The notes beneath the pieces were generated by a model. It did not search any database. It had not been told where the DNA came from and saw nothing but the letters and a program-made list of their open reading frames with translations. The position numbers and the translations under genes were made by a program. A stretch of DNA of 64,000 bases, taken from the NCBI GenBank assembly GCA_023266575.1, contig JAHFPV010000006.1, positions 62,001 to 126,000 of the forward strand, read 5' to 3'. This document shows, piece by piece, positions 1 to 64,000 of the stretch (positions are counted from its first letter, which is position 1; every line of letters starts with the position of its first letter). The stretch comes from Sphingobium sp. Its GTDB lineage: Bacteria > Pseudomonadota > Alphaproteobacteria > Sphingomonadales > Sphingomonadaceae.

Positions 1-2
1 TG

Positions 3-203
3 TTCGACAGCCGCATGGTCGGCACGGCGAGCGGCATGGCGGGCACGATCGCATGGATCGGCGGGATGCTCTTCACCCTGCTGATCGGCCAGAGCGCGGA
101 CGTGTTTGGCTATTCCCCGCTGTTCGTGATGCTAGGCGCGCTGGATATCATCGGGATGGCGACGCTTTGGCTATTGTTGCGCAATCGCCCAGGCGTTTCT
201 TAG
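3..203 (+). CDS. MFS permease, C-terminal fragment (probable hexuronate transporter)
   Basis: The reading frame is open from the window edge and ends at TAG. About 66 residues are visible, starting FDSRMVGTASG and holding the last two membrane helices (around AWIGGMLFTLLIG and LFVMLGALDIIGM). The helix-11 pattern G-x-x-x-W-x-G-G-M-L-F is common in the ACS/ExuT branch of the major facilitator family, which imports sugar acids by proton symport. The next gene is mannonate dehydratase, so hexuronate or aldonate uptake is the likely role. The substrate is inferred from context, because most of the protein lies outside the window. Confidence 0.7.
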   Translation, partial: FDSRMVGTASGMAGTIAWIGGMLFTLLIGQSADVFGYSPLFVMLGALDIIGMATLWLLLRNRPGVS

Positions 204-299
204 AGTGATCTGATCTCTTGTAAAAAAGAGGTAAGTCCAATATGGTGGGATTAAGATGGGATCGGGCGCAACGCCTGCATCAGTTTGGGGAGATCGTCA

Positions 300-1508
300 G
301 TGAAGATCATATCGGCCAAGGTCATTGTTACCTGTCCGGGGCGTAATTTCGTCACGCTCAAGATCATGACCGACCAAGGCGTTTATGGCATTGGCGATGC
401 GACCATGAACGGCCGGGAAAAGGCGGTCGTCGCCTATCTGGAGGATCATGTCGTTCCCTGTCTGATCGGCATGGACCCGCGCCGGATCGAGGATATCTGG
501 CAATATCTCTATCGTGGCGCCTATTGGCGTCGCGGCCCGGTGACAATGCGTGCGATCGCGGCAGTCGATGTGGCGCTCTGGGACATTAAGGCGAAGATGG
601 CCAATATGCCGCTATACCAGTTGCTGGGCGGTCGCAGCCGCGACGGCATCATGGTCTATGGTCATGCCAATGGCAGCGATATTGCCGAAACCGTGGACGC
701 GGTGGGTCAATATATCGATCTGGGTTACAAGGCCATTCGCGCGCAAACGGGCGTGCCCGGCATTAAGGACGCCTATGGCGTGGGCCGGGGCAAGCTGTTC
801 TACGAACCCGCCGACGCCGCTTTGCCGTCGGTCACCGGATGGGATACGCGCAAGGCGCTGAATTATGTGCCCAAGCTGTTCGAGACGCTGCGCGACACCT
901 ATGGCTTTGGCCCGCATCTGCTGCACGACGGCCATCATCGCTACACCCCGCAGGAGGCCGCCAATCTGGCCAAGATGCTGGAACCCTATCAGCTCTTTTG
1001 GCTGGAAGATGTTACCCCGGCGGAAAATCAGGAAGCCTTCAAGTTGGTTCGCCAGCATAGCGTGACGCCGCTGGCCGTGGGCGAGATTTTCAACACGATC
1101 TGGGACGCGAAGGATCTGATCCAGAATCAGCTGATCGACTATATCCGCTGCACTATCGTCAGCGCGGGCGGGGTCACGCATCTGCGTCGCATCGCCGACC
1201 TGGCTGCCCTCTATCAGATTCGCACCGGCAGCCATGGCGCGACCGACCTGTCGCCGGTCACCATGGGAACCGCGCTGCATTTCGACACCTGGGTGCCCAA
1301 TTTCGGCATCCAGGAATATATGCGCCATACCGAAGAGACCGACGCCGTATTCCCGCACGACTATCACTTCGATGCGGGTGAACTGTTCTGCGGCGAAGCG
1401 GCCGGTCATGGCGTGGATATCGACGAGGCACTGGCCGCCAAATATCCCTACAAGCCCGCCTATCTGCCGGTCGCCCGGCTGGAAGACGGCACGATGTGGA
1501 ACTGGTGA
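300..1508 (+). CDS. manD: D-mannonate dehydratase, enolase superfamily
   Basis: Converts D-mannonate to 2-keto-3-deoxygluconate in cytoplasmic hexuronate catabolism. The 402-residue protein starts [15 protein letters not shown] and ends GTMWNW, like the characterised Novosphingobium ManD. Expected active-site residues are present at Arg147, Tyr159 and His212, with metal ligands Asp210 (LLHDGHH), Glu235 (FWLED) and Glu261 (VGEIF). I chose GTG at 300 because GGGGAG lies seven bases upstream and the protein then begins like its relatives; an upstream in-frame TTG at 285 would place the Shine-Dalgarno inside the gene. It follows the permease fragment by about 100 bases. Altronate dehydratase for the galacturonate branch is encoded separately near 30.2 kb. 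Confidence 0.95.
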
Positions 1509-1572
1509 CGGCGGGCGCGGTCGATTGGTAAGATGACTTGCGGACGGTCCTACCTTGTGACATGCCGATGGT

Positions 1573-2325
1573 ATGGCAGAACGTTTGAAACTCTATCAGC
1601 GCGTCGCGCTTGAAATCGAGCGCGGCATTCGGGAGGGCGTGCATCAGCCGGGATCCCGACTGCCGCCCGAACGCGATCTGGCCGAACAGTTCAGCGTCAG
1701 CCGCCCGACGATCCGGGAAGCGATCATCGCGTTGGAAATCCGCCAGCTTGTCGAAGTGCGGCATGGTTCTGGTGTCTATGTCGTCGTCGCGCCGCCCAAT
1801 GTTCATGCTGCCGCAGAGCTGAACGTCGGCGCCTTCGAGCTGATCGAAGCACGCCTGATGTTTGAAGGGGAGGCGGCGGCATTGGCGGCTGCCGTCATGA
1901 CCGAAGCCGAATTGGCTGAGCTCAAAGCCATTTTGAGCCGCATGGAAGCAGCGGACCCGGCATCGGCGATCGAACTGGCGTTGGACCGTTCCTTCCATCT
2001 GATGATCGCGCAGGGCACGAAGAACAGCCTGATCGAGCAGGCCGTCGAGCATCTATGGGATTTGCGCGAATCATCGCCGCTCTGTCGCCATATGTTTGAG
2101 CAGGCGAGGCAAGGCGGCATCAATCCCAGGCCCGATGAACATAGCCGCATCTACGACGCGCTGGTGGCGCGCGACAGCGATTTGGCGCGATTAGCAATGC
2201 GGGACCATTTGACGCGGGTGTCCGAAGATCTTTTGGCTGTCACCGAGCTTGAGATGATCGAGAACGCCAGGAAAGAGATTGGTAGCAAGCGGCAGCGCTT
2301 GGCTAACGGCAGGCTGGGTCGATAG
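1573..2325 (+). CDS. GntR-family regulator, FadR subfamily
   Basis: A 250-residue transcription factor. Residues 1-75 form the winged helix-turn-helix (LPPERDLAEQFSVSRPTIREA is the classic GntR recognition region) and about 95-225 form the all-helical FCD ligand domain. It begins 64 bases after manD on the same strand, so it probably senses a hexuronate intermediate and represses the permease/manD genes, as UxuR and ExuR do. The ligand is inferred from position only. The intergenic stretch after it carries an imperfect hairpin that may end transcription. Confidence 0.85.
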   Translation: MAERLKLYQRVALEIERGIREGVHQPGSRLPPERDLAEQFSVSRPTIREAIIALEIRQLVEVRHGSGVYVVVAPPNVHAAAELNVGAFELIEARLMFEGEAAALAAAVMTEAELAELKAILSRMEAADPASAIELALDRSFHLMIAQGTKNSLIEQAVEHLWDLRESSPLCRHMFEQARQGGINPRPDEHSRIYDALVARDSDLARLAMRDHLTRVSEDLLAVTELEMIENARKEIGSKRQRLANGRLGR

Positions 2326-2385
2326 CTGGTGATATCTCGCGTTAAAACTGAGAGTCGTTCGCCAATAATGATCTGCTCCTGCTTA

Positions 2386-2418
2386 GTGGCCCAGAGACTA
2401 TCATAGCCTCTGAGCCAC
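2386..2418 (+). terminator. possible terminator hairpin after the GntR gene
   Basis: GTGGC-CC-AGAG is mirrored by CTCT-GA-GCCAC across an 11-base loop, leaving two mismatched positions in each arm. There is no T-run, so factor-independent termination is doubtful. It is the only clear structure between the regulator stop and the larger palindrome downstream. Confidence 0.3.
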
Positions 2419-2575
2419 CAGATCACGTTGCTCCGGAGGCATCATTTCACATGGTGCTGTGGACGGCGAGAATGGACGATTATTGGCGCCACTGTTGTCG
2501 ATGTGATCCGGCATTGCTGCGGGAGTGTTCGAAACGGAGGGTGTTTGCACCTTTTGAAAAGAGAATCTGTAAGTC

Positions 2576-2622
2576 TGCGCCATTCCGCAATCGATTGTTG
2601 CAATCGTTTGCGGAATGGCGCA
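2576..2622. promoter_or_regulatory. 47-nt near-perfect palindrome upstream of a TonB receptor
   Basis: Two 22-base arms (2576-2597 and 2601-2622) are inverted with one mismatch around the three-base loop TTG. The core holds two direct copies of GCAATCG with a 13-base period (2587-2593 and 2600-2606). The element ends 55 bases before the receptor ATG at 2678. It could be a double operator for a LacI/GntR-type repressor or an RNA hairpin in the leader; the sequence does not decide. The rest of 2326-2677 shows no gene that I can support. Confidence 0.55.
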
Positions 2623-2677
2623 TAGAGCCTCTGGTAATAGGTCACCGCAAACGGTCGACCATTTCAGGAGGGGTTGT

Positions 2678-5152
2678 ATGAAAAGAGCATCATATCTGCT
2701 GGCTACCGTTGCGTTGGTGGCGATTTCGTCGGTTTCGGCATCGGCCCAGGACGTCGCGGCGGAAGCGCCGGCTGCTGACGCACCGACCGGCAACAGCAGC
2801 AGTGACATCATCGTCACCGGGACCTCGCGCCCCGAACGTCGTCTGACGACCAGCATCTCGGTCAGCGCGCTGGACGCTACCCAGATTTCGCGCGCTGCGC
2901 CGCTTGGCAGTGCGGACCTTGTTCGCAACGTGCCGGGCCTTCGGTCTGAATCGTCGGGTGGTGAGGGCAATGCCAATATCGCTGTGCGCGGTTTGCCGGT
3001 CGCGAGTGGTGGCGCGAAATTCGTCCAGTTTCAGGAAGATGGCCTTCCGGTTCTGAACTTCGGCGATATCGCCTTTGCGACCGCTGACGCTTTTGTGCGG
3101 CCTGACAATAATGTGCAGCGGGTCGAAGTCGTCCGTGGCGGTTCCGCATCCACCTTCACCAGCAATGCGCCAGGCGCGATCATCAACTTCATCAGCAAGA
3201 CGGGCAAGACCGAAGGCGGCAGCATTTCGCTGACCAAAGGTATCGATTTTGATCGTACCCGCATCGACGCGGATTATGGCGCGCCGCTGGGTGAAAACTG
3301 GAGTTTCCATATCGGCGGCTTCTACCGCATCGGCGATGGCGTGAAGAAGATCGGCTACAACGCCGAGAATGGCGGCCAGATCAAGGCGAACATCACCCGC
3401 AATTTCTCCAATGGCTTTCTGCGCCTCAACTTCAAATATCTGGATGACAGGGCGCCTGCCTATATTCCCGTGCCGATCCGCAATACCGGCACCAACAGCA
3501 ATCCCAAATTCAGCGGCTTCCCGAATTTCGATCCCAAAAAGGATCCGATCCAGTCCCCTTATCTTCGTTCGGATCTGGCGATCGGGGCTGATGGCAACCG
3601 CATCCGCACCGACGTTGCGGACGGATACCGGACCAAAGTGCGCGGCATCGGTGGCGAAGCCTCGTTCGATCTGGGCGACGGCTGGAAGGTTGAGGACAAG
3701 TTCAACGTCGCCAAGAATTTCGGCGGCTTCACCACGCCTTATGCGGCCAATGTCGCGCCGGCCGGTTCCTTTGTCACGTCGCTTGGCGGCGTCGGCGGCA
3801 CGTTGCGCTACGCCAATGGTCCAAATGCAGGGCAGGTGATTGCAAATCCTGCCGCGCTCAACGGCAATGGCCTGGCAACCACGGTTCATCTGTTCAACGT
3901 GACGCTCGATGATTTCACCAACGCGACCAACATCCTGACCCTTTCCCGCAATTTTGACGGCGGCGGTCTGGGCACGGGGTCGGTGACTCTTGGCTATTTC
4001 AAATCCTATCAGGCCGTCGAGATGGATTGGCACTGGAACAGCTATCTCCAGGAAGTCAGCGGCAACAAGCCCGCCCTGCTCGATGTCTATAATGCCGGTG
4101 GCCAGCCGGTCACCCAGAACGGCCTGGTCGCCTATGGCGAGCCGCTCTGGGGCAATTGCTGCGTGCGCAAATATGATGTCGATTACACGATCGATGCCCC
4201 CTATATCGCCGCAACCTGGAAGACTGGCCGTCTCAACATCGACGGCAGTGTGCGCTTCAACAGTTCCAAGGCCGACGGCACTTACGCCACAAATACGGGC
4301 GTCAGCACGATCGACGTCAATCAGGATGGTGTGATCCAGACGCCGGAGCTGTCCGTCCCGGTGGTCAATCTGCCCGCCGCCAAATCGGTAAATTATCGCA
4401 AAAATTATTTCACATGGTCAGTCGGCGCGAATTTCGAGATCCAGAACGATCTTGCGCTCTTTGCACGGGTCAGCCGTGGTGCGCGTTTCAATGCCGACCG
4501 TGTTCTGTTCGGCGGTGGCGTCCGTGACGATGGCAGCATTGCCGACAAGATTGCGGTCAATTTTGTGAACCAGCAGGAAGCAGGCGTGAAGTTCCGTTCC
4601 GGCGGTATCTTTGCCAACGTTACGGCATTCCGCGCGACGACCGCCGAAGCAAACGAGATCATCATCCCGCAGCAGCAGGTGATCAACAACAAATATCGCT
4701 CTTATGGCGTCGAACTGGAAGCCGGTTTTGACTATGGCATATTCCACCTGACCGGTGGGGCAACCTACACCCATGCCCGGATCACCGAGAGTGAGGTGTC
4801 GCCCGCGCTCAACGGCAATACCCCTTATCGGCAGGCCGCGCTCATTTTCCAGGCCAGCCCGTCCATCGTGCTGGATCGCTTTTCCCTTGGCGCGAACATC
4901 ATCGGCACCACTTCATCCTATGCTTCGGATGCGAATCAACTCAAGATACCGGGCTATGTGCTGACCGGTGCCTTTGCATCCTATTCGATCACGCCGGACC
5001 TGCGCGTATCGGTGAATGCGCAAAACATCTTCAACGTTCTGGCGATCACCGAGCTGGGCATGTCGACCGACACCCTCCCGGCAAACGGGATCAATACGGC
5101 GCGCGCCTTCCCTGGCCGCAACATCAGTGCAACGGTTAGCTTCCAGTTCTGA
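2678..5152 (+). CDS. TonB-dependent outer-membrane receptor
   Basis: An 824-residue outer-membrane transporter. It starts with a Sec signal peptide (MKRASYLLATVALVA...ASAQ). The plug domain follows (DIIVTGTSRPERRLTTSISV, then VEVVRGGSASTF), and the barrel ends in the aromatic SFQF expected for BAM insertion. ATG 2678 is preceded by AGGAGGGG, and only from this codon is a signal peptide obtained. The plug resembles carbohydrate- or metabolite-type receptors more than siderophore receptors. Its neighbours are hexuronate genes upstream and a broken alpha-galactosidase downstream, so a plant oligosaccharide substrate is plausible but unproven. A strong terminator follows directly. Confidence 0.9.
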   Translation: MKRASYLLATVALVAISSVSASAQDVAAEAPAADAPTGNSSSDIIVTGTSRPERRLTTSISVSALDATQISRAAPLGSADLVRNVPGLRSESSGGEGNANIAVRGLPVASGGAKFVQFQEDGLPVLNFGDIAFATADAFVRPDNNVQRVEVVRGGSASTFTSNAPGAIINFISKTGKTEGGSISLTKGIDFDRTRIDADYGAPLGENWSFHIGGFYRIGDGVKKIGYNAENGGQIKANITRNFSNGFLRLNFKYLDDRAPAYIPVPIRNTGTNSNPKFSGFPNFDPKKDPIQSPYLRSDLAIGADGNRIRTDVADGYRTKVRGIGGEASFDLGDGWKVEDKFNVAKNFGGFTTPYAANVAPAGSFVTSLGGVGGTLRYANGPNAGQVIANPAALNGNGLATTVHLFNVTLDDFTNATNILTLSRNFDGGGLGTGSVTLGYFKSYQAVEMDWHWNSYLQEVSGNKPALLDVYNAGGQPVTQNGLVAYGEPLWGNCCVRKYDVDYTIDAPYIAATWKTGRLNIDGSVRFNSSKADGTYATNTGVSTIDVNQDGVIQTPELSVPVVNLPAAKSVNYRKNYFTWSVGANFEIQNDLALFARVSRGARFNADRVLFGGGVRDDGSIADKIAVNFVNQQEAGVKFRSGGIFANVTAFRATTAEANEIIIPQQQVINNKYRSYGVELEAGFDYGIFHLTGGATYTHARITESEVSPALNGNTPYRQAALIFQASPSIVLDRFSLGANIIGTTSSYASDANQLKIPGYVLTGAFASYSITPDLRVSVNAQNIFNVLAITELGMSTDTLPANGINTARAFPGRNISATVSFQF

Positions 5153-5159
5153 CGATAAT

Positions 5160-5204
5160 ATAGGCTGCGCGTCCCAGTCAGCTTGGCCGGGACGCGCAGC
5201 CTAT
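5160..5204 (+). terminator. rho-independent terminator after the TonB receptor
   Basis: Perfect 16-bp stem (5160-5175 with 5189-5204) around a 13-base loop, followed by TTTTG. It begins eight bases after the receptor stop codon and separates it from the alpha-galactosidase remnant. Confidence 0.85.
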
Positions 5205-5223
5205 TTTGAAAGGAGTAAGAGCC

Positions 5224-5941
5224 ATGGCTTTGCGCACCGCCTGGGGAACGATCGGCATCGCTCTGGCCTGCCTTGCCCTGCCATCGGCCCTGTCGCCCCT
5301 CAACGCCCGGCTGAAGGAAGGTCAGGCGACCAAGCCGATGGCAGGGCTTGCAGGACACTGGCTGGTGGTCCCGCGCCGCACACCGGAATCGATCGCCATT
5401 GGTGGCATTCCTCGCTCCTTCATCCTTTCGAAGGACGGTTCGGCTGTAACGGGCGAGTTCCGTTTCAATGGTTGGGTCTATCCGATCACCAACATGGTGG
5501 CCCGCCCCGACGGCTTTGCCTTCGATCTGGAGGGCAAGCCGCCCTTTACGAAAATGCGGGCAAAGCTGTCTGAGGATGGCAGATATCTTGACGTCTGGAT
5601 TGGCGACGACGTCGTCGGCGTTGCGCCATTCCTGGCGAGGCGCGTGACGGCCAGGGAACTGGCGGCTGTCGAACATACTGCACCACGGCCTGACAATATG
5701 ACCAAACTGGCCTTGCCGCCATTGCAACATGTCGGCGTCAAAAATCTGGCACCGACCCCTCCCATGGGCTGGAACAGCTGGAATGTGTTTCGCGAGGCCG
5801 TGATGACAAGGCGGTGCGCGCCATGGCGGATGCGCTGGTATCCAGCGGCTTGCGCGACGCTGGCTATCGTTATGTCACGATCGATGACGGTTGGCAGGGC
5901 AAGAGCGTGACGCCAGAGGCGTGCTGGTCGTCAGATGGTAA
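5224..5941 (+). pseudogene. GH27-type alpha-galactosidase, frameshifted and truncated
   Basis: ATG 5224 follows AAGGAG. The frame encodes a signal peptide, an N-terminal beta-rich segment (HWLVVPRRTPESIAIGGIPR) and the first GH27 strand motif, PPMGWNSWNVF. Near 5800 the family frame shifts: the next frame continues as DDKAVRAMADALVSSGLRD, then YVTIDDGWQGK, which is the canonical GH27 continuation. A second shift near 5910 would restore RDARGVL, after which the family sequence stops. The catalytic Asp pair and the barrel's C-terminal half are absent, so the gene cannot yield active enzyme. It is a decayed galactoside hydrolase that may once have worked with the receptor upstream. A sequencing error could explain one shift but not the missing 3' two-thirds. 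Confidence 0.8.
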
Positions 5942-5967
5942 CGCATCAATTTCCAAATTGATGCGTT
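5940..5967. terminator. bidirectional terminator between convergent units
   Basis: Perfect 13-base inverted repeat (5940-5952 with 5955-5967) with a CC centre, rich in A and T, lying between the alpha-galactosidase remnant and the end of the oppositely oriented GntR gene. TTTTG follows on the plus strand. Confidence 0.6.
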
Positions 5968-5972
5968 TTGTG

Positions 5973-6647
5973 TCATCTCAAGCCGAATAATTTTCCCCTC
6001 AACGAAACCAGATGCGTGCGCATACAGGTTTCCGCAGCGACCGGATCGTGGCGCTCGATGGCGTCGACGACGGCCCGGTGCTGCTCATCCGTGTCCTCCT
6101 TCGGGCCGACTTCACCGCCGAAAACCTGTTCGATCCGCCGATCCAGCGTCATCCTGATCTGCGCTCGCAACGTGTCATAGAGCAGCAGCAGAAGCATATT
6201 ATGGCTTGCCTGGGCGATGATGCGGTGCAGCCGCTCATCCAGCCTTTTCCAGCTTAGCAACGATTCCGATTGGTCCATATCTTTCAGGCACGCCTGCATC
6301 AGCGCCAGATCCTCCGGTGTGGCGTGGATCGCCGCCTGCGCCGCGAGTTGCGGTTCCAACAGGGTGCGCGCCTGAAGAATATCGTCGACGCTGAAGGACG
6401 CAGAAAGCTGCGGCGTTTCGATCATTTGCCGGGGACCGACGAACGTGCCTTTCCCGACATGCCGCCAGATCGCGCCCTCATCCTCCAGCTTTTTCAGGAG
6501 CGTGCGCAACCGCCCGCGCGACACGCCAAGTGTCTCGCTCAGCCGGGGTTCGGGCGGCAGGCGCGCCTCGCCCCGTTCGATCGTGTGGTCCAGCAGCGCT
6601 CGAAGCCGTCCAAGGTCGCTATCCGTCAAATCATCCTCCTGCCGCAC
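5973..6647 (-). CDS. GntR-family regulator with FCD domain
   Basis: A regulator of up to 224 residues with a winged HTH (LPPEPRLSETLGVSRGRLRT) and an FCD domain from about residue 75. It is divergent from the ornithine cyclodeaminase-family operon at 6772 and most likely controls it. The annotated frame opens at GTG 6647, but AGGAGG sits inside its first codons and is followed four bases later by TTG at 6629, which may be the true start and would give 218 residues. Its C-terminus faces the terminator at 5940-5967. The ligand is unknown; a proline- or ornithine-like metabolite is a guess from the neighbours. Confidence 0.82.
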   Translation of the reverse strand: MRQEDDLTDSDLGRLRALLDHTIERGEARLPPEPRLSETLGVSRGRLRTLLKKLEDEGAIWRHVGKGTFVGPRQMIETPQLSASFSVDDILQARTLLEPQLAAQAAIHATPEDLALMQACLKDMDQSESLLSWKRLDERLHRIIAQASHNMLLLLLYDTLRAQIRMTLDRRIEQVFGGEVGPKEDTDEQHRAVVDAIERHDPVAAETCMRTHLVSLRGKLFGLR

Positions 6648-6679
6648 CAGCCTATATCATCGCATTTTGTGTCGGGTAA

Positions 6680-6726
6680 ACTAATCAATAATATAATTGA
6701 CACATATTAATACGAATATTAATCAG
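6680..6726 (+). promoter_or_regulatory. AT-rich divergent promoter/operator region
   Basis: A 47-base AT-rich stretch stands out in the GC-rich surroundings between the GntR gene and the operon at 6772. It contains TTGACA at 6697-6702 with TATTAA/TAATCA about 15-17 bases downstream, and repeated TAAT blocks that could be half-sites for the divergent repressor. Confidence 0.4.
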
Positions 6727-6771
6727 ATGGGCGCAGGCCGATTCCATGTCGGCGCGACAGGAGCATGAGCG

Positions 6772-7779
6772 TTGCCCGATCCACAGATTCCCACGACAAT
6801 TCTTCTCTCCGACGCCGACGTCCGCACCGCCTTCGACTGGCAGGCAGCCGTGGAGGCCTTGCGACTGGCCTATGCGGGGGATGTGTCTGACGCCCAGTTC
6901 CCGCCGCGCACCATGGCGCGCGGCGATGGATTATGGCTTCGCGCTTTGTCCGGCATCATGCCGGGACAGGCCGTTCTGGGTGCCAAGCTGATCGCCGCAT
7001 CGCCCAGGGCGCAGGCGGCGTCCTACCTGATCTCGCTGTTCGACGGTCAAACCATGGCGCTCCTTGCGCTGCTGGACGGCAATGCCATCACCGGCTTCCG
7101 CACCGCTGCGACATCCGCACTGGCGGCACGTCAGCTTTCCTCCGTCGATGCGCCCAACGTCGCCGTGATTGGCTCGGGGTTCGAAGCGCGCGCGCATCTG
7201 GAGGCGATGGCCCGTTCCGGCCCGCTGGGTGCGATCAGCGTTTACAGCCCTCGTGAGACGAGCAGGACTGCCTTTTGCGAAGCGATGGCGGCCGAGGGCA
7301 TCGTCGTGACGGCGGCGGATAGCGCGCAGGCTGCGGTTGAGGTCAGCGATCTCATCATCTGCGCCGCCCGGTCCCGCGACGAAACGCCGACGATCCTGGG
7401 GCGCTGGCTCCGGCCCGGCATGACCGTCATTTCCATCGGCTCCACATTGCCGGAACAGCGCGAACTGGACCCCGAAGCGATTGCGCGCCCCGACCTGATC
7501 GTCGCGGACATGGTGGAGGAAGTCGCGCACGATACGGGCGACATGATCGCGGCAAAGGATGCCGGGGTCATATTCGCGGACCGGCTGGTTTCCCTGACCG
7601 ACATTGTGTCGGGTCGGCATCCGGGGCGCACCGATGCCGGACAGATCATCCTCTACAAGTCGGTAGGTGCGGCCATGCAGGATCTTGCCGTCGCGCATCT
7701 GTGTGTCGAACGCGCACGCGCCGCCGACATCGGCACCGTCATCGCTGCCCCCATCCTGCCCGTGAACAAGGGCAAATAA
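6772..7779 (+). CDS. ornithine cyclodeaminase / mu-crystallin family protein
   Basis: A 335-residue protein with the OCD/mu-crystallin fold: an N-terminal dimerisation part and a Rossmann domain (NVAVIGSGFEARAHLEAM near residues 125-142). Members catalyse ornithine cyclodeamination or NAD(P)H-dependent reduction of cyclic imines such as 1-pyrroline-2-carboxylate. TTG at 6772 is chosen because CAGGAG lies eight bases upstream and the nearby ATG at 6765 is out of frame. It is first in an operon with a DapA-family protein and an aldehyde dehydrogenase. That set resembles hydroxyproline or pyrroline-carboxylate catabolism, in which the OCD member acts as an imine reductase. No racemase, epimerase or amino-acid oxidase is visible, so the pathway is unproven. 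Confidence 0.8.
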   Translation: MPDPQIPTTILLSDADVRTAFDWQAAVEALRLAYAGDVSDAQFPPRTMARGDGLWLRALSGIMPGQAVLGAKLIAASPRAQAASYLISLFDGQTMALLALLDGNAITGFRTAATSALAARQLSSVDAPNVAVIGSGFEARAHLEAMARSGPLGAISVYSPRETSRTAFCEAMAAEGIVVTAADSAQAAVEVSDLIICAARSRDETPTILGRWLRPGMTVISIGSTLPEQRELDPEAIARPDLIVADMVEEVAHDTGDMIAAKDAGVIFADRLVSLTDIVSGRHPGRTDAGQIILYKSVGAAMQDLAVAHLCVERARAADIGTVIAAPILPVNKGK

Positions 7780-7807
7780 TCCATAGTCTCACTTCGGAGT
7801 GTCCGAC

Positions 7808-8818
7808 ATGCCCAGTTATACCCTATCCGAAGCCCGGTCATGGGCACGCGAAAAGATGCTCGGCGTCGCCAATGTGGTGATCCCGACCATGACGGGGGAC
7901 TTTACCGCGCTTAACGAAGCTGCAGCGCGACATGACGTCGAAACGACCATCAATCATGGTTTTGTCGGCGCGCTTGCCTGTTCCGAAGTCGTGATCTCCA
8001 TGGAGGAATATCGCCGCTTCATCGAGGTGATGGTGGAGCAGGCGGCGGGGCGCATCTTCGTTGTCCATCACGCCGTGTTCAACACGCTGGAGGACAATAT
8101 CGCGGCTGCGCGTCTGGCTTCCGAAGCTGGCGCGGAACTGGTGCTGCTTGGTTATCCGCCCTATTTCTATCCCAAATCGCTGGAAGAAGTTTATGCCTAT
8201 ACTAGGGCATTTTGCGACGCGACCGACCTCGCCGTGATGCTATTCCCTATCCCGACCTGGGGTTTTGGCCGGTTCAGTCCCATCGACATGCCGGTCGATC
8301 TGTTGCGCCGACTGGTCGACGATTGCCCCAATGTCGTCGCGATCAAGGCGGAAGGCGGGATGCCGCATATCATGGGTCCGATAGAGGTGCAGCGCGCCTT
8401 CCATGAAGAGGTCGTCATCTCCTTTCCGATGGAACATGAATTTATACCGCTGGCCCAACTGATCGACGTGCCCTTTTGCGGCACCAATTTTTCCGCCTTT
8501 TTCGGACCGGTCCTGCCGCAGATCTTCACAATGATCCGCCACGGACGCTTTGACGAAGCGACAGCGGCGTTTCATCGTATCGATCCCGCGCGCAAGGCGT
8601 TCGCCAGCGTCCCGCAGGCGGGCAACGGTCTGATCAACCGGATGATGTGGAAATATGAAGGCTGGCTTCAGGGCTATAATGGCGGGCCACTGCGGCACCC
8701 GACAGCGCGTGTATATCAACGCGATATGGTGGCGCTGCGGCGCGGGCAGGAGGCTGCGGGGCTGAACCCGACACAGGACGCCGACGACCTGTTCTTCCTT
8801 GGCCGTAACCCAGCCTGA
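7808..8818 (+). CDS. dihydrodipicolinate synthase-family aldolase/dehydratase
   Basis: A 336-residue TIM-barrel protein of the DapA/NAL superfamily. The Schiff-base lysine is visible in VVAIKAEGG. The usual YNxP tyrosine segment is replaced by MLFPIPTWG, so the canonical proton-relay tyrosine appears to be phenylalanine; this argues against lysine biosynthesis and for a catabolic lyase, dehydratase or deaminase. ATG 7808 is preferred over GTG 7799 because CGGAG lies eight bases before the ATG. It lies 28 bases after the OCD-family gene and 11 bases before the aldehyde dehydrogenase. In 4-hydroxyproline and hexarate pathways a DapA homologue makes 2-oxoglutarate semialdehyde for such a dehydrogenase. 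Confidence 0.83.
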   Translation: MPSYTLSEARSWAREKMLGVANVVIPTMTGDFTALNEAAARHDVETTINHGFVGALACSEVVISMEEYRRFIEVMVEQAAGRIFVVHHAVFNTLEDNIAAARLASEAGAELVLLGYPPYFYPKSLEEVYAYTRAFCDATDLAVMLFPIPTWGFGRFSPIDMPVDLLRRLVDDCPNVVAIKAEGGMPHIMGPIEVQRAFHEEVVISFPMEHEFIPLAQLIDVPFCGTNFSAFFGPVLPQIFTMIRHGRFDEATAAFHRIDPARKAFASVPQAGNGLINRMMWKYEGWLQGYNGGPLRHPTARVYQRDMVALRRGQEAAGLNPTQDADDLFFLGRNPA

Positions 8819-8829
8819 AAGGCCCAGTC

Positions 8830-10299
8830 ATGACCGATGTCCAGACTCTGGCGCTGAAAGATCAAGGCCTGTTGCGAGAAGCGATGCTGATCGACGGGCA
8901 ATGGGTTCAGGCCGATAGCGGCCGCACTATCGCGGTGCGCAATCCCGCCACTGGCGCGCTGATCGCGCGCGTGCCCGATGCAGGCGAAGCAGAGACGCGC
9001 CGGGCGATCGCTGCCGCAGAGCGGGCGTTGGTGGGCTGGCGAGCCACACTCGCCAAGGAGCGGGCCGTCCTGTTACGCCGCCTTTTTGATCTGATGGTCC
9101 AGCATAGTGATGATCTCGCGCTCCTCATCACCGCTGAGCAGGGCAAGCCATTGGCAGAGGCACGGGGGGAAATTGCCTATGCGTCCAGCTTCATCGAATG
9201 GTTTGCCGAAGAAGCCAAGCGTATCAATGGGGAGATCGTGCCGCAAAATGTGCAGGGTCGACGCATCCTGGTGCAAAAGGCGCCTGTAGGCGTGTTCGCG
9301 GCCATCACGCCGTGGAATTTCCCCGCCGCCATGATCACGCGCAAGGCCGGTCCCGGATGGGCGGCTGGCTGCACGGGCGTCATCAAGCCCGCAAGTCAGA
9401 CGCCGCTGACTGCATTGGCGCTGGGCGTGTTGGCGGAGCGGGCGGGGTTGCCTGCGGGCGTTTGCAATATCGTCACAGGTTCGGCGCGTGCGATTGGCGC
9501 TGAACTCACGAAAAGCCCTGTAGTGCGCAAGCTGTCCTTCACCGGCTCCACCGAAATCGGCGCGCTGCTGCTGGAGCAATGCGCCCCGACGATCAAGCGG
9601 ACGAGCATGGAATTGGGTGGCAATGCACCGTTCATCATTTTTGACGACGCTGATCTGGAAACGGCGGTCAAGGCGGCGTTGGTCGCCAAATATCGTAACA
9701 GTGGACAATCCTGCATCGGTGCCAACCGGTTCCTGGTGCAGGCCGGAATCCATGACGCCTTTGCCGCAAGGCTGGCGGAGGAAACGGCCAAGCTGAAGGT
9801 ATCCGATGGTCTGGATCCCGATGTGGCGATCGGCCCGCTCATAGATGCCGCCGCGGTGGCGAAGGTGGAAGAGCATGTCGCCGATGCCGTCGCCAAGGGG
9901 GCACATATCGCCAGTGGTGGCAAACGTCATGCGCGGGGCGGCAATTTCTTTGAACCGACCGTTCTGGTCGATGTCCCGCGCACCGCGGCGATCTTTGGCG
10001 AAGAAACATTCGGACCCGTCGCGCCGCTATTCCGCTTCGACACGGAGCAGGAAGCCATCGCCCTGGCCAATGATACGCCCTTTGGCCTGGCCGCCTATGT
10101 CTGCGCCCGCGATGTCGGACGCATATTCCGCGTCGTCGAGGGGCTGGAATTTGGCATGGTCGGTGTGAATGAAGGCATGATCTCCACTGAGGTTGCGCCT
10201 TTCGGCGGCGTGAAGGCATCCGGTCTGGGCCGGGAAGGTTCATCCTACGGAATCGAGGAATATCTGGAGACCAAATATGTCGCGCTCGGCGGCATATGA
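8830..10299 (+). CDS. NAD(P)-dependent aldehyde dehydrogenase (succinate-semialdehyde type)
   Basis: A 489-residue cytoplasmic aldehyde dehydrogenase of the GabD group. It shows the PWNFP cofactor motif (161-165), FTGSTEIG, catalytic Glu261 in MELGGNAP and catalytic Cys295 in SGQSCIGANR. Family enzymes oxidise succinate, glutarate or 2-oxoglutarate semialdehyde. As the last gene of the OCD/DapA-family operon it probably oxidises the semialdehyde made by the preceding protein and feeds the TCA cycle. Which semialdehyde cannot be read from the sequence. Confidence 0.9.
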   Translation: MTDVQTLALKDQGLLREAMLIDGQWVQADSGRTIAVRNPATGALIARVPDAGEAETRRAIAAAERALVGWRATLAKERAVLLRRLFDLMVQHSDDLALLITAEQGKPLAEARGEIAYASSFIEWFAEEAKRINGEIVPQNVQGRRILVQKAPVGVFAAITPWNFPAAMITRKAGPGWAAGCTGVIKPASQTPLTALALGVLAERAGLPAGVCNIVTGSARAIGAELTKSPVVRKLSFTGSTEIGALLLEQCAPTIKRTSMELGGNAPFIIFDDADLETAVKAALVAKYRNSGQSCIGANRFLVQAGIHDAFAARLAEETAKLKVSDGLDPDVAIGPLIDAAAVAKVEEHVADAVAKGAHIASGGKRHARGGNFFEPTVLVDVPRTAAIFGEETFGPVAPLFRFDTEQEAIALANDTPFGLAAYVCARDVGRIFRVVEGLEFGMVGVNEGMISTEVAPFGGVKASGLGREGSSYGIEEYLETKYVALGGI

Positions 10300-10398
10300 A
10301 CGGCTAGCGGTGCCAGCGCGCCTGTCATGGTATCATTCATGCAAACAGCCTCTGGATCGTCGGGCGATAGCGCAGAAATCCCGCATAGAGTCTGTCGA

Positions 10399-11178
10399 TC
10401 AGGAACCGTAGCGGGCGGCGGGGCTGGCCCGCGACAGGTTCGGGTGCAGCGCGGCGCGGGCGGCCAGATAGGCGTCCAGGTCGGCGATGTCCGGCAGCGA
10501 TGGGATAGTGATCGTCTCGCCCAGGTCCAGCCCGGCAAAGGCGGCATCGACCATGGCGTTCACCTCCATCACCATCTCCGCCGGGATGTTGGCCAGCTGC
10601 TCTGCTTCCCAGATGGCGGTGCGGGTGATGCCGGGCAGCACCGCCTGCACGCGCACGCCCTTTGCGCCCAGCTCGACCTGCAACGCTTCGGTAAAGGCCA
10701 GGACGAACGCCTTGCTGGCGGGATAGACGGCGGTGAAGCCGTCGGGCATCAGCGCGGTTACCGACGTCATGTTGATAATCGTGCCGCCGCCCAGTGCGGT
10801 CAGTCGCGGCGCGATGGCCGCCGTCAACCGCGTCACCGCCAATATGTTAAGGTTGATCATCCCGGTCAGATAGGCAGTGTCTGCATCGACTAGGCTTGTC
10901 TCGCCCGCGATCCCGGCATTGTTGACCAGGCCGATGATCGCTTCATCGCTACGCAACCGCGCCTCGACGCTCGCCAGCCCGTCTGGCGTCGAGAGATCGG
11001 CGCTCAGTGTCTCGACCGTAACGCCGGTCTCAGCCTCCAGCTTCTGTGCAAGCGCCACCAGCTTGTCGGCCCGCCGGGCGACCAGGATCAGGTCATGGCC
11101 GCGCCGGGCCAGCCGGTCTGCATAGACCGCGCCAATGCCATCGGACGCGCCGGTGATGAGGAAAGTGCCTTTGGTCAT
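10399..11178 (-). CDS. short-chain dehydrogenase/reductase
   Basis: A 259-residue classical SDR with the cofactor motif TGASDGIG at 9-16, the NNAG motif and the YPASK catalytic Tyr-Lys pair. The C-terminal extension is rich in Ala and Pro. ATG 11178 has AAGGGA upstream. It is divergent from a GlxA-type regulator, a pairing often seen where the regulator controls the reductase. The substrate is unknown. The 100 bases downstream, to the aldehyde dehydrogenase stop, show nothing clear. Confidence 0.88.
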   Translation of the reverse strand: MTKGTFLITGASDGIGAVYADRLARRGHDLILVARRADKLVALAQKLEAETGVTVETLSADLSTPDGLASVEARLRSDEAIIGLVNNAGIAGETSLVDADTAYLTGMINLNILAVTRLTAAIAPRLTALGGGTIINMTSVTALMPDGFTAVYPASKAFVLAFTEALQVELGAKGVRVQAVLPGITRTAIWEAEQLANIPAEMVMEVNAMVDAAFAGLDLGETITIPSLPDIADLDAYLAARAALHPNLSRASPAARYGS

Positions 11179-11302
11179 GGTGTGATCCCTTCGTTGATCG
11201 GGCGGTTGCGCCCTGTAATCCAGGAGATACTATCATCTGTGGAGCGGCAGGATCGGCAGTTCCGACAATAAGCAGGCCAAAACTGACAAACGGGAGTTCA
11301 GC

Positions 11303-12304
11303 ATGGCAAATGCGGCGCGGACGGCTGCCGGTGTGATCGCCGAAGTGGGACTGGTCCTCTATCCCGGTTGCCAGCTGGCGATGGTCCACGGCATCACCGA
11401 CCTGTTTGCCATAGCCTCGCATTTTTCAGTCGATCGGGGCGGCGGGGTGCTGCGGGTCAGCCATTGGGCGATGGACGATCAGGGATGTTTCGCCCGCGCG
11501 TTCGATACGCACCCGGATGCAGCGACCTTGCCCGCCATGCTGATCAGCCCAGGCCGCCTGACCGGCCCGCCCGACGCGCAGGAAGCGGCCCCCTATGCGC
11601 GCTGGTTGCTCGATCGCCACGCGCAGGGTGTGGTGCTGGTTTCGACCTGCGGCGGCGCATTCCTGCTGGCGGAGACCGGCTTGCTCGCGGGACGGCCAGC
11701 AACGACCCACTGGCTGTTTGCCGACCAGTTTCGCGACCGCTTTCCCGATGTGCGGCTCGATATCGACAAGATGGTGATCGAGGATGGGGACATCATCACC
11801 GCGGGCGGGCTGATGGCGTGGACGGATCTTGGGATGCGGATCGTCGATCGCCTGCTTGGCCCGACCGTGATGATCGAAACGGGCAAATTCCTTCTGATCG
11901 ACGCATCGGGCCGGGAACAGCGCCATTATAGCAGCTTCGCGCCCCGCCTGACCCATGGCGACGAAGCCGTGCTGAAAGTTCAGCACTGGTTGCAGGAAAG
12001 GGCCGGGCGAGCTGTGAGCGTGGGCGACATGGCGGGGAAAGCGGGGCTGGAGGAACGCACCTTCCTGCGCCGGTTCAAGGGGGCGACAGGCATGAAGCCA
12101 ATCGAATATGTCCAGAATCTGCGTGTGGGCAAGGCGCGCGAATTGCTGGAGTTCACCAAGCGATCGATCGACCAGATCGCCTGGGCCGTGGGCTATGAGG
12201 ATGCGACCGCCTTTCGCCGGATATTCCACCGCATTATGGGCCTGTCACCGGGCGACTATCGCAACCGCTTTTCCAGCGGCGCGGAGTTGCCCGTCGCTGC
12301 CTGA
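11303..12304 (+). CDS. GlxA-family AraC transcriptional regulator
   Basis: A 333-residue regulator with an N-terminal DJ-1/PfpI-like domain (about 12-200) and a C-terminal AraC double helix-turn-helix (about 225-325, ending in AFRRIFHRIMGLSPGDYR). The DJ-1 nucleophile-elbow Cys is retained in VVLVSTCGGAF. GGGAG lies six bases before ATG 11303. It is divergent from the SDR gene with 124 bases between them, so it probably regulates that gene and itself. The inducer is unknown. Confidence 0.88.
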   Translation: MANAARTAAGVIAEVGLVLYPGCQLAMVHGITDLFAIASHFSVDRGGGVLRVSHWAMDDQGCFARAFDTHPDAATLPAMLISPGRLTGPPDAQEAAPYARWLLDRHAQGVVLVSTCGGAFLLAETGLLAGRPATTHWLFADQFRDRFPDVRLDIDKMVIEDGDIITAGGLMAWTDLGMRIVDRLLGPTVMIETGKFLLIDASGREQRHYSSFAPRLTHGDEAVLKVQHWLQERAGRAVSVGDMAGKAGLEERTFLRRFKGATGMKPIEYVQNLRVGKARELLEFTKRSIDQIAWAVGYEDATAFRRIFHRIMGLSPGDYRNRFSSGAELPVAA

Positions 12305-12349
12305 GGTTGGTTCTTGCAAGCGGATGGGGTGAGATGACGGTACTCCGGC

Positions 12350-12416
12350 CCGTTCGTTTCGAGCGAAGTCGAGAAACGTCGCGCGCATGTTTCTCGACTT
12401 CGCTCGAAACGAACGG
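12350..12416. repeat. 28-bp perfect inverted repeat (sphingomonad-type palindrome)
   Basis: Arms 12350-12377 and 12389-12416 are perfect inverted copies around an 11-base loop and contain the core GAGCGAAGTCGA. It lies between the convergent ends of the GlxA-type regulator and the MFS gene and can act as a bidirectional terminator. A related diverged copy is at 42971-43067, so this is a dispersed family. Confidence 0.85.
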
Positions 12417-12434
12417 AGGTTGGGGTTTGCCAGT

Positions 12435-13691
12435 TCACCGTGACCGGCGTACCGGACAGATGGTGATGGCCCCCAGCAGGGCAAAGCCGCAGCCGACGAC
12501 ATAGAGGATGGCGTAATCGTCGCCCTGCGCGCTGCCGATCGCCAGGATGATCGGCGCGATGGCGGGGGCGAGCGACTGGGGCAGGCTGTTGGCGATCTGG
12601 AACACGCCCATATCCTTGGCGCTGTCCTCCGGGCGGGGCAGGATGGCGGCGAGCAGGGCGAGATCGACCGCAAAATATAGCCCCTTGCCGATACCCGCCA
12701 TCGCTACGCCGACCAGAAATTGCGGGACGGACGGGGCCAGCGCGATGGTCAGGAAACCGGCGGCCTCCAGCGTCGCAGCCAGGAACACCAGCGGCTTGCG
12801 ACGCCCGGTCCAGTCGGTGATGAAACCGCCCACCAGCGAGATGGCGATGGTCGCGGTCGCGATGATCGCCATGGATTTCACCATCACCTGCGTCGCTTCG
12901 CCACGCGGCAACGATAGCTGATCGGTCAGGAAAAAGAGCTGATAAGTCAGCAGGAACGACCAGGCCATCATGATCAGGAAACGGCTGCCGAACGCCCAAC
13001 TGAAGTCCCAGTCACGGAACGGCGCACCAATCGCGCGCAGCATGGCGAAGGGGCCAAGCCGGCGAAGATCGCCACCCTGCGCCGGGCGATCGGGCAGGAT
13101 CAGGCACAGCGCGCCGATACCCGCCACCGTGATGGCGAAGGGCGCGAGGAACATCAGCAGCGACGACCCCTGCGTATATTGGGTGATCCAGCTGCCAGCG
13201 AACGTCCCCATAGTCGATGTCATGCCCAGCATCCCGGCAACCCGGCCCTGCCAGCGCACGGGAATGACATCGGGCAGGATCGGCAGACAGCCCGCCTGCA
13301 TCGCGTTGAACCCGGCCTGGCAAATGACCCAGCCCAGCCCCAGCAACAGCAGGTTGGGCGCCAGGCCAAGGATCAGCAGGCCCGAACCCGCAACCACCAG
13401 ACCGCCGACCAGCCATGGCCGCCGCCGCCCGAAGCGGCTGCGCGTCCGGTCCGACAGCGCGCCGCAAATCGGCGTCGCGACCAGCGCGACGAAGCCGCCA
13501 ATCGCCAATATGATGCCCAGCCAGCGCCCCTTTTCCGCCTCGCTCGCAATGTCGCCGACCCGCAGCGCCAGCGTCAGCACCACCGGCGTCAGCAGCGCCA
13601 CCCATATGCCGAACTGCGCCAGCACATAGACGGCAACGAAGCCAAGCGACACCGGCGGACGGATAGCTTGCGGCGATGGCGAAGGGGTCAT
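12435..13691 (-). CDS. MFS sugar transporter, last gene of the sulfated-glycan locus
   Basis: A 418-residue inner-membrane protein with about twelve hydrophobic helices. The loop GALSDRTRSRFGRRRPW after helix 2 and DWTGRRKPL after helix 8 are the signature of the GPH/SLC45-like sugar branch of the major facilitator family. It starts 24 bases after the sulfatase stop on the same strand, so it probably brings the desulfated mono- or disaccharide into the cytoplasm by cation symport. The substrate is inferred from context. A palindrome (12350-12416) follows the stop. Confidence 0.85.
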   Translation of the reverse strand: MTPSPSPQAIRPPVSLGFVAVYVLAQFGIWVALLTPVVLTLALRVGDIASEAEKGRWLGIILAIGGFVALVATPICGALSDRTRSRFGRRRPWLVGGLVVAGSGLLILGLAPNLLLLGLGWVICQAGFNAMQAGCLPILPDVIPVRWQGRVAGMLGMTSTMGTFAGSWITQYTQGSSLLMFLAPFAITVAGIGALCLILPDRPAQGGDLRRLGPFAMLRAIGAPFRDWDFSWAFGSRFLIMMAWSFLLTYQLFFLTDQLSLPRGEATQVMVKSMAIIATATIAISLVGGFITDWTGRRKPLVFLAATLEAAGFLTIALAPSVPQFLVGVAMAGIGKGLYFAVDLALLAAILPRPEDSAKDMGVFQIANSLPQSLAPAIAPIILAIGSAQGDDYAILYVVGCGFALLGAITICPVRRSR

Positions 13692-13715
13692 CGAAGCGAC
13701 CTTTCAAACGGGCGA

Positions 13716-15356
13716 TCAGGGGTGATAGCTTTTGCCTTCCGCATCGGCCTTCGCCTTGGCCGGGCTGTCGGCGAACAGGTCGTTCATCTTGGTCGGCAGG
13801 TTGGGCCTTACATACCAGTCGGCCGGGAAGTCGGCGGCGTGCGGCCCGTCGATATTGCGGTTCACCAGACCCGAACTGGTCTTGCGCGTATAGGGAACAA
13901 CATGTTGGCCCTTATTATTGCCAAGCTGCTCGAACAGCGCCTTGCGCAGGGTGATCTTGCTATCCAGCCATTTGGGATCGTCGATCAGATTGTGCATCTC
14001 GTCGGGATCGCTCTTGAGGTCGTATAATTCCTCCAGATCCCAGACGCCATGATATTGGATATATTTCACCCGGTCGCGCTCGATCGCGAAGGTGGTCGGG
14101 GTCTGCGGGAAGCTCCATTCCCAATAATATTCATAGACGAAATCGCCCGGATTCCAGGTCTTTTCATCAATCTTGCCCTCCGCCACGGGCAGGAAGCTCT
14201 TGCCCTCCATCTGCGCTGGCTTGGCGACATGGGCGATGTCCAGAAAAGTGGGCGCCAAGTCGAGATTGCGCACCACCGCCGGGTTGGTCACCCCCTTGGG
14301 CACCATGCCGGGTGCCCAAACGATCATCGGCACGCGCACCGACGGTTCATAGGCATTGCGCTTGTCGATCAGCCCATGTTCGCCGATCAGGAAACCATTG
14401 TCGGAATAAAAGACAACCATCGTGTTCCGGTCGAGCTTGTTCTTCTTCAGATAGGCCATGATCCGGCCCAGGCTCTCATCGACGGGGGAGAGGGTGCGAT
14501 AATAGTCCCGCACCTGTTCCGTCATCGGGTTATTGGTATGATAGGGGAAGTCCGCGCCATGCCAGCTGTTGCGCTGGTTGCGCACCCATAGCGGCTTGCC
14601 CGCGTTATTTTCGGGCGTGTTTGCCATGCTGGCGGGCAGCTTGATGTCCAGCTTGCTATATTGCGTCTTGTATCGGTCGGGCGGCAGCGGGTCGCTATGG
14701 ACGGCCTTGTGGCTGAGATACAGAAAGAAAGGCTTGGACGGATCGCGGCCCTTTTCCAGCCAGTTCATCGCATAATCGGTCAGCTCGTCGGTGATGTAAC
14801 CGGTGCGTTTGACGGGCGTGCCATCGACATTGAGCATCTGCCGATCACCCGCCGCGATCCGCGCCGGCGAAAGCTGTTCGGTCGGGAAATAGGTGCCTTG
14901 CCCCTTGAAGCTGACCCATTTGTCGAAGCCGTCGCGCGGGGCATCGGTATCAAAACCCATATGCCATTTGCCGAAGAAACCGGTCTGGTAACCCGCCGCT
15001 TGAAGATATTTTGGGAAGAAGGTCAGCCCTTCCTCCGAACTATTATTATTGTCCACGACGCCATGGTTGCGCGCAGTTTGGCCAGTCAGGATGGTGGCGC
15101 GGCTGGGCGAGCAGAGCGACGAGGTGACGACGGCATTGGGGAAATAGACGCCATTTTTTGCCAGCGCGTCGATATTGGGGGTCTGAAGGCCCGGCGTCAG
15201 GAATCCCATCGCGTCATAGCGCAGATCATCCACCAGCACGAAGATCATGTTGGTCGGCTTTGTCGGCGCGTTCACCGGTTTGGCCAGCACGCCCGGACCC
15301 AGCAGAGTGCAGGCGGCGATCATGGCGGCGTTCAGCGCGCGGCGGGCAGTGTTCAT
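13716..15356 (-). CDS. exported type I sulfatase
   Basis: A 546-residue arylsulfatase-fold enzyme with a signal peptide (residues 1-25, ending GVLAKP). Cys82 in CSPSRATIL is the CxPSR site converted to formylglycine, and the Asp pair 43-44 in LVDDLR supplies calcium ligands. SDNGFLIGEHG is a later family motif. It should remove sulfate esters from a glycan in the periplasm. Its start overlaps the stop of the formylglycine-generating enzyme by four bases, so substrate and activator are translationally coupled. The exact sulfated sugar and sulfatase subfamily would need a SulfAtlas comparison. Confidence 0.92.
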   Translation of the reverse strand: MNTARRALNAAMIAACTLLGPGVLAKPVNAPTKPTNMIFVLVDDLRYDAMGFLTPGLQTPNIDALAKNGVYFPNAVVTSSLCSPSRATILTGQTARNHGVVDNNNSSEEGLTFFPKYLQAAGYQTGFFGKWHMGFDTDAPRDGFDKWVSFKGQGTYFPTEQLSPARIAAGDRQMLNVDGTPVKRTGYITDELTDYAMNWLEKGRDPSKPFFLYLSHKAVHSDPLPPDRYKTQYSKLDIKLPASMANTPENNAGKPLWVRNQRNSWHGADFPYHTNNPMTEQVRDYYRTLSPVDESLGRIMAYLKKNKLDRNTMVVFYSDNGFLIGEHGLIDKRNAYEPSVRVPMIVWAPGMVPKGVTNPAVVRNLDLAPTFLDIAHVAKPAQMEGKSFLPVAEGKIDEKTWNPGDFVYEYYWEWSFPQTPTTFAIERDRVKYIQYHGVWDLEELYDLKSDPDEMHNLIDDPKWLDSKITLRKALFEQLGNNKGQHVVPYTRKTSSGLVNRNIDGPHAADFPADWYVRPNLPTKMNDLFADSPAKAKADAEGKSYHP

Positions 15357-16297
15357 GGGCGCGGTCCCTTTTTGTCCCGGATGATGCAGCGAAAACCGAT
15401 ATGGCTGGTCGAACTATCCACCGCTTGCGGATGGCGCGCGGCGGGGCGATAGCGCTGGCAATAATTAGGCGCGCACAGATGCGATCCGCCTTTCAGCACC
15501 TTGCGCGGAATGGCGATGTCGGGCGTCGCCGGGTCCATACTTTCGCGCTTCGTGCCGCCGCGCGGATTGGCGGGGACACAGCAGCTTCCTTTGGCCTTGC
15601 GCTCGATCCGGGGCCGGGCGAACCAGTCGCTCGTCCATTCCCAGACATTGCCGATCATGTCGAACAGGCCATAGCCATTGGCGGGATAGGTGCGGACGGG
15701 CGAAGTTAATTCATAACCATCTGATAATATATTGGCGAAGGGGAAGGCGCCTTGCCAGTAATTGGCCTGGCAAACACCGCCGGGTGCCAGCTCGTCACCC
15801 CAGGCATAGTCCGCACCATCCAGCCCGCCCCGCGCGGCATATTCCCATTCCGCTTCGGTCGGCAGCGCCTTGCTCGCCCATGCGGCATAGGCCTCCGCAT
15901 CGGCATAGGCGATATGGACGACGGGATGATCCGCCAATATGTCCAGGTCAGTGTCGGGTCCATGGGGGTGCCGCCAATTTGTACCGATGCTAAAGCGCCA
16001 CCACTGGCTGGCATCGTCAAGCGGCACCGGGCCGCTGGTGCGCTGGAACAGCAGCGATCCCGCCTGCGCCATCGCCGGGTCCATGCCGGGATAGTCCTTT
16101 GGATCGGGCGCGATTTCGGCCAGCGTGATGTGGCCAGTGGCTTCAACGAAGCGGACAAAATCCCGGTTCGTGACAGGGGTTTCGTCAATCCAGAACCCAT
16201 CCACCTGCACCCGGCGCACTGGCGCTTCTTCGGGATAGAATCGATCCGATCCCATCAAGAAAGCGCCGCCGGGCAGGTGGATCATACCATCAGTCAC
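15353..16297 (-). CDS. formylglycine-generating enzyme (sulfatase activator)
   Basis: A 314-residue FGE/SUMF1-family protein. The family opening MIHLPGGAFLMGSD, the centre LPTEAEWEYAARGG and MIGNVWEWTSDW are all present. The copper-binding cysteine pair is Cys275 and Cys280 in GGSHLCAPNYCQRYRPAAR, with the spacing of the active enzyme. It would oxidise Cys82 of the adjacent sulfatase before export; no signal peptide is seen, which agrees with cytoplasmic action. It overlaps the sulfatase start by four bases and the upstream GH3 gene by eight. Confidence 0.93.
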   Translation of the reverse strand: MTDGMIHLPGGAFLMGSDRFYPEEAPVRRVQVDGFWIDETPVTNRDFVRFVEATGHITLAEIAPDPKDYPGMDPAMAQAGSLLFQRTSGPVPLDDASQWWRFSIGTNWRHPHGPDTDLDILADHPVVHIAYADAEAYAAWASKALPTEAEWEYAARGGLDGADYAWGDELAPGGVCQANYWQGAFPFANILSDGYELTSPVRTYPANGYGLFDMIGNVWEWTSDWFARPRIERKAKGSCCVPANPRGGTKRESMDPATPDIAIPRKVLKGGSHLCAPNYCQRYRPAARHPQAVDSSTSHIGFRCIIRDKKGPRP

Positions 16298-18224
16298 GGC
16301 TGGCGGCAGCCTTCAGCAATATGCCCGCACCGCGCGGATAGGCGGGCGGCGGGCCGTCGTCGGGCAGGTCGGGGTTTTGCGCCTCGACATCGGCCATGGA
16401 GCGGGGCAGCGAGAAAGGCAGGCGTCCCTTCGCCACGGCGCGACCTGTCACAACGTCCAGCACCGCCGCGTTGCTCGCGCCGAAGGTGACGATCAGGGCG
16501 CCGGCCATCGGCTCGATCGCGGTCAGGATGGCGGGACGGTCCATCTCTACAGCGACGATCGTGGGGACATGGGCAGAGGCGCGGGCGATCGCCTGCACAT
16601 CCTTGTCAGCCGCGCGGAAATCGAGCCGCCCTTCATGCTGGCGCGCGCCAAAGAAATGATGCGGATGCAGCGTCTCGAACGGGGTCGCGGTGCGCACCAG
16701 CGCAACGTCCGCCTGCGCCGGATCGTCCACCACTGTGAAACCTGCCGCCCGCGCCGCCGCTGCATCGACGCCATAGAGCCATATCCGCTTGCCCGGCGCG
16801 ACCGGCAAGGTCGCCTTGTCGTTGCGCAATAGCACCTGACTGGCGCGCTGGACGGCGTCGCCCTCAGCCTGCGCCTCGCGGCTCCCGACAATCCGGGCGG
16901 CGGTGGCCTCGTCAACATAGGGATTGTCGAACAAGCCCAGCTCGAACTTCAGGCGCAGCACGCGGCGCGCGGATTCGTCGATCCGCTTTTCGCTGACATG
17001 TCCCTTAGCCACGGCATCCAGAATGGGCGCGGGATCGTCCGCACCGCCAAATTGGTCGATGCCCGCCTCTATCCCCTTGGCAAAGCGGGTCGTCTTGTCG
17101 GCCGCCTCCATGCCCCAGGGCGTGCCAATCGACGCGGGCGTCTGCGGGTTGGTGGCGTCGGGGGCCATGCAGGCTTGCGGGCAATCGCGGGTGATCGACC
17201 AGTCCGATACGATCAGGCCGCGATACTTCTTCTGTCCCCGCAACAGCCCGGTCAGCATCTGCTTGTTGAAGCCCGCCGCGACCGGCTCAATCGGCTGGCC
17301 TGCAATTTTCGGCCCATGGACAATGACATAGGTGGGCATCACCCCGGCGCTGCGGGCGGCCAGGCTGTCGTCAAAGGCGCGGATATGCTGGGCAAAGGAT
17401 GCGTCGCTCAGCGTCGCGTTGCGGCCATAATAGTTATGCCCGTCAAACCCCTCCGGCTGCGCGCCATAGCCGACCCAATGTTTGACCACCGTGGCCACGC
17501 CATCGGGCTTCACGCCGCTGCGGCCATGCTGGAACCCTTCGACATAGGCGCCCGCGAGTCGCGATACCTCCGCCGGATCGGACCCGAAGGTGGCGGCAAA
17601 GCGCGGCCAGCGCGGTTCGGTTGCAAGGTCGGCCTGCGGCGACAGCGCCATATGGATGCCGACCGCGCGATATTCCTGCCGCGCAATGTCGCCAAACCGT
17701 CGGACCGTATCGGCATCCCCCAGCGCCGCGAAGCCCAGCGTGTCGGACCACAGCGAAAAGCCGCCGCCGGTCGTGCTGGCACCCAGGGTCGCCTGAAAAT
17801 GATGGCGTGGGTCGGTGCTGATCGTGGCGGGGATGCCCAGCCGTCCGACCTCCGCCAGTTTCTGCACAGCATTATTCTGTGCCGCAAGCTCCGACGGCGA
17901 CACAACGAGGCGGGTGATGAAGCTGCTGATATGGCGATCGTTCAGCAGTTTGGCGGTCGCGTCAGCATCATAGATCGTGCCTGCAAAGCCGATTGAGGAA
18001 CCCGGCGTCGGTAGGGTGCCGTGCAGCAGCATCCCCGCCTTTTCCGCCAGCGTCATCTGGCCCAGCAGATTTTCGATCCGCGCGTCGATCGGCGCGCGAC
18101 TGTCTTCGTAACGATCGAGCCGACCATTATGATTGAGGTCGCGCCAGTCCTTGGGCGGCGACGCCGCGCCGCTCAGCGCCAGCAGGAAAAGCGATGTCGC
18201 GACGATCCTGCGCACCTTTACCAT
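16290..18224 (-). CDS. exported glycoside hydrolase family 3 enzyme
   Basis: About 644 residues with a signal peptide from ATG 18224 (MVKVRRIVATSLFLLALSGA), preceded by GGGAGGG. An EF-hand-like loop (DLNHNGRLDRYED) comes early in the mature chain, the KHW motif follows, and Asp341 in GLIVSDWS is the predicted GH3 nucleophile. A C-terminal alpha/beta sandwich completes a beta-glucosidase/xylosidase architecture. It should release monosaccharides from the non-reducing ends of oligosaccharides in the periplasm. Its start overlaps the end of the second GH3 gene and its end overlaps the FGE gene. An in-frame TTG at 18245 is a less likely start. Confidence 0.9.
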   Translation of the reverse strand: MVKVRRIVATSLFLLALSGAASPPKDWRDLNHNGRLDRYEDSRAPIDARIENLLGQMTLAEKAGMLLHGTLPTPGSSIGFAGTIYDADATAKLLNDRHISSFITRLVVSPSELAAQNNAVQKLAEVGRLGIPATISTDPRHHFQATLGASTTGGGFSLWSDTLGFAALGDADTVRRFGDIARQEYRAVGIHMALSPQADLATEPRWPRFAATFGSDPAEVSRLAGAYVEGFQHGRSGVKPDGVATVVKHWVGYGAQPEGFDGHNYYGRNATLSDASFAQHIRAFDDSLAARSAGVMPTYVIVHGPKIAGQPIEPVAAGFNKQMLTGLLRGQKKYRGLIVSDWSITRDCPQACMAPDATNPQTPASIGTPWGMEAADKTTRFAKGIEAGIDQFGGADDPAPILDAVAKGHVSEKRIDESARRVLRLKFELGLFDNPYVDEATAARIVGSREAQAEGDAVQRASQVLLRNDKATLPVAPGKRIWLYGVDAAAARAAGFTVVDDPAQADVALVRTATPFETLHPHHFFGARQHEGRLDFRAADKDVQAIARASAHVPTIVAVEMDRPAILTAIEPMAGALIVTFGASNAAVLDVVTGRAVAKGRLPFSLPRSMADVEAQNPDLPDDGPPPAYPRGAGILLKAAASRD

Positions 18225-19927
18225 ATCAATTGTTCCCTCCCGCAAAAGGCGTCGACGGGGCTGACCCCGGTGAAGGGCGCATCGCCCGCCAGCCGCTCCA
18301 CTAATGCCGTCTGGACATTGGGCAGCGAGGCATAGGCGTTGATATAGGTCGCGAAATTGGGCGCGTCATATAGATAATAGGGTTGGCCGAACGAGACCAG
18401 CAGGGTCGGGATTTCGCGGTTGAACTGGATCATGCCGTTGCGCGGACTGGCGTGCAGCCTGGCGAAATCGAGGAAGATGTGGCTGAGCGATGGCGTTGCT
18501 TCCTGGCCGATCAGATAGAGGATGAGGTCGGCATCGTCCGGCGTCGGCATAGCTTGAGGGTCGAAATCGCGGAGGGTGAAACCCCGGCTTTCCAGCGCTG
18601 CGCGCAGCGGCGTAAAGTCGCGGTCCGGCGCGCCGGAAAAGAAGCTGGAGCCTTCATCAGCAATGATGACGATGCGCTTGTGCTGGTCAGGGGTGATGGG
18701 CAGCCGCGCGTCGCGATCCTTGACCAGCGTGATGCTGGTCGCACAAGCGCGCACTGCCTGGTCCAGATGTTCAGGTCGGCGCAGCGTATCGCGCACTTGG
18801 CTCATCGGGCCGATCCGCTCGTCCAGTGTCATGCGGTGCAGGCCGAGCTTTGCCTTCAATGACAGGAACCGGGTGACGGCTTCGTGCAGCCGCTGTTCCG
18901 ACAAGCGGCCCTCGCGCAGCCCTTGCAGCATGAAGGACATATCCTGCGCCGGATCGCGGCTGAACAGGAACACATCGCAGCCATTTTCGATCACCGCAGG
19001 CACCGCCTCGGCGCGCGCCATCCAGCTGGTCAGGCCGCCCATGACAGTGGCGTCGGATATGATCAGACCCGCAAAGCCCAGTTCCTCGCGCAGTAACTGC
19101 TGGTTCAGCAGGCGGGAGACGGAGGCCGGTTCGAACGCCTGCGCGCCCGCCTGCGGCAGTTTTTCGCGAATATAAGCGGGCAACGCGATATGCGCGGACA
19201 TGATTGTCATAACGCCATCATCGACCAAACTGCCGAAGATGCGGCCAAAGGTTGCCCGCCACTCCGCCATGTCCATGTCATTGACGCTGGTGACGAGATG
19301 CTGGTCGCGATCGTCCAGCCCGTCTCCGGGCCAGTGCTTGGCGCAAGCCGCGACGCCCTGCGCCTGCAACGCGCGGACATAGGCGCGCGCCTGGGCCAGG
19401 ATGCGGTCAGGGTCGGACCCGTAGGACCGCGTGCCGACCACGGCGTTGCGGAAAGCGCGGTTGATGTCCACCACCGGCGTGAAGGACCAGTTATAGCCCA
19501 GCGCCCGGCTTTCGCGCCCGACGATCGCGGCCAGATCGGCGCAGAGGGTGAGGTCGTCGCAAGCGGCGATGCCCATCTGGTTGGGAATGGCGGTGGTAAA
19601 GGGATAGCTGATCGTGCCCCCTTCAATATCGCCCGACAGGATCAGGGGGATCTCCGAACGTTCCAGCGCATCGCGTGTCGCGGCCCAGGCAGCGTCGAGA
19701 TCACGCGTCGGGAAGCGATGGAGGCCACCCGGCGCATGGGCGAGCAGCTCGCGATTTTCCTCTACGCTGTCATGGCGCGCGGACAGGACGAACAGTTGCG
19801 CAATCTGTGCCTCGACGCTCATTGCGTCGCGTGTGCGTTCCACCCAGGCCATGTCCTCCGGGGAGAGGGCAAGAGGACCGGCGCTGGGCGAAAGCGAAGA
19901 ATAGGCGGTAGGAATGACGGAACTCAT
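18218..19927 (-). CDS. GH3 enzyme, NagZ-like (probable beta-N-acetylhexosaminidase)
   Basis: A 569-residue GH3 protein with the N-terminal TIM barrel and a variable C-terminal domain. KHWPGDG (197-203) corresponds to the KHFPGxG motif of NagZ enzymes, Asp208/His210 in DRDQH fit the acid/base dyad loop, and Asp292 in IISDATVM is the predicted nucleophile. No signal peptide is evident, so it may act in the cytoplasm on imported oligosaccharides. NagZ-like features next to a sulfatase suggest a substrate containing N-acetylhexosamine, but other GH3 specificities remain possible. Confidence 0.82.
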   Translation of the reverse strand: MSSVIPTAYSSLSPSAGPLALSPEDMAWVERTRDAMSVEAQIAQLFVLSARHDSVEENRELLAHAPGGLHRFPTRDLDAAWAATRDALERSEIPLILSGDIEGGTISYPFTTAIPNQMGIAACDDLTLCADLAAIVGRESRALGYNWSFTPVVDINRAFRNAVVGTRSYGSDPDRILAQARAYVRALQAQGVAACAKHWPGDGLDDRDQHLVTSVNDMDMAEWRATFGRIFGSLVDDGVMTIMSAHIALPAYIREKLPQAGAQAFEPASVSRLLNQQLLREELGFAGLIISDATVMGGLTSWMARAEAVPAVIENGCDVFLFSRDPAQDMSFMLQGLREGRLSEQRLHEAVTRFLSLKAKLGLHRMTLDERIGPMSQVRDTLRRPEHLDQAVRACATSITLVKDRDARLPITPDQHKRIVIIADEGSSFFSGAPDRDFTPLRAALESRGFTLRDFDPQAMPTPDDADLILYLIGQEATPSLSHIFLDFARLHASPRNGMIQFNREIPTLLVSFGQPYYLYDAPNFATYINAYASLPNVQTALVERLAGDAPFTGVSPVDAFCGREQLIW

Positions 19928-19955
19928 TTCTGATCAGTGGAGGCGTCGTCGTGGC

Positions 19956-19983
19956 GGGCGCGGCGGTTTTGGCCGCCGCGCCC
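19956..19983 (-). promoter_or_regulatory. intercistronic hairpin between TonB receptor and GH3 gene
   Basis: Perfect 11-bp GC stem (19956-19966 with 19973-19983), framed by an outer TGATCA inverted pair, with no T-run on either side. It sits in the 61 bases between the receptor stop and the next gene. It fits a partial terminator or mRNA-stability element that keeps receptor expression above the downstream enzymes. Confidence 0.55.
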
Positions 19984-19988
19984 TTTGA

Positions 19989-22364
19989 TCAGAATTTGAA
20001 GCCCAGCGTCGCGCCGAAATAGCGATCCGCATCCTTGTTGAAGGTGCCGACCAGATCGGTGGTGCCACCCAGGAAGGACGAGTGGCCGATGCTCGTCAGG
20101 TAATTTTCGTCGAACAGATTTTTGACGAACAAGGTCAGGCTGTAGCGGCCGTCAATCTGCTTGATGCCGATGCTGGCGTCGACGAGCGTGTAGGCGGGCT
20201 GTTCGAGCAGCGGGTCTTGCTCGACCGAGAAATTCATTGCGCTCTGGAAGTTGACGCCGACCTGAGCGAAACCAGCAAAGTCGGTGCCGGGAATGTCCGC
20301 CTCGTAACGCGGGGCGACGGTGATCTTCCACTTCGGGCTGACCGGCTGGGCCGCATCGCGCAGGTTTTGCGTAGGGGTGACGCCAGCGGCGGAGCGGTAG
20401 CAGATGTTCGTCGGCTTGCCCGACAGTATCGGAGCCGCCGCGTTGAGCTGCTGTGGACAGTTGAGACCATCAATGTCAATCCGCGCATCCGAATAGGTCA
20501 CTGCGCCGGTCAGGCTGAAATGATCGTCGGGACGGACGGTCGCTTCGATTTCAAAACCCTTGGTGCGCGACTTGCCTGCGTTGGTCGACACGAACTGGAC
20601 CACGCCCGCGGCGAGATCGGACCGGTTCGCCTGCACCTGAAGGTTGGTATAGTCGGCCAGGAACAGCGCAGTGTTGAAGCTCAAGACACCGTCGGCGGTG
20701 CGACCCTTGAACCCGATTTCATAGGCGTTGACATGTTCCGGCTCCAGCACGGTCTGGTTGGCCAGGTCCGTGCCGATCTCCATGTCATAGCCAAGCCCCT
20801 TATAACCGCGCGTATAGCTGGCATAGACCTGCGCATTGCGGCTGAACTCATATTGCAGGCCTGCCTTGCCTGTCACGGCCGTATCGCTGGCCGTGATCGA
20901 TCCGCTGACCGGCGCATTGCCCGGCAGCACCGCGTCACCCGGCACCAGCGGCGAAATGCGGCTGCCGCTATTGGTGCCCTTTTCATATTGCAGGCGCAGC
21001 CCGCCAATCGCCTTCAGACCGCCGACGATACGATAATCGACCTGGCCAAAGACGGCGACGCTGTCTTGCTTCAGTCGGACATTGCTGGCCGACGACTGAT
21101 AGATGGTGTTGGCAGGCGCGCAGGGCTGGCCAAATGTGCCGGCGGTGCAACGTGCGCGGCGGCGATCGAACGGTCGCTTGATGTCGGAATGCATGTAGAA
21201 CACGCCCGCGACATAGTTGAGATCGCCGCCACCATTATTGGCGATGCGCAATTCCTGGCTGAAAGCGCTCAGGTCCAACTGCCCATGGTTCTGGCTCCAG
21301 TCGGCATAAGCGGCAGAAGCGCCGACGAAAAGCGGCACATTGCTGTTGATCCGTTCGATCGGCTGGTTCACGTCCAGATTATAGGATTGATAGGCGGAGA
21401 TGGACGTGACCGTCGCAGCACCCAGATCCCAGTCCGCCTGCAACGAATAGGTCTGCTGGTCACTGTTGGAATAGGTGACCGTCTCGTCATTGAGCGTGCG
21501 GTTGTTGCGGGTAGCGGTGATCGGGCCGACCAGCGCCTGGAGATTGGGGTTGGTGATCGCGATCCAGGTCGATGCGCAGCAATCCGCCTCGGTCTTGCGA
21601 TATTCGCCAGTGAACAGCAGGTTCAGATTTTCGGTCGCATCCCATTCCAGCTTGCCACGCACCCCCCAGCTTTTGGAGCCATTGTCCCAGCTGTCGGTGG
21701 CGATGTTGCGGGCAACGCCGCGCACGTCATTGTAAAAACCGGTGAGGCGGGCGCGCAGCGTGTCGCTGATCGGGCCGGACACGGTGCCACGGGCGCGATA
21801 TTCGCCATGTTCGGCGATGGTCGCTTCACCGCGCCCTTCAAATTCGCGCGAGGGGCGGGCGGTCGTGACGCTGATGACACCGGCGGTCGCATTCTTGCCG
21901 AACAATGTCCCCTGTGGGCCGCGCAGCACTTCGACGCGCTCAATGTCGGCCAGATCGGTAAAGCCCTGGGTCTGGCGCACGGCGACCACGCCATCGACCA
22001 CGGTCGATACCGAGGATTCAACGCCCTGGCCGAACAGCGCAGTGCCGATCCCGCGGATGCGGAAGCTGCTGTTGGTGGGGGTCGCGCCCTGCTGGAAGGT
22101 TAGCGAGGGGACAGCCTGAACCAGTGAACTGCTGTCATTGATTTGGCGATTGGCCAGCGTGTCGGCGCTGACCGCAGTCACGGCCAGCGGCACGTCCTGC
22201 AGGCGTTCGGCGCGCTTCTGCGCGGTGACGACGATGTCGGTGCCATCCAGCGGCTCCTGGGGCGCTGTATCCTGCGCCATCGCGGCGGCAGGCATCATCG
22301 CGATGCTCAGACTGAAAAGCGACACCGCGGCGCGGCACATGGTCATGGCTTTGGAAAAACGCAT
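19989..22364 (-). CDS. TonB-dependent receptor of the sulfated-glycan locus
   Basis: A 791-residue outer-membrane transporter. ATG 22364 follows GGGGAGGA and gives a signal peptide ending in AAAMAQ. The plug begins DIVVTAQKRAERLQDVPLAV, has VEVLRGPQGTLFGKNATAG, and the barrel ends in GFKF. This plug type is typical of the large receptor group that sphingomonads and Caulobacter use for sugars and other organic substrates, not only siderophores. It heads a leftward run of six genes and is divergent from a LacI regulator, with operator-like sites in between, so it probably imports the oligosaccharide processed by the operon. Confidence 0.92.
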   Translation of the reverse strand: MRFSKAMTMCRAAVSLFSLSIAMMPAAAMAQDTAPQEPLDGTDIVVTAQKRAERLQDVPLAVTAVSADTLANRQINDSSSLVQAVPSLTFQQGATPTNSSFRIRGIGTALFGQGVESSVSTVVDGVVAVRQTQGFTDLADIERVEVLRGPQGTLFGKNATAGVISVTTARPSREFEGRGEATIAEHGEYRARGTVSGPISDTLRARLTGFYNDVRGVARNIATDSWDNGSKSWGVRGKLEWDATENLNLLFTGEYRKTEADCCASTWIAITNPNLQALVGPITATRNNRTLNDETVTYSNSDQQTYSLQADWDLGAATVTSISAYQSYNLDVNQPIERINSNVPLFVGASAAYADWSQNHGQLDLSAFSQELRIANNGGGDLNYVAGVFYMHSDIKRPFDRRRARCTAGTFGQPCAPANTIYQSSASNVRLKQDSVAVFGQVDYRIVGGLKAIGGLRLQYEKGTNSGSRISPLVPGDAVLPGNAPVSGSITASDTAVTGKAGLQYEFSRNAQVYASYTRGYKGLGYDMEIGTDLANQTVLEPEHVNAYEIGFKGRTADGVLSFNTALFLADYTNLQVQANRSDLAAGVVQFVSTNAGKSRTKGFEIEATVRPDDHFSLTGAVTYSDARIDIDGLNCPQQLNAAAPILSGKPTNICYRSAAGVTPTQNLRDAAQPVSPKWKITVAPRYEADIPGTDFAGFAQVGVNFQSAMNFSVEQDPLLEQPAYTLVDASIGIKQIDGRYSLTLFVKNLFDENYLTSIGHSSFLGGTTDLVGTFNKDADRYFGATLGFKF

Positions 22365-22441
22365 ATATCCTCCCCTGTCCGGCGCCTGTATCGACGCGCG
22401 GTCTTGCAACTATGAGTCCGACCAACGGATATCCGCTCGGC

Positions 22442-22575
22442 TGTAGCGCTAAATCTTCCTCTGTAGAGCCAGAGTCAATATGATTATTTTAGCGCTACAC
22501 TTTTTTGCGAATTGCGGATTTCCTGCAACAGCGCGCGTGTCATCCATTTGCAACCGTCAGGAATATAGCGTTAAA
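22442..22575. promoter_or_regulatory. LacI-type operator sites in the divergent promoter region
   Basis: TGTAGCGCTAAA at 22442-22453 and its exact reverse complement TTTAGCGCTACA at 22488-22499 share the palindromic core AGCGCT and lie 46 bases apart, centre to centre. A third, weaker copy (TATAGCGTTAAA, two changes) is at 22564-22575. The sites lie between the TonB receptor start and the LacI-family gene. Paired palindromic CG-centred sites are usual for LacI regulators, so repression by looping is plausible. Confidence 0.65.
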
Positions 22576-22619
22576 CAGCATATAAGGCATGTCCGCGTCC
22601 GTTCAGGGAGTTTCCAGCC

Positions 22620-23684
22620 ATGGCCCGTTTGGGGCGTCGTACCAGCCAGGCTATCACCATCCAGACCGTTGCGGAACGCGCCGGCGTGTCGGCCATGACC
22701 GTATCCAACGTCCTCAACAACAGCCCGCGCGTGCGTCAGGCGACGCGGGACACGGTGATGGCGGCGGTGCGGGAACTCAACTATGTTCCCAACATGGCGG
22801 CGCGGGCGCTGGCCAGCGCCAGCGCGACGCGGATCGGCTTGCTCTATCGCAACATCGAAAATGCGTTCCTCAGTTCCATATTGGTCGGAGCGCTGGATGC
22901 GACCAGCCGGCTTGGTGCGCAATTGCTGCTACGGCCGCTGGAAAGTGGCGATCCCAAAGAAATTGCCCAACAGATGCAGGGGCTGGTTGAAAGCGGCGCC
23001 CACGCGATTTTGATCGTCCCGCCCTATTGCGAGGTCGCCAATCGCCATGGCCTGACGCGCGACTTCCCCGTGCCGGTCGTGGCGATGTCACCGGGCGACA
23101 TATTGCCGGGCGACCATATGGTGCGGATCGACGATTTCGGCGCTGCGCGGGACATGACCGCCTATCTCATCGGCCTGGGGCATCGTGATATCGGATTCAT
23201 TCGCGGCGGCGCCGGCCACATGATCCACCGGACCCGGTGCGAAGGCTATCAGGCGGCGCTGCGCGACGCAGGGCTGCCGATCCGGCCGGACCTGATCGTG
23301 ACCGGCGACATGAGCTTTGAATCGGGTCTAGCGGTCGGCGCGCAGCTGCTGGACCTGCCGGATCGACCTACCGCCATCTTCGCCAGCAATGATGACATGG
23401 CTGCTGCGATCATCTCGCTCGCCCACAGGCGCGGGCTGGATGTGCCGCGTGACCTGTCGGTGGCAGGTTTCGATGACACGCCGATTGCGGTCAAAATCTG
23501 GCCATCGCTGACCACGGTCAAACATCCGGGCAAGGACATATCGGCGCAAGCGGCCATGCTCGCCGTCTCGCTCGCCAGAGGAGACCAGGAAGGCATAGCC
23601 GCGCCGACGGAGCAATATCTCGAACACCGTCTGGTCGTTCGCGAATCCACCGCAATGCCAGGGCAAGCCGATCAGAAACGATAG
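22620..23684 (+). CDS. LacI-family transcriptional regulator
   Basis: A 354-residue regulator. The HTH at about residues 12-35 (ITIQTVAERAGVSAMTVSNV) and the hinge helix (YVPNMAARALAS) are followed by a periplasmic-binding-protein-like ligand domain (FASNDDMAAAIISLAHRRG near the end). GGGAG precedes ATG 22620. It is divergent from the TonB receptor/GH3/sulfatase operon and most likely controls it through the AGCGCT sites. Its 3' end overlaps that of the siderophore-type receptor gene by 13 bases in convergent orientation. Confidence 0.92.
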   Translation: MARLGRRTSQAITIQTVAERAGVSAMTVSNVLNNSPRVRQATRDTVMAAVRELNYVPNMAARALASASATRIGLLYRNIENAFLSSILVGALDATSRLGAQLLLRPLESGDPKEIAQQMQGLVESGAHAILIVPPYCEVANRHGLTRDFPVPVVAMSPGDILPGDHMVRIDDFGAARDMTAYLIGLGHRDIGFIRGGAGHMIHRTRCEGYQAALRDAGLPIRPDLIVTGDMSFESGLAVGAQLLDLPDRPTAIFASNDDMAAAIISLAHRRGLDVPRDLSVAGFDDTPIAVKIWPSLTTVKHPGKDISAQAAMLAVSLARGDQEGIAAPTEQYLEHRLVVRESTAMPGQADQKR

Positions 23685-25750
23685 CCGACCGTCCCCATGA
23701 TATTGCGGGGCGCTCCCATGAAACAGTCGCCACGGGCAAGGCAGGACGCATAATAGCGGTTGTTCAGCAGATTGGTGGCGTTGAGTGCGAAGCGCCAGCT
23801 TTGCCAGTTGATCTCCGCCAGACCATCGACCGTGGTGCGCGCCGGGGTGACGATCGACCAGAGCGCATTGGTGGAGATGCTCTTGCCGCTATAAACCACG
23901 CCCGCACCCAGGCGCAGTTGCGCGCCGTCGGCGACGCCAAAGCTCTTGGTCGACCAGAGCGAGGCGGTATGGCGCGGCATATAGTCGAGGCTGCTGTTCA
24001 CTTCCGAACGCAGCTTGCTGTAGCCATAATTGGCGAGCAGTTCGAACTGGCCGGGCAGGGTGTGACTGGCCTCAATCTCAAAGCCCTTGGTGGTCAGCTC
24101 GCCAGACTGGGTCGTGGCACCATTGGCCAGATAGAGGACGCGGTTGCGCTCCTTGATGTGGAAGGCGGTGACAGTGACCAGACTATTGGGGGCTGGCTGC
24201 CACTTCACGCCCGCCTCGAACTGGGTGCCGGTCTGCGGCTTGTACGGATCGCCGATGACACCGCCCGGACCGGTAAGGGAGCCGGCGATCGGCAGGAAGC
24301 TTTCAGTATAGCTGAAGAAGGGTGAGAGGCCCGCGCCAATCTCGCCGATGATACCGGCGCGGAAGGTGGTGGCATTGTCCTTCTGACCGGACGAGCCTGT
24401 CACCCGGTCCCGCCGCGCGCCCAGCACGACGGAGACACGATCGAAAAAGCGGATCTGGTCCTGCAGATAGACGCCCAGCTGCTTTTGCGATTCATAGGTG
24501 AAGGGGCCAGTCGGATCATAGGTTTGGAGCGCGTCCTGATCGATATCGTAAAGGTCGATCGTCTCGACCCCGAAGGCACCGCGCTTGCCGACCTTGTTCC
24601 AGCTATAATCAAGACCGACCAGCAGCTTATGTTCGATATTGGCGCTAGTGTTGAAGCTGAACTGGATATTATTGTCGGTCGAAAAGACATTCATCCGCGC
24701 GTCGCTGGCTTCTGCGTAGAGACCGATGGTGCGGCCGTCGGCCGCGAAGGGATTGGTGGGGTTGGAGTAGCTGTTGGCGTAGTGGGTCTTATATTCCAGG
24801 TCACTGTCGATATAGCGTGCCTTGACACTGAGCCGAACATAGTCGGAGAAATTATGGGTGATGGCGCCGCCGCCCTGAAGCGACCGGCCATTATAGCGGT
24901 CCCAGCCCGGCTTGCCGACGAACGCATATTGATCGAGCTTGCCCGCCGGATAGGCATTGTTCGGCAGGAAGGTGCCGACGATCGGCAGGAATTGGGATGT
25001 CGATCCGGTGTCATCCTCCTGATAGAGGCCGGTCAGCACGATGTCGGTATCGGGCGTCGGCTGCCACCGGATCGACGGCGCGAACATCACGCGATCGTCG
25101 GGGACATGATCGACATAGGTGTCGGCATCGCGGACGCGGCCGACGGCGCGGATGGCGAAATTGTCGGCCAGGGCAAGGTTGACGTCGGCCAGCGCTTCCT
25201 TGCGGTCGAAGCTGCCATAGACCAGGCTGGCTTCGCCCCGCGTCTCAAACCCCGGCGTCTTGGACACCAGATTGACCAGCCCGCCGATCGATCCCTGGCC
25301 GAACAGCACCGACGCCGGGCCGCGCACGATTTCGACGCGGTCGAAATTATAGGGGTCGGATGTGATGCTGGCATAATAAGAGAATATGTCGCGCATCCCG
25401 TCGCGGAATTGCAGCGCATCAAGGCCGCGCACATTGAAGCCATCGACACGGGTGTCGCGGCCATAGGGATTGGCCAGCACGCCTGCGGCATATTTCACCG
25501 TGTCGCTGATGCTGATCGCGCCCTGCGACAGATATTGGTCGGACGTAATGACCTTGATCGGCTGGGGCAGCTGGATCAGCGGCGTTTCGGTTTTCGTCCC
25601 GGCATTGGCGGCGGTGACGATGATCTGGCTTTCACTATCATCAAAAGGGGGTTGGGCAGCGTCGGGAGCCTGTTCTGCCGCATGAGCGGCTGTGCCGCAA
25701 AGGGCGATAAGCGCGGCGCCGCAAAGCGCGAAGGAGCGGGTGGCGGACAT
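23672..25750 (-). CDS. TonB-dependent siderophore receptor
   Basis: A 692-residue receptor of the FhuA/FepA-like siderophore type. It has a signal peptide ending in AAHAAE, a plug with QPIKVITSDQYLSQGAISISDTVKYAAGV-type sequence (the pattern of this class), VEIVRGPASVLFGQGSIGG, and a barrel ending in VGYRF. It would import a ferric siderophore or other iron chelate using TonB energy. Two iron-box-like sequences lie upstream. It is convergent with the LacI gene, overlapping it by 13 bases, and belongs to a separate unit from the glycan locus. Confidence 0.9.
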   Translation of the reverse strand: MSATRSFALCGAALIALCGTAAHAAEQAPDAAQPPFDDSESQIIVTAANAGTKTETPLIQLPQPIKVITSDQYLSQGAISISDTVKYAAGVLANPYGRDTRVDGFNVRGLDALQFRDGMRDIFSYYASITSDPYNFDRVEIVRGPASVLFGQGSIGGLVNLVSKTPGFETRGEASLVYGSFDRKEALADVNLALADNFAIRAVGRVRDADTYVDHVPDDRVMFAPSIRWQPTPDTDIVLTGLYQEDDTGSTSQFLPIVGTFLPNNAYPAGKLDQYAFVGKPGWDRYNGRSLQGGGAITHNFSDYVRLSVKARYIDSDLEYKTHYANSYSNPTNPFAADGRTIGLYAEASDARMNVFSTDNNIQFSFNTSANIEHKLLVGLDYSWNKVGKRGAFGVETIDLYDIDQDALQTYDPTGPFTYESQKQLGVYLQDQIRFFDRVSVVLGARRDRVTGSSGQKDNATTFRAGIIGEIGAGLSPFFSYTESFLPIAGSLTGPGGVIGDPYKPQTGTQFEAGVKWQPAPNSLVTVTAFHIKERNRVLYLANGATTQSGELTTKGFEIEASHTLPGQFELLANYGYSKLRSEVNSSLDYMPRHTASLWSTKSFGVADGAQLRLGAGVVYSGKSISTNALWSIVTPARTTVDGLAEINWQSWRFALNATNLLNNRYYASCLARGDCFMGAPRNIMGTVGYRF

Positions 25751-25766
25751 GGATTGAGTTTCCCTG

Positions 25767-25829
25767 TTGCAATTGATTCTCAGCAGAGAAAGCGATTAAC
25801 GCTATTAGTATTCATTCGCAATATATAAT
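25767..25829 (-). promoter_or_regulatory. candidate Fur-box region of the siderophore receptor
   Basis: On the minus strand the leader contains TTGCGAATGAATACTAAT and, nearer the gene, GAGAATCAATTGCAA (plus-strand 25770-25781 region). Both resemble alphaproteobacterial iron-box variants built from TTGCnAATnAT blocks. The spacing from ATG 25750 suits a promoter. This is motif resemblance only. Confidence 0.35.
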
Positions 25830-25931
25830 TGGGAGGCCGCGACTTTCTCGCGGGACACGATCTCGATGTGATGTATGTGGACCCAACCACGCACCTGGCC
25901 GTTATACCCGCTCCACATTGGGAGAGAGACT

Positions 25932-26228
25932 ATGACGCGTACATCCACCCTGGCAGCGATCGTCGGTTTGAGTTTGGCGCTGGCCGCATGTGGCGGCAAG
26001 GGCGACGACAAGCTGGGCGAACAGGCCCAGGAAGCGGCTGAAAACAAGGCCGACAAGATGGACGCCATGGCCGATAATATGAGCGGCACCGCTGAGGATC
26101 TGATGCAGGCCAAGGCGGACGCAACGCGCGAAGCGGGCGATGCCCGCGAAGAGGCGATCGATGAATCCGACATCAATGCTGCCGCGCTGACGCCTGCCGA
26201 GCGGGCGAAAGTCATCAACGGCAATTGA
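25932..26228 (+). CDS. small lipoprotein of unknown function
   Basis: A 98-residue protein from ATG 25932, preceded by GGGAGAGAGA. The signal peptide ends in the lipobox LALAAC with Cys20 as the lipidated residue. The mature chain is Lys/Glu/Asp/Ala rich (KADKMDAMADNMSGTAEDL) and should be helical, possibly a coiled coil. I do not recognise a named family. It stands alone between the siderophore receptor and a convergent esterase gene. Lipid-anchored envelope proteins of this kind are common and often constitutive; no function can be assigned. Confidence 0.75.
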   Translation: MTRTSTLAAIVGLSLALAACGGKGDDKLGEQAQEAAENKADKMDAMADNMSGTAEDLMQAKADATREAGDAREEAIDESDINAAALTPAERAKVINGN

Positions 26229-26330
26229 TGTCCGGCACAATGCCGACCGACATGCCGCGTTGCGTGTCGGTCGGTATTACGCCCATGTTCAGTCGTGCGG
26301 CGATGGCTGCGTTCGCCTGGTCGGCGCAGC

Positions 26331-27479
26331 TTATCGCATCAGCCCGGCGGTGCGCAGGGCGTCCTCGATAATCTTCTGGACGCTGCTTTTGGCAGCCGCG
26401 GTCGGCGGAGGCTGAATAGCCGACAGCGGTTCAAGTTTCGCCCTTTTCAACATCGGCAGATTGGGCGTTTCAGCTTTCATCGTGCCAGCGGTTTGGGATT
26501 GCGGTTTAGCTTTGCGGCCACCCAGAAGATCCCAGGATGCGGCGATCCTGCGGGTCGATGAAATGCCCGCCTCCAGCATATGGGGCATTGGCATTCCGCA
26601 CGCATCATCCCCGGTGGTGGCGAGCGGCGTGCCATGGCCCATATTTGCAATGCGGTAATCCTCTACCAAGGCGCGGCCTTTGGCGTCCTTCCAGATGCGG
26701 TGGCGGTGATCGGCGACATTTTGCGTCGCGCTCGGCATGTCATCCAGCCCATGAACCGACAACCATTGGGCGAGGATCGCATCGGCATTGCTGCTGTTGA
26801 CGGTGGGGTCAGCCGCGCCGTGCCAGACAGACACACGCGGCCAGGGACCGGCATGGTCAGTCGCGCCCCGCACGCGATCGCCAAGCTGAGCGCCACTGGA
26901 TGGACCCGGCGTGCGCATCGCCTCCAGCGCTTGCGGAACATTGGACGCAGCACCAAAGGGCAACCCGGCAATGATCGCGCCGCCAGCAAACAGCTCAGGA
27001 TAGCTGGCCAGCAATATCGATGTCATGGCACCCCCGGCGGACAGGCCGGTCACGAAAATGCGCGACCGGTCTATGCTATGGGTGTCGATCATGGTCTCGA
27101 TCATCTGGCGGATCGAGAGGGCTTCGCCACGATCACGTCCATTGTCAGCGGGCAAGAACCAGTTGAAACAGAGGTTGGGATTATTGGCCCGCTGCTGTTC
27201 GGGGAACAGGAGGATGAAGCCATGCTCGTCCGCCAGCTGCGACCAGCCTGCACCACGATCATAGCCGTCCGCGGTCTGGGTGCAGCCATGCAGGACAACG
27301 ACCAAAGCTGGCTTGCTGGCGACCTGCGCAGGTATGTGACATTTCGCCTTCAACGCGCCCGGATTGCTGCCGAACGGCCCGAAATCCTGCAACCGGCCCG
27401 GTTCGTTCCGGTCCACGGGCGAAGCCGCGGCTGTCCGCATGGCCATCAACTCGGCAATATTGGCAGATAATTTTCTCAT
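26331..27479 (-). CDS. PHB depolymerase-family esterase (LpqC-like)
   Basis: A 382-residue alpha/beta hydrolase of the poly(3-hydroxybutyrate) depolymerase/feruloyl esterase family. Motifs visible are LHGCTQTADGYD (oxyanion region), nucleophile Ser147 in GLSAGGAM, acid Asp224 in WHGAADPTVN, and His in NMGHGTP. ATG 27479 has GGAGG seven bases upstream, and the codons before it are probably untranslated. No clear signal peptide is seen, so a short-chain polyester or ester substrate inside the cell is as likely as an exported enzyme. The C-terminal 90 residues are Lys/Pro/Ala rich and low in complexity. Confidence 0.87.
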   Translation of the reverse strand: MRKLSANIAELMAMRTAAASPVDRNEPGRLQDFGPFGSNPGALKAKCHIPAQVASKPALVVVLHGCTQTADGYDRGAGWSQLADEHGFILLFPEQQRANNPNLCFNWFLPADNGRDRGEALSIRQMIETMIDTHSIDRSRIFVTGLSAGGAMTSILLASYPELFAGGAIIAGLPFGAASNVPQALEAMRTPGPSSGAQLGDRVRGATDHAGPWPRVSVWHGAADPTVNSSNADAILAQWLSVHGLDDMPSATQNVADHRHRIWKDAKGRALVEDYRIANMGHGTPLATTGDDACGMPMPHMLEAGISSTRRIAASWDLLGGRKAKPQSQTAGTMKAETPNLPMLKRAKLEPLSAIQPPPTAAAKSSVQKIIEDALRTAGLMR

Positions 27480-27684
27480 GACATGACCTCCGGCCTTGAA
27501 GAGCGGCCATATTGGCCATGATAATCGGCGGCGGATTATGCTGCACTGCACAATATGGCTATCCGCGCCGATGCGACAAGGTGAGAGTTCAAAATTTATC
27601 GGTAATGCCGCTGAGTAAGGGCGGGGCGTTGCCGCAGCCTGGTGCGGCGCGCGGCTTTGTCGCGATATGGTTGCCCGGAAAGAA

Positions 27685-27710
27685 AAATGGCGGGGTCACC
27701 CCCGCCATTT
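27685..27710 (-). terminator. rho-independent terminator for the DUF2383 gene
   Basis: Perfect 11-bp stem (27685-27695 with 27700-27710) and a four-base loop. Read on the minus strand it is followed by TTTTTCTTT. It begins six bases after the stop codon of the gene at 27716-28168. Confidence 0.9.
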
Positions 27711-27715
27711 CTGTA

Positions 27716-28168
27716 TCAATGCTGCATCGAATGTTTGATGTCGCGCATTTCGTCATGCCCGGCCTTCACTGATGCATAGCTGGTTTCAATCACCCCGCGC
27801 ACAGCCGGGCTTAACTTGTTGTCCTCCAGCGCATCCTCAAACTTGGCCTTGATATGATCTTCGCCAGCCTCGACCTCGTTGATGATCGCCTTGTCATCAT
27901 GGCCCGTGACAACGGACTTGAGGTTGAGGAACATGCGATGCGCCCCGGCGAGCAGCGTGCCGTCATCTTCCGGGTTGCCGCCCAGTGCAGTCACCTGCTG
28001 CTGCAAGCGGGTGGCGATGGCGCGCCTCTCGCTGGCCCGGCTGGTGAACAGGGCGGTAAAGCGGCTATTCTCGCTGTCCTTGGCCGCTTCGGTATAGCCG
28101 TCGGCGCTGTCGATGGTCGTGGCGATCAGGCCGTTAAGGGTCGAAATATCGTGGCTGTTATCGGACAT
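27716..28168 (-). CDS. PA2169-family four-helix-bundle protein (DUF2383)
   Basis: A 150-residue helical protein without a signal peptide or membrane segment. The opening pattern (LNGLIATTIDSADGYTEAAK) and FTSRASERRAIATRLQQQV match the DUF2383/PA2169 family, a ferritin-like four-helix bundle found in stress-linked loci of proteobacteria. Acidic and His residues are spread along the helices, but metal binding is not established for the family. It appears monocistronic with its own strong terminator. Confidence 0.85.
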   Translation of the reverse strand: MSDNSHDISTLNGLIATTIDSADGYTEAAKDSENSRFTALFTSRASERRAIATRLQQQVTALGGNPEDDGTLLAGAHRMFLNLKSVVTGHDDKAIINEVEAGEDHIKAKFEDALEDNKLSPAVRGVIETSYASVKAGHDEMRDIKHSMQH

Positions 28169-28280
28169 AGGAATTTCCTCTTATAGGGGGTGGCAGTCAC
28201 CGCGGCGGTTGGCGACTGCGTGGTCCATCAACGACGATCCAGCGTGAAAGTCGCATCGATTGCGCCCCGCTTAACCTCCA

Positions 28281-29108
28281 TCAGTATGATTTTTCGTCGA
28301 TCGACTGCACCTCGTCGGTGTGGACGTCGAACCGGACGAGATTTGTCGGGCCAAATGCCGTCGTCAGCGCGACATCGGTCGCGTCGCGACCGCGCGCCAT
28401 CAGGACGCGGCCGATGCGGGGCCGGTTATGGCGCGCGTCGCGCGTGTACCAGTTGCCATCGATATAGACGTCGAACCAGGCGCTGAAATCCATCGGCGCA
28501 TCGACCGGGGGCACGCCAATGTCGCCCAGATAGCCGGTGCAATAGCGCGCCGGGATATTCATGCAGCGGCACAGGGTGACGGCCAGATGCGCAAAATCGC
28601 GGCACACGCCGCGCTTTTCCTGAAAAGCGTTCCAGGCGGTCATGTCCGAGCGGGCATGATGATAGCCAAATTCGATATGGTTGTGGGCGAAATCGACTAT
28701 GGCATCGACCCGCGCCTTGGCTGTCGAGTAGTGGGCGAAATTGCCCCAGGCGAACGCCATCAACCGGTCTGTCTCGCAATAGCGGCTGCCCAGCAGGAAG
28801 GGCATCACCGCATCGGGCAATTCCTCGACCGGCGTGTGCGGACCATCCGGGGCGGGCAGGTCCACTTGCCCACTATCCTCGATCACGAAATCGCATGACA
28901 GGGTAACGCCGCCCGCCGGAATGGTGAGGCGCGTTGCGACATTCCCGAAGTCATCCTCGAAATGATAGAGCGGCACGTCCGGGCTGGCCATCAGCCGCTG
29001 GGGCGTGCGCAGGTCGAGATGGCGGGAGGGATGCAGGCTGAGCATCGCCATCATCGCTGTCTTGTTCTGGGTTTCAAATCTTATTTCATATCCGCAGCGG
29101 ATCAGCAT
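28281..29108 (-). CDS. transglutaminase-like cysteine protease-fold protein
   Basis: A 275-residue protein with an N-terminal beta domain typical of bacterial transglutaminase-like proteins and a catalytic core. The triad is Cys169 in RGVCRDFAHLA, His in the DFSAWFDVYIDG region or nearby, and Asp in TRDARHNRP. These cytoplasmic proteins often sit beside circularly linked peptide or proteasome-like systems, but none is seen here. It is divergent from an N-formylglutamate amidohydrolase gene with about 210 bases between them. The substrate is unknown; the family call is firm and the function is not. Confidence 0.8.
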   Translation of the reverse strand: MLIRCGYEIRFETQNKTAMMAMLSLHPSRHLDLRTPQRLMASPDVPLYHFEDDFGNVATRLTIPAGGVTLSCDFVIEDSGQVDLPAPDGPHTPVEELPDAVMPFLLGSRYCETDRLMAFAWGNFAHYSTAKARVDAIVDFAHNHIEFGYHHARSDMTAWNAFQEKRGVCRDFAHLAVTLCRCMNIPARYCTGYLGDIGVPPVDAPMDFSAWFDVYIDGNWYTRDARHNRPRIGRVLMARGRDATDVALTTAFGPTNLVRFDVHTDEVQSIDEKSY

Positions 29109-29321
29109 GGAGGGGACTTTCCTGAAGTGCCGACAGGGCGGCCGTTATTGGCTTTAGGTAGGGCAGGACGACGCAGGCCTGGGATCAGTGCAGACCGGGG
29201 TGCTGGCCAAATGTCTCTGGCAAGTGCATCAAGGTGGCATGTTCGCACAGGAAAGCCCAATGTCGATCGCGAGTGCGGATGACAGGAAGGATCGTCAGCA
29301 TGGTCATGGGGGAGGATCCTG

Positions 29322-30101
29322 ATGGCCAAAGGCGTGGGAAATGAGCTATTGGGTCTGAACGATCCGGCACCGTTCGGGCTGTTCAACGCAGCAGGCGCGT
29401 CCCCGTTCCTGCTTATCGGCGATCATGCCGGGGCGGCGATACCGGAGGCGCTGGGTGATCTGGGCCTGAGCGTAGCCGACCGCGGCCGCCACATCGCCAT
29501 CGACATTGGTGTCCATGGTCTGGGCCATGCGCTGGCCAAGCGGCTTGATGCGCCCTTTCTGCACCAGATTTATTCGCGTCTGGTTATTGATTGCAACCGC
29601 GATCCTGCGCGGAATGACGCGATTCCTGCGGTGTCCGACAGCAGCCGGATCAGCGGGAATGAAGCGCTGGACGAAGCTGCGCGCGCTTCACGGGTTGCGG
29701 CGATCCACATGCCTTATCATCAGGCAATCAGTGACATGGTCGACGCGCGAAGTGCCGCTGGGCGTGATACGATCCTGCTATCGCTCCACAGTTTTACGCC
29801 GGTTATGGGCGGGATTGCCCGGCCGTGGGAGGTGGGTGTCCTGCACTGGCGCGGCCGCACCGATTTTGCCCATGCCATGTTGGCGGCGTTGCGCGACACA
29901 GCGGCTCTCACCGTGGGCGACAATGTTCCTTATGCCATGGATGCGACCGACTTTACCGTGCCTTTCCATGCCTTCCCCCGCGACATTGCCTATGCGGAGA
30001 TAGAGGTACGGCAGGACTTGATCGACAGTGTCGAGGGACAGATGCTCTGGGCCGATCATTTGGCGCACGCCGCGGAAGAGGCTTTGCAACGCATCAGTTG
30101 A
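29322..30101 (+). CDS. N-formylglutamate amidohydrolase-family protein
   Basis: A 259-residue protein of the FGase family. The motifs GDHAGAAIPE, YSRLVIDCNRD and LLSLHSFTPVM carry the zinc-ligand and catalytic residues of the family. ATG 29322 follows GGGGGAGGA. HutG-type members hydrolyse N-formylglutamate in histidine breakdown, but no other hut gene is nearby, and many homologues act on unknown N-formyl or amide substrates. The altronate dehydratase gene begins 70 bases downstream on the same strand and may be cotranscribed, though the functions do not obviously connect. Confidence 0.85.
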   Translation: MAKGVGNELLGLNDPAPFGLFNAAGASPFLLIGDHAGAAIPEALGDLGLSVADRGRHIAIDIGVHGLGHALAKRLDAPFLHQIYSRLVIDCNRDPARNDAIPAVSDSSRISGNEALDEAARASRVAAIHMPYHQAISDMVDARSAAGRDTILLSLHSFTPVMGGIARPWEVGVLHWRGRTDFAHAMLAALRDTAALTVGDNVPYAMDATDFTVPFHAFPRDIAYAEIEVRQDLIDSVEGQMLWADHLAHAAEEALQRIS

Positions 30102-30171
30102 TAGCGAATCCGCATCATGTGTCTGGCCGATATGGCTTGTGCTAGCGCTGGCAACGATCTATTCCAATGCC

Positions 30172-31671
30172 ATGCCAGACCCAGAAATCATGGCGCTGCA
30201 AGTCGCGCGGGACGACGATGTAGCCGTTGCGTTGATGCCGCTCGTGCCGGGGCATGTGGTTGCCATCGGCGATCGCCAAGTGACCATTGTCGATGCGATC
30301 GCGCCGGGCCACAAATTCGCGGTCCATGACATATCTGTCGGTAGTGCCGTGCGTCGTTATCGCGCGTCGATCGGCACGGCGACGCAGTCGATCGGCGTCG
30401 GTGAGCATGTGCATAGTCATAATGTGCAGACAGCCCTGCGTGGTGAACTGACCTATGACTATGTGGCCAAGCCTGTGGAACCGGCCGAAGTGCCGGGCGA
30501 TGACCGTCCCGGTTTCATGGGCTATGTCCGGCAGGACGGCAGCGTCGGTATCCGCAATGAAATCTGGATATTGCCCTCGGTCGGCTGCGTCGGCCGACTT
30601 GGCGAAAGGCTGGCGCGCTGGGGCGAAGGTCTGGTCGGCGACCATGTCGACGGCGTCCATGCGTTCAACCATCCCTTTGGCTGCTCGCAACTGGGCCATG
30701 ATCTGGAAGGCACGACTGCGATCCTTGCTTCGCTGGCGCAAAACCCCAATGCAGGCGGCGTGCTGATTGTCGGGCTGGGCTGCGAATCCAACCAGCTTGA
30801 CCTGATATTGGCGCAGATCCCACCAGAAAAACTGGAACGGGTCCGCACTGTGCGGGCGCAGAGCGAGCAGGATGAATTTGCTGCGGGCAAGGCGGCGCTG
30901 GAAGCGCTGGCCGATCTGATGGCGCAGGATGTGCGCCAGTCTGTGCCGCTGTCGGCTCTGCGGCTGGGGGTCAAATGCGGTGGCTCCGACGCGATGAGCG
31001 GCCTGACCGCCAATCCGCTGATCGGCCGGATGGCGGACGCGGTTACCCAGGCGGGCGGAACGGCGGTCCTGACCGAAATCCCCGAAATGTTCGGCGCGGA
31101 GCAATTGCTGCTGGCGCGGGCGGAGAGCCAGGCGGTGTTCGATCGGCTGACGCAAGTGGTCAATCGCTTCAAACGCTATTTTCTGGACCATGGTGAGCCG
31201 GTGTCGGAAAATCCCAGCCCCGGCAATATCGCAGGCGGCATCACTACGCTGGAGGAGAAATCGCTCGGTGCGGTGCAAAAGGGCGGTCTGGCGCGCGTCG
31301 TGGATGTCATCGATTATGGTCATATCGCGACCCGGCACGGGCTGACGATATTGGAGGCGCCGGGCAATGACGCGGTATCGACGACTGCGCTGGCGGCAGC
31401 GGGCGTGACGCTGACATTGTTTTCCACGGGTCGCGGCACGCCGCTGGGCAGTCCGGTGCCGACGATGAAGATCGCGTCCAACACTGCGCTGGCAGCGGCC
31501 AAGCCGGGCTGGATCGACTTTGACGCCGGGATGGTCCTGACCGATGGCATGGATGCCGCCGCGGACGCTTTGCTGGATCGCATCGTCGCGGTCGCCAGTG
31601 GCGCGCAGGCCTGTAATGAGCGCAATGACGAACGCTCCATCGGCATCTGGAAACGCGGTGTTACCCTTTAG
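30172..31671 (+). CDS. uxaA: altronate dehydratase
   Basis: Converts D-altronate to 2-keto-3-deoxygluconate in the galacturonate branch of hexuronate catabolism. The 499-residue protein has an N-terminal SAF domain (about 10-95, GEHVHSHNVQ) and the UxaA core with RNEIWILPSVGCVG, FNHPFGCSQLG, VGLGCESNQ and RLGVKCGGSDAMSG. The conserved Cys and His residues are the metal-site candidates. ATG 30172 gives the usual N-terminus, but no convincing Shine-Dalgarno precedes it, and ATG 30190 is an alternative. It complements manD at 300-1508, although the two are 29 kb apart. No uxaB or uxaC is seen here. Confidence 0.92.
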   Translation: MPDPEIMALQVARDDDVAVALMPLVPGHVVAIGDRQVTIVDAIAPGHKFAVHDISVGSAVRRYRASIGTATQSIGVGEHVHSHNVQTALRGELTYDYVAKPVEPAEVPGDDRPGFMGYVRQDGSVGIRNEIWILPSVGCVGRLGERLARWGEGLVGDHVDGVHAFNHPFGCSQLGHDLEGTTAILASLAQNPNAGGVLIVGLGCESNQLDLILAQIPPEKLERVRTVRAQSEQDEFAAGKAALEALADLMAQDVRQSVPLSALRLGVKCGGSDAMSGLTANPLIGRMADAVTQAGGTAVLTEIPEMFGAEQLLLARAESQAVFDRLTQVVNRFKRYFLDHGEPVSENPSPGNIAGGITTLEEKSLGAVQKGGLARVVDVIDYGHIATRHGLTILEAPGNDAVSTTALAAAGVTLTLFSTGRGTPLGSPVPTMKIASNTALAAAKPGWIDFDAGMVLTDGMDAAADALLDRIVAVASGAQACNERNDERSIGIWKRGVTL

Positions 31672-31712
31672 GCGCGCGCAACGCTCCCTATACAAACGGC
31701 CATTTGAGCGGC

Positions 31713-32759
31713 ATGGCAGAATGTATGGAATCACCTCATCAGACGTTGGACGAGCTTGGCTGGCGCGCCTTTTTCAGCGCACAAGTCCCGCAGGCTGACG
31801 AGAGCGGGGCCAAGCCATATCGTGTGATGGCGGTGCATCGCGGGAAGATCGCGGTGGCAGGGGAGGGCGGGGCGCTCGATATCCAGCCCGGCTTTGGCGA
31901 TGGCCTGGCAGCGGAGGATCATCCCACCGTTGGCGACTGGGTGCTGGTCGATCCTGTCACGCTCCAGATCACGCAGATTCTTAAGCGCGCCAACCTGTTC
32001 AAGCGGCGTGCGCCCGGCGGTGACCAGAAAACTCAGCTGATCGCCGCCAATGTCGACACGCTCTTCATCGTCGCGTCCTGCAACCAGGATTTCAGCATCC
32101 CCCGGCTGGAACGCTATTTGATCCTGGCGCGCGAGGTGGGCGTACATCCCGTGATCGTTCTGACCAAGACCGATCTGACCGATACGCCAGAGGCTTTCGC
32201 GGCTGCTGCGCGTGACTTGCAGCCGGGATTGCAGGTGGAAACCATCAATGGCAAAGACCCCGCCAGTGCGGCGCGCCTCTCCGACTGGTGTGGCAAGGGG
32301 CAAACCGTCGCGCTGGTCGGGTCGTCCGGCGTTGGCAAATCCACGCTGGTCAACACCCTGCGCGGATCGGACAGCATCGCGACCCAGGATATCCGCAAGG
32401 CCGACGGCACGGGGCGGCATACCACGACCGTGCGGGAGATGCACAGGCTGGACCATGGCGGCTGGTTGCTCGACACGCCGGGGATGCGCGAATTGCAACT
32501 GACCGACGTGGCGTCGGGCCTTGCCGTCGTGTTCGCCGACATAGTCGAGGCAGCGGAGCAGTGCCGCTTTTCGGACTGCGCCCACAAGGGAGAGCCGGGG
32601 TGCGCGGTTCTGGCGGCGATCGCGAGTGGCACGCTGACACCCGCGCGTCTGGACCGCTGGCGCGCACTGGTGGCGGAAGAAACCTATAACAGCGCCAGCC
32701 CCGCTGAACGCCGCGCATTGGACCGTACCGCAGCGGCGGCGGCAGCCAAGCGGAAATGA
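31713..32759 (+). CDS. rsgA: ribosome small-subunit-dependent GTPase A
   Basis: A circularly permuted GTPase that checks late 30S subunit maturation. The G motifs appear in the permuted order: TKTDL (G4), GSSGVGKST (G1) and DTPGM (G3). An N-terminal OB-fold precedes them, and a C-terminal zinc knuckle follows (CRFSDCAHKGEPGC, with Cys/His ligands). The length of about 348 residues is normal. ATG 31713 is used; TTG 31704 and ATG 31725 are in-frame alternatives without a better ribosome site. It is a housekeeping gene that follows uxaA by about 40 bases. Confidence 0.93.
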   Translation: MAECMESPHQTLDELGWRAFFSAQVPQADESGAKPYRVMAVHRGKIAVAGEGGALDIQPGFGDGLAAEDHPTVGDWVLVDPVTLQITQILKRANLFKRRAPGGDQKTQLIAANVDTLFIVASCNQDFSIPRLERYLILAREVGVHPVIVLTKTDLTDTPEAFAAAARDLQPGLQVETINGKDPASAARLSDWCGKGQTVALVGSSGVGKSTLVNTLRGSDSIATQDIRKADGTGRHTTTVREMHRLDHGGWLLDTPGMRELQLTDVASGLAVVFADIVEAAEQCRFSDCAHKGEPGCAVLAAIASGTLTPARLDRWRALVAEETYNSASPAERRALDRTAAAAAAKRK

Positions 32760-32802
32760 GATGCGATCCGCTGCGTTGAGCGACATATTGTCCGTCGCTA
32801 CT

Positions 32803-32828
32803 GATGATAATGACTTGCAATATGCAAT
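32803..32828 (+). promoter_or_regulatory. Fur-box-like site upstream of the PepSY operon
   Basis: GATGATAATGACTTGCAA followed by TATGCAAT combines the GATAATGA Fur half-site with the TGCAA blocks seen in alphaproteobacterial iron boxes. It lies 43 bases before ATG 32871 and is the best regulatory candidate for the iron-linked membrane operon. Confidence 0.5.
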
Positions 32829-32870
32829 AACGGCGATATGGAATTGGCGATGTTCCATTGAGGTTTTGCC

Positions 32871-33176
32871 ATGTCGCCCCGATCACGCCGCTGGATACGC
32901 ATAGCGCTCGCCGGACCGGGGGCGGTGATCGTGGCGCTCGTCATGATGGCGGGCATGGCGCTGTGGCTGCCGGGCGGGGCGGCAGGGATCGATAATCTTG
33001 TGCTCCCGCTGATATTGGTGCCGCTGATCTGGGCCGGGCTGTTCTTTCACGCCTGTCTTGACCGGCGGCTCGGCCGGATCGCGATCGTGGCCGGGGTATT
33101 GTTAGCGATCCATGGCGGGCTGATCGCGCAGAAATTTGGCGCAACACAACCCGCCGCAACGGAGAGCCATCGATGA
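32871..33176 (+). CDS. small inner-membrane protein of a PepSY operon (DUF3649-like)
   Basis: A 101-residue protein with three hydrophobic segments (about 11-33, 41-60 and 67-85) and a short polar tail. A small protein of this kind usually precedes a PepSY-associated membrane protein in siderophore-uptake operons, often assigned to DUF3649; the family call here is by size, topology and position, not by a motif. Its stop overlaps the start of the PepSY gene (ATGA), showing translational coupling. Its role is unknown and may be as a partner of the reductase-like protein. Confidence 0.7.
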   Translation: MSPRSRRWIRIALAGPGAVIVALVMMAGMALWLPGGAAGIDNLVLPLILVPLIWAGLFFHACLDRRLGRIAIVAGVLLAIHGGLIAQKFGATQPAATESHR

Positions 33177-34756
33177 TCCACCTGCCCAAGGATGAAACCA
33201 AAGCGATGGTCGCGGTGCATGGCTGGTCGGGCATCTTGCTCGGCTTGCTGCTCTATGCGGTGGTACTGACTGGCACGGCGGCAGTGTTCGCCGAGGAGAT
33301 CGGCACTTGGTCGGCGGGCCATATCACGTCGCAATCGGCGTTCGAGCGGCCGATGGCGGACACGATGCGCGCGCTGGGCGACCGCACGCCCAAGCAATAT
33401 CATGAGGCGGTCGACCTGTTCGAGGTGGGTGACCATGATCTGGGCGCTTTCTTCCACCGGCACGAGATGGACAAGGGCGAACTAATCAGCCGGGGCATCT
33501 TCTATGTTGTCGGCAAGGATGGCCGTGTCACGCACAGCCAGCAGGGGACTGACGAGGATGTGTACGGCCCGCGCAACGACAATGCGCTGAGCAGCTTTCT
33601 GGTCGATACCCATGTGCGACTGCATGTCCCCAATCCCTGGGGGCTGTTGCTGACCGGGATCGTCGGCCTGTCGATGCTGGTCGCGGCGGTATCCGGCCTG
33701 CTGATCCACCGACACCTGCTCAAGGATATCTTCACGCTGCGGCGCAAGGCGAACCCGGTGCTGGTCAATCGCGACCGGCACAGCGTGGCTGGCACATGGA
33801 GCCTGCCCTTCGCCTTCATCCTGGCCTTTACGGGCAGCTTCTTCTCCTTCTTCGGCACGATCGGCGTGCCGATCGTCGCAATGGCGGCCTTTGGTGGCGA
33901 CGTCGTGGCCCTGACCGAAGCGGTCTATGGCACCCCCGGCAAGCCCGATCCGCGCCCTGCCGCTATCGGCAATTTCGACCGTATCACGAGCGATGCGATC
34001 GTGCGGGCGGGCGCTGTTCCGACCTTCGTCGCGGTCGAGAATTACGGGCGGGCCGATGCCAAGGTGACGACCTATCATCCGCCCAAAAGCGGCGGCCTTG
34101 CCCCCATTTCCCTGCTCTATGACGGGGCAACGGCGCAGTTCAATCAGGTCAAGCCGCTGATCGGCCCCGCGCCATCCGCGGGCGGCACGCTGGCCGCGAT
34201 CATGTCGCCGCTGCACTTCGGCAATTTCGCCGGGATGCTGTCCAAGGCGATCTGGTTCGGCCTGGGTTTTGCCATGTGCTACGTCACCTATACCGGCATC
34301 CGCCTGTGGCTGGTGCGGCGGGAGGAGGGCGCGCGATCGCTCGGCTGGCTCGACCGCGCGCTGGTGATCGTCGGGCTTGGCTTGCCGGTTGCGTTGCTGG
34401 CCTCTACCGCTGCCTTCCTTGTCGCCATGCCGATGGGTAGCGCGACCTACTGGACGCCTGCGAGTTTCCTGATCGCCTCTGCCGCTATCATCCTGGCCGG
34501 TTTCCTGTGGCCGACCAGCACCGCCTTCGCGCGTGTGCTGCAAGGGGCGATGGCGGCCATCATGCTGATCCTGCTGCCGCTGCGCCTGCTGACCGGTGGC
34601 CCCGGCTGGGCGAGCGCAATGGCAGCGGGGCAGCCGGTCATCGTAGCGCTGGATCTGGCTTTCCTGCTGACCGGCGGCATGTTGCTATGGTCGGTTCTTC
34701 GGACCAGCCAGAGCCGCCAGGGCGCTGGGCATCGCGTCTTGCAGGCCGCGGAATGA
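33173..34756 (+). CDS. PepSY-associated TM protein (siderophore-reductase-like)
   Basis: A 527-residue inner-membrane protein of the PepSY_TM/PiuB family. The opening VHGWSGILLGLLLYAVVLTGT is the first helix with its conserved His, a periplasmic PepSY region follows, and LHVPNPWGLLLTGIVG and SPLHFGNFAGM provide further His residues that may bind heme or iron. Family members such as FsrB and FoxB act in ferric-siderophore reduction or release at the inner membrane. The Fur-like box upstream and the siderophore receptor 8 kb away agree with an iron role. It overlaps both flanking genes by four bases. Confidence 0.88.
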   Translation: MIHLPKDETKAMVAVHGWSGILLGLLLYAVVLTGTAAVFAEEIGTWSAGHITSQSAFERPMADTMRALGDRTPKQYHEAVDLFEVGDHDLGAFFHRHEMDKGELISRGIFYVVGKDGRVTHSQQGTDEDVYGPRNDNALSSFLVDTHVRLHVPNPWGLLLTGIVGLSMLVAAVSGLLIHRHLLKDIFTLRRKANPVLVNRDRHSVAGTWSLPFAFILAFTGSFFSFFGTIGVPIVAMAAFGGDVVALTEAVYGTPGKPDPRPAAIGNFDRITSDAIVRAGAVPTFVAVENYGRADAKVTTYHPPKSGGLAPISLLYDGATAQFNQVKPLIGPAPSAGGTLAAIMSPLHFGNFAGMLSKAIWFGLGFAMCYVTYTGIRLWLVRREEGARSLGWLDRALVIVGLGLPVALLASTAAFLVAMPMGSATYWTPASFLIASAAIILAGFLWPTSTAFARVLQGAMAAIMLILLPLRLLTGGPGWASAMAAGQPVIVALDLAFLLTGGMLLWSVLRTSQSRQGAGHRVLQAAE

Positions 34757-35040
34757 TGGCCATGCTGATCGCCTCGATCGCCATTTCCGCGGGACTTCTG
34801 GCGCTCCTGTGCCTGGGCGATCCCAAGCGGCGGCGGAGCATCAAATTGCCCGGCGGGGTGCAGGGGACGACGGCGCGCCGACTGCTCACGGCCGCCAGCC
34901 TGTTGCCAGGGGCTGTTTTTGTCCTGATGGGCGATGCTGCGGCGTTTCTGCTGTGGCTCGGCGGCTATGCTGTGGTCGGCTGGCTCGTCACCCTCGCCTT
35001 TTCGGCATGGACGAAACGCATTGAGGCTAGCCGCCAATAA
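34753..35040 (+). CDS. small membrane protein, DUF3325-like
   Basis: A 95-residue protein with three hydrophobic segments: the N-terminal helix MLIASIAISAGLLALLCLG, then a basic loop DPKRRRS, then two further helices. It starts ATGATGG, overlapping the PepSY gene stop, so all three genes form one operon. Size, helix number and place match DUF3325 proteins that follow PepSY proteins in iron-uptake operons. The function is unknown. The stop lies eight bases from the convergent response-regulator gene. Confidence 0.65.
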   Translation: MMAMLIASIAISAGLLALLCLGDPKRRRSIKLPGGVQGTTARRLLTAASLLPGAVFVLMGDAAAFLLWLGGYAVVGWLVTLAFSAWTKRIEASRQ

Positions 35041-35047
35041 GGCGTGC

Positions 35048-35965
35048 CTATTGCGCGATGATCCTGACTGCGAAGGCTGCCGCCGCCGCCCGTGTCTCCA
35101 CGCCCAATTTCTCGAAAATCTGCTCCAGATGCTTGTTCACGGTGCGCGGGCTGATCACCAATATCTCGCTGATCACGCGGTTGGGTTTGCCATAGCTGAT
35201 CCATAGCAGCACTTCGGCTTCGCGCTGGGTCAGGGCGAAATGGCTTTGCAGCCGGGCAATGTCGGCCTGAGGGTCCAGATGATTGAGGCGGATGAGGGTT
35301 TCGCCTGCACGGGGGCGACCGACGATGATCAGTTCCACCGTGTCGCCACCGGGACTGTCGGTCTTGACCGTGGTGCCTGCGGGCAGATCGTCGGGCAGCA
35401 GGCGTCCGACCGGCGTCCGCAGCATCGCGGGCAGTGCGACGTCGGTGCGCGACCAGCCGGGTTCGAGCGCTTCCATGAGTTTGTCCGCGCCGGGCGTGCG
35501 CCACGACAGCGCGCCGTCGCTGCCGACCGCGATCAGGTTGCGGCCGGTCGCGTCGAGCGCATAATGCCCACCCTGCGTCTGGCGCGCATTGGCCATATGG
35601 ACGCGGACGCGGGCAAGTAATTCCTCGACCACGATCGGCTTGCGCACATAATCGACGCCGCCCGCCTCCAGCGCATGGACGACATGCTCGCTTTCGGTAA
35701 GGCCGGTCATGAAGATGATGGGCACCGGCGCGCCGCGCGGCATCTGCTTGATCGCGCGGGTGGTTTCAAAGCCGTCAAGGCCGGGCATCACCGCATCCAT
35801 CAGGATCAGGTCGGGCGTTACATGGGCCAGCAGTTCGAGCGCCGCTTCGCCGCTGGTGGCGATGAGGACGGAGATATTCGCGGCCTCCAGCGTGTCGGTC
35901 AGGAAACGGAGCGATTCCGGCGTATCGTCGACGACGAGGACGGTGTCGGCATGGGGTGTGGTCAT
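35048..35965 (-). CDS. LuxR-type response regulator, end of the urease operon
   Basis: A 305-residue regulator with a receiver domain at 1-125 (acidic pair Asp13/Asp14, phospho-acceptor Asp57 in LILMDAVMPG, Lys in VRKP) and a LuxR/FixJ-type HTH at about 240-300 (LTQREAEVLLWISYGKPNRVI). The middle region, about 130-235, has no motif I recognise and may be a small PAS-like or linker domain. Its ATG overlaps the stop of the hybrid kinase by four bases, so the two are a cognate pair. I infer that it binds the TACGTCA motif found upstream of ureD and the amine/ureohydrolase genes. Confidence 0.9.
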   Translation of the reverse strand: MTTPHADTVLVVDDTPESLRFLTDTLEAANISVLIATSGEAALELLAHVTPDLILMDAVMPGLDGFETTRAIKQMPRGAPVPIIFMTGLTESEHVVHALEAGGVDYVRKPIVVEELLARVRVHMANARQTQGGHYALDATGRNLIAVGSDGALSWRTPGADKLMEALEPGWSRTDVALPAMLRTPVGRLLPDDLPAGTTVKTDSPGGDTVELIIVGRPRAGETLIRLNHLDPQADIARLQSHFALTQREAEVLLWISYGKPNRVISEILVISPRTVNKHLEQIFEKLGVETRAAAAAFAVRIIAQ

Positions 35966-38900
35966 TTGACGGCCCTTATGATTTTTATCAGCCCCTTAAG
36001 GTCGAAACGGTCGAGATGGGCAAGCATCCGGGCGACGAGCGGCTGGGCCTCCGGCACGGCCGCTTCGAGCGCGCGGATGCTCGATTCGATACCGCGCACA
36101 TGGCCGATGATCGCCTTCTGCTCGATATCGGCCAGGATGGGCAGCGCGTCGTCTGGCAAGACAGGCACGTCAAACTCGTCGGGCGCTGGCGCAGGCGGCG
36201 GCGGGGCGTCGCCGGTCCAGCGGATGTGCAACTGATCGGCGATCGCGTCCAGCAGCGCGTCGAGATCGACCGGTTTCATCAGGAACATGTCATGCGCCGC
36301 CTGCCCGTCCCCGCCGCGATGATATTCATGGGCATTGGCCGACACCATGATGATCCGCACCGTCCCACCCAGTTTCGCGCGTAGCGCCCGGCTGATGTCC
36401 CAGCCGGATTCGCCGGGCATGGAGATATCGAGCAGGATGATGTCGGGCGCATCGCGGGCGGCAATCTCCAGCCCCGCGCGGCCGCTCAGCGCCTCCATGA
36501 CGGTGAAGTCGAGCGGTTCGAGCAGCCCGCGCAGCACCGCGACCTGCGCCGGATCATCGTCGATCAGCAATATCTTGCGCCGGTCGCCGACATAGCCCGA
36601 AATCCGGTCCACCGGCGGCGCATCCTCGACCGGGTTGGCGACATGACCCAGCATCAGGCGGACTGTGAACTGCGTTCCGCGACCGGATTCACTGACGACG
36701 GACAGGTCGCCGCCCAATATCTGCACCAGCGCCTGGGTGATCGACAGGCCAAGGCCGATCCCTTTCTGACGCTGCGCATCCGGGTTGCTGCCGCGATCGA
36801 ACGGGTCGAACACGCGCTTCAAATCATCGGGCGCGATACCGATGCCGGTGTCGATAATGTCGAAGGTCGCCATCTGGCTGCGATAGGCGACGCGGAAGGT
36901 GACGGAGCCGGTGCGGGTGAACTTGATCGCGTTGGACAGCAGGTTGATCAGGATTTGGCGTAGGCGTTTCTGGTCGGTGCGCACGAAATCGGGCAGCTGG
37001 TCGGGGCGCTCGAAGAGAAATTCGATGCCCTTCGACTGCGCCTGCGGTCGGAACATGTTGGCGATCTGGTCGACAAAGGGGGCCAGGCGCACGGTTTCGC
37101 TGCTGATGCGCAGCACACCGCTTTCGACCTGGCTGATGTCCAGCAGCCCTTCGACCAGATTGGTGAGATGTTCGGCGCTGCGGCGGATGATCTTGGCGGC
37201 TTCGACCGGGGCGATGTCATGGCCGCGTTCCATCAACTGGGCATAGCCATAGATGGAGTTGAGCGGCGATCGGATTTCATGGCTGACGCTGACGAGATAG
37301 CGGCTCTTGGCGGCATTGGCGGATTCGGCGGCTTCCTTCGCTTTTTGCAACTGCGTGCCAGTCACGTCATGGGCGATCACCTCTTCCATCAGCTTCTGCA
37401 CATGATGCTCGCTTTCCTGCATAGCGGAGCGGCGGCTTTGATGGGCCAGCACGATCATCCAGGCGATGACCCCGCCGAACAGCGAAAAAAGCAGGAACAG
37501 CCCCAGCATCAGGCCGGACATTTCCGCCGCAATGTCCGGCATCCGGCGGCCGATCTGCCAGTTGATGCCGCCGAGCAGGGCGGCATTGGCAATGGTGATC
37601 GCGGCCATGACGGCGATGAAATGGCCGACCGGCGTATGGACGTAACGGGCTATGCGTTGCGGGAGCAGCCGTTCGAGCCAGCGCGCGGCCTGCTGCGTGG
37701 CGCGGCTGTCGCTTTTGCAGCGGTCGTGGCACCGCGCCTCCAGCGTGCAGCAGAGCGAGCAGATCGGCGCGGCAAACATGGGGCAATGCGCCATATCGAC
37801 CGGCTGGAAGCTGTTTTCGCAGATGATGCAGGTCTTGATGTCGTCCCCCTCCGTCACCTCGGCACGGCGGGCGATATAATAGCGGCCATGGGTGAGCAGA
37901 GCGATCAGTGGTGCCGCCATGAAGGCGACCGCCATACCAACGACGGGCGCGAAGGCCTGCGCCACATCGCCCAGCAGGCCCAGATGCGCGCTGCCCGATA
38001 TCAGGATCGACAAGAGCATCGCGCCGATGCCAACCGGATTGATGTCATAGAGGTGTGCGCGCTTGAATTCGATTCCGGCGGGGGAAAGGCCGAGCGGCTT
38101 GGAGATCATGAGATCGGCGGCTAGCGCCCCGATCCAGCCTGCCGCAGCGGTGGCGTAGAGGATCAATATCGCCTCGATCGCGTCGAAAATGCCGACTTCC
38201 ATCAGCAATAGTGCGAGCAATACGTTGAAGATCAGCCATACGACGCGGCCGGGATGGCTGTGGGTCAGGCGAGCGAAGAAATTGGACCAGGCGATCGAGC
38301 CGGCATAGGCGTTGGTGACATTGATCTTCAATTGGCAGACGATCACGAACAGCCCGGTGATGACGAGCGACAGTCCTGCATGGCCCGACATGGCGGTGAA
38401 GATCGCGTGGAACATGGCCGTCGGGTTGGAGGCGTCACTGGCCAAAGCCGCGCCGCCGATCAGATAATGGGCGAGCCAGGAGCCAAGCAGCAGCTTCATG
38501 CCGCCGATCAGTGTCCAGCCCGGTCCGCCCGCCAGCATCGCCGCCCACCATTTGCCCTTGCCGATCTTTTTGGCGCTGGGGAGGAAGCGCAGATAATCCG
38601 CCTGCTCGCCGATCTGGGGGAGAAGCGAGAGGAGGGTGGAAAGCGCGAAGCCGAAACAAAGCAGGCTGACGCTGCCATCTTTCGCGCCCAACTGGCCGGT
38701 GAAGCGGGACCATTCCGCAAGCGCCGTCGGGCCGGACCAGATGATATAGGCAATGGGCGCGATTTGCAGCGCGATCCAGATGCCCTGCGTCGCGTTCTGG
38801 AACCGTGTGATGGCGCTCATGCCGTAGAGGGCAATGGGGATCACCACCAGCGCGCTTACCAGATAGGCGATGCTCATCGCCATGCCTGTCATCGCGGTCA

Positions 38901-39321
38901 GCGCGACCGCCATGATCGTCGCTTCGACCGAGAAGAGCAGGAAGGTGAAGCTGGCGTAGATCAAGGAGGTGAGGGTGGAGCCAAGATAGCCGAACCCCGC
39001 GCCGCGTGTCAGCAGGTCGATGTCCAGCCCATGCTTTGCAGCATGATAGGCGATTGGCAGGCCGATGATGAACATAAGCGCGACGGCGGCAGCGATGGCC
39101 GCGACGCTGTTGGCAAAGCCATAGGTGAGCGTAATCGACGCGCCGATCGCTTCGCAGGCCAGAAAGGCAGTCGCGCCGATAGCGGTATTGGCGACCTGCC
39201 CCGCCGACCAGCGCCGGGCGCTGTCGGCGGTGTAGCGCAGGGCATAATCCTCCAATGTCTGGCTGGCGACCCATTTATTGTAGAGCCGCTTTTCGCGCAG
39301 GACATAGGCGGCGCGATCCAT
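35962..39321 (-). CDS. NCS1-permease-fused hybrid histidine kinase
   Basis: A 1119-residue fusion. Residues 1-480 form a permease-like region of about twelve helices resembling NCS1 nucleobase/allantoin/cytosine transporters. Residues 498-535 form a Cys-rich module (Cys498, 501, 513, 521, 524, 525, 531, 535). Two more helices follow at about 565-590 and 600-627. The HisKA phospho-acceptor is His681 in VSVSHEIRSPL, the ATPase N-box is NLLSNAIKF near 793-801 with DTGIGIA at 824-830, and a receiver carries Asp965 in LLDISMPG. A C-terminal tail of about 100 residues resembles a phosphotransfer or HPt-like helical domain. It starts at the base where ureG stops and overlaps its response regulator. 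The permease part is probably the ligand sensor, as SLC5 is in CbrA; urea, a guanidino compound or a nucleobase derivative are candidates. Confidence 0.88.
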   Translation of the reverse strand: MDRAAYVLREKRLYNKWVASQTLEDYALRYTADSARRWSAGQVANTAIGATAFLACEAIGASITLTYGFANSVAAIAAAVALMFIIGLPIAYHAAKHGLDIDLLTRGAGFGYLGSTLTSLIYASFTFLLFSVEATIMAVALTAMTGMAMSIAYLVSALVVIPIALYGMSAITRFQNATQGIWIALQIAPIAYIIWSGPTALAEWSRFTGQLGAKDGSVSLLCFGFALSTLLSLLPQIGEQADYLRFLPSAKKIGKGKWWAAMLAGGPGWTLIGGMKLLLGSWLAHYLIGGAALASDASNPTAMFHAIFTAMSGHAGLSLVITGLFVIVCQLKINVTNAYAGSIAWSNFFARLTHSHPGRVVWLIFNVLLALLLMEVGIFDAIEAILILYATAAAGWIGALAADLMISKPLGLSPAGIEFKRAHLYDINPVGIGAMLLSILISGSAHLGLLGDVAQAFAPVVGMAVAFMAAPLIALLTHGRYYIARRAEVTEGDDIKTCIICENSFQPVDMAHCPMFAAPICSLCCTLEARCHDRCKSDSRATQQAARWLERLLPQRIARYVHTPVGHFIAVMAAITIANAALLGGINWQIGRRMPDIAAEMSGLMLGLFLLFSLFGGVIAWMIVLAHQSRRSAMQESEHHVQKLMEEVIAHDVTGTQLQKAKEAAESANAAKSRYLVSVSHEIRSPLNSIYGYAQLMERGHDIAPVEAAKIIRRSAEHLTNLVEGLLDISQVESGVLRISSETVRLAPFVDQIANMFRPQAQSKGIEFLFERPDQLPDFVRTDQKRLRQILINLLSNAIKFTRTGSVTFRVAYRSQMATFDIIDTGIGIAPDDLKRVFDPFDRGSNPDAQRQKGIGLGLSITQALVQILGGDLSVVSESGRGTQFTVRLMLGHVANPVEDAPPVDRISGYVGDRRKILLIDDDPAQVAVLRGLLEPLDFTVMEALSGRAGLEIAARDAPDIILLDISMPGESGWDISRALRAKLGGTVRIIMVSANAHEYHRGGDGQAAHDMFLMKPVDLDALLDAIADQLHIRWTGDAPPPPAPAPDEFDVPVLPDDALPILADIEQKAIIGHVRGIESSIRALEAAVPEAQPLVARMLAHLDRFDLKGLIKIIRAVK

Positions 39322-39965
39322 CAGATCGCGGCAGGGAAGGGGCGCAGGCCGCCGGTCGCCACGATGAAGTCGATGACCGCTTGCAGCCCGATATTGTCCT
39401 TGAGGTTGGTGAACAGGAAGGGGCGCTCCCCGCGCATCTTCTTCGCGTCACGGTCCATCACGCCCAGATCCGCGCCGACCAGCGGAGCCAGGTCGATCTT
39501 GTTGATCAGCAGCAGGTCGGACCGGGTGATGCCGGGGCCGCCCTTGCGCGGAATCTTGTCGCCCGCCGACACGTCGATGACATAGATGGTGATGTCGGCC
39601 AGTTCGGGCGAGAATGTCGCGGCCAGATTGTCGCCGCCGCTTTCGATGAAGATGAGTTCCAGGCCGGGAAATTTGCGGTGCATCGTATCGACGGCGGCCA
39701 GATTGATGCTGGCATCCTCGCGGATCGCGGTGTGCGGGCAGCCGCCGGTTTCCACGCCCATGATCCGTTCAGGCACCAGCGCGCCGGATCGGGTGAGAAA
39801 CTCCGCATCCTCGCGGGTGTAAATGTCATTGGTGATGGCCGCGATATTATAATGGTCGCGCATCGCCTTGCACAGCCGGTCGGTCAGCGCGGTCTTGCCG
39901 GAGCCGACCGGGCCGCCAATGCCGATGCGCAGGGGACCGTTATGACCAGAAGAAACCGGATTCAT
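39321..39965 (-). CDS. ureG: urease accessory GTPase
   Basis: A 214-residue SIMIBI GTPase that powers nickel delivery to urease. The P-loop [11 protein letters not shown] lies near residues 17-27, the metal-binding CPH motif is in [10 protein letters not shown], and NKIDL is the guanine motif. Length and order match the family. It follows ureF with a four-base overlap and its stop shares a base with the start of the hybrid kinase, which places that sensor in the same transcript. Confidence 0.97.
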
Positions 39966-40642
39966 GATCGGAACAACCTTGTATAAAGTGTTTCGTGGGA
40001 AAGGCTGGCGAGTTCAAGGTCTGGTGCGGCGGTGCCGAGATCGTCGAGCGGCGTGTGGAGCGCCTTCTCTACAATGGCGGGAATGGCATGGGATAGCGCG
40101 GCGAGCGCCAACTGGCCATCGGTCTGGCCCAATGGCACGAGCCGCACGCCCGCCGAGACGAGATTGGCGGCGGTCGCGTGCAGCCAGCCGTGCAGCGCCG
40201 GTTCCAGCGGTATGTTGTGTACGGCGCAGGCCAGCGCCATGACGGTGGCATGGGCGATGGGGTCATCGCCGTTGCGTGCCGCGAAAGAGTCGAGTGCGGG
40301 GTGCGGCCATGCCCGCCGCGTGACCGACAGGAAGGAGCCACCCTGCTGGCGGCTTTCGAGCGCGGTTTCGCTGCTGCCGCGAAAAGCGGCGGCGAGTTCG
40401 GACAAGGCATCGAACGCAGCGTCATCCTGCGCAGCGCGGTGGGCGTGAACGAACAGCACGGCATCGATCCAGCCGCCGCCCCGCGCCAGCACCGCCTCGA
40501 CATAGGCGGTGACATGGCCAGCGGTAGTGATGCGGCCATCCTCGACTGCGGTTTCCAGTCCATGGCTGTAGGTGAAACTGCCCACCGGATAGGAGGGCGA
40601 GGTCCAGGCCAGCAGGCGGTGAAGCGCGGCGTCAGCCAGCAT
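39962..40642 (-). CDS. ureF: urease accessory protein UreF
   Basis: A 226-residue helical protein that acts with UreD and UreG in urease activation. The family opening [21 protein letters not shown] is clear, and the C-terminus [10 protein letters not shown] matches the conserved tail that contacts UreD. ATG 40642 gives this normal N-terminus; a longer upstream extension in frame is only read-through of ureE in another frame. It overlaps ureE by 11 bases and ureG by four. Confidence 0.95.
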
Positions 40643-41102
40643 GGTGGTCGTGCGCGTGATGATGATGGCCGCCGCCAGAATAAGCACCGCCCTCCGGCGT
40701 GAAGGGGGCGTGGATTTTCGTGACGGTCGCGCCCAGCCCCTCCAGCATGGCGTTGATGACATGGTCGTCGCGCAGACGGATGGCATGGGGGTGCAGTTCG
40801 GCGGGCAGATGCCGGTTGCCGATATGCCAGGCAAGGCGGATCATCGCGGACGGGTCTGCGGCGGTGACCTCGACCAGCGCTTCGGGCGCGGCGAGGATTT
40901 CGACCAGCCGCCCGTCGGACAGTTGCACCGCATCGCCATGATTCAGCACCGTCGCACGAGCCAGGTCGAGCAGGAACAGCGTACCATGGTCGGCGGTGTA
41001 GACCCAGCGGCGGCGGTGGCGCGCGTCATGATCCAGCATGATATGGTCGGCGGCAGGGCCGGACCAGTGGCCGTGGGGGATGACGTCATGGGCGGTCAGC
41101 AT
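40632..41102 (-). CDS. ureE: urease nickel metallochaperone UreE
   Basis: A 156-residue nickel carrier with the UreE N-terminal beta domain and the C-terminal ferredoxin-like domain (HIGNRHLPAELHP contains a conserved metal-site His). The tail ends [14 protein letters not shown], a His-rich nickel-storage extension. It overlaps ureF. A 139-base gap with an inverted repeat separates it from ureC. Confidence 0.95.
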   Translation of the reverse strand: MLTAHDVIPHGHWSGPAADHIMLDHDARHRRRWVYTADHGTLFLLDLARATVLNHGDAVQLSDGRLVEILAAPEALVEVTAADPSAMIRLAWHIGNRHLPAELHPHAIRLRDDHVINAMLEGLGATVTKIHAPFTPEGGAYSGGGHHHHAHDHHAG

Positions 41103-41127
41103 GTTACGTTTCTTTCGTAACCAATCT

Positions 41128-41216
41128 CGTCATCCCCGCGCAGGCGGGGATCCATCTCCGGCCCTTGCCCTAGATGAGAGGTTGGGAGATGGGTTCCCGC
41201 CTGCGCGGGAATGACG
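41128..41216. repeat. 31-bp inverted repeat inside the urease operon
   Basis: Arms 41128-41158 and 41186-41216 pair with three mismatches; the arms carry CGTCATCCCCGCGCAGGCGG and its inverse. It belongs to the common 'cgtcat...cgggg' type of genomic palindrome and lies between ureC and ureE. It could reduce read-through or protect mRNA ends. Confidence 0.8.
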
Positions 41217-41241
41217 ATGGTAAGGAGAAGGTTCTGAGCCA

Positions 41242-42954
41242 TCAAAACAGGAAATATCTCTGAGCAAACGGCAATACAGTCGCCGGTTCGCATGTCAGTA
41301 ACTCGCCATCGGCCCGCACCTCATAGGTTTCGGGATCGACCTGAATGTCGGGCATCGCGTCGTTCAAAACCATCGACGCCTTGCCGATCCCCCCGCGCGT
41401 GTTGCGTACCGCCTCCAATGGCCGCGCCAGTTGCAGCCGTTCACCGATCCCGTCCGCTATCCCCGCCGCCGATACGAAATGCACCGCCGACATTGCGCCC
41501 GCTCGGCCCATGCTGCCGAACATCGGGCGGTAATGGACCGGCTGGGGCGTCGGGATGCTGGCATTGGGATCGCCCATCGGTGCGGTCGCGATGCTGCCGC
41601 CCTTGATCACCAGATCGGGCTTTACCGCGAAAAAGGCAGGGGACCACAGCACCAGATCGGCCAGCTTCCCCACCGCGATCGAGCCGACGATATGGCTGAT
41701 GCCATGGGCGATGGCCGGGTTAATCGTATATTTGGCAATATAGCGTTTGGCGCGGAAATTGTCGCTGTCGGCGTCGTCCGATCCCAACGACCCGCGCTGC
41801 TGCTTCATCTTGTCGGCACTCTGCCAGCAGCGGATGATCGTCTCCCCCACCCGCCCCATCGCCTGGCTGTCCGACGACATCATCGAGAAGGCACCAAGGT
41901 CGTGGAGAATATCCTCCGCCGCGATCGTCTCCTTGCGGATGCGGCTGTCGGCGAAGGCGACGTCCTCGGCGATGCGGGGGTCGAGATGGTGACAGACCAT
42001 CAGCATGTCGAGATGTTCCTCGATCGTGTTGACGGTATAGGGCCGGGTCGGGTTGGTGGAGGAGGGCAGGACGTTGGGCAGGCCCGCCAGCTTGATGATG
42101 TCGGGCGCATGACCGCCGCCCGCACCCTCGGTGTGGAAGGCGTGGATGGTACGCCCCTTGAACGCGCCGATCGTGCTTTCGACGAAGCCGGCTTCGTTCA
42201 GCGTATCGGTATGGATCGCGACCTGAATATCAAACTCGTCCGCGACCGACAGGCAGCAGTCGATCGCGGCAGGGGTGGTCCCCCAATCCTCGTGCAGCTT
42301 CAGGCCACACGCCCCCGCGTGGATCATTTCGACCAGCGCGGCAGGCTGGCTGGCATTGCCCTTGCCCATCAGCCCGAAATTCATCGGCATGGTTTCCAAC
42401 GCTTGCAACATGCGTCCGATATGCCAGCCGCCCGGCGTGCAGGTCGTCGCCAGCGTGCCATGCGCCGGGCCGGTGCCGCCACCCAGCATGGTGGTGATGC
42501 CTGCGTTGAGCGCTTCCTCCACCTGTTGCGGGCAGATGAAATGGATATGCGCGTCGATGCCACCGGCGGTCAGGATACGGCCTTCGCCTGCGACAATCTC
42601 CGTACCGGGACCGATGGGAATGGTGACGCCGGGCTGGACGTCCGGGTTGCCCGCCTTGCCGATCGCGGCGATGCGGCCATCGCGGATCGATACGTCCGCC
42701 TTGATAATCCCCCAATGGTCGAGGATCAGCGCGTTGGTGATGACTGTGTCGGGCGCGCCGTCCGCGCGGCTCATCTGGCTTTGCCCCATGCCGTCGCGGA
42801 TCACCTTGCCGCCCCCAAACTTCACCTCCTCGCCATAGACAGTCAGGTCGTCCTCGACCCGGATGAGGAGGGAGGAGTCGCCCAGCCGCACCCGGTCGCC
42901 GGTGGTCGGGCCGAACATCCCGGCATAGGCGCGGCGAGGGATGATTACGGGCAT
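41242..42954 (-). CDS. ureC: urease alpha subunit
   Basis: The 570-residue catalytic subunit hydrolyses urea to ammonia and carbamate in the cytoplasm. Nickel ligands are visible as His136/His138 in AHIH and the carbamylated Lys219 in [10 protein letters not shown]. The mobile flap with its Cys-His pair is MVCHHLDPR, and the C-terminus ends RYFLF as usual. The gene is flanked on both sides by intergenic palindromes that interrupt an otherwise compact operon. Confidence 0.98.
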
Positions 42955-42970
42955 AATGCTTCCTTCTTCC

Positions 42971-43067
42971 CCGTTCGGGCTGAGCGAAGTCGAAGCCTTC
43001 TACTGAGCGGAGCGAAGTGGCTTCGCTTCGCGCTGCCGACCCCTTCGACTTCGCTCAAGGCGAACGG
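42971..43067. repeat. palindrome of the GAGCGAAGTCGA family between ureB and ureC
   Basis: Outer arms 42971-42995 and 43043-43067 (25 bases, about three to four mismatches) share CCGTTCG and GAGCGAAGTCGA with the repeat at 12350-12416. A smaller GCGAAG/CTTCGC hairpin lies inside. It occupies almost the whole ureB-ureC gap. Confidence 0.8.
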
Positions 43068-43081
43068 AGAGAGAGACGTTC

Positions 43082-43387
43082 TCACAATTCCCCCATCACA
43101 TCACCGCGAAAACCGATGACGATCCTGTCCCCCGCATAAGGGATGAGTTGGACGTCCCGGCTCTGCCCCGGCTCGAAACGGACGGCGGTGCCGGACGCAA
43201 TATCCAGCCGATAGCCGCGCGCTGCGTCGCGATCGAACAGGAGGGCAGGGTTCGTCTCGGCGAAATGATAATGGCTGCCGACCTGGATCGGCCGGTCGCC
43301 GCTATTGGCGACGGTCAGGCTGATCGGCACCCGCCCTGCGTTCAGGACGATGTCGCCAGCGGCGGGGATGATTTCGCCGGGGATCAT
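43082..43387 (-). CDS. ureB: urease beta subunit
   Basis: A 101-residue non-catalytic urease subunit. It begins [19 protein letters not shown], the family N-terminus, and contains [17 protein letters not shown] 43402 is an upstream in-frame alternative, but the resulting extra five residues are unlike relatives and no better ribosome site precedes it. Confidence 0.95.
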
Positions 43388-43429
43388 GCGTTCAACGCCC
43401 ACAACCGAACGGAGGTTTATGAACGCCGC

Positions 43430-43732
43430 TCACCGGATCGGCCGATGCACGGTGACGAGCTTGGTCCCATCCGGGAAGGTCGCCTCCACCTGAATGTCGT
43501 GGATCATCTCGGCGATACCCTCCATCACCTGATCGCGAGTCAGGACATGGCCGCCGCTGGCCATCAGCGTCGCGACCGACTGGCCGTCGCGTGCGCCCTC
43601 CACCACATGGTCGGTGATCAGGGCGATCGCTTCGGGATGGTTCAGCTTCACCCCGCGCGCCAGCCTCTGCCGCGCAACCATGGCGGCCATCGCGACCAGC
43701 AATTTATCCTTTTCGCGCGGCGTCAGGTTCAT
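43430..43732 (-). CDS. ureA: urease gamma subunit
   Basis: A 100-residue subunit starting [19 protein letters not shown], with [24 protein letters not shown]-type sequence and the ending [11 protein letters not shown], all standard for UreA. ATG 43732 is chosen over longer frames because it gives the exact family length. It starts four bases after the ureD stop. Confidence 0.97.
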
Positions 43733-43736
43733 GGGC

Positions 43737-44594
43737 TTAACAATAGCAGATTGTGGGCATGGAGGGCGACAGTCCGAATATCGCCGCGCGCAACACGCCT
43801 GCCGCACGCATCACATCCTTGCGCAGCGCTTGCGCGTCGTTGCGGGTCAGCCGCAGGATCAGCAAGCCGTCAAAGCTGGTCGCGCCACCGGTCGGTGCGT
43901 CGACCAAAGTGCGGGCCAGATCGAGATAGTCGGCGGCATCCGGCCCGGCATAGACCAATGTGGCAATCGCGGTCGCATCGCCAAACCCAAAGGGCGCGCG
44001 ACCTTGTGACGCAAAATCGCCCTCGACATGCAGTGCATCCGCCCAGACCAGCCGCCCGCCCCGGCGGATGCGCCAGCTGTCGTGGATCAGCCCGCTTTGA
44101 TAACTTTCCCCCATGGCGCTGCGCCCCAGCACCAGCATCTCCATTGCCAACATGCGCGCGTCGGGGGCCATGTCGGCCTCCAGTGTGCGGCGCATCTTGC
44201 TGCGGTCGAACAGGATCGCTTCCTGCGCCAGCCATTCGCAGGTCGCGCCCGCGCCGATACTGATGCGGGTTTCGATGCGGGTGGGTTCGTCCTCGTCCAG
44301 CGCGCGGTAGAGTTTCTCCGCCGCCTGCGGCACGATCGTCGCGCCCACCCCCGGATCGACGATGATGTCGAGCGCCAGCCGGTCCCCCCCGGTCAGACCG
44401 CCGCAGGTAGTCACAGTGACGGCCAGCGGAAAATCACCCTCCCGCCCTTGCGGAAACAGCAGCCGGGCCGGTGCGACCTGCATCATGTCGCGAATACCGC
44501 GCGCCCCGAACGCCACCATGGCGCGGCCATCGACGCGCTGGTGCCGGGACTTGGGCGGCACGGTGATGGCGCGTTGCAGGGTCATGGACTCCAT
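43737..44594 (-). CDS. ureD: urease accessory protein UreD
   Basis: A 285-residue beta-rich scaffold that binds apo-urease with UreF and UreG. Motifs include [26 protein letters not shown] and [15 protein letters not shown]-type sequence. It is the first gene of the ureD-A-B-C-E-F-G order and so defines the operon promoter. A copy of the 17-bp TACGTCA motif ends 25 bases before its ATG. Confidence 0.95.
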
Positions 44595-44619
44595 CTGATC
44601 AGGCGCGGCAGGTCACGAC

Positions 44620-44636
44620 ATGGGGCATATGACGTA
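44620..44636 (-). promoter_or_regulatory. regulon motif copy upstream of ureD
   Basis: Read toward ureD the sequence is TACGTCATATGCCCCAT, which matches 16 of 17 positions of the copies at 55421-55437 and 55470-55486. The same-orientation placement upstream of several genes in 44-59 kb marks it as a shared operator. Confidence 0.7.
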
Positions 44637-44687
44637 TGGAACGAAAGGGCGGCTCTGGCCCGCCATCAACCGGTCTCATTGAGCGAA

Positions 44688-44711
44688 GTGTTCCCGTCTG
44701 CGTGGGAACAC
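44688..44711 (-). terminator. hairpin after the first ureohydrolase gene
   Basis: An 8-bp perfect stem GTGTTCCC/GGGAACAC with an eight-base loop lies 14 bases downstream of the ureohydrolase stop at 44725. There is no strong T-run. It would separate that gene from the urease operon. Confidence 0.5.
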
Positions 44712-44724
44712 GCTGCGCCAAGAC

Positions 44725-46224
44725 TCAGGTCGTTGGACGCCGCCGCCCGCCCCGCCCGTAACCCGGATCGACCTTCTCGGTCTTGCCCTCCTTCGCGGCT
44801 TTCTCGCCATAGCCCGGCTGGCCATGTTCGGTCGTCAGGTCGGACAGATAGCCCACCTGTTTGATCCCCTTCTTGCGCATCGCTACCCCGGTCAGGCAGG
44901 CGTGCATGATGAAATTGGCGTTCAAGGCGCTGCGATAGGTCGGGTCCAGCACGGGGGCGAGTTCGACGATCTCGAAGCCCACCAGCTCATTTTCCGCGCA
45001 CAGCCGTCGCACGATCGGGATCGCTTCGCGCATGGTCAGTCCGCCCGGAACCGGCGTGCCGGTGCCGGGAATGAAGGCCGGGTCCAGCACATCGACGTCG
45101 AACGAGATAAAGATTTTCTTGCCGCTTTCCCGCGCTTCCTTCAGCGCCCGCTCCATGGTGGCGGCCCAGCCATCTTTCTCGATTTCCGGCATCGCGTGAT
45201 AACGTACGCCATTGTCGCGCATCCATTCAAAGCCTTCCTTTTCCGGCCACGGCCCACGCAGCCCGACCTGGATATAGTTTTTGCCCTGGACATGGCCTTC
45301 CTTGACCGCGCGATAGACCGGGGCGCCATGGGTGATGAAATGGACCCCGCCCTTGCCTGCGTCATAGTGGGAATCAAAATGAACCACGCCAAAACTGCCC
45401 TTGCCATGGACGTCGGCCAGCCCCGCCACATCGCTATATTCCAGGCTATGGTCGCCCCCGACGATGAAAGGCAGCGCGCCGGTGCGGGCAATTTCCGCCA
45501 CCCGCTCGCGGACATGAGCGACGGAGCGTTCGGTCGACATATTGTCGATCGCGATGTCGCCATAATCGACGATCTTCAGCTCCTTCGACGGATCGACCAT
45601 GGTGAACATGTCGATGCCGCCCGCGCCATATTGGGTCCGCATCGCCGACGGCCCGCCCTTCGCCCCGCGATAGCCCGATCCCATGTCCAGCGGCGCGCCG
45701 ACGATCGCCACGTCCACCTTGCCCGCAACCAGATCTTCGGGGAAGATCGCGACCGGCGCACCGGCAAAGGTCGCGATGCCGCCGCCATAGACGCCGCCAC
45801 CGCCCATGCTGTGGGCATAATAGCTTAGAGAAAATGGCCCGGCCTCGCGCTTGGGGTCCAGCCCGTCGGGGCGGCGCAGCTTCCAGCCGTTGAAATCCTC
45901 ATTGTCGGTGTCGAGCGGGATCGCGGCCATATCGGTCTTGGCGTTGAACTTGGACGCCTCGACCGCCGCCATCATCCCTTCGATATAGGCGTCGATTTCC
46001 TGCGGAGTCTTGGTCTGCAGCCGCTCGAACAATTTGTCGTAGGAACCGGCAAACATTTCGGCCGGGTCGGAAATCAGGAAATCGCGCTTGGCCTTGGACA
46101 GTCCCTTGATCTTGGCTTCCAGCGCGGCGGGGATTGCGGGCTTGTCCGATTGGGCGATCACCGCCGCTGATGAAATCACCGTCGCAGCCAGCAGCGCGCC
46201 CAGTGCCATGCGTTTGAACGTCAT
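44725..46224 (-). CDS. exported ureohydrolase (agmatinase/arginase family), copy 1
   Basis: A 499-residue enzyme with a Sec signal peptide (MTFKRMALGALLAATVISSA, cleavage near AVIAQ) and a helical N-terminal extension of about 140 residues that ordinary cytoplasmic agmatinases lack. The binuclear metal ligands are all present: His259 in GGDHS, Asp284/His286/Asp288 in FDSHYD, and Asp376/Asp378 in SFDVDVLDPA. It should hydrolyse a guanidino compound to an amine plus urea in the periplasm. It lies between the urease operon and the IorAB genes with a regulon motif at each end. The substrate (agmatine, guanidinobutyrate or other) cannot be read from the sequence. It is paralogous to the two genes at 55.6-58.4 kb. 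Confidence 0.88.
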   Translation of the reverse strand: MTFKRMALGALLAATVISSAAVIAQSDKPAIPAALEAKIKGLSKAKRDFLISDPAEMFAGSYDKLFERLQTKTPQEIDAYIEGMMAAVEASKFNAKTDMAAIPLDTDNEDFNGWKLRRPDGLDPKREAGPFSLSYYAHSMGGGGVYGGGIATFAGAPVAIFPEDLVAGKVDVAIVGAPLDMGSGYRGAKGGPSAMRTQYGAGGIDMFTMVDPSKELKIVDYGDIAIDNMSTERSVAHVRERVAEIARTGALPFIVGGDHSLEYSDVAGLADVHGKGSFGVVHFDSHYDAGKGGVHFITHGAPVYRAVKEGHVQGKNYIQVGLRGPWPEKEGFEWMRDNGVRYHAMPEIEKDGWAATMERALKEARESGKKIFISFDVDVLDPAFIPGTGTPVPGGLTMREAIPIVRRLCAENELVGFEIVELAPVLDPTYRSALNANFIMHACLTGVAMRKKGIKQVGYLSDLTTEHGQPGYGEKAAKEGKTEKVDPGYGRGGRRRPTT

Positions 46225-46285
46225 ACAGTCCTGCCCCCGATGCCTGTGTCGCGCCAAAGGCTAGAGCGCGATTCATGCGCGACCA

Positions 46286-46302
46286 ATGGGGCGATTGACG
46301 TA
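46286..46302 (-). promoter_or_regulatory. regulon motif copy between ureohydrolase 1 and iorA
   Basis: TACGTCAATCGCCCCAT on the strand leading to ureohydrolase 1 (15 of 17 matches to the consensus), 61 bases before its ATG. The divergent iorA-like gene starts 91 bases away on the other side and may share the site. Confidence 0.65.
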
Positions 46303-46393
46303 GCTTTGCGCGGGACGCCGTAGCACTGAACCGACTGGACAGATGCCTGCCGATCAGCCTCTAATGCGGGTGATACAGTCTAAGGTGGGCGAG

Positions 46394-46846
46394 ATGGCGA
46401 TCAGTCTGACGGTAAATGGAGCCAAGCGGCAGGTGGAGGTCGATTCGGCCAAGCCGTTGCTGTGGGTATTGCGCGAGGATCTCGACCTGGTCGGCACCAA
46501 GTTCGGCTGCGGCGCGGGCCTGTGCGGGGCCTGCACCGTCCATGTCGACGGGCAGGCGGTGCGATCCTGCCAGACCCTGCTGGGCGATGTGAAGGGCGCG
46601 GCGATCACCACGATCGAGGGCGCGGCCGCCACCGATGTCGGCAAGCGCATTGCTGCCAGCTGGATCGCGCAGGACGTGCCGCAATGCGGCTATTGCCAGG
46701 CTGGGCAGATCATGAGCGCCACCGCTTTGCTCAGCCAGACGCCCAGACCGACCGACGAGGATATTGACGCCGCGATGATCGGCAATCTGTGCCGCTGCTC
46801 CACCTATGTCCGCATCCGCGCCGCGATCAAGGCAGCCGTCGCATGA
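46394..46846 (+). CDS. two-iron-sulfur subunit of an IorAB-type molybdenum oxidoreductase
   Basis: A 150-residue xanthine-oxidase-family small subunit. The first [2Fe-2S] cluster uses Cys39, 44, 47 and 59 ([11 protein letters not shown]...SC) and the second uses Cys98, 101, 133 and 135 (CGYC...CRC). It passes electrons from the molybdenum site to a cytochrome acceptor. ATG 46394 gives the normal family N-terminus (MAISLTVNG). It overlaps the large-subunit gene (ATGA), so the two are co-translated. Confidence 0.92.
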
Positions 46847-49026
46847 GCGCCGCGACCCTCTCCCGCCGGGCCTTCATCTCCGCCTCGCTGATCGCTGGCG
46901 GCGGTTTGCTGTTCGACCTCACCGTGCCGATGGCGCTGGCGGCGGACGGCAGCCCGGTCATCCTCAACGCCTTCATCCGCATCCTGCCCGATAATCGCGT
47001 CATCATCGGCGCGAAAAATGCCGAGATTGGCCAGGGTGCCAAGACGATGCTGCCGATGCTGATCGCCGAGGAACTGGACGTCGACTGGGCGCAGGTCAGC
47101 ATCGAACAGACCCATGCCGACGTCAAGATTTTCGGCGGCCAGAGCGCAGGCGGCAGCCGCACGACCCCGCGCGAATGGCTGCCCACGCGGCAGGCGGGCG
47201 CAGCGGCGCGGGCGATGCTGGTCGCCGCCGCAGCGGCGCAATGGGGCGTTGCCGCAGACACGCTGACGACGGACAGCGGCAAGGTGACCGATCCCAAGAC
47301 GGGCAAGTCAATCCCCTACGCCGCGCTCGCCACCGCCGCCGCAAAGCTCACCCCGCCCGATCCTGCGACGCTCACCCTGAAAGACCCGGCCGGCTTCCGC
47401 ATCATCGGCCAGTCAATCGGCGGCGTCGATACTCCCGCCATCGTCTCGGGCAAGCCGCTGTTCGGCATCGATTTCAAGCTGCCGGACATGCTCTATGCCG
47501 TGCTGGAAACCTGCCCGGCGTTCGGCGGCACCTTCAAATCGGCCAATCTGGACTCGGTCCGCGCGCTGCCCGGCATCGCCCATGTGCTGACGATCAAGGG
47601 CGATGGCACGCCCGAATCGGGCTTTGACGGGGTCGCCATCCTCGCCAAGAGCTGGTGGACCGCCAATCAGGCGCGCGAGACGCTGAAAGTCGAATGGGAC
47701 GATAGCGCGGTCACCGGTTTTTCGACGCAGGACTATGCCGCGCAGGCGGCCACCCGCGCGAAGGGCAAATCGGATGGCGACATTGTGCGTACCGGCAATA
47801 TCGATACGGTATTCGCGTCGGCGGGCAAGGTCGTGACTGCCGATTACAGCTATCCCTTCCTCGCCCACGCCACGCTGGAACCGCAAAATTGCACCGCCCT
47901 TTTCAAGGATGGTTCCATCGAGATTTGGGCGCCGACCCAGAACCCGGAAAGCGGGCGCGGGCTTGTGGCCAAGGCGCTCAATCTGCCGCCGGAGAAAATC
48001 CGCATCAATTTCACGCGCATCGGGGGCGGGTTCGGGCGGCGGCTGATGAACGATTATATGGTGCAGGCGGCGCTTGTCGCCGCGCAGGTGCCGGGCGTGC
48101 CGGTCAAACTGCTCTTCTCCCGCGCCGACGACATGCGCCGCGATTTCTATCGCCCGGCGGGGTGGCACGGCTTCCGCGCGGCGCTGGACAAGAGCGGCGC
48201 GCTGACTGCCTTCCACGATCATTTCATCACCTTCGGCAAGGATGGCAAGCCGGTGCGGTCGGCCGAATTGTCGCCCGGCGAATTGCCCGCGGGCCTTCTG
48301 GACAATGTGCTGCTGGAACAAAGCTTCCTGGCGACCAACATGCCCACAGGCTGGCTGCGCGCGCCCGGCTCCAATGCGCTGGCCTTCGTCTATCAGGCCT
48401 TCATGGATGAGGTCGCGGTGGCGGCGGGCAAGGATCTGCCAACGCTCATGCTCGAACTCCTGTCCAAAACTGCGCAGGTCAGCCAGGGTGCCAATCGCCC
48501 CCCCTTCGTCACCGCGCGCGCCAAGGGCGTGATCGAAAAGGCGCTGGCCATGAGCGGCTGGGCGAACCGCAAGGCGCTGCCAAAAGGGCAGGGCAAGGGC
48601 TTTGCCTTCTATTACAGCCATGCCGGCTATTTCGCTGAGGTGCTGGAGGTGGCGGTCGCCGACGGCGTGCCGAAGGTCAAAAATGTCTGGGTCGCGGGCG
48701 ATGTCGGCAGCCATATCATCAACCCGATCAATGCGCTGCATCAGGTGCAGGGATCGGTGATCGAAGGGTTGGGACAGGCGCTCGCTGGACAGGTCATCAC
48801 TCAGGTCGCAGGCGCGATCGAGCAGGCCAATTTCGACACCCACCCGCTCCAGCGCATCCCCGACACGCCCACCATCCACGTCGAATTCGTCAAGACCGAT
48901 TACCCGCCCACCGGCCTTGGCGAACCCGCGCTGCCCCCGGTCATCCCCGCTTTGGTCAACGCCATCCACGCTGCGACGGGCAAACGCATAAGATCGCTCC
49001 CGGTCACGGCGGAGATGCTGGCGTAA
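46843..49026 (+). CDS. molybdopterin-binding large subunit, isoquinoline 1-oxidoreductase type
   Basis: A 727-residue large subunit of the IorB/aldehyde-oxidoreductase group. It has a twin-arginine signal ([15 protein letters not shown] near the N-terminus) that exports the assembled complex to the periplasm. Molybdopterin-binding motifs such as [22 protein letters not shown] and [13 protein letters not shown] are present. Relatives oxidise N-heterocycles or aldehydes. Next to amine-dehydrogenase and ureohydrolase genes, oxidation of the aldehyde made from an amine is the likeliest role, but this is inferred. No cytochrome subunit gene follows, although many relatives have one. Confidence 0.9.
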
Positions 49027-49079
49027 CGCGACATCCTTTGAGCGGGAAGCATGGAAGATAGCGTGGCGTTTTTAACTCC

Positions 49080-49178
49080 CGTCATCTCGGACTTGATCCG
49101 GGATCCATTCACGCAACCTTTGCGCATTTTGCGCAGAGGTAGAGCCAATGGATCCTGACTTCCGTCAGGATGACGGCG
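49080..49178. repeat. palindromic repeat after the IorB-type gene
   Basis: The ends (CGTCATC...GGATCCATT and AATGGATCC...GATGACG) are inverted, with an inner CCTGAC/GTCAGG hairpin on the right arm and a TGCGCA-rich centre. It is of the same general class as the repeat at 41128-41216. It starts 54 bases after the stop and may end transcription. Confidence 0.65.
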
Positions 49179-49199
49179 TCGATAATTGGCGGATGGCGA

Positions 49200-49394
49200 T
49201 CAGAAGCGAACCTTGATCCCGGTCCCGATAGCAGGAGGGGAATAAGTTCCGACCTTGCCTCCCATCATCACCCTTCCAATGCAGGATTTCCTCTGTTCTA
49301 CTTGATCGGATGGACCAGCCATCCTCCGCCTCGCCAGCCGTAACTCACCTGTCGTGCCGCCGCCGCATAGCTCTGCCCCCAACCCATGCGTCAT
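49200..49394 (-). pseudogene. probable 3' remnant of a TonB-dependent receptor
   Basis: The minus-strand frame ends GTYSPPAIGTGIKVRF, the kind of final strand with terminal Phe that closes TonB-receptor barrels. The codons before it (LCGGGTTGELRLARRR) show no family features, so at most the last 30 codons look genuine. A regulon motif lies at the upstream end of this frame (49386-49402), in the orientation that would drive it. I read this as the scar of a deleted receptor gene whose promoter survived. The remainder of 49027-49479 holds the palindrome and nothing else I can support. Confidence 0.35.
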
Positions 49395-49402
49395 TTGACG
49401 TA
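49386..49402 (-). promoter_or_regulatory. regulon motif copy upstream of the parvulin operon
   Basis: Minus-strand TACGTCAAATGACGCAT, 15 of 17 matches. It lies 78 bases before the parvulin-like gene but points away from it, toward the receptor remnant. A LuxR-type protein could still act on the rightward operon from this position. Confidence 0.6.
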
Positions 49403-49479
49403 GAGGGACGCATCCATCGCCTCGTCATAACCGGCATCGACGCCTGCCTGTCGGGTGCATGTGAAAGGGTGTTGCGCTG

Positions 49480-50283
49480 ATGCGCCGACTGGTTGCCATG
49501 TTGCGCGGGATCGCCGCCCGCGATCCGTTCATCGTCTTTCTGGCCGTGGCGGGGGCGATCTTCCTGCTCTACTGGGCGGTCACCGCCCGGCGCGACACGA
49601 TAGAGGTGCCGCGATCGGTGCAGCAAAGCCTGTCCGACGATTATGCGATGATGGCGGGCAAGGCACCCGACGCGGCCGCCAAAGCCAAACTTATTCACGA
49701 TTATATCGCCGACGAACTGCTGTTCCGTGAAGCGGTGGATCGTGGGATGCACATGACCGACAAGACCACCAAGCAGCGGCTGATCGACCGCGTCCGCTTC
49801 CTCATCGCCGGTGCGCCACCCGAACCGAGCGAAGATCAACTGATCGGCTATTATGCCACCCATCGCGACCTCTATCGCGCCGAACCGCGCCTGTCGCTTA
49901 CCCATGTGTTTTTCGAGAAGGCGCCTGCCAATGCCCCGGCGCTGCTGGCACGGCTGCAATCGGGCGGGACGGTCAAGGGCGATGATTTCTGGATGGGGCA
50001 TGACCTGCCCGATTATGGCGTCTCAATGCTGCGCGGCATGTTCGGTGCGCCCTTCCTTGACGCGGTGAACAAGGCGCCGACCGGCGCATGGATCGGCCCG
50101 CTCCGCTCGACCCGCGGCTGGCATTTCGCGCGGGTGCGGGACCGGGGCGCCGCAGCGATGCTCCCCTATCCGGCGGTGCGCGATCAGGTGAAGCAGGATT
50201 ATCTGGCGGCGGAAACCGGCACGCGGGTGGACAAGGAAGTCGCCCGGCTGGAGGATCGCTATCATATCCGGGTGGAGCCATAA
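49480..50283 (+). CDS. membrane-anchored parvulin-like peptidyl-prolyl isomerase
   Basis: A 267-residue protein with one N-terminal membrane helix (DPFIVFLAVAGAIFLLYWAV, about 16-35) and a periplasmic part. A SurA/PpiD-like helical region carries the family pattern DELLFREAVDRG, and a C-terminal PPIC domain follows from about 130 (LSLTHVFFEK, GWHFARVRD). It should assist folding or assembly of exported proteins. It starts an operon with a HupE/UreJ-type protein and a TPR-sulfotransferase, and the three probably serve one exported product or receptor. No strong Shine-Dalgarno precedes ATG 49480. Confidence 0.85.
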   Translation: MRRLVAMLRGIAARDPFIVFLAVAGAIFLLYWAVTARRDTIEVPRSVQQSLSDDYAMMAGKAPDAAAKAKLIHDYIADELLFREAVDRGMHMTDKTTKQRLIDRVRFLIAGAPPEPSEDQLIGYYATHRDLYRAEPRLSLTHVFFEKAPANAPALLARLQSGGTVKGDDFWMGHDLPDYGVSMLRGMFGAPFLDAVNKAPTGAWIGPLRSTRGWHFARVRDRGAAAMLPYPAVRDQVKQDYLAAETGTRVDKEVARLEDRYHIRVEP

Positions 50284-50284
50284 T

Positions 50285-51286
50285 ATGCTGGTTCGCGCGT
50301 TCTGGCTGGCCATTGCGCTGCTGGGTCTGGCCGCCCCGGCACAGGCGGATATATTCCGGGTCGGCGACTATAGCATCCAACCGGGCATCGACCCCGGCAG
50401 CTTTGACCTCAGCGCCTCCATCCCCTCCGTGCTGGCCAGCAATGCACCGCTCGGTCTGCCCGACGGGTGCCGGGAAACGGCGCGCGAACGGCTCAATGAG
50501 GCGACCGTCACCCGCTATGCCATCACCATCGCCTGCGACCGCGCCATTGCCCCCGATGACGTCATTGTCACCCCTTGGGCAGTCGATGGCGGCACGTTCC
50601 TCTCCACCGCGACCGGCACCCGCGTCCAGCAGGCGCTCCAGCCCGACGGCGACAGCCTGTCGCTGCCAATCGGCGCGGTCGCGGCGCGCGAACGGGCGCT
50701 GCCAGAGATTGCGGTCGATTATACATGGGAGGGGATCGTCCACATTCTGGGTGGCTGGGACCATCTCGCCTTCGTGCTGTGCCTCTGCCTGTTGGCGTGC
50801 GGGCGCTTCCTGCTTTTGCTCGTCACCACCTTCACCATCGGCCATTCGCTCAGCCTGGCGCTGGCCTTTTTCGATGTCGTCACGGTGCCAGTGCCGCCGG
50901 TCGAGGCGGTGATCGCGCTCTCCATCGCCTTCATGGCGCGCGAGGCGATCCGCACCCGCGACGATGCGCTTCCCGATCCCGGTAAACAACGCCGCCAACT
51001 GGCGGTGGTGGCGAGTTTCGGCCTGCTTCACGGCCTTGGCTTTGCGACCGTTTTGCGCGAACTGGGCGTAGCGCCGCAGGAGCGGCTGCCGGGGCTTCTC
51101 TTCTTCAATGGCGGGGTGGAACTGGGGCAGCTATTCTTCGTCGGCTGCGTGCTGGGCGTCATGAAGCTTGCCGCAATTTTCGACCGGCAGCAGATGGTGC
51201 GGCAGGCGGCGCTCTATGGCGCCGGAATTGTCGGCTGTTTCTGGATGATCGAGCGGGTGGTGGGCTTCACCATGGGGGCGGCATGA
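50285..51286 (+). CDS. HupE/UreJ-family membrane protein
   Basis: A 333-residue protein with a signal peptide (MLVRAFWLAIALLGLAAPAQA), a periplasmic region of about 130 residues, and six or so helices with the family His motifs VHILGGWDHLAF, TFTIGHSLSLALA and FGLLHGLGFA. UreJ/HupE relatives are linked to nickel or cobalt uptake, but this two-domain subgroup is uncharacterised. Nickel supply for the urease at 41-43 kb, or metal for the exported ureohydrolases, is an attractive but unproven role. It starts one base after the isomerase stop and overlaps the next gene by four bases. Confidence 0.85.
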   Translation: MLVRAFWLAIALLGLAAPAQADIFRVGDYSIQPGIDPGSFDLSASIPSVLASNAPLGLPDGCRETARERLNEATVTRYAITIACDRAIAPDDVIVTPWAVDGGTFLSTATGTRVQQALQPDGDSLSLPIGAVAARERALPEIAVDYTWEGIVHILGGWDHLAFVLCLCLLACGRFLLLLVTTFTIGHSLSLALAFFDVVTVPVPPVEAVIALSIAFMAREAIRTRDDALPDPGKQRRQLAVVASFGLLHGLGFATVLRELGVAPQERLPGLLFFNGGVELGQLFFVGCVLGVMKLAAIFDRQQMVRQAALYGAGIVGCFWMIERVVGFTMGAA

Positions 51287-52848
51287 GCCTGGAGGCGCGG
51301 GCGCGCGCGGCGCTGGAGCGGGGCGATCTGGCGCAGGCGGCACAGGCGGCGCAGCAACTGGCCATGACGCATCCCGACCAACCCGCCGGTTTCTTCCTGC
51401 TGGGGCTGGCGGCAGCGGAAGCGGGGCAGGTGGCCAAGGCGCTGCCGATGCTGGAGCAGGCCGTGGCGCGGGGGCCGGTGGCGGAACATCTCGCCCAATA
51501 TGCAAGGCTGCTGATCCTGCTGCGCCGCGATGGCGAAGCGGGGCAGGCGGCGCGGCAGGCGCTGGCGCTGGGCGGGGGGGATGCGCTGACGTCCGACACG
51601 ATCGGCTGCGTGCTGGCGCGGCTGGGCGACCATGAGGCATCGGTGCCGCCGTTCGAGGCCGCAGTCGCGGGCGAACCAGACAATCTCGACTATCGCTACA
51701 ATCTGGCGGCTGCCTGCGGCTTTACCGGGCGTGTAGAGGCAGCGCGGGACCAATATGAGGCGATCCTGTCCGCTGATCCCGGCCATGCCCGCGCCCATTA
51801 TGCGCTCGCCATCCTGTCGCGCCAGACGAAAGCGGCCAACCATGTCCCCCGGCTGAAGGCAACGTTGAAGGCCGCGACCCGCCCAGACGATGCGCTGCGT
51901 ATCCGCTATGCGCTGGCCAAGGAGGCGGAGGATTTGGGCGATGCACCCGCCGCCTTTGCCCATCTGAGCCAGGCCAATGCCGCGCATAAACGCGCCATCG
52001 GCTATGATTTTGCGCAGGACGCCGCGATTTTCGATGCGATCGAACGGCTGTTTGGCGATCGGCCACCGCGCGGCTGGGGCGAGGGGCTGGCAGAGGACGC
52101 GCCGCTCTTCATCGTCGGGATGCCGCGCACCGGCACGACATTGGTGGACCGGATATTGTCATCCCATCCAGACCTCGGGTCAGCGGGTGAATTGCAGGCG
52201 ATGCCTTTGGCGGTGAAGCAACTGGCTGGCACAAGGTCGCGACTGGTGATCGACCCGGAAACGATCGCGGCGAGCGCTGCGGCCGATCCGGCGGCGATCG
52301 GCCAGGCCTATATGGCCCGCGCCAGCCATCATCGTCCGCCGGGCAAAGCCCGCTTCATCGACAAGCTGCCCGCCAATTTCCTCTATATCGGCCATATATT
52401 GCACGCCTTGCCGCGGGCGCGGATCGTCTGCCTGCGCCGCCACCCGATGGACACGCTATGGAGCAATTATAAAAATCTCTTCGCCAGCCAGTCAGCCTAT
52501 TACGCCTATAGCTACGATCCTATGGATATCGCCCGTTACTATTTGCGCTTTGACCGGCTTATGGCGCTTTGGGAGCGGCTGTTTCCCGGCCGGGTGTTGC
52601 AACTGTCCTATGAAGCGCTGGTCGCCGATCAGGAAGGGCAGACGCGGCGCCTGCTCGCCCATTGCGGGCTGGCATGGGACGCGGCCTGCCTGTCCTTCCA
52701 CGAAAACCGCGCGGCTGTTGCAACCCCAAGTGCCGCGCAGGTCCGCAGACCGATCAACGCCGATGCCGTGGCCCGCTGGAAAGCGCATGAGGCGGCGCTG
52801 GCCCCGGTGCGGGACTGGCTGGGAAACCAAGGGATAGAGGTGGAATAG
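51283..52848 (+). CDS. TPR-containing sulfotransferase
   Basis: A 521-residue cytoplasmic fusion. Residues 1-230 are about six tetratricopeptide-like repeats (Ala/Leu rich, with GHARAHYALA and similar helical pairs). From about 265 the sulfotransferase domain has the PAPS 5'-phosphosulfate loop IVGMPRTGTTLVDR and the 3'-phosphate region CLRRHPMDTLWSNYK. It would transfer sulfate from PAPS to a peptide, glycan or small molecule recognised by the repeats. The gene ends the parvulin/HupE operon and shares a terminator with the convergent TonB receptor. The acceptor is unknown. Confidence 0.87.
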   Translation: MSLEARARAALERGDLAQAAQAAQQLAMTHPDQPAGFFLLGLAAAEAGQVAKALPMLEQAVARGPVAEHLAQYARLLILLRRDGEAGQAARQALALGGGDALTSDTIGCVLARLGDHEASVPPFEAAVAGEPDNLDYRYNLAAACGFTGRVEAARDQYEAILSADPGHARAHYALAILSRQTKAANHVPRLKATLKAATRPDDALRIRYALAKEAEDLGDAPAAFAHLSQANAAHKRAIGYDFAQDAAIFDAIERLFGDRPPRGWGEGLAEDAPLFIVGMPRTGTTLVDRILSSHPDLGSAGELQAMPLAVKQLAGTRSRLVIDPETIAASAAADPAAIGQAYMARASHHRPPGKARFIDKLPANFLYIGHILHALPRARIVCLRRHPMDTLWSNYKNLFASQSAYYAYSYDPMDIARYYLRFDRLMALWERLFPGRVLQLSYEALVADQEGQTRRLLAHCGLAWDAACLSFHENRAAVATPSAAQVRRPINADAVARWKAHEAALAPVRDWLGNQGIEVE

Positions 52849-52876
52849 GGGCGACCTGCCGTCGGAAGGCCGCCCC
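52848..52876. terminator. bidirectional terminator between the sulfotransferase and TonB receptor genes
   Basis: GGGGCG pairs with CGCCCC, and the inner bases CCT..CC pair with GG..AGG around a GTC loop. It occupies the 36-base gap between two convergent stop codons. Confidence 0.6.
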
Positions 52877-52884
52877 TAGATCGA

Positions 52885-55260
52885 TCAGAACCTGACCCGG
52901 CTTTCGATGCCAACCACGCGGGGTTGCGCGACAGATTGCGCATAGCCGCGATAGATCACCCCGTCATTGACGAAGCCATAACGGGTCAGGTCGTTGCCGA
53001 TCCCGGTGATGGCATATTTGTCGAAGATGTTGTTCGCGAACAGGCCGATTTCATAAACGTCGGTCTTGTACGTGATGTTCGCCCGGCTCATCGTGTAGGA
53101 GGGAATACGCTCGCCGCCGCCGCGCAGACCCGGACGACTGTAGATGCCGCCCGAATAGGTGGTCGTCCACCCCAGAACCAGCGCATTGTCACCCATCGGC
53201 AATTCATAGGTCACGCCAATTGCGCCGCTATTCTTGGTCGAACCGGGCAGGCGATCACCGGCAAACACATCGACCAGATCACCGCCCTGGACCGAAAGGA
53301 GCGCAGGCACATCTTCGGTCAGCTTGGCGTCCAGATAGCTGTAATTGCCGCGGATGCTCAGCCCCTCGATCGGTCGGGCATCGAAGGAGAAATCGATCCC
53401 CTTGGATTCCGCCGCGCCGCCGTTGGTGATGATGCCAATCGCGCCGTTGACGGTCTGGCCGTCCAACTGGATGCCGTTCCATTTGATCTTGAACGCTGAG
53501 AGGCTCATCGACAATTTGCGATCGAACAGTTGCGCCCTCACGCCAATTTCGGCGTTTTTCACCTTGTCCGGGCCATAAAACAACTCGTTTTCCAGCGCAC
53601 AGAGATTTTGGCCAGGCGGTAGCGGCAGCACGCAGGGGGCGACGCGGTTTACGCCGCCAATACGATAGCCTTTCGAGTAAGTCCCCCAGACCATCAGGTC
53701 CGGCGTAATGTTGTAGGATGTGTTGAATTTCCAGACAGTGCCATCCTGACCGGTCGTGCCTGCGCGCGAACGGAAATTGATGGCTGGAAAAGTCTGGAAC
53801 AGCGGCAGCGCCGTGCCACCAATGACATCGGCCTTATACTTGAAATAGCGGATGCCGGCTGTTACCTGCCACTCCGGCGTGATCTTGAAGCTGCCTTCGC
53901 CAAAGACCGCCTTTTCGTCGAGCTTGGTGTTCACATAGGACGCATATTCGACTTCGTCGGGTCGGTCGATACCGGCATAGGCCGGATAGCCCGGTACGAT
54001 TTCACGATAATCGGAATCGCTACTCTGCCTGTTCCAGAAGCCGCCCACTACCCAGCTGAATGGACCTCCATGGGTGGAAACCAGGCGGACTTCCTGATTA
54101 TATTGCTCGTCGGTTCCGCGCGACCTGGTGTAGCCGGAGAAGGATGGGAACAGTTCATAATCATAATCAAGGTCGATCAGAAGATCGGTGACGTCGATCG
54201 AGCTGCGCCGCTTCTTGTTGGTATAGGCAGAGACGAACACGACCTGCGCAACGTCGGCAACATTACCCTGCATTTCGAGCGAGATCAGGTGCGATGTACG
54301 CTTGGACGGCTCCTCCGAACGCCATGGGCCTTCGTATTTGCCTTCGCCCACGACATTGCCGCCCGTCGCCTGACGCCCGTTGGTCTTGGTCTGCTGAAAG
54401 GCGTAGGTGAAATAGGCCTCAAAATCCGTGCCGACATAGCCCAGCTGGTTGCGACTGGTGAAGGTCTTTTCAAAGTTCAGATCCTTCTTGCCCGCGAAAT
54501 TGGCGCTCTTGTCGGCGTCGCTGCCCATCGGATTGGACACCGGACCCGGCTGCGGCAGCGATACGCCGGGCTGTTTCAGCAGGAAGGGATAGTCTATGAA
54601 GCCAGGATCATAATAATAGCCGGTGACGGTGCGGAAGGCGATCGAGTCCGCGACAATCGGCACGTTCAGCACGCCATAGGCCACATAGCCCAGCCCCTTG
54701 CTGTGCGCGACATCATAGAGACGACCATAGGCTTCGCCACTGAATTTGGTCGGATCGGGCCGGTTGGGCATGTAGCGGATCGCACCGGCCAGCGTGCCGA
54801 GACCGTAAAGCGTGCCCTGTGGCCCCAGCAAGGTTTCCACGCGCTCCAGATCGATCAGCTTGTAATCGGTGTAGAGCGGAACATCGCCCAGATAGATGCC
54901 GATTGCGGTGTCGCTGTTACCGCCAGTCGAGCTGGTATCGCTGGCCGACAGACCGCGCATCACGATGTTTCCCGCGCCATAGGGACCGGTATCGGTGATG
55001 GTGATGCCCGGCGTGAAGGCCGCGATGTCGCGAATATCGTCGATCCGTTCGTTCGCCAGCTGCTCCGCCCCGATGGCGGCAATATTGATCGGCGTTTCCA
55101 TCAGCGTGGTGCTGCGGCGGGTGCCGGTGACGACGATGACGTCGCTGTCGGCCTCGGCGGCGGCAGGTGTGTCCTGCGCCAGCGCGGGTGCGGCAAGGGC
55201 CGCACTGGTCATCATCGTGGCGGACAGCAGTCCCAGCCTCAGCGTCTTGCGATATGACAT
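52885..55260 (-). CDS. TonB-dependent receptor of the amine/ureohydrolase cluster
   Basis: A 791-residue outer-membrane receptor. ATG 55260 follows GGGGAA and gives a signal peptide ending in APALAQD. The plug starts DVIVVTGTRRSTTLMETPINIAA-like, has VETLLGPQGTLYGLGTLAGAIR, and the barrel ends in ESRVRF. It belongs to the general organic-substrate class. It is divergent from ureohydrolases 2 and 3, with an inverted pair of regulon motifs in the 323-base gap, so it probably imports the guanidino or amine substrate of the cluster. Confidence 0.92.
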   Translation of the reverse strand: MSYRKTLRLGLLSATMMTSAALAAPALAQDTPAAAEADSDVIVVTGTRRSTTLMETPINIAAIGAEQLANERIDDIRDIAAFTPGITITDTGPYGAGNIVMRGLSASDTSSTGGNSDTAIGIYLGDVPLYTDYKLIDLERVETLLGPQGTLYGLGTLAGAIRYMPNRPDPTKFSGEAYGRLYDVAHSKGLGYVAYGVLNVPIVADSIAFRTVTGYYYDPGFIDYPFLLKQPGVSLPQPGPVSNPMGSDADKSANFAGKKDLNFEKTFTSRNQLGYVGTDFEAYFTYAFQQTKTNGRQATGGNVVGEGKYEGPWRSEEPSKRTSHLISLEMQGNVADVAQVVFVSAYTNKKRRSSIDVTDLLIDLDYDYELFPSFSGYTRSRGTDEQYNQEVRLVSTHGGPFSWVVGGFWNRQSSDSDYREIVPGYPAYAGIDRPDEVEYASYVNTKLDEKAVFGEGSFKITPEWQVTAGIRYFKYKADVIGGTALPLFQTFPAINFRSRAGTTGQDGTVWKFNTSYNITPDLMVWGTYSKGYRIGGVNRVAPCVLPLPPGQNLCALENELFYGPDKVKNAEIGVRAQLFDRKLSMSLSAFKIKWNGIQLDGQTVNGAIGIITNGGAAESKGIDFSFDARPIEGLSIRGNYSYLDAKLTEDVPALLSVQGGDLVDVFAGDRLPGSTKNSGAIGVTYELPMGDNALVLGWTTTYSGGIYSRPGLRGGGERIPSYTMSRANITYKTDVYEIGLFANNIFDKYAITGIGNDLTRYGFVNDGVIYRGYAQSVAQPRVVGIESRVRF

Positions 55261-55420
55261 GCTATTCCCCTTTTGTATCCAATAGCTCCCTGACATCAGC
55301 CCCTCCCGGTGTGCGTCTGGCCGCCTCTTCGTGGAGGCCATAGCGCTGCGGGCGACCGCGATGCCGCCTCGTGCTTTTCTGCAATGCTGGGAAGGCTATG
55401 GACTGCGCAGGCAGTCAGAC

Positions 55421-55486
55421 ATGGGGCATTTGACGTAGCCTGTTCGTCTGCTCCTATGGCGCGCCATCCTACGTCAAATGCCCCAT
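55421..55486. promoter_or_regulatory. inverted pair of regulon motifs in the divergent promoter
   Basis: ATGGGGCATTTGACGTA at 55421-55437 and its perfect inverse at 55470-55486 are 49 bases apart, centre to centre, one facing the TonB receptor and one facing ureohydrolase 2. The starts are 160 and 97 bases away. The rest of 55261-55583 shows no gene. Confidence 0.75.
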
Positions 55487-55583
55487 GGGGAGTGGCGGGC
55501 TGGCCGCATAGCTTGTCGGGATTGGGGCAGCTGTTCCCTTTCCCTGCCCACAGCCTTTGCCTGCGCCGCGCGGGCCGGAGACG

Positions 55584-57053
55584 ATGATGCCTTCTTTGAC
55601 CGCCGTTACAGGATGGAGCATGGCCGGGATCGCGGCGATCGGGGCCGTGCTGGCAGGCGACCTGCCCAACGCGGCCACGCCCGCGCCGCAAATGCCGGCC
55701 GAAGATGATATGGGCAAGCCCAAGCCGCTGGAACTGCCCAAGGATGTCGAGGCGAAGCTGGCCGGCATCGACAAGGCGAAGATCGACTTTCTCAAGAGCG
55801 GCGTCACCGGGCGCTATGTTGAGAAGGACGCGCTGTTCGATCGTATCCGCACCAGTAAGCCGGAAGAGATCAGTGCCTATATCGACGCGATGCAGGCGCT
55901 GCACGCGCAGGTCGAATTCAAGGCCGGGCGCGATGTCGCGGCGATCCCGCTCGACACATCATCGCCCTGGTTCAACGCCTGGAAGGCGAAACGCCCCGCG
56001 ACGATGGACCCACGGCGTGAGGCCGGGCCGATGGAGTTGACCCGTTACATTGGTGGCTTTGGCGGGGGCTTTGCAACCTTTGCCGGTGCGCCGCTGGCGA
56101 TGACGCCGGAGGATCTGAAAGCGGGCAAGGTCGATGTCGCCATCGTCGGCGCGCCGCTCGATATGGGGTCAGGCTGGCGCAACGCAATCGATGGGCCGCG
56201 CGCGATGCGGATGACCGGCGGGGCTGGCGGCAATGACATGTATTCGATGATCAACCCCAATGCGGCGCTGAAAGTCGTCGATTATGGCGACATCGCCATC
56301 GACCAGAATTCGACCGAACGCAGCGTCGATCATGTCCGCGCGATGGTGGCGGAAATCGCCCGCACCGGCGCGATCCCGATCGTCATCGGGGGCGACCACA
56401 GCCTGGAATATCCCAATGTCGCCGCCGCCGCCGATGTCCATGGCAAGGGCAATGTCGGGGTCATCCATTTCGACAGCCATTATGACATTGGCCGGGGCCG
56501 CGTGCATCTGCTCGATCATGGCCAGCCGGTCTATCGCGTCATCAATGAAGGCCATGTCCGGGGCAGCGACTATATCCAGGTAGGCCTGCGCGCGCGGGGT
56601 CCCGATCTCGAAACCTTCGGCTGGATGCGCAACAAGGGCATGAAATATCACACGATGGTCGAGGTCGAAAAATGGGGCTGGGACAAGGTTATGGCCCGTG
56701 CGCTGAAAGAAGCGCGGACCAGCACCAAGAAGCTCTGGATCAGTTTCGACGTCGATGTGCTCGACCCCGCCTTCATGCCGGGCACCGGCACCCCGGTTCC
56801 CGGTGGCCTTACCATGCGGGAGGCGCAGCCGATCATGCGCAACCTGTGCGCGGAAAATGACATTGCCGGCATCGATATCGTCGAAGTCGCGCCCTATCTC
56901 GACACCAGTTACAAGACCGCGCTCAACAGCAATTTCCTGCTGAACGCCTGTCTCGCGGGTATCGCCATGCGCAAGAAAGGGTTGAAGCCCGGCTATCTCA
57001 ACCCGGTGTCGGTCGATCATGGGCTGGACGCTTATTATGGGAAGAAGAACTGA
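55584..57053 (+). CDS. exported ureohydrolase, copy 2
   Basis: A 489-residue agmatinase/arginase-family protein, clearly paralogous to the gene at 44725-46224 along its whole length, including the helical N-terminal extension. Signal-like hydrophobic residues 10-25 (GWSMAGIAAIGAVLAG) suggest export or anchoring. All metal ligands are kept: His272 in GGDHS, Asp297/His299/Asp301 in FDSHYD, and Asp389/Asp391 in SFDVDVLDPA. ATG 55584 follows GGAG; the second ATG at 55587 is nearly equivalent. It is translationally coupled to copy 3, whose ATG shares a base with its stop. The expected reaction is guanidino compound to amine plus urea. Confidence 0.87.
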   Translation: MMPSLTAVTGWSMAGIAAIGAVLAGDLPNAATPAPQMPAEDDMGKPKPLELPKDVEAKLAGIDKAKIDFLKSGVTGRYVEKDALFDRIRTSKPEEISAYIDAMQALHAQVEFKAGRDVAAIPLDTSSPWFNAWKAKRPATMDPRREAGPMELTRYIGGFGGGFATFAGAPLAMTPEDLKAGKVDVAIVGAPLDMGSGWRNAIDGPRAMRMTGGAGGNDMYSMINPNAALKVVDYGDIAIDQNSTERSVDHVRAMVAEIARTGAIPIVIGGDHSLEYPNVAAAADVHGKGNVGVIHFDSHYDIGRGRVHLLDHGQPVYRVINEGHVRGSDYIQVGLRARGPDLETFGWMRNKGMKYHTMVEVEKWGWDKVMARALKEARTSTKKLWISFDVDVLDPAFMPGTGTPVPGGLTMREAQPIMRNLCAENDIAGIDIVEVAPYLDTSYKTALNSNFLLNACLAGIAMRKKGLKPGYLNPVSVDHGLDAYYGKKN

Positions 57054-58438
57054 TGGCGCGCACCGCTTTGCTGGCGCGTGGCGCCGCTCTTGCCCTGGCC
57101 CTTGCAGCCCTGTCCGCGCCCGCCATGGCGCAGGGCAGCGATCCGCTGGCCAGCCTGTCGCCGGAGAAGAAGGCCTTTCTGTCCGACCCGGCAGTGCTGG
57201 CCCGCTTCGGCCTGACGGACGAGAAATTGCAGGTAGCGCTGGCGGGGCGCTCCGCCGCCGATGTCGACGCCTATGCCAGCGCGTTGATGGCGGTGGTGGA
57301 GGATAGCAAATATATGGCCGGTCGCGATCCGTCGGAGATTGCGCTCAACCCGCAGGCGCGCGGCTGGAACGCCAGCACGACGTTGCGCCCCAAGCTGTTC
57401 GACAAGCGAAAGCGCGACGATGGCCCGTTCAGCCTGAAACGCTATCTGTTCCAGCGCGGCGGGGTGCCGACCTTTGCCGACGCGCCGGTCGCGCTGCGCA
57501 AGGAAGATCTGGTCGCGGGCAGGGTGGAGGTCGCCTTTGTCGGCGTGCCGCTCGATTTCTCGTCGGGCTGGCGCGATTCCAAACATGCACCGATGGCGTT
57601 GCGCGGGATGGACGGGCTGGTCGGCGCAGATGCCGATGGCGGGGTAGATCCGGGCCTGCTGCTGTCGATCGCCGACTATGGCGATCTGGCGATCGACCCG
57701 ATGGCGCCCGAACGCGGGCTGCCCCATGTCCGCATGATGATCGCCGAGATGGCGAGCGTCGGCGTGGTGCCGTTCATCGTCGGGGGCGATCATGCGGTGA
57801 TGTTTGCCGATGTCGCGGCGATGGTCGATACCTATGGCGCGGGCAAGGTCGCGCTGGTCCAGTTCGATGCCCATGCCGGGGCGGAGCTGAACGGCGATCA
57901 TCTGATCTCCGACACGCAGACTCTGACCCGATTGATGCAGCAAAATTTGTTGCGCGGCAGCGACGTGACGCTGGTCGGCCTGCACGGGCGCGACGCTGAT
58001 CCGGCGACGCAGAAGCGGTTGACCGACAGCGGCGCACGCATCCTGCCCACGGCCGCGATACAGGAACGCGGCTGGCAGGCGGTAACCAAGGAGATATTGG
58101 CGGGCCTGAAGCAGGGACCGGACAATGTCTTTATCTCGTTCGACATGAGCGTCCTTGATCCGGGCGATGCGCCAGCGTCAGGCCGTCCGGTGCCCGGCGG
58201 CATCACCATGCGGGAGGCGATCCCGATGGTGCGGCAACTCTGCGCGCAGACCAAGGTGGTCGGCTTCGACCTGCTTGATGCAGCGCCGATCCTGGACCCC
58301 ACCTATGTCAGCCGGATGAGCGCCAACTATATATTGCACGCCTGCCTGAGCGGCATTGCGCTGCGCAAGAAGGGGGCTGCGACGCCCATTTCGGCCGAGC
58401 AAGAAGGGGCGGTTAAGTCCGCCCGCAAAAAATCTTGA
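57053..58438 (+). CDS. exported ureohydrolase-like protein, copy 3, metal site altered
   Basis: A 461-residue relative of copies 1 and 2 with a standard signal peptide (ALAALSAPAMAQ). His247, Asp272, His274 and Asp364 remain, but the second Asp of the DxHxD motif is Gly276 (FDAHAGAE) and the second Asp of the DxD motif is Ser366 (SFDMSVLDPG). By arginase numbering these are Asp128 and Asp234, one ligand from each metal. A normal binuclear manganese site is therefore unlikely. It may be a non-catalytic partner of copy 2, a mononuclear enzyme, or specific for another metal or bond. Coupled translation with copy 2 favours a complex. Confidence 0.85.
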   Translation: MARTALLARGAALALALAALSAPAMAQGSDPLASLSPEKKAFLSDPAVLARFGLTDEKLQVALAGRSAADVDAYASALMAVVEDSKYMAGRDPSEIALNPQARGWNASTTLRPKLFDKRKRDDGPFSLKRYLFQRGGVPTFADAPVALRKEDLVAGRVEVAFVGVPLDFSSGWRDSKHAPMALRGMDGLVGADADGGVDPGLLLSIADYGDLAIDPMAPERGLPHVRMMIAEMASVGVVPFIVGGDHAVMFADVAAMVDTYGAGKVALVQFDAHAGAELNGDHLISDTQTLTRLMQQNLLRGSDVTLVGLHGRDADPATQKRLTDSGARILPTAAIQERGWQAVTKEILAGLKQGPDNVFISFDMSVLDPGDAPASGRPVPGGITMREAIPMVRQLCAQTKVVGFDLLDAAPILDPTYVSRMSANYILHACLSGIALRKKGAATPISAEQEGAVKSARKKS

Positions 58439-58477
58439 TGCCTGTCCAGTTGCCTATGGCGGATTGTCGCGGGGCCA

Positions 58478-58494
58478 TACGTCATTTGGGCAAT
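58478..58494 (+). promoter_or_regulatory. weak regulon motif copy upstream of qhpA
   Basis: TACGTCATTTGGGCAAT faces qhpA and ends 67 bases before its GTG. TACGTCA and the final AT are kept but only 12 of 17 positions match overall, so this copy is uncertain by itself. Confidence 0.45.
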
Positions 58495-58561
58495 GGCGCA
58501 GATGGAGCGCCTGCCTAGGCTTGGATTTCGCGCACCGGACGGTGCTTGAGGGGGAAACAGG

Positions 58562-60292
58562 GTGAAGCGGGTAACACTCTCGAAATTCGGGTTGCTGGCG
58601 CTGTTTTCCACCTCGATCCTGTTCGCGCAGGCCGATGGCGGGCCGGACGGCGCGACGATGAAGGAAAGCGATCCGGGCATCCCGGTTGCCGACGCGCTGG
58701 TCAAGGAAAAATGCGGCACCTGCCACACCCCCGATGCCAAGGGGAATTTGTCGCGGATCAGCTGGGTTCGGACCACGCCGGAGGGCTGGTCGCAGGCGAT
58801 CAAGCGGATGGTGCGGCTGAATGGCCTGGCGATCACGCCCGATGAATCGCGGGCTATCGTCAAATCGCTGTCCGCATCGCATGGCCTGGCCCCGCAAGAG
58901 GCGCTGCCGGTCATGTATCTGGCCGAAAAGCGGACGATCGACGAAACCAATATCCCCAACGAAACCATGCGCGGCGCGTGCGCGGCCTGCCACAGTTTTG
59001 CCCAGCCTTTGTCCTGGCGTCGGTCGAAGCTGGAATGGAAGCAGTTGCAGGATCTGCATGTCGCCATGTATTCGCAGGCGGACGCGCAATATCGCCGTCC
59101 AGCCGAGGATAGCGAACAGCCAGCGGGCCGCGACCCCAAGGACAAGATGCTGCGCGGGGAATATGCGCTGACCTACATGGCCAAGGCCGCGCCGCTGCAC
59201 ACGCCCGAATGGGCGGCATGGCGATCACGCCAGAGTGTGCCGCGTCTGGCAGGCGAATGGCTGGTCGTGGCATCCGCGCCGGGGCAGGGGCGGTTCGTAG
59301 GCAATTTCATCGTCAAGCCGGGCAAATCGGCGGACGAATTTGTGACCAGCAGCACGCTGCGGTCGTTGACCAATGGCGGCACGGTAAGCCGCAGCGGCGC
59401 TGGCATCGTCTATGCCGGCTATAGCTGGCGCGGATCGTCGAGGGGGGCGGTAGCCGCTGGCAAACCCGATGATCTGGCAAGCGCTGCGCGAGAGACGATG
59501 TGGTTCGCTCCCGACCAGCAGAGCGCGATCGGCCGCTGGTATTGGGGCGATTATCAGGAATTCGGGCTGGACGTGAAACTGATCCGCGCGACAGCCGCGC
59601 CCGCCGTGCTGGCCGTTATACCCGGCCCGGTCAAGGCGGGGACAAAGGGCGCGCAATTCCGCATCGTGGGGCATAATCTGCCCGCATCGCTCACTCCCGC
59701 AGACATTGATCTGGGTGTCGGCGTGACTGCAACCAAGATCGTATCGGCCAGCCCGCAGGAACTGGTGGTGACCGCCGATGTCGCCGCCGGGGCGGCATCT
59801 GGACAGCGCAACGTGGCGATCGGCGGCGCAGTGCTGGAGCAGGCTTTCCCGGTCTATAGCAAGATCGACTATATCAAGGTGACACCCGAAACCGCTGTGT
59901 CGCGGCTGGGCGGGATCAAATTTCCCAAAGGCTATGCGCAGTTCGAGGCGACCGGATTCGAAAATGGCATCGACGGGAAGCAGGGTACGGCGGATGACAT
60001 TGCGGTCGGGCCAGTCGATGTCACCTGGTCGACGCAGGAATATCTGGCGGTCTATTATGATGATGACGCCAAATATGTCGGGGCGCTCAGCCCGGCTGCG
60101 CTCTTTACCCCCAATAGCGAAGGGCCGAACCCGGCCCGCCGCTTTGGCCGCAACAATTATGGTGATGTCTGGGTCGTCGCCACGGCCAAGGCCGAGAAGG
60201 ACAAGTTCGGCAAGCCGCTGACCGCCCGTTCCTACATGGTCGTCACCGTACCTGCCTATCAGAAATGGGATCAACCGGAGGTGTCGCAATGA
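58562..60292 (+). CDS. qhpA: quinohemoprotein amine dehydrogenase, alpha (diheme) subunit
   Basis: A 576-residue periplasmic subunit with a signal peptide (about 1-23). Two c-type hemes bind at Cys51-x-x-Cys54-His55 (CGTCH) and Cys140-x-x-Cys143-His144 (CAACH). The rest forms the three beta domains of QHNDH alpha, including the Ig-like stretch starting PAVLAVIPGPVKAG. It carries electrons from the quinone cofactor of the gamma subunit to a cytochrome or azurin. It starts at GTG 58562 after AGGG and overlaps qhpD by four bases, the head of a tightly coupled operon. Confidence 0.95.
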   Translation: MKRVTLSKFGLLALFSTSILFAQADGGPDGATMKESDPGIPVADALVKEKCGTCHTPDAKGNLSRISWVRTTPEGWSQAIKRMVRLNGLAITPDESRAIVKSLSASHGLAPQEALPVMYLAEKRTIDETNIPNETMRGACAACHSFAQPLSWRRSKLEWKQLQDLHVAMYSQADAQYRRPAEDSEQPAGRDPKDKMLRGEYALTYMAKAAPLHTPEWAAWRSRQSVPRLAGEWLVVASAPGQGRFVGNFIVKPGKSADEFVTSSTLRSLTNGGTVSRSGAGIVYAGYSWRGSSRGAVAAGKPDDLASAARETMWFAPDQQSAIGRWYWGDYQEFGLDVKLIRATAAPAVLAVIPGPVKAGTKGAQFRIVGHNLPASLTPADIDLGVGVTATKIVSASPQELVVTADVAAGAASGQRNVAIGGAVLEQAFPVYSKIDYIKVTPETAVSRLGGIKFPKGYAQFEATGFENGIDGKQGTADDIAVGPVDVTWSTQEYLAVYYDDDAKYVGALSPAALFTPNSEGPNPARRFGRNNYGDVWVVATAKAEKDKFGKPLTARSYMVVTVPAYQKWDQPEVSQ

Positions 60293-61743
60293 CCGTGATG
60301 CAGGCACCCACCTATCGCCGGGCGGAATATCATGGCTTTGACGCCGGGGGCAGCGACTTTGTCTATCTGGTGAGCGCAGGCGCGATCTTCGAGATCGACC
60401 CCGATGTGCGCGCGGTTCTGGACCGGCTCGACGGGCAGGAACTGACCCATGCGGCGCTGGTGCGTGAACTGGTCGCCGATGGACGCGCGGCGGAAGAAGC
60501 CGATGGCCTGGTGCGCGAATTGCGGCAGGCGCGGCTCATCCATCTGGGCCATGCCATGCCGGTGGCGCAGGTGCCGCAAGCACCCCCGGCGGACTTCCCG
60601 TTGCAGGCGCTGGTGCTGAACGTCACCAACCAGTGCAATCTGGCCTGCACTTACTGCTACGAATTTGGCGCGGACAAGATCGCGACGCCGGCGGGCAAGC
60701 CCAAATATATGACGCTCGACACGGCGATGGCGTCGGTCGATCTGCTGATCGCCGAGGCGGTCGGCCGTAAGTCGGTGCATATCACCTTCTTCGGCGGCGA
60801 AACGCTGATGAATTTCAAGCTGCTGCGCGACGTGGTGGCCTATGCCAATCATGCGACCGCGGCGGCGGGCAAGGCGATCACCTACAGCCTGACCACCAAC
60901 GCCACGCTGCTGACGCCGGAGATCGTCACCTTCCTGTCGGACAACCGGGTCGGGGTGACCGTGTCCATGGATGGCCCGCCGGAATTGCAGGACAAGCATC
61001 GCGTCTATAAAAATGGCAAGGGCAGCTATGCGGTGATCGAGCCGCGGCTGCGGACCTTGATCGCCCATCACAAGACGCGGGCCATCACCGCGCGCGTGAC
61101 GCTGACCGAAGGCGTGACCGATGTGGTGCGTATCTTCCGCCATCTGAAGGATGATCTGGGCTTCCACGAGGTCGGCTTTGCGCCGGTGACTACGGGCGAA
61201 GAACGCGCCTATTCGCTGGATGGCAATGGCATGGACAGCGTGCTGGCGCAGTTCAACAGCCTAGCGGACGAATGGCTGGAATATGCGCTGCGCGGGGAGT
61301 CGCACGGCTTCACCAATGTCAGCGAAACGATCAGCGAGCTGATTTCGGGCGTAAACAAATCGCATCCCTGCGGCGCTGGCCTTGGGCTGATGGGGGTCAG
61401 CCCATCGGGCGACCTGTCGCCCTGCCATCGCTTCACAGACGCCGACACGCACACGATGGGGCATGTCTCCAGCGGCATCGACCGGGCCAAGCAGGGCGAG
61501 TTCCTGGCCAAGGGGCATGTCGAGGCCAAATATGACTGTCAGAGCTGCTGGGCGCGACCGCTGTGCGCAGGCGGATGCCATCATGAGGCGTTCGTCCGCT
61601 ATGGCGACACCGGCCACGCCAACCTCCATTATTGCGACTGGATACGCCAGTGGACCGACACCTGCCTGCGTATCTACGGCGTGCTGTCGGTGCGTAATCC
61701 CGGTTTCCTCGAACGCTTCGCCGAAAGAAAGGGGCTGTCATGA
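60289..61743 (+). CDS. qhpD: radical-SAM/SPASM maturase of QHNDH
   Basis: A 484-residue enzyme that forms the Cys-to-Asp/Glu thioether crosslinks in the gamma subunit. The SAM cluster is Cys116, Cys120 and Cys123 (CNLACTYC), and FFGGET is a SAM motif. C-terminal SPASM cysteines include HPCGAG, SPCHRF, CQSCWARPLCAGGC and YCDW. A small N-terminal peptide-recognition region precedes the barrel. It acts in the cytoplasm before export of the gamma subunit and is encoded directly before its substrate, with a four-base overlap. Confidence 0.95.
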   Translation: MTVMQAPTYRRAEYHGFDAGGSDFVYLVSAGAIFEIDPDVRAVLDRLDGQELTHAALVRELVADGRAAEEADGLVRELRQARLIHLGHAMPVAQVPQAPPADFPLQALVLNVTNQCNLACTYCYEFGADKIATPAGKPKYMTLDTAMASVDLLIAEAVGRKSVHITFFGGETLMNFKLLRDVVAYANHATAAAGKAITYSLTTNATLLTPEIVTFLSDNRVGVTVSMDGPPELQDKHRVYKNGKGSYAVIEPRLRTLIAHHKTRAITARVTLTEGVTDVVRIFRHLKDDLGFHEVGFAPVTTGEERAYSLDGNGMDSVLAQFNSLADEWLEYALRGESHGFTNVSETISELISGVNKSHPCGAGLGLMGVSPSGDLSPCHRFTDADTHTMGHVSSGIDRAKQGEFLAKGHVEAKYDCQSCWARPLCAGGCHHEAFVRYGDTGHANLHYCDWIRQWTDTCLRIYGVLSVRNPGFLERFAERKGLS

Positions 61744-62099
61744 AGCATCTTCGTGCCATCAATAAAAAGGCGCAGCGGATCGACGAAGCCGTGACGCAGA
61801 TGGAAGCGGCAGCATCGCCGAATGCGGACATGGAGGAGGATGTGGTCGCCCTCCAGCAGGTCCCGCGCCCGCATGTGCCGATGGGCTGTTCGCTCTCTTT
61901 CTCCCCCGGCTGGGAAGTCGATGCGAGCGGCGGCACGGCGGGGCTGTGCCAGCCGGTCGAGCGCGACATTTACGACTGCTATGTCACCTGTTTCTGGCCG
62001 GTGCAGGTGCCCGATCATGTCAACTATTCGCCCGACTGGGCCAGCAACTGCGCCACCGCGACCAAGGACTGGCGCAGTCTCGATCTTATTTTCCCATGA
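61740..62099 (+). CDS. qhpC: QHNDH gamma subunit carrying the CTQ cofactor
   Basis: A 119-residue catalytic subunit with a leader of about 43 residues. Aligned by eye to the Pseudomonas putida subunit, every crosslink partner is present: Cys50-Glu59, Cys70-Asp76, Cys84-Asp92 thioethers, and Cys80-Trp86 for cysteine tryptophylquinone. Cys104 is an extra cysteine near the C-terminus not used in the known scheme. The leader must be removed by a protease (QhpE in other species), which is not seen before the window ends. It oxidises primary amines to aldehydes plus ammonia. Confidence 0.95.
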   Translation: MKHLRAINKKAQRIDEAVTQMEAAASPNADMEEDVVALQQVPRPHVPMGCSLSFSPGWEVDASGGTAGLCQPVERDIYDCYVTCFWPVQVPDHVNYSPDWASNCATATKDWRSLDLIFP

Positions 62100-63196
62100 G
62101 GGCCGCCATGCCGAAATATCGTCTGATGCTGGGCGCTGGCCTGGCGATGCTGAGCGCCATGCCCTTGAATGCGGCGACGTTGTTCATGGGCTCCTATCCA
62201 GACCGCCTGCTGGTGTTCGAGGAAAGCAAGGGCGCGGTCACCGGCACGATCAAGCTGGACACCGGCCTGCCGACATCGATGCAATTGTCCGATGATGGCA
62301 AGCGCATCTATGTGACGACCATCACCACCAGCGGGATCGAGGTGATCGACACCGCGACGCGCAAGGTGATCAACAAGTTCAGCCTGAATGACGGCACGAC
62401 CCGCTACCGTTTCTGGGGCGGCGTGCCCGATCCGACCGGGCGCTATTTCTACACCGTCATCTCGAAATTCGAGAAGGGGATCGACCGCTATACCGTCAGC
62501 AAGCCCATGTATGGCGTCATCGACCTGAAGCTGCAAAAGGTCGTCCGCACTGCCGAGATCGACAAGGAGGATGAGCGTTCTGGCGGCTGGCGCGCGGGCT
62601 ATAAAGTGTCGCCCGACGGAAAGACGCTCTACGCCTTTGGCGAAAAGGTCGCGATTATCGATGTTGCGACATTGAAGGTCACCGACCGGATAGACCTCGC
62701 CAAGCCTGAAGGCACCGGCATGGAGAATGTCGGCTTTGGCGGCACGTTGGATGCGATCCGCACGCCGGGCCAATATGTGTCGCTGTTCAATGCCGCTGAC
62801 GCCTATGTCCATAACAAGATGTTCGGCATGGCGCGTTTCGACCTGTCCACCCGGCAGTTTGATTTTACCCCCATCGGCCCCGCGCCCGACGCTATGGCCG
62901 GGTTGCAGGTCACGCCCGACGGCAAGCAGGCCTATACCGTCGTTACCAACGGCAAATATGGCAATAAGCGCTGCGAATTCTGGCATATGGACATGGCCAG
63001 CAACGCCGTGGTCGACAAGGCGGAATTTCCCTGCCGATCGCGTTTCCGTCTGGGCATGTCGACCGATGGGGCGAAGCTCTACATCTATGGCGCGAGCTAT
63101 GATCTGGAAGTCTATGACGCCAAGACATTGAAGCATGAGGTGACGCTGGACCTGGGCTATGACACCACTGGCGCAGGCATGGTCGCGGTGGAATGA
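62096..63196 (+). CDS. qhpB: QHNDH beta subunit (seven-bladed propeller)
   Basis: A 366-residue periplasmic subunit with a signal peptide (RLMLGAGLAMLSAMPLNAA) and repeated propeller strands (ATRKVINKFSL, DPTGRYFYTVI, SPDGKTLYAFG, TPDGKQAYTVV, STDGAKLYIYG). It encloses the gamma subunit and forms part of the substrate channel. ATG 62096 overlaps the qhpC stop; ATG 62108 with GAGGG upstream is an alternative four codons later. Confidence 0.93.
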   Translation: MRAAMPKYRLMLGAGLAMLSAMPLNAATLFMGSYPDRLLVFEESKGAVTGTIKLDTGLPTSMQLSDDGKRIYVTTITTSGIEVIDTATRKVINKFSLNDGTTRYRFWGGVPDPTGRYFYTVISKFEKGIDRYTVSKPMYGVIDLKLQKVVRTAEIDKEDERSGGWRAGYKVSPDGKTLYAFGEKVAIIDVATLKVTDRIDLAKPEGTGMENVGFGGTLDAIRTPGQYVSLFNAADAYVHNKMFGMARFDLSTRQFDFTPIGPAPDAMAGLQVTPDGKQAYTVVTNGKYGNKRCEFWHMDMASNAVVDKAEFPCRSRFRLGMSTDGAKLYIYGASYDLEVYDAKTLKHEVTLDLGYDTTGAGMVAVE

Positions 63197-64000
63197 CCGA
63201 ACCGCGCATGATCGTCGGCATAAGGGGCAGCGGGATTGCCGCGACGACATGCGCACATCTGCTGAACGGAGCGGGCCTTCGGGTCGCAAGCGAAGCCGCC
63301 CATCGCGCGCCAGTGCCGACGATCATGCTCAGCGATCCGGCCCTGGCGCTACTGCGCGACATATTCGGGCGGCCCGACCTGTTTGCCGACAGTCCCCGGA
63401 TCAAGCGCCGTGTGGTCGCCTGGGGTGGCGCGCCGGTGGTGGTGCCGCATGGCGCGGCGCTGGCGTCGGAAGATCAGGTACAGGCGGCTTTGGCGGGGGA
63501 ACAGCCTGTCGCAGGGGATCAGCCGGTTGATTTCATGATCAACGCCGCGCCGCCTCTGCCGCTGGGCGAAATGCGGATTTTTGGCGATCGCAATGCCGTG
63601 GCGACGGAGGTGCGGCTGCGCGACCCGGCGTGCAACGAAGAAGGCCGGGTCGAGGCGGTGCCGAACGGCTGGTTGTTTCTGGTGCCAGCCGGTCCGGGGG
63701 AAGGCTGGTTGCTGGCAGTGGGGGGATCGCTCGACGATCTGCTGGCGGAAAGCTCACTGATCGCGCCGGTCATTGATGCCGTGGGGGCGGTGTCGATGCC
63801 GTTCCTCGCCGCGCCGCGTCTGCATCTGCCCCTGTGCGGTGACGACTGGCTGGCCTGCGGCACGGCGGCGCTGGGCTTCGATCCGATCTGCGGCGATGGC
63901 ACGGCGCAGTCGGTGCGGGAGGCGATACTGGCGTCCGCCGTTTTGATCGGCATAGCGGAGGGCGGTGATGCGGCGGCGCTGCTGACCCATTATCAGTCCA
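63193..64000 (+). CDS. qhpG: FAD-dependent monooxygenase for CTQ formation, partial
   Basis: The open frame runs off the window; 269 codons are visible. The N-terminal FAD fold has VGIRGSGIAATTCAHLL, and the later flavin-binding motif is FDPICGDGTAQSVREAI. QhpG hydroxylates the gamma-subunit tryptophan on the way to cysteine tryptophylquinone. It overlaps the qhpB stop by four bases. The order A-D-C-B-G matches the known operon with qhpE and qhpF missing from between, so these may follow or be supplied elsewhere. Confidence 0.88.
   Translation, partial: MTEPRMIVGIRGSGIAATTCAHLLNGAGLRVASEAAHRAPVPTIMLSDPALALLRDIFGRPDLFADSPRIKRRVVAWGGAPVVVPHGAALASEDQVQAALAGEQPVAGDQPVDFMINAAPPLPLGEMRIFGDRNAVATEVRLRDPACNEEGRVEAVPNGWLFLVPAGPGEGWLLAVGGSLDDLLAESSLIAPVIDAVGAVSMPFLAAPRLHLPLCGDDWLACGTAALGFDPICGDGTAQSVREAILASAVLIGIAEGGDAAALLTHYQS

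Follow-up and report, generated by a model that had tools for sequence, protein, structure and literature searches.

We describe a gene island of Sphingobium sp., found in a 64,000-nt stretch of DNA (the window below), that rather probably specifies a guanidino-compound route starting in the periplasm, composed of ureohydrolases, the urea importer Urt and urease, and joined in sphingomonads by quinohemoprotein amine dehydrogenase (QHNDH) and an IorAB-type oxidase. We give about an even chance to the wider proposal that a widespread, undescribed clade of exported heteromeric ureohydrolases, each with a catalytic subunit and a pseudoenzyme, starts periplasmic guanidino catabolism and supplies urea to urease, and that sphingomonads use QHNDH and a molybdenum aldehyde oxidase to oxidise the amine where it is formed. 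If this is true, oxidation of the carbon part would feed respiration outside the cytoplasm and nitrogen would enter as urea.

We infer export, activity, substrate, heteromer formation, electron flow and regulation of this system from what is observed, namely gene content, conserved motifs and residues, and co-occurrence. A substrate R-NH-C(=NH)NH2 would enter via the TonB-dependent receptor and be split in the periplasm into R-NH2 and urea by exported dinuclear-metal ureohydrolases, with U1 acting alone and U2 pairing with the degenerate U3 as a heteromer. Urea would be imported by UrtABCDE and converted to ammonia by the cytoplasmic urease. In sphingomonads that possess QHNDH, R-NH2 would be oxidised in the periplasm to the aldehyde, and an exported IorAB-type Mo enzyme would convert the aldehyde to the acid, both enzymes handing electrons to the respiratory chain. 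A hybrid kinase and a LuxR-type regulator probably activate ure, urt, U1, PPI1-Hup1, the TonB receptor gene and U2-U3 via the motif TACGTCAAATGCCC, and qhp is possibly transcribed by read-through from U2-U3. Such a route would be novel: with an exported branch, a pseudoenzyme subunit, a urea importer and respiratory amine oxidation, cells could exploit cationic guanidino compounds and need not take up the intact molecules. It would also provide an annotation rule for genes now labelled 'agmatinase' and direct the discovery of substrates, with guanidino compounds that need urtA for their use as candidates.

Gene content and extent of the island

A sequence-only reading of this DNA had named ureohydrolases, a urease, an IorAB-type oxidase, a TonB receptor and QHNDH, and all of these, the last as the start of a qhp operon, were recognised at their places with Pfam and NCBIfam families. 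Its island borders proved too narrow: the gene set is present in the window, but it does not end at the window edge and runs on to about 73.2 kb, with qhpF, qhpE, a second PPIase/HupE pair (Hup2, PPI2) and urtABCDE beyond the window on the same contig.

The middle of the island contains, on the plus strand, the genes of PPI1, a membrane-anchored PPIC-type PPIase with one hydrophobic segment (49480-50283; PF13145), Hup1, a HupE/UreJ_2 membrane protein (50285-51286; PF13795), and a TPR-sulfotransferase (51283-52848; Sulfotransfer_3 and TPR), followed on the minus strand by the TonB-dependent receptor gene (52885-55341; PF00593, PF07715). PPIase-HupE pairs were rejected as a ureohydrolase-specific feature: in the 14 HupE loci read, out of 25 positive genomes in a phylum sample of 383, DUF3604 adjoins the pair in six and a sulfatase in one.

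Predicted exported ureohydrolases and a degenerate, probable partner

Three genes of the island match the ureohydrolase family PF00491: U1 (44725-46224, minus strand, start placed by eye in an ORF reaching 46257; E = 3e-73), U2 (55557-57053, plus strand; 5.6e-71) and U3 (57053-58438, plus strand; 1.2e-46). Each carries an N-terminal hydrophobic segment, which is absent from the fourth arginase-family protein of the genome, U4, encoded outside the window at 74308-75417 in window numbering. U4, which is cytoplasmic, and its APC permease were rejected as members of the conserved set, and so was an Ldh2 gene, since none of them appears in the flanks of the 63 loci of the family among the matches listed.

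U1 and U2 keep all six metal ligands. In U2 these are H271, D296, H298, D300, D388 and D390, numbered from a start at 55587, and the ligands are invariant among 32 aligned members together with the residues that correspond to the catalytic His and guanidinium-binding Glu. The roles of this His and Glu in the U2 family are presumably those known from arginase. The structure model of U2 has a pLDDT of 82.7, and the solved proteins closest to U2 are a guanidinase, guanidinobutyrase, guanidinopropionase and agmatinase. The invariant residues and these nearest solved proteins speak against the improbable alternative that the exported enzymes cleave another group (amidino, ureido or formimidoyl) and that the urea genes are linked to them for general urea scavenging. 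In its favour, the family branches apart from control agmatinases, and no known substrate determinant could be transferred.

Export is predicted by a rule of thumb on N-termini, according to which 66 of 81 family members but only 1 of 15 control agmatinases have export-type N-termini. The U2 N-terminus has few basic residues and makes a weak signal peptide, and its hydrophobic segment could be an uncleaved anchor. The exported-type sequences separate from the control agmatinases in the tree, and these predicted-exported ureohydrolases are a broad clade that is new here. A phage collection searched with U1 gave no match.

Equivalence of the three ureohydrolases was rejected: U1 and U2 are intact members, whereas U3, although matched by the PF00491 profile, has lost metal ligands and catalytic residues and is a probable pseudoenzyme. 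It belongs to a monophyletic degenerate clade of 20 members (SH-aLRT 100), and in 19 of 19 cases an intact ureohydrolase gene lies within 11 bp of the degenerate gene or overlaps it. Judged from this arrangement, U3 is probably the non-catalytic partner of an intact enzyme, as in metformin hydrolase. The degenerate clade sits with its own predicted-exported partners in the tree, and the intact/degenerate pairing therefore probably arose separately from that of metformin hydrolase. Slightly against a separate origin, the degenerate-group profile scores the degenerate subunit of metformin hydrolase (1.8e-31) slightly ahead of the active subunit (7.3e-27).

Urease, urea import and the promoter motif

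The urease subunits and the accessory proteins D, E, F and G are encoded on the minus strand at 39321-44594: UreG (39321-39965; TIGR00101, 348.8 bits, cut-off 204.2), UreF (ORF 39962-40834, start uncertain; PF01730), UreE (40632-41102; UreE_N and UreE_C; NF009751, 146.5 bits, cut-off 144), the alpha subunit UreC (41242-42954; TIGR01792, 965.6 bits, cut-off 680), UreB (43082-43402; TIGR00192, 139.3 bits, cut-off 90.3), UreA (43430-43732 in an ORF to 43807; TIGR00193, 154.7 bits, cut-off 82.3, the match starting at residue 26) and UreD (43737-44594; PF01774). Next door, beyond the window, UrtA (527.3 bits, cut-off 492.75), UrtB (338, 250.3), UrtC (406.3, 296.2) and UrtE (298.4, 285.8) exceeded their cut-offs, and UrtD missed its own by 0.3 (303.8 against 304.1 bits). 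Urea import via UrtABCDE is a step absent from the earlier model, and this transporter could carry periplasmic urea to the cytoplasmic urease.

The shared promoter motif of the sequence-only reading was borne out. With at most two mismatches, TACGTCAAATGCCC has five matches in the window against 0.44 expected, a count reached in none of 100 shuffles. They lie upstream of ureD (44623-44636, minus strand, one mismatch), of U1 (46289-46302, minus, two mismatches), of PPI1 (49389-49402, minus, two mismatches, in a near-palindromic form), of the TonB receptor gene (55424-55437, minus, exact) and of U2 (55470-55483, plus, exact). One further match in the next stretch is unremarkable alone (at least one in 19 of 200 shuffles), and all six matches within the 102 kb read fall inside the island. 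The motif was also found at a urease/Urt island without ureohydrolases, which suggests that the sites probably mark a urea regulon.

The candidate regulators are encoded on the minus strand by a gene for a LuxR-type response regulator with receiver and GerE domains (35048-35965; PF00072, PF00196) and one for a hybrid sensor kinase (35962-39321), in which only HATPase_c, HisKA and Response_reg were matched in Pfam. The N-terminal multi-span membrane domain of the kinase, recognised by hydropathy and transporter-like by eye, matched no Pfam family, and its profile found no PDB sequence up to E = 1; its structure model (pLDDT 44.7) was unusable.

Co-occurrence across genomes

Co-occurrence was followed in a genus sample of 94 genomes, 21 with and 73 without an exported-type ureohydrolase. 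UrtA occurs in 21/21 of the former against 1/73 of the latter, counting G366, where ureohydrolase and UrtA are both fragmentary and UrtA scores under its cut-off. For UreC the counts are 20/21 against 5/73 (split into three sub-cut-off pieces in G327) and for QhpA 20/21 against 17/73. Correction for ancestry was based on pairs taken from a 93-genome gyrB tree, with G357 left out for want of a gyrB over cut-off and G327 represented by a partial gyrB. All 11 pairs then pointed in the same direction for UrtA (median p 0.001), a mean of 9.7/11 did so for UreC (p 0.002) and a mean of 7.0/11 for QhpA, with none opposite (p 0.016, range 0.008-0.031).

The gene groups thus co-occur in the genus, and the lack of co-occurrence that would have refuted the earlier proposal was not observed. 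Comparative genomics gives good support to the part of that proposal leading from exported ureohydrolase to urea and on to urease, for which the adjoining urtABCDE would supply urea import. The constancy of UrtA argues against the exported enzymes acting on another group, but G313 possesses the kinase, motif, Urt and urease without a ureohydrolase, and these genes may serve urea in general. Ten order-sample genomes of one other genus have a ureohydrolase and only partial, distant HupE relatives; in five of them, one represented by a 5.3-kb contig, the flanks read contain no Urt or urease genes near the ureohydrolase.

QHNDH and IorAB in sphingomonads

The qhp genes in the window are all on the plus strand and encode QhpA, the alpha subunit (58562-60292; TIGR03908, 577.5 bits, cut-off 274.35), the radical SAM maturase QhpD (60265-61743; TIGR03906, 647.9 bits, cut-off 453), QhpC, the gamma subunit (61740-62099; NF037958, 136.4 bits, cut-off 50), a divergent beta subunit QhpB (62096-63196, start by eye in an ORF from 61946; TIGR03907, 63.6 bits, below its cut-off of 223.2) and QhpG (63193-64000, continuing past the window end to 64200; NF049967, 52.8 bits, below 240). 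QhpA, QhpC, QhpD and QhpE exceed curated NCBIfam cut-offs; for QhpB and QhpG position and best family agree with the naming, and qhpF is named from its position and an ABC-type match only. The IorA-like 2Fe-2S subunit (46343-46846; Fer2, Fer2_2) and the IorB-like Mo subunit (46789-49026; MoCoBD_1, MoCoBD_2), with a twin-arginine start identified by eye (SRRAFIS), are also encoded on the plus strand.

The island might instead combine two independent nitrogen modules, QHNDH and IorAB having merely moved in and the ureohydrolase amine not being a QHNDH substrate. We regard this as unlikely, though several observations are in its favour. G315 has a ureohydrolase and neither QhpA nor IorB; the qhp genes lack their own promoter site, with no TACGTCAAATGCCC match at up to two mismatches upstream of qhpA; and 14 genus genomes contain QhpA and IorB without a ureohydrolase, side by side in 12. 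Among the listed loci, Pacificimonas, Pseudohongiella and others have a ureohydrolase without Qhp in the flanks. Against independence, the association of QhpA with the ureohydrolase holds in the genus after ancestry correction, and two distinct physical arrangements exist in two genera. Of the 20 genus genomes with both QhpA and a ureohydrolase, 17 have qhpA no more than 5 kb from a ureohydrolase gene; in G332, G356 and G333 the two halves of the set co-occur although over 1 Mb of the same contig separates them, and a Novosphingobium RL4 plasmid carries the set including QhpA within the same 45 kb in a different gene order. In addition, 17 of the 19 genomes with ureohydrolase and IorB have IorB no more than 5 kb from U1 rather than in its customary position next to qhpA, a gene that it adjoins in 12 of the 17 QhpA genomes without a ureohydrolase.

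The amine branch of the proposed periplasmic route is thus supported in sphingomonads but is not general to the ureohydrolase system: among the loci seen, the link between QHNDH and ureohydrolase is confined to sphingomonads. In the wider scan, QhpA-D were found in the flanks of 3 of 63 ureohydrolase loci among the matches listed, all Sphingobium-like. These flanks span up to 10 kb and some are shorter (that of L084 ends just behind U2), and family members were found in 56 of the 63 by a mechanical ORF pick. In the order sample QhpA is over its cut-off in 26 of 296 genomes, and only the genome of the window among them has a ureohydrolase. The IorAB-type oxidase is present as first described but was rejected as part of the ureohydrolase system, because IorB tracks QHNDH instead. 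At 60% identity or more, a line set after the list was seen, IorB occurs in 33 of the 94 genus genomes, all 33 with QhpA. A further 11 genomes, 3 with and 8 without QhpA, have IorB relatives at 54-58% identity, and whether IorAB appears linked to QHNDH therefore depends on the identity cut.

Comparison with characterised systems

Hydrolases of the metformin type are marked by activity that depends on the heterohexamer and on Ni2+. The heterohexameric metformin/dimethylguanidine hydrolases (MefH/DmgH, MetCaCb) resemble the island in their adjacent pair of intact and degenerate genes, like U2-U3, in a nearby HupE-type gene and in having genes for urease and urea transport with the operon (as described in PMC11399263, PMC11271267). 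They also adjoin the nickel chaperone genes hypAB (PMC11399263, PMC11271267), whereas neither hypA nor hypB was recognised among the island proteins compared with NCBIfam or Pfam. A further difference is that both U2 and U3 carry predicted export segments. Export is not described in the main texts on the characterised ureohydrolases (PMC11399263, PMC11271267, PMC11410670): the words 'signal peptide' and 'periplasm' are absent from those of PMC11399263 and of the guanidinase paper PMC11410670, as is 'signal' from that of PMC11271267.

GdmH and the comammox guanidinase belong to the same superfamily as U2 and are among its best structural matches (9fek, 7esr). The guanidine specificity pair of GdmH is Thr97/Trp305 (PMC11410670); aligned with 7esr, U2 shows Ser/Gly and Thr at these positions, and its assignment as a guanidinase was rejected. 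The solved sequence closest to U2 is the Pseudomonas aeruginosa guanidinobutyrase (3nio), and that closest to U4 is the guanidinopropionase (3nip). Their chains of 319 and 326 residues lack the long N-terminal part of U2, in which the match begins at residue 170.

The Paracoccus denitrificans qhp operon contains qhpA, D, C, B, G, F and E, all of which are also in the island, and its QHNDH oxidises amines in the periplasm (PMC7876137). Unlike in Paracoccus denitrificans, qhpB and qhpG of the island fall under the family cut-offs, and the operon follows ureohydrolase genes.

Gene content of the island

The region lies on a 181-kb contig, of which the window covers positions 62001-126000. At its left end, a LuxR-type response regulator is followed by a hybrid kinase with a multi-span membrane domain, the urease genes in the order G, F, E, C, B, A, D, the exported-type ureohydrolase U1 (44725..46224, minus strand), the Mo oxidase IorAB, a membrane-anchored PPIase (PPI1), a HupE/UreJ_2 protein (Hup1), a TPR-sulfotransferase and a TonB receptor. 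The right part carries the ureohydrolases U2 (55557..57053) and U3 (57053..58438, both plus strand), then the qhp operon for quinohemoprotein amine dehydrogenase (QHNDH). The QHNDH and IorAB genes are interleaved with the ureohydrolase genes, and every component of the periplasmic guanidino degradation pathway proposed in the sequence-only reading (ureohydrolases, urease, QHNDH, IorAB, TonB receptor) was identified in the region.

Past the window edge, the adjoining stretch (L005) continues with qhpF (assigned from its position and its ABC type) and qhpE, followed by a second HupE and PPIase and by urtABCDE for a urea ABC transporter. It also holds an Ldh2-family dehydrogenase, the cytoplasmic agmatinase-type ureohydrolase U4 with an APC permease, another TPR-sulfotransferase (recognized by eye) and a further TonB receptor. 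Four Urt subunits scored above curated cut-offs, and the fifth, UrtD, fell short by 0.3 bits. If urea arises in the periplasm while urease is cytoplasmic, an importer is required; urtABCDE in the same island closes this gap in the earlier pathway model. On the plasmid of Novosphingobium sp. RL4, the same genes occupy about 45 kb in a different order, in which qhp comes last, after the regulator, a sulfotransferase and a TonB receptor.

TPR-sulfotransferase genes near TonB receptors were seen in the window (51283-52848), and in the downstream stretch (L005:14829-16919, by eye); the RL4 plasmid shows this neighbourhood too. The gene of U4 (L005:12308-13417), nearest to guanidinopropionase 3nip (E 8.2e-78), is directly followed by the APC permease and does not belong to the conserved set.

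Co-occurrence within the genus

Among 94 genomes of the genus, exported-type ureohydrolase was present in 21, UrtA in 22, UreC in 25 and QhpA in 37. The gene groups of the sequence-only reading do co-occur, and UrtA joins them: UrtA accompanied ureohydrolase in 21/21 genomes vs 1/73 others (Fisher p 5e-20), UreC in 20/21 vs 5/73 (p 8e-15) and QhpA in 20/21 vs 17/73 (p 2e-9), ancestry not being accounted for in these p values and the counts including two weak cases, G366 (U2 and UrtA as fragments, UreC missing) and G327 (UreC in three pieces, below the cut-off). The island in G366 (L141) is decayed, with U2 and UrtA partial and qhp A-E still detected; UreC and IorB were not found in that genome.

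A gyrB tree of 93 genomes yielded 11 independent pairs differing in ureohydrolase. UrtA changed with it in 11/11 pairs (median sign-test p 0.001), UreC in a mean of 9.7 (0.002), QhpA in 7.0 (0.016, up to 0.031) and IorB in 6.7 (0.016, up to 0.063); on average, none of the pairs ran in the opposite direction for any of these four. Transfer as a single island could account for part of this co-occurrence, an explanation limited by G332, G356 and G333, in which the U1/urease half lies more than 1 Mb from the U2/Qhp/Urt half on the same contig.

The proposed amine branch

Of the 94 genus genomes, 33 have IorB with at least 60% identity, a line set after viewing the list; all 33 have QhpA, and four QhpA genomes were without it. 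Matches at E 1e-100 or better extended to 48/94 genomes, and in 11 genomes beyond the 33 IorB reached 54-58% identity, three of them with QhpA (one partial match) and eight without. At the 60% line, the Qhp-Ior association on the gyrB tree held in 14.7/17 pairs (p 6e-5), and in the 17 QhpA genomes lacking ureohydrolase IorB was beside QhpA in 12, elsewhere in two and missing in three. Within ureohydrolase genomes, IorB lay within 5 kb of U1 in 17/19 (on a different contig in the other two) and QhpA no more than 5 kb from U2, its paralogue or U3 in 17/20. The sole ureohydrolase genome of the genus sample without QhpA, G315, also lacks IorB. From this co-distribution and these neighbourhoods, IorAB is best read as the putative aldehyde step behind QHNDH. 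Facts on QHNDH and guanidinase come from PMC7876137 and PMC11410670, respectively.

The exported-type ureohydrolase family and the generality of the coupling

A scan of genome contigs gave at least 79 loci, comprising at least 63 family loci (L026-L088, at least 42% identity) and at least 16 agmatinase-like loci at 32-37% (L089-L104), which served as controls. Some family loci share one genome or island (L026 with L032, L027 with L031, L028 with L035). From 56 of the 63 listed loci 83 family ORFs were taken, 81 of them long. Among the matches listed, 66/81 long ORFs carried an export-type N-terminus vs 1/15 controls by a simple rule that is crude and uses mechanically chosen start codons; U1, U2 and U3 pass this rule, U4 fails it. 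Cytoplasmic-looking members are L071, L073, L075 and L087, from actinobacterial and chloroflexal records. Invariant across 32 aligned intact members were H271, D296, H298, D300, D388 and D390, which by arginase and agmatinase roles we take to be metal ligands, as well as H311 and E433, presumably the catalytic His and the guanidinium-binding Glu. A structure model of U2 (mean pLDDT 82.7) resembles guanidinase, guanidinobutyrase, guanidinopropionase, agmatinase and metformin hydrolase. The family is rare, since U1 matched in just 2/383 genomes of a phylum sample. Full-text searches of open-licence papers returned no description of an exported or periplasmic ureohydrolase or agmatinase, a result that leaves absence from the literature unproven.

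In flanks of up to 10 kb, many on short contigs (L084 stops just behind U2), so that counts are lower bounds, the 63 listed loci showed QhpA-D in at least three (L026, L027, L074, all Sphingobium-like), UrtA in at least six (L033, L034, L035, L038, L069, L072), urease genes in at least six (L028, L031, L032, L035, L049, L088) and PPIase with HupE in at least 18. None of urease, UrtA-C, PPIase, HupE or QhpA-D matched in the flanks of 16 listed control loci. QhpA exceeded the cut-off in 26/296 genomes of an order sample, of which the window's genome alone has ureohydrolase. In a single other genus of the order, ten genomes contain ureohydrolase, with partial and distant HupE relatives, and no urease or Urt genes were found near it in the flanks from five of them (L126, L127, L129, L130 and the 5.3-kb L142).

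These counts speak against a general coupling of QHNDH to ureohydrolase. The proposed pathway is nevertheless strengthened: periplasmic urea release coupled to urease, now with Urt added as importer, has good comparative support and is considered probable. That a QHNDH-IorAB branch operates in sphingomonads is moderately likely. Substrate and chemistry of the pathway remain putative.

Regulation

The motif TACGTCAAATGCCC stands upstream of ureD, U1, PPI1, the TonB receptor gene, U2 and urtA, and RL4 has six sites at the six corresponding places. With up to two mismatches, it matched five times in L133 (G296), six in L138 (G315) and three each in L031 and L035, places not being paired individually. 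No match lay in the stand-alone Qhp-Ior locus of G378, the qhp end of RL4 or the decayed island of G366. Seven listed scan loci with the kinase had 16 matches in 147 kb; the 72 without it, controls included, had 18 in 1.2 Mb, 14 of these in five Sphingobium-type islands. In G313 (L135), three matches, kinase, regulator, Urt and urease occur within the 20 kb read, PPIase and HupE being missing there and ureohydrolase from the genome. Because these elements stand together without ureohydrolase, and from the motif distribution, we infer a urea regulon controlled by the kinase and regulator, which probably recruited the ureohydrolases. The hybrid kinase (35962-39321) accompanies Urt and urease, G313 included, and may be a urea sensor; its N-terminal ~480 residues resemble a multi-span transporter and gave no match among Pfam families or PDB sequences.

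The PPIase-HupE pair

HupE of this type (E <1e-60) was found in 21/21 ureohydrolase genomes of the genus and in none of 31 searched genomes (of the 73 without ureohydrolase), five of which have urease. In genomes without ureohydrolase (L244-L257), the pair adjoins DUF3604 proteins in 6/14 loci (Pfam) and a sulfatase in 1/14, the PPIase being Pfam-checked in two loci, recognized by eye in the rest and not made out in L245. PMC11399263 treats HupE near metformin hydrolase as a nickel transporter. We read the pair as helping exported enzymes to mature or to obtain metal, perhaps as a general maturation device, and not as a nickel supplier for urease.

U3 and the degenerate subfamily

U3, a probable pseudoenzyme, groups with 19 relatives in a single clade (20 rows, SH-aLRT 100). 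The tree was built quickly, used no mixture model and carries a warning about some long branches. In 18/18 aligned degenerate rows the last Asp ligand is replaced by Ser, the active-site Glu by Asp, and the HG motif is missing; some rows have lost further metal ligands. In other loci, 19/19 degenerate genes lie on the same strand as an intact gene, within 11 bp of it or overlapping it. Among the matches listed, such pairs occur in Sphingobium, Pacificimonas, Komagataeibacter, Paraglaciecola, Lysobacterales, Pseudohongiella, Woeseiaceae and other gammaproteobacterial records. The layout resembles that of metformin hydrolase, with an intact gene beside a degenerate one as in U2-U3, and there the degenerate subunit is required for activity according to PMC11399263 and PMC11271267. 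As a small point against a separate origin, a profile built from all degenerate members ranks the degenerate metformin hydrolase subunit a little above its active counterpart. The best PDB match of U3 is an active guanidinase (4.9e-30), with the degenerate metformin hydrolase subunit far behind (8.3e-13), and U3 is placed among its exported-type partners in a tree whose rows do not include metformin hydrolase. Because of this match and this grouping, the U3-type subunit probably arose separately from the degenerate subunit of metformin hydrolase.
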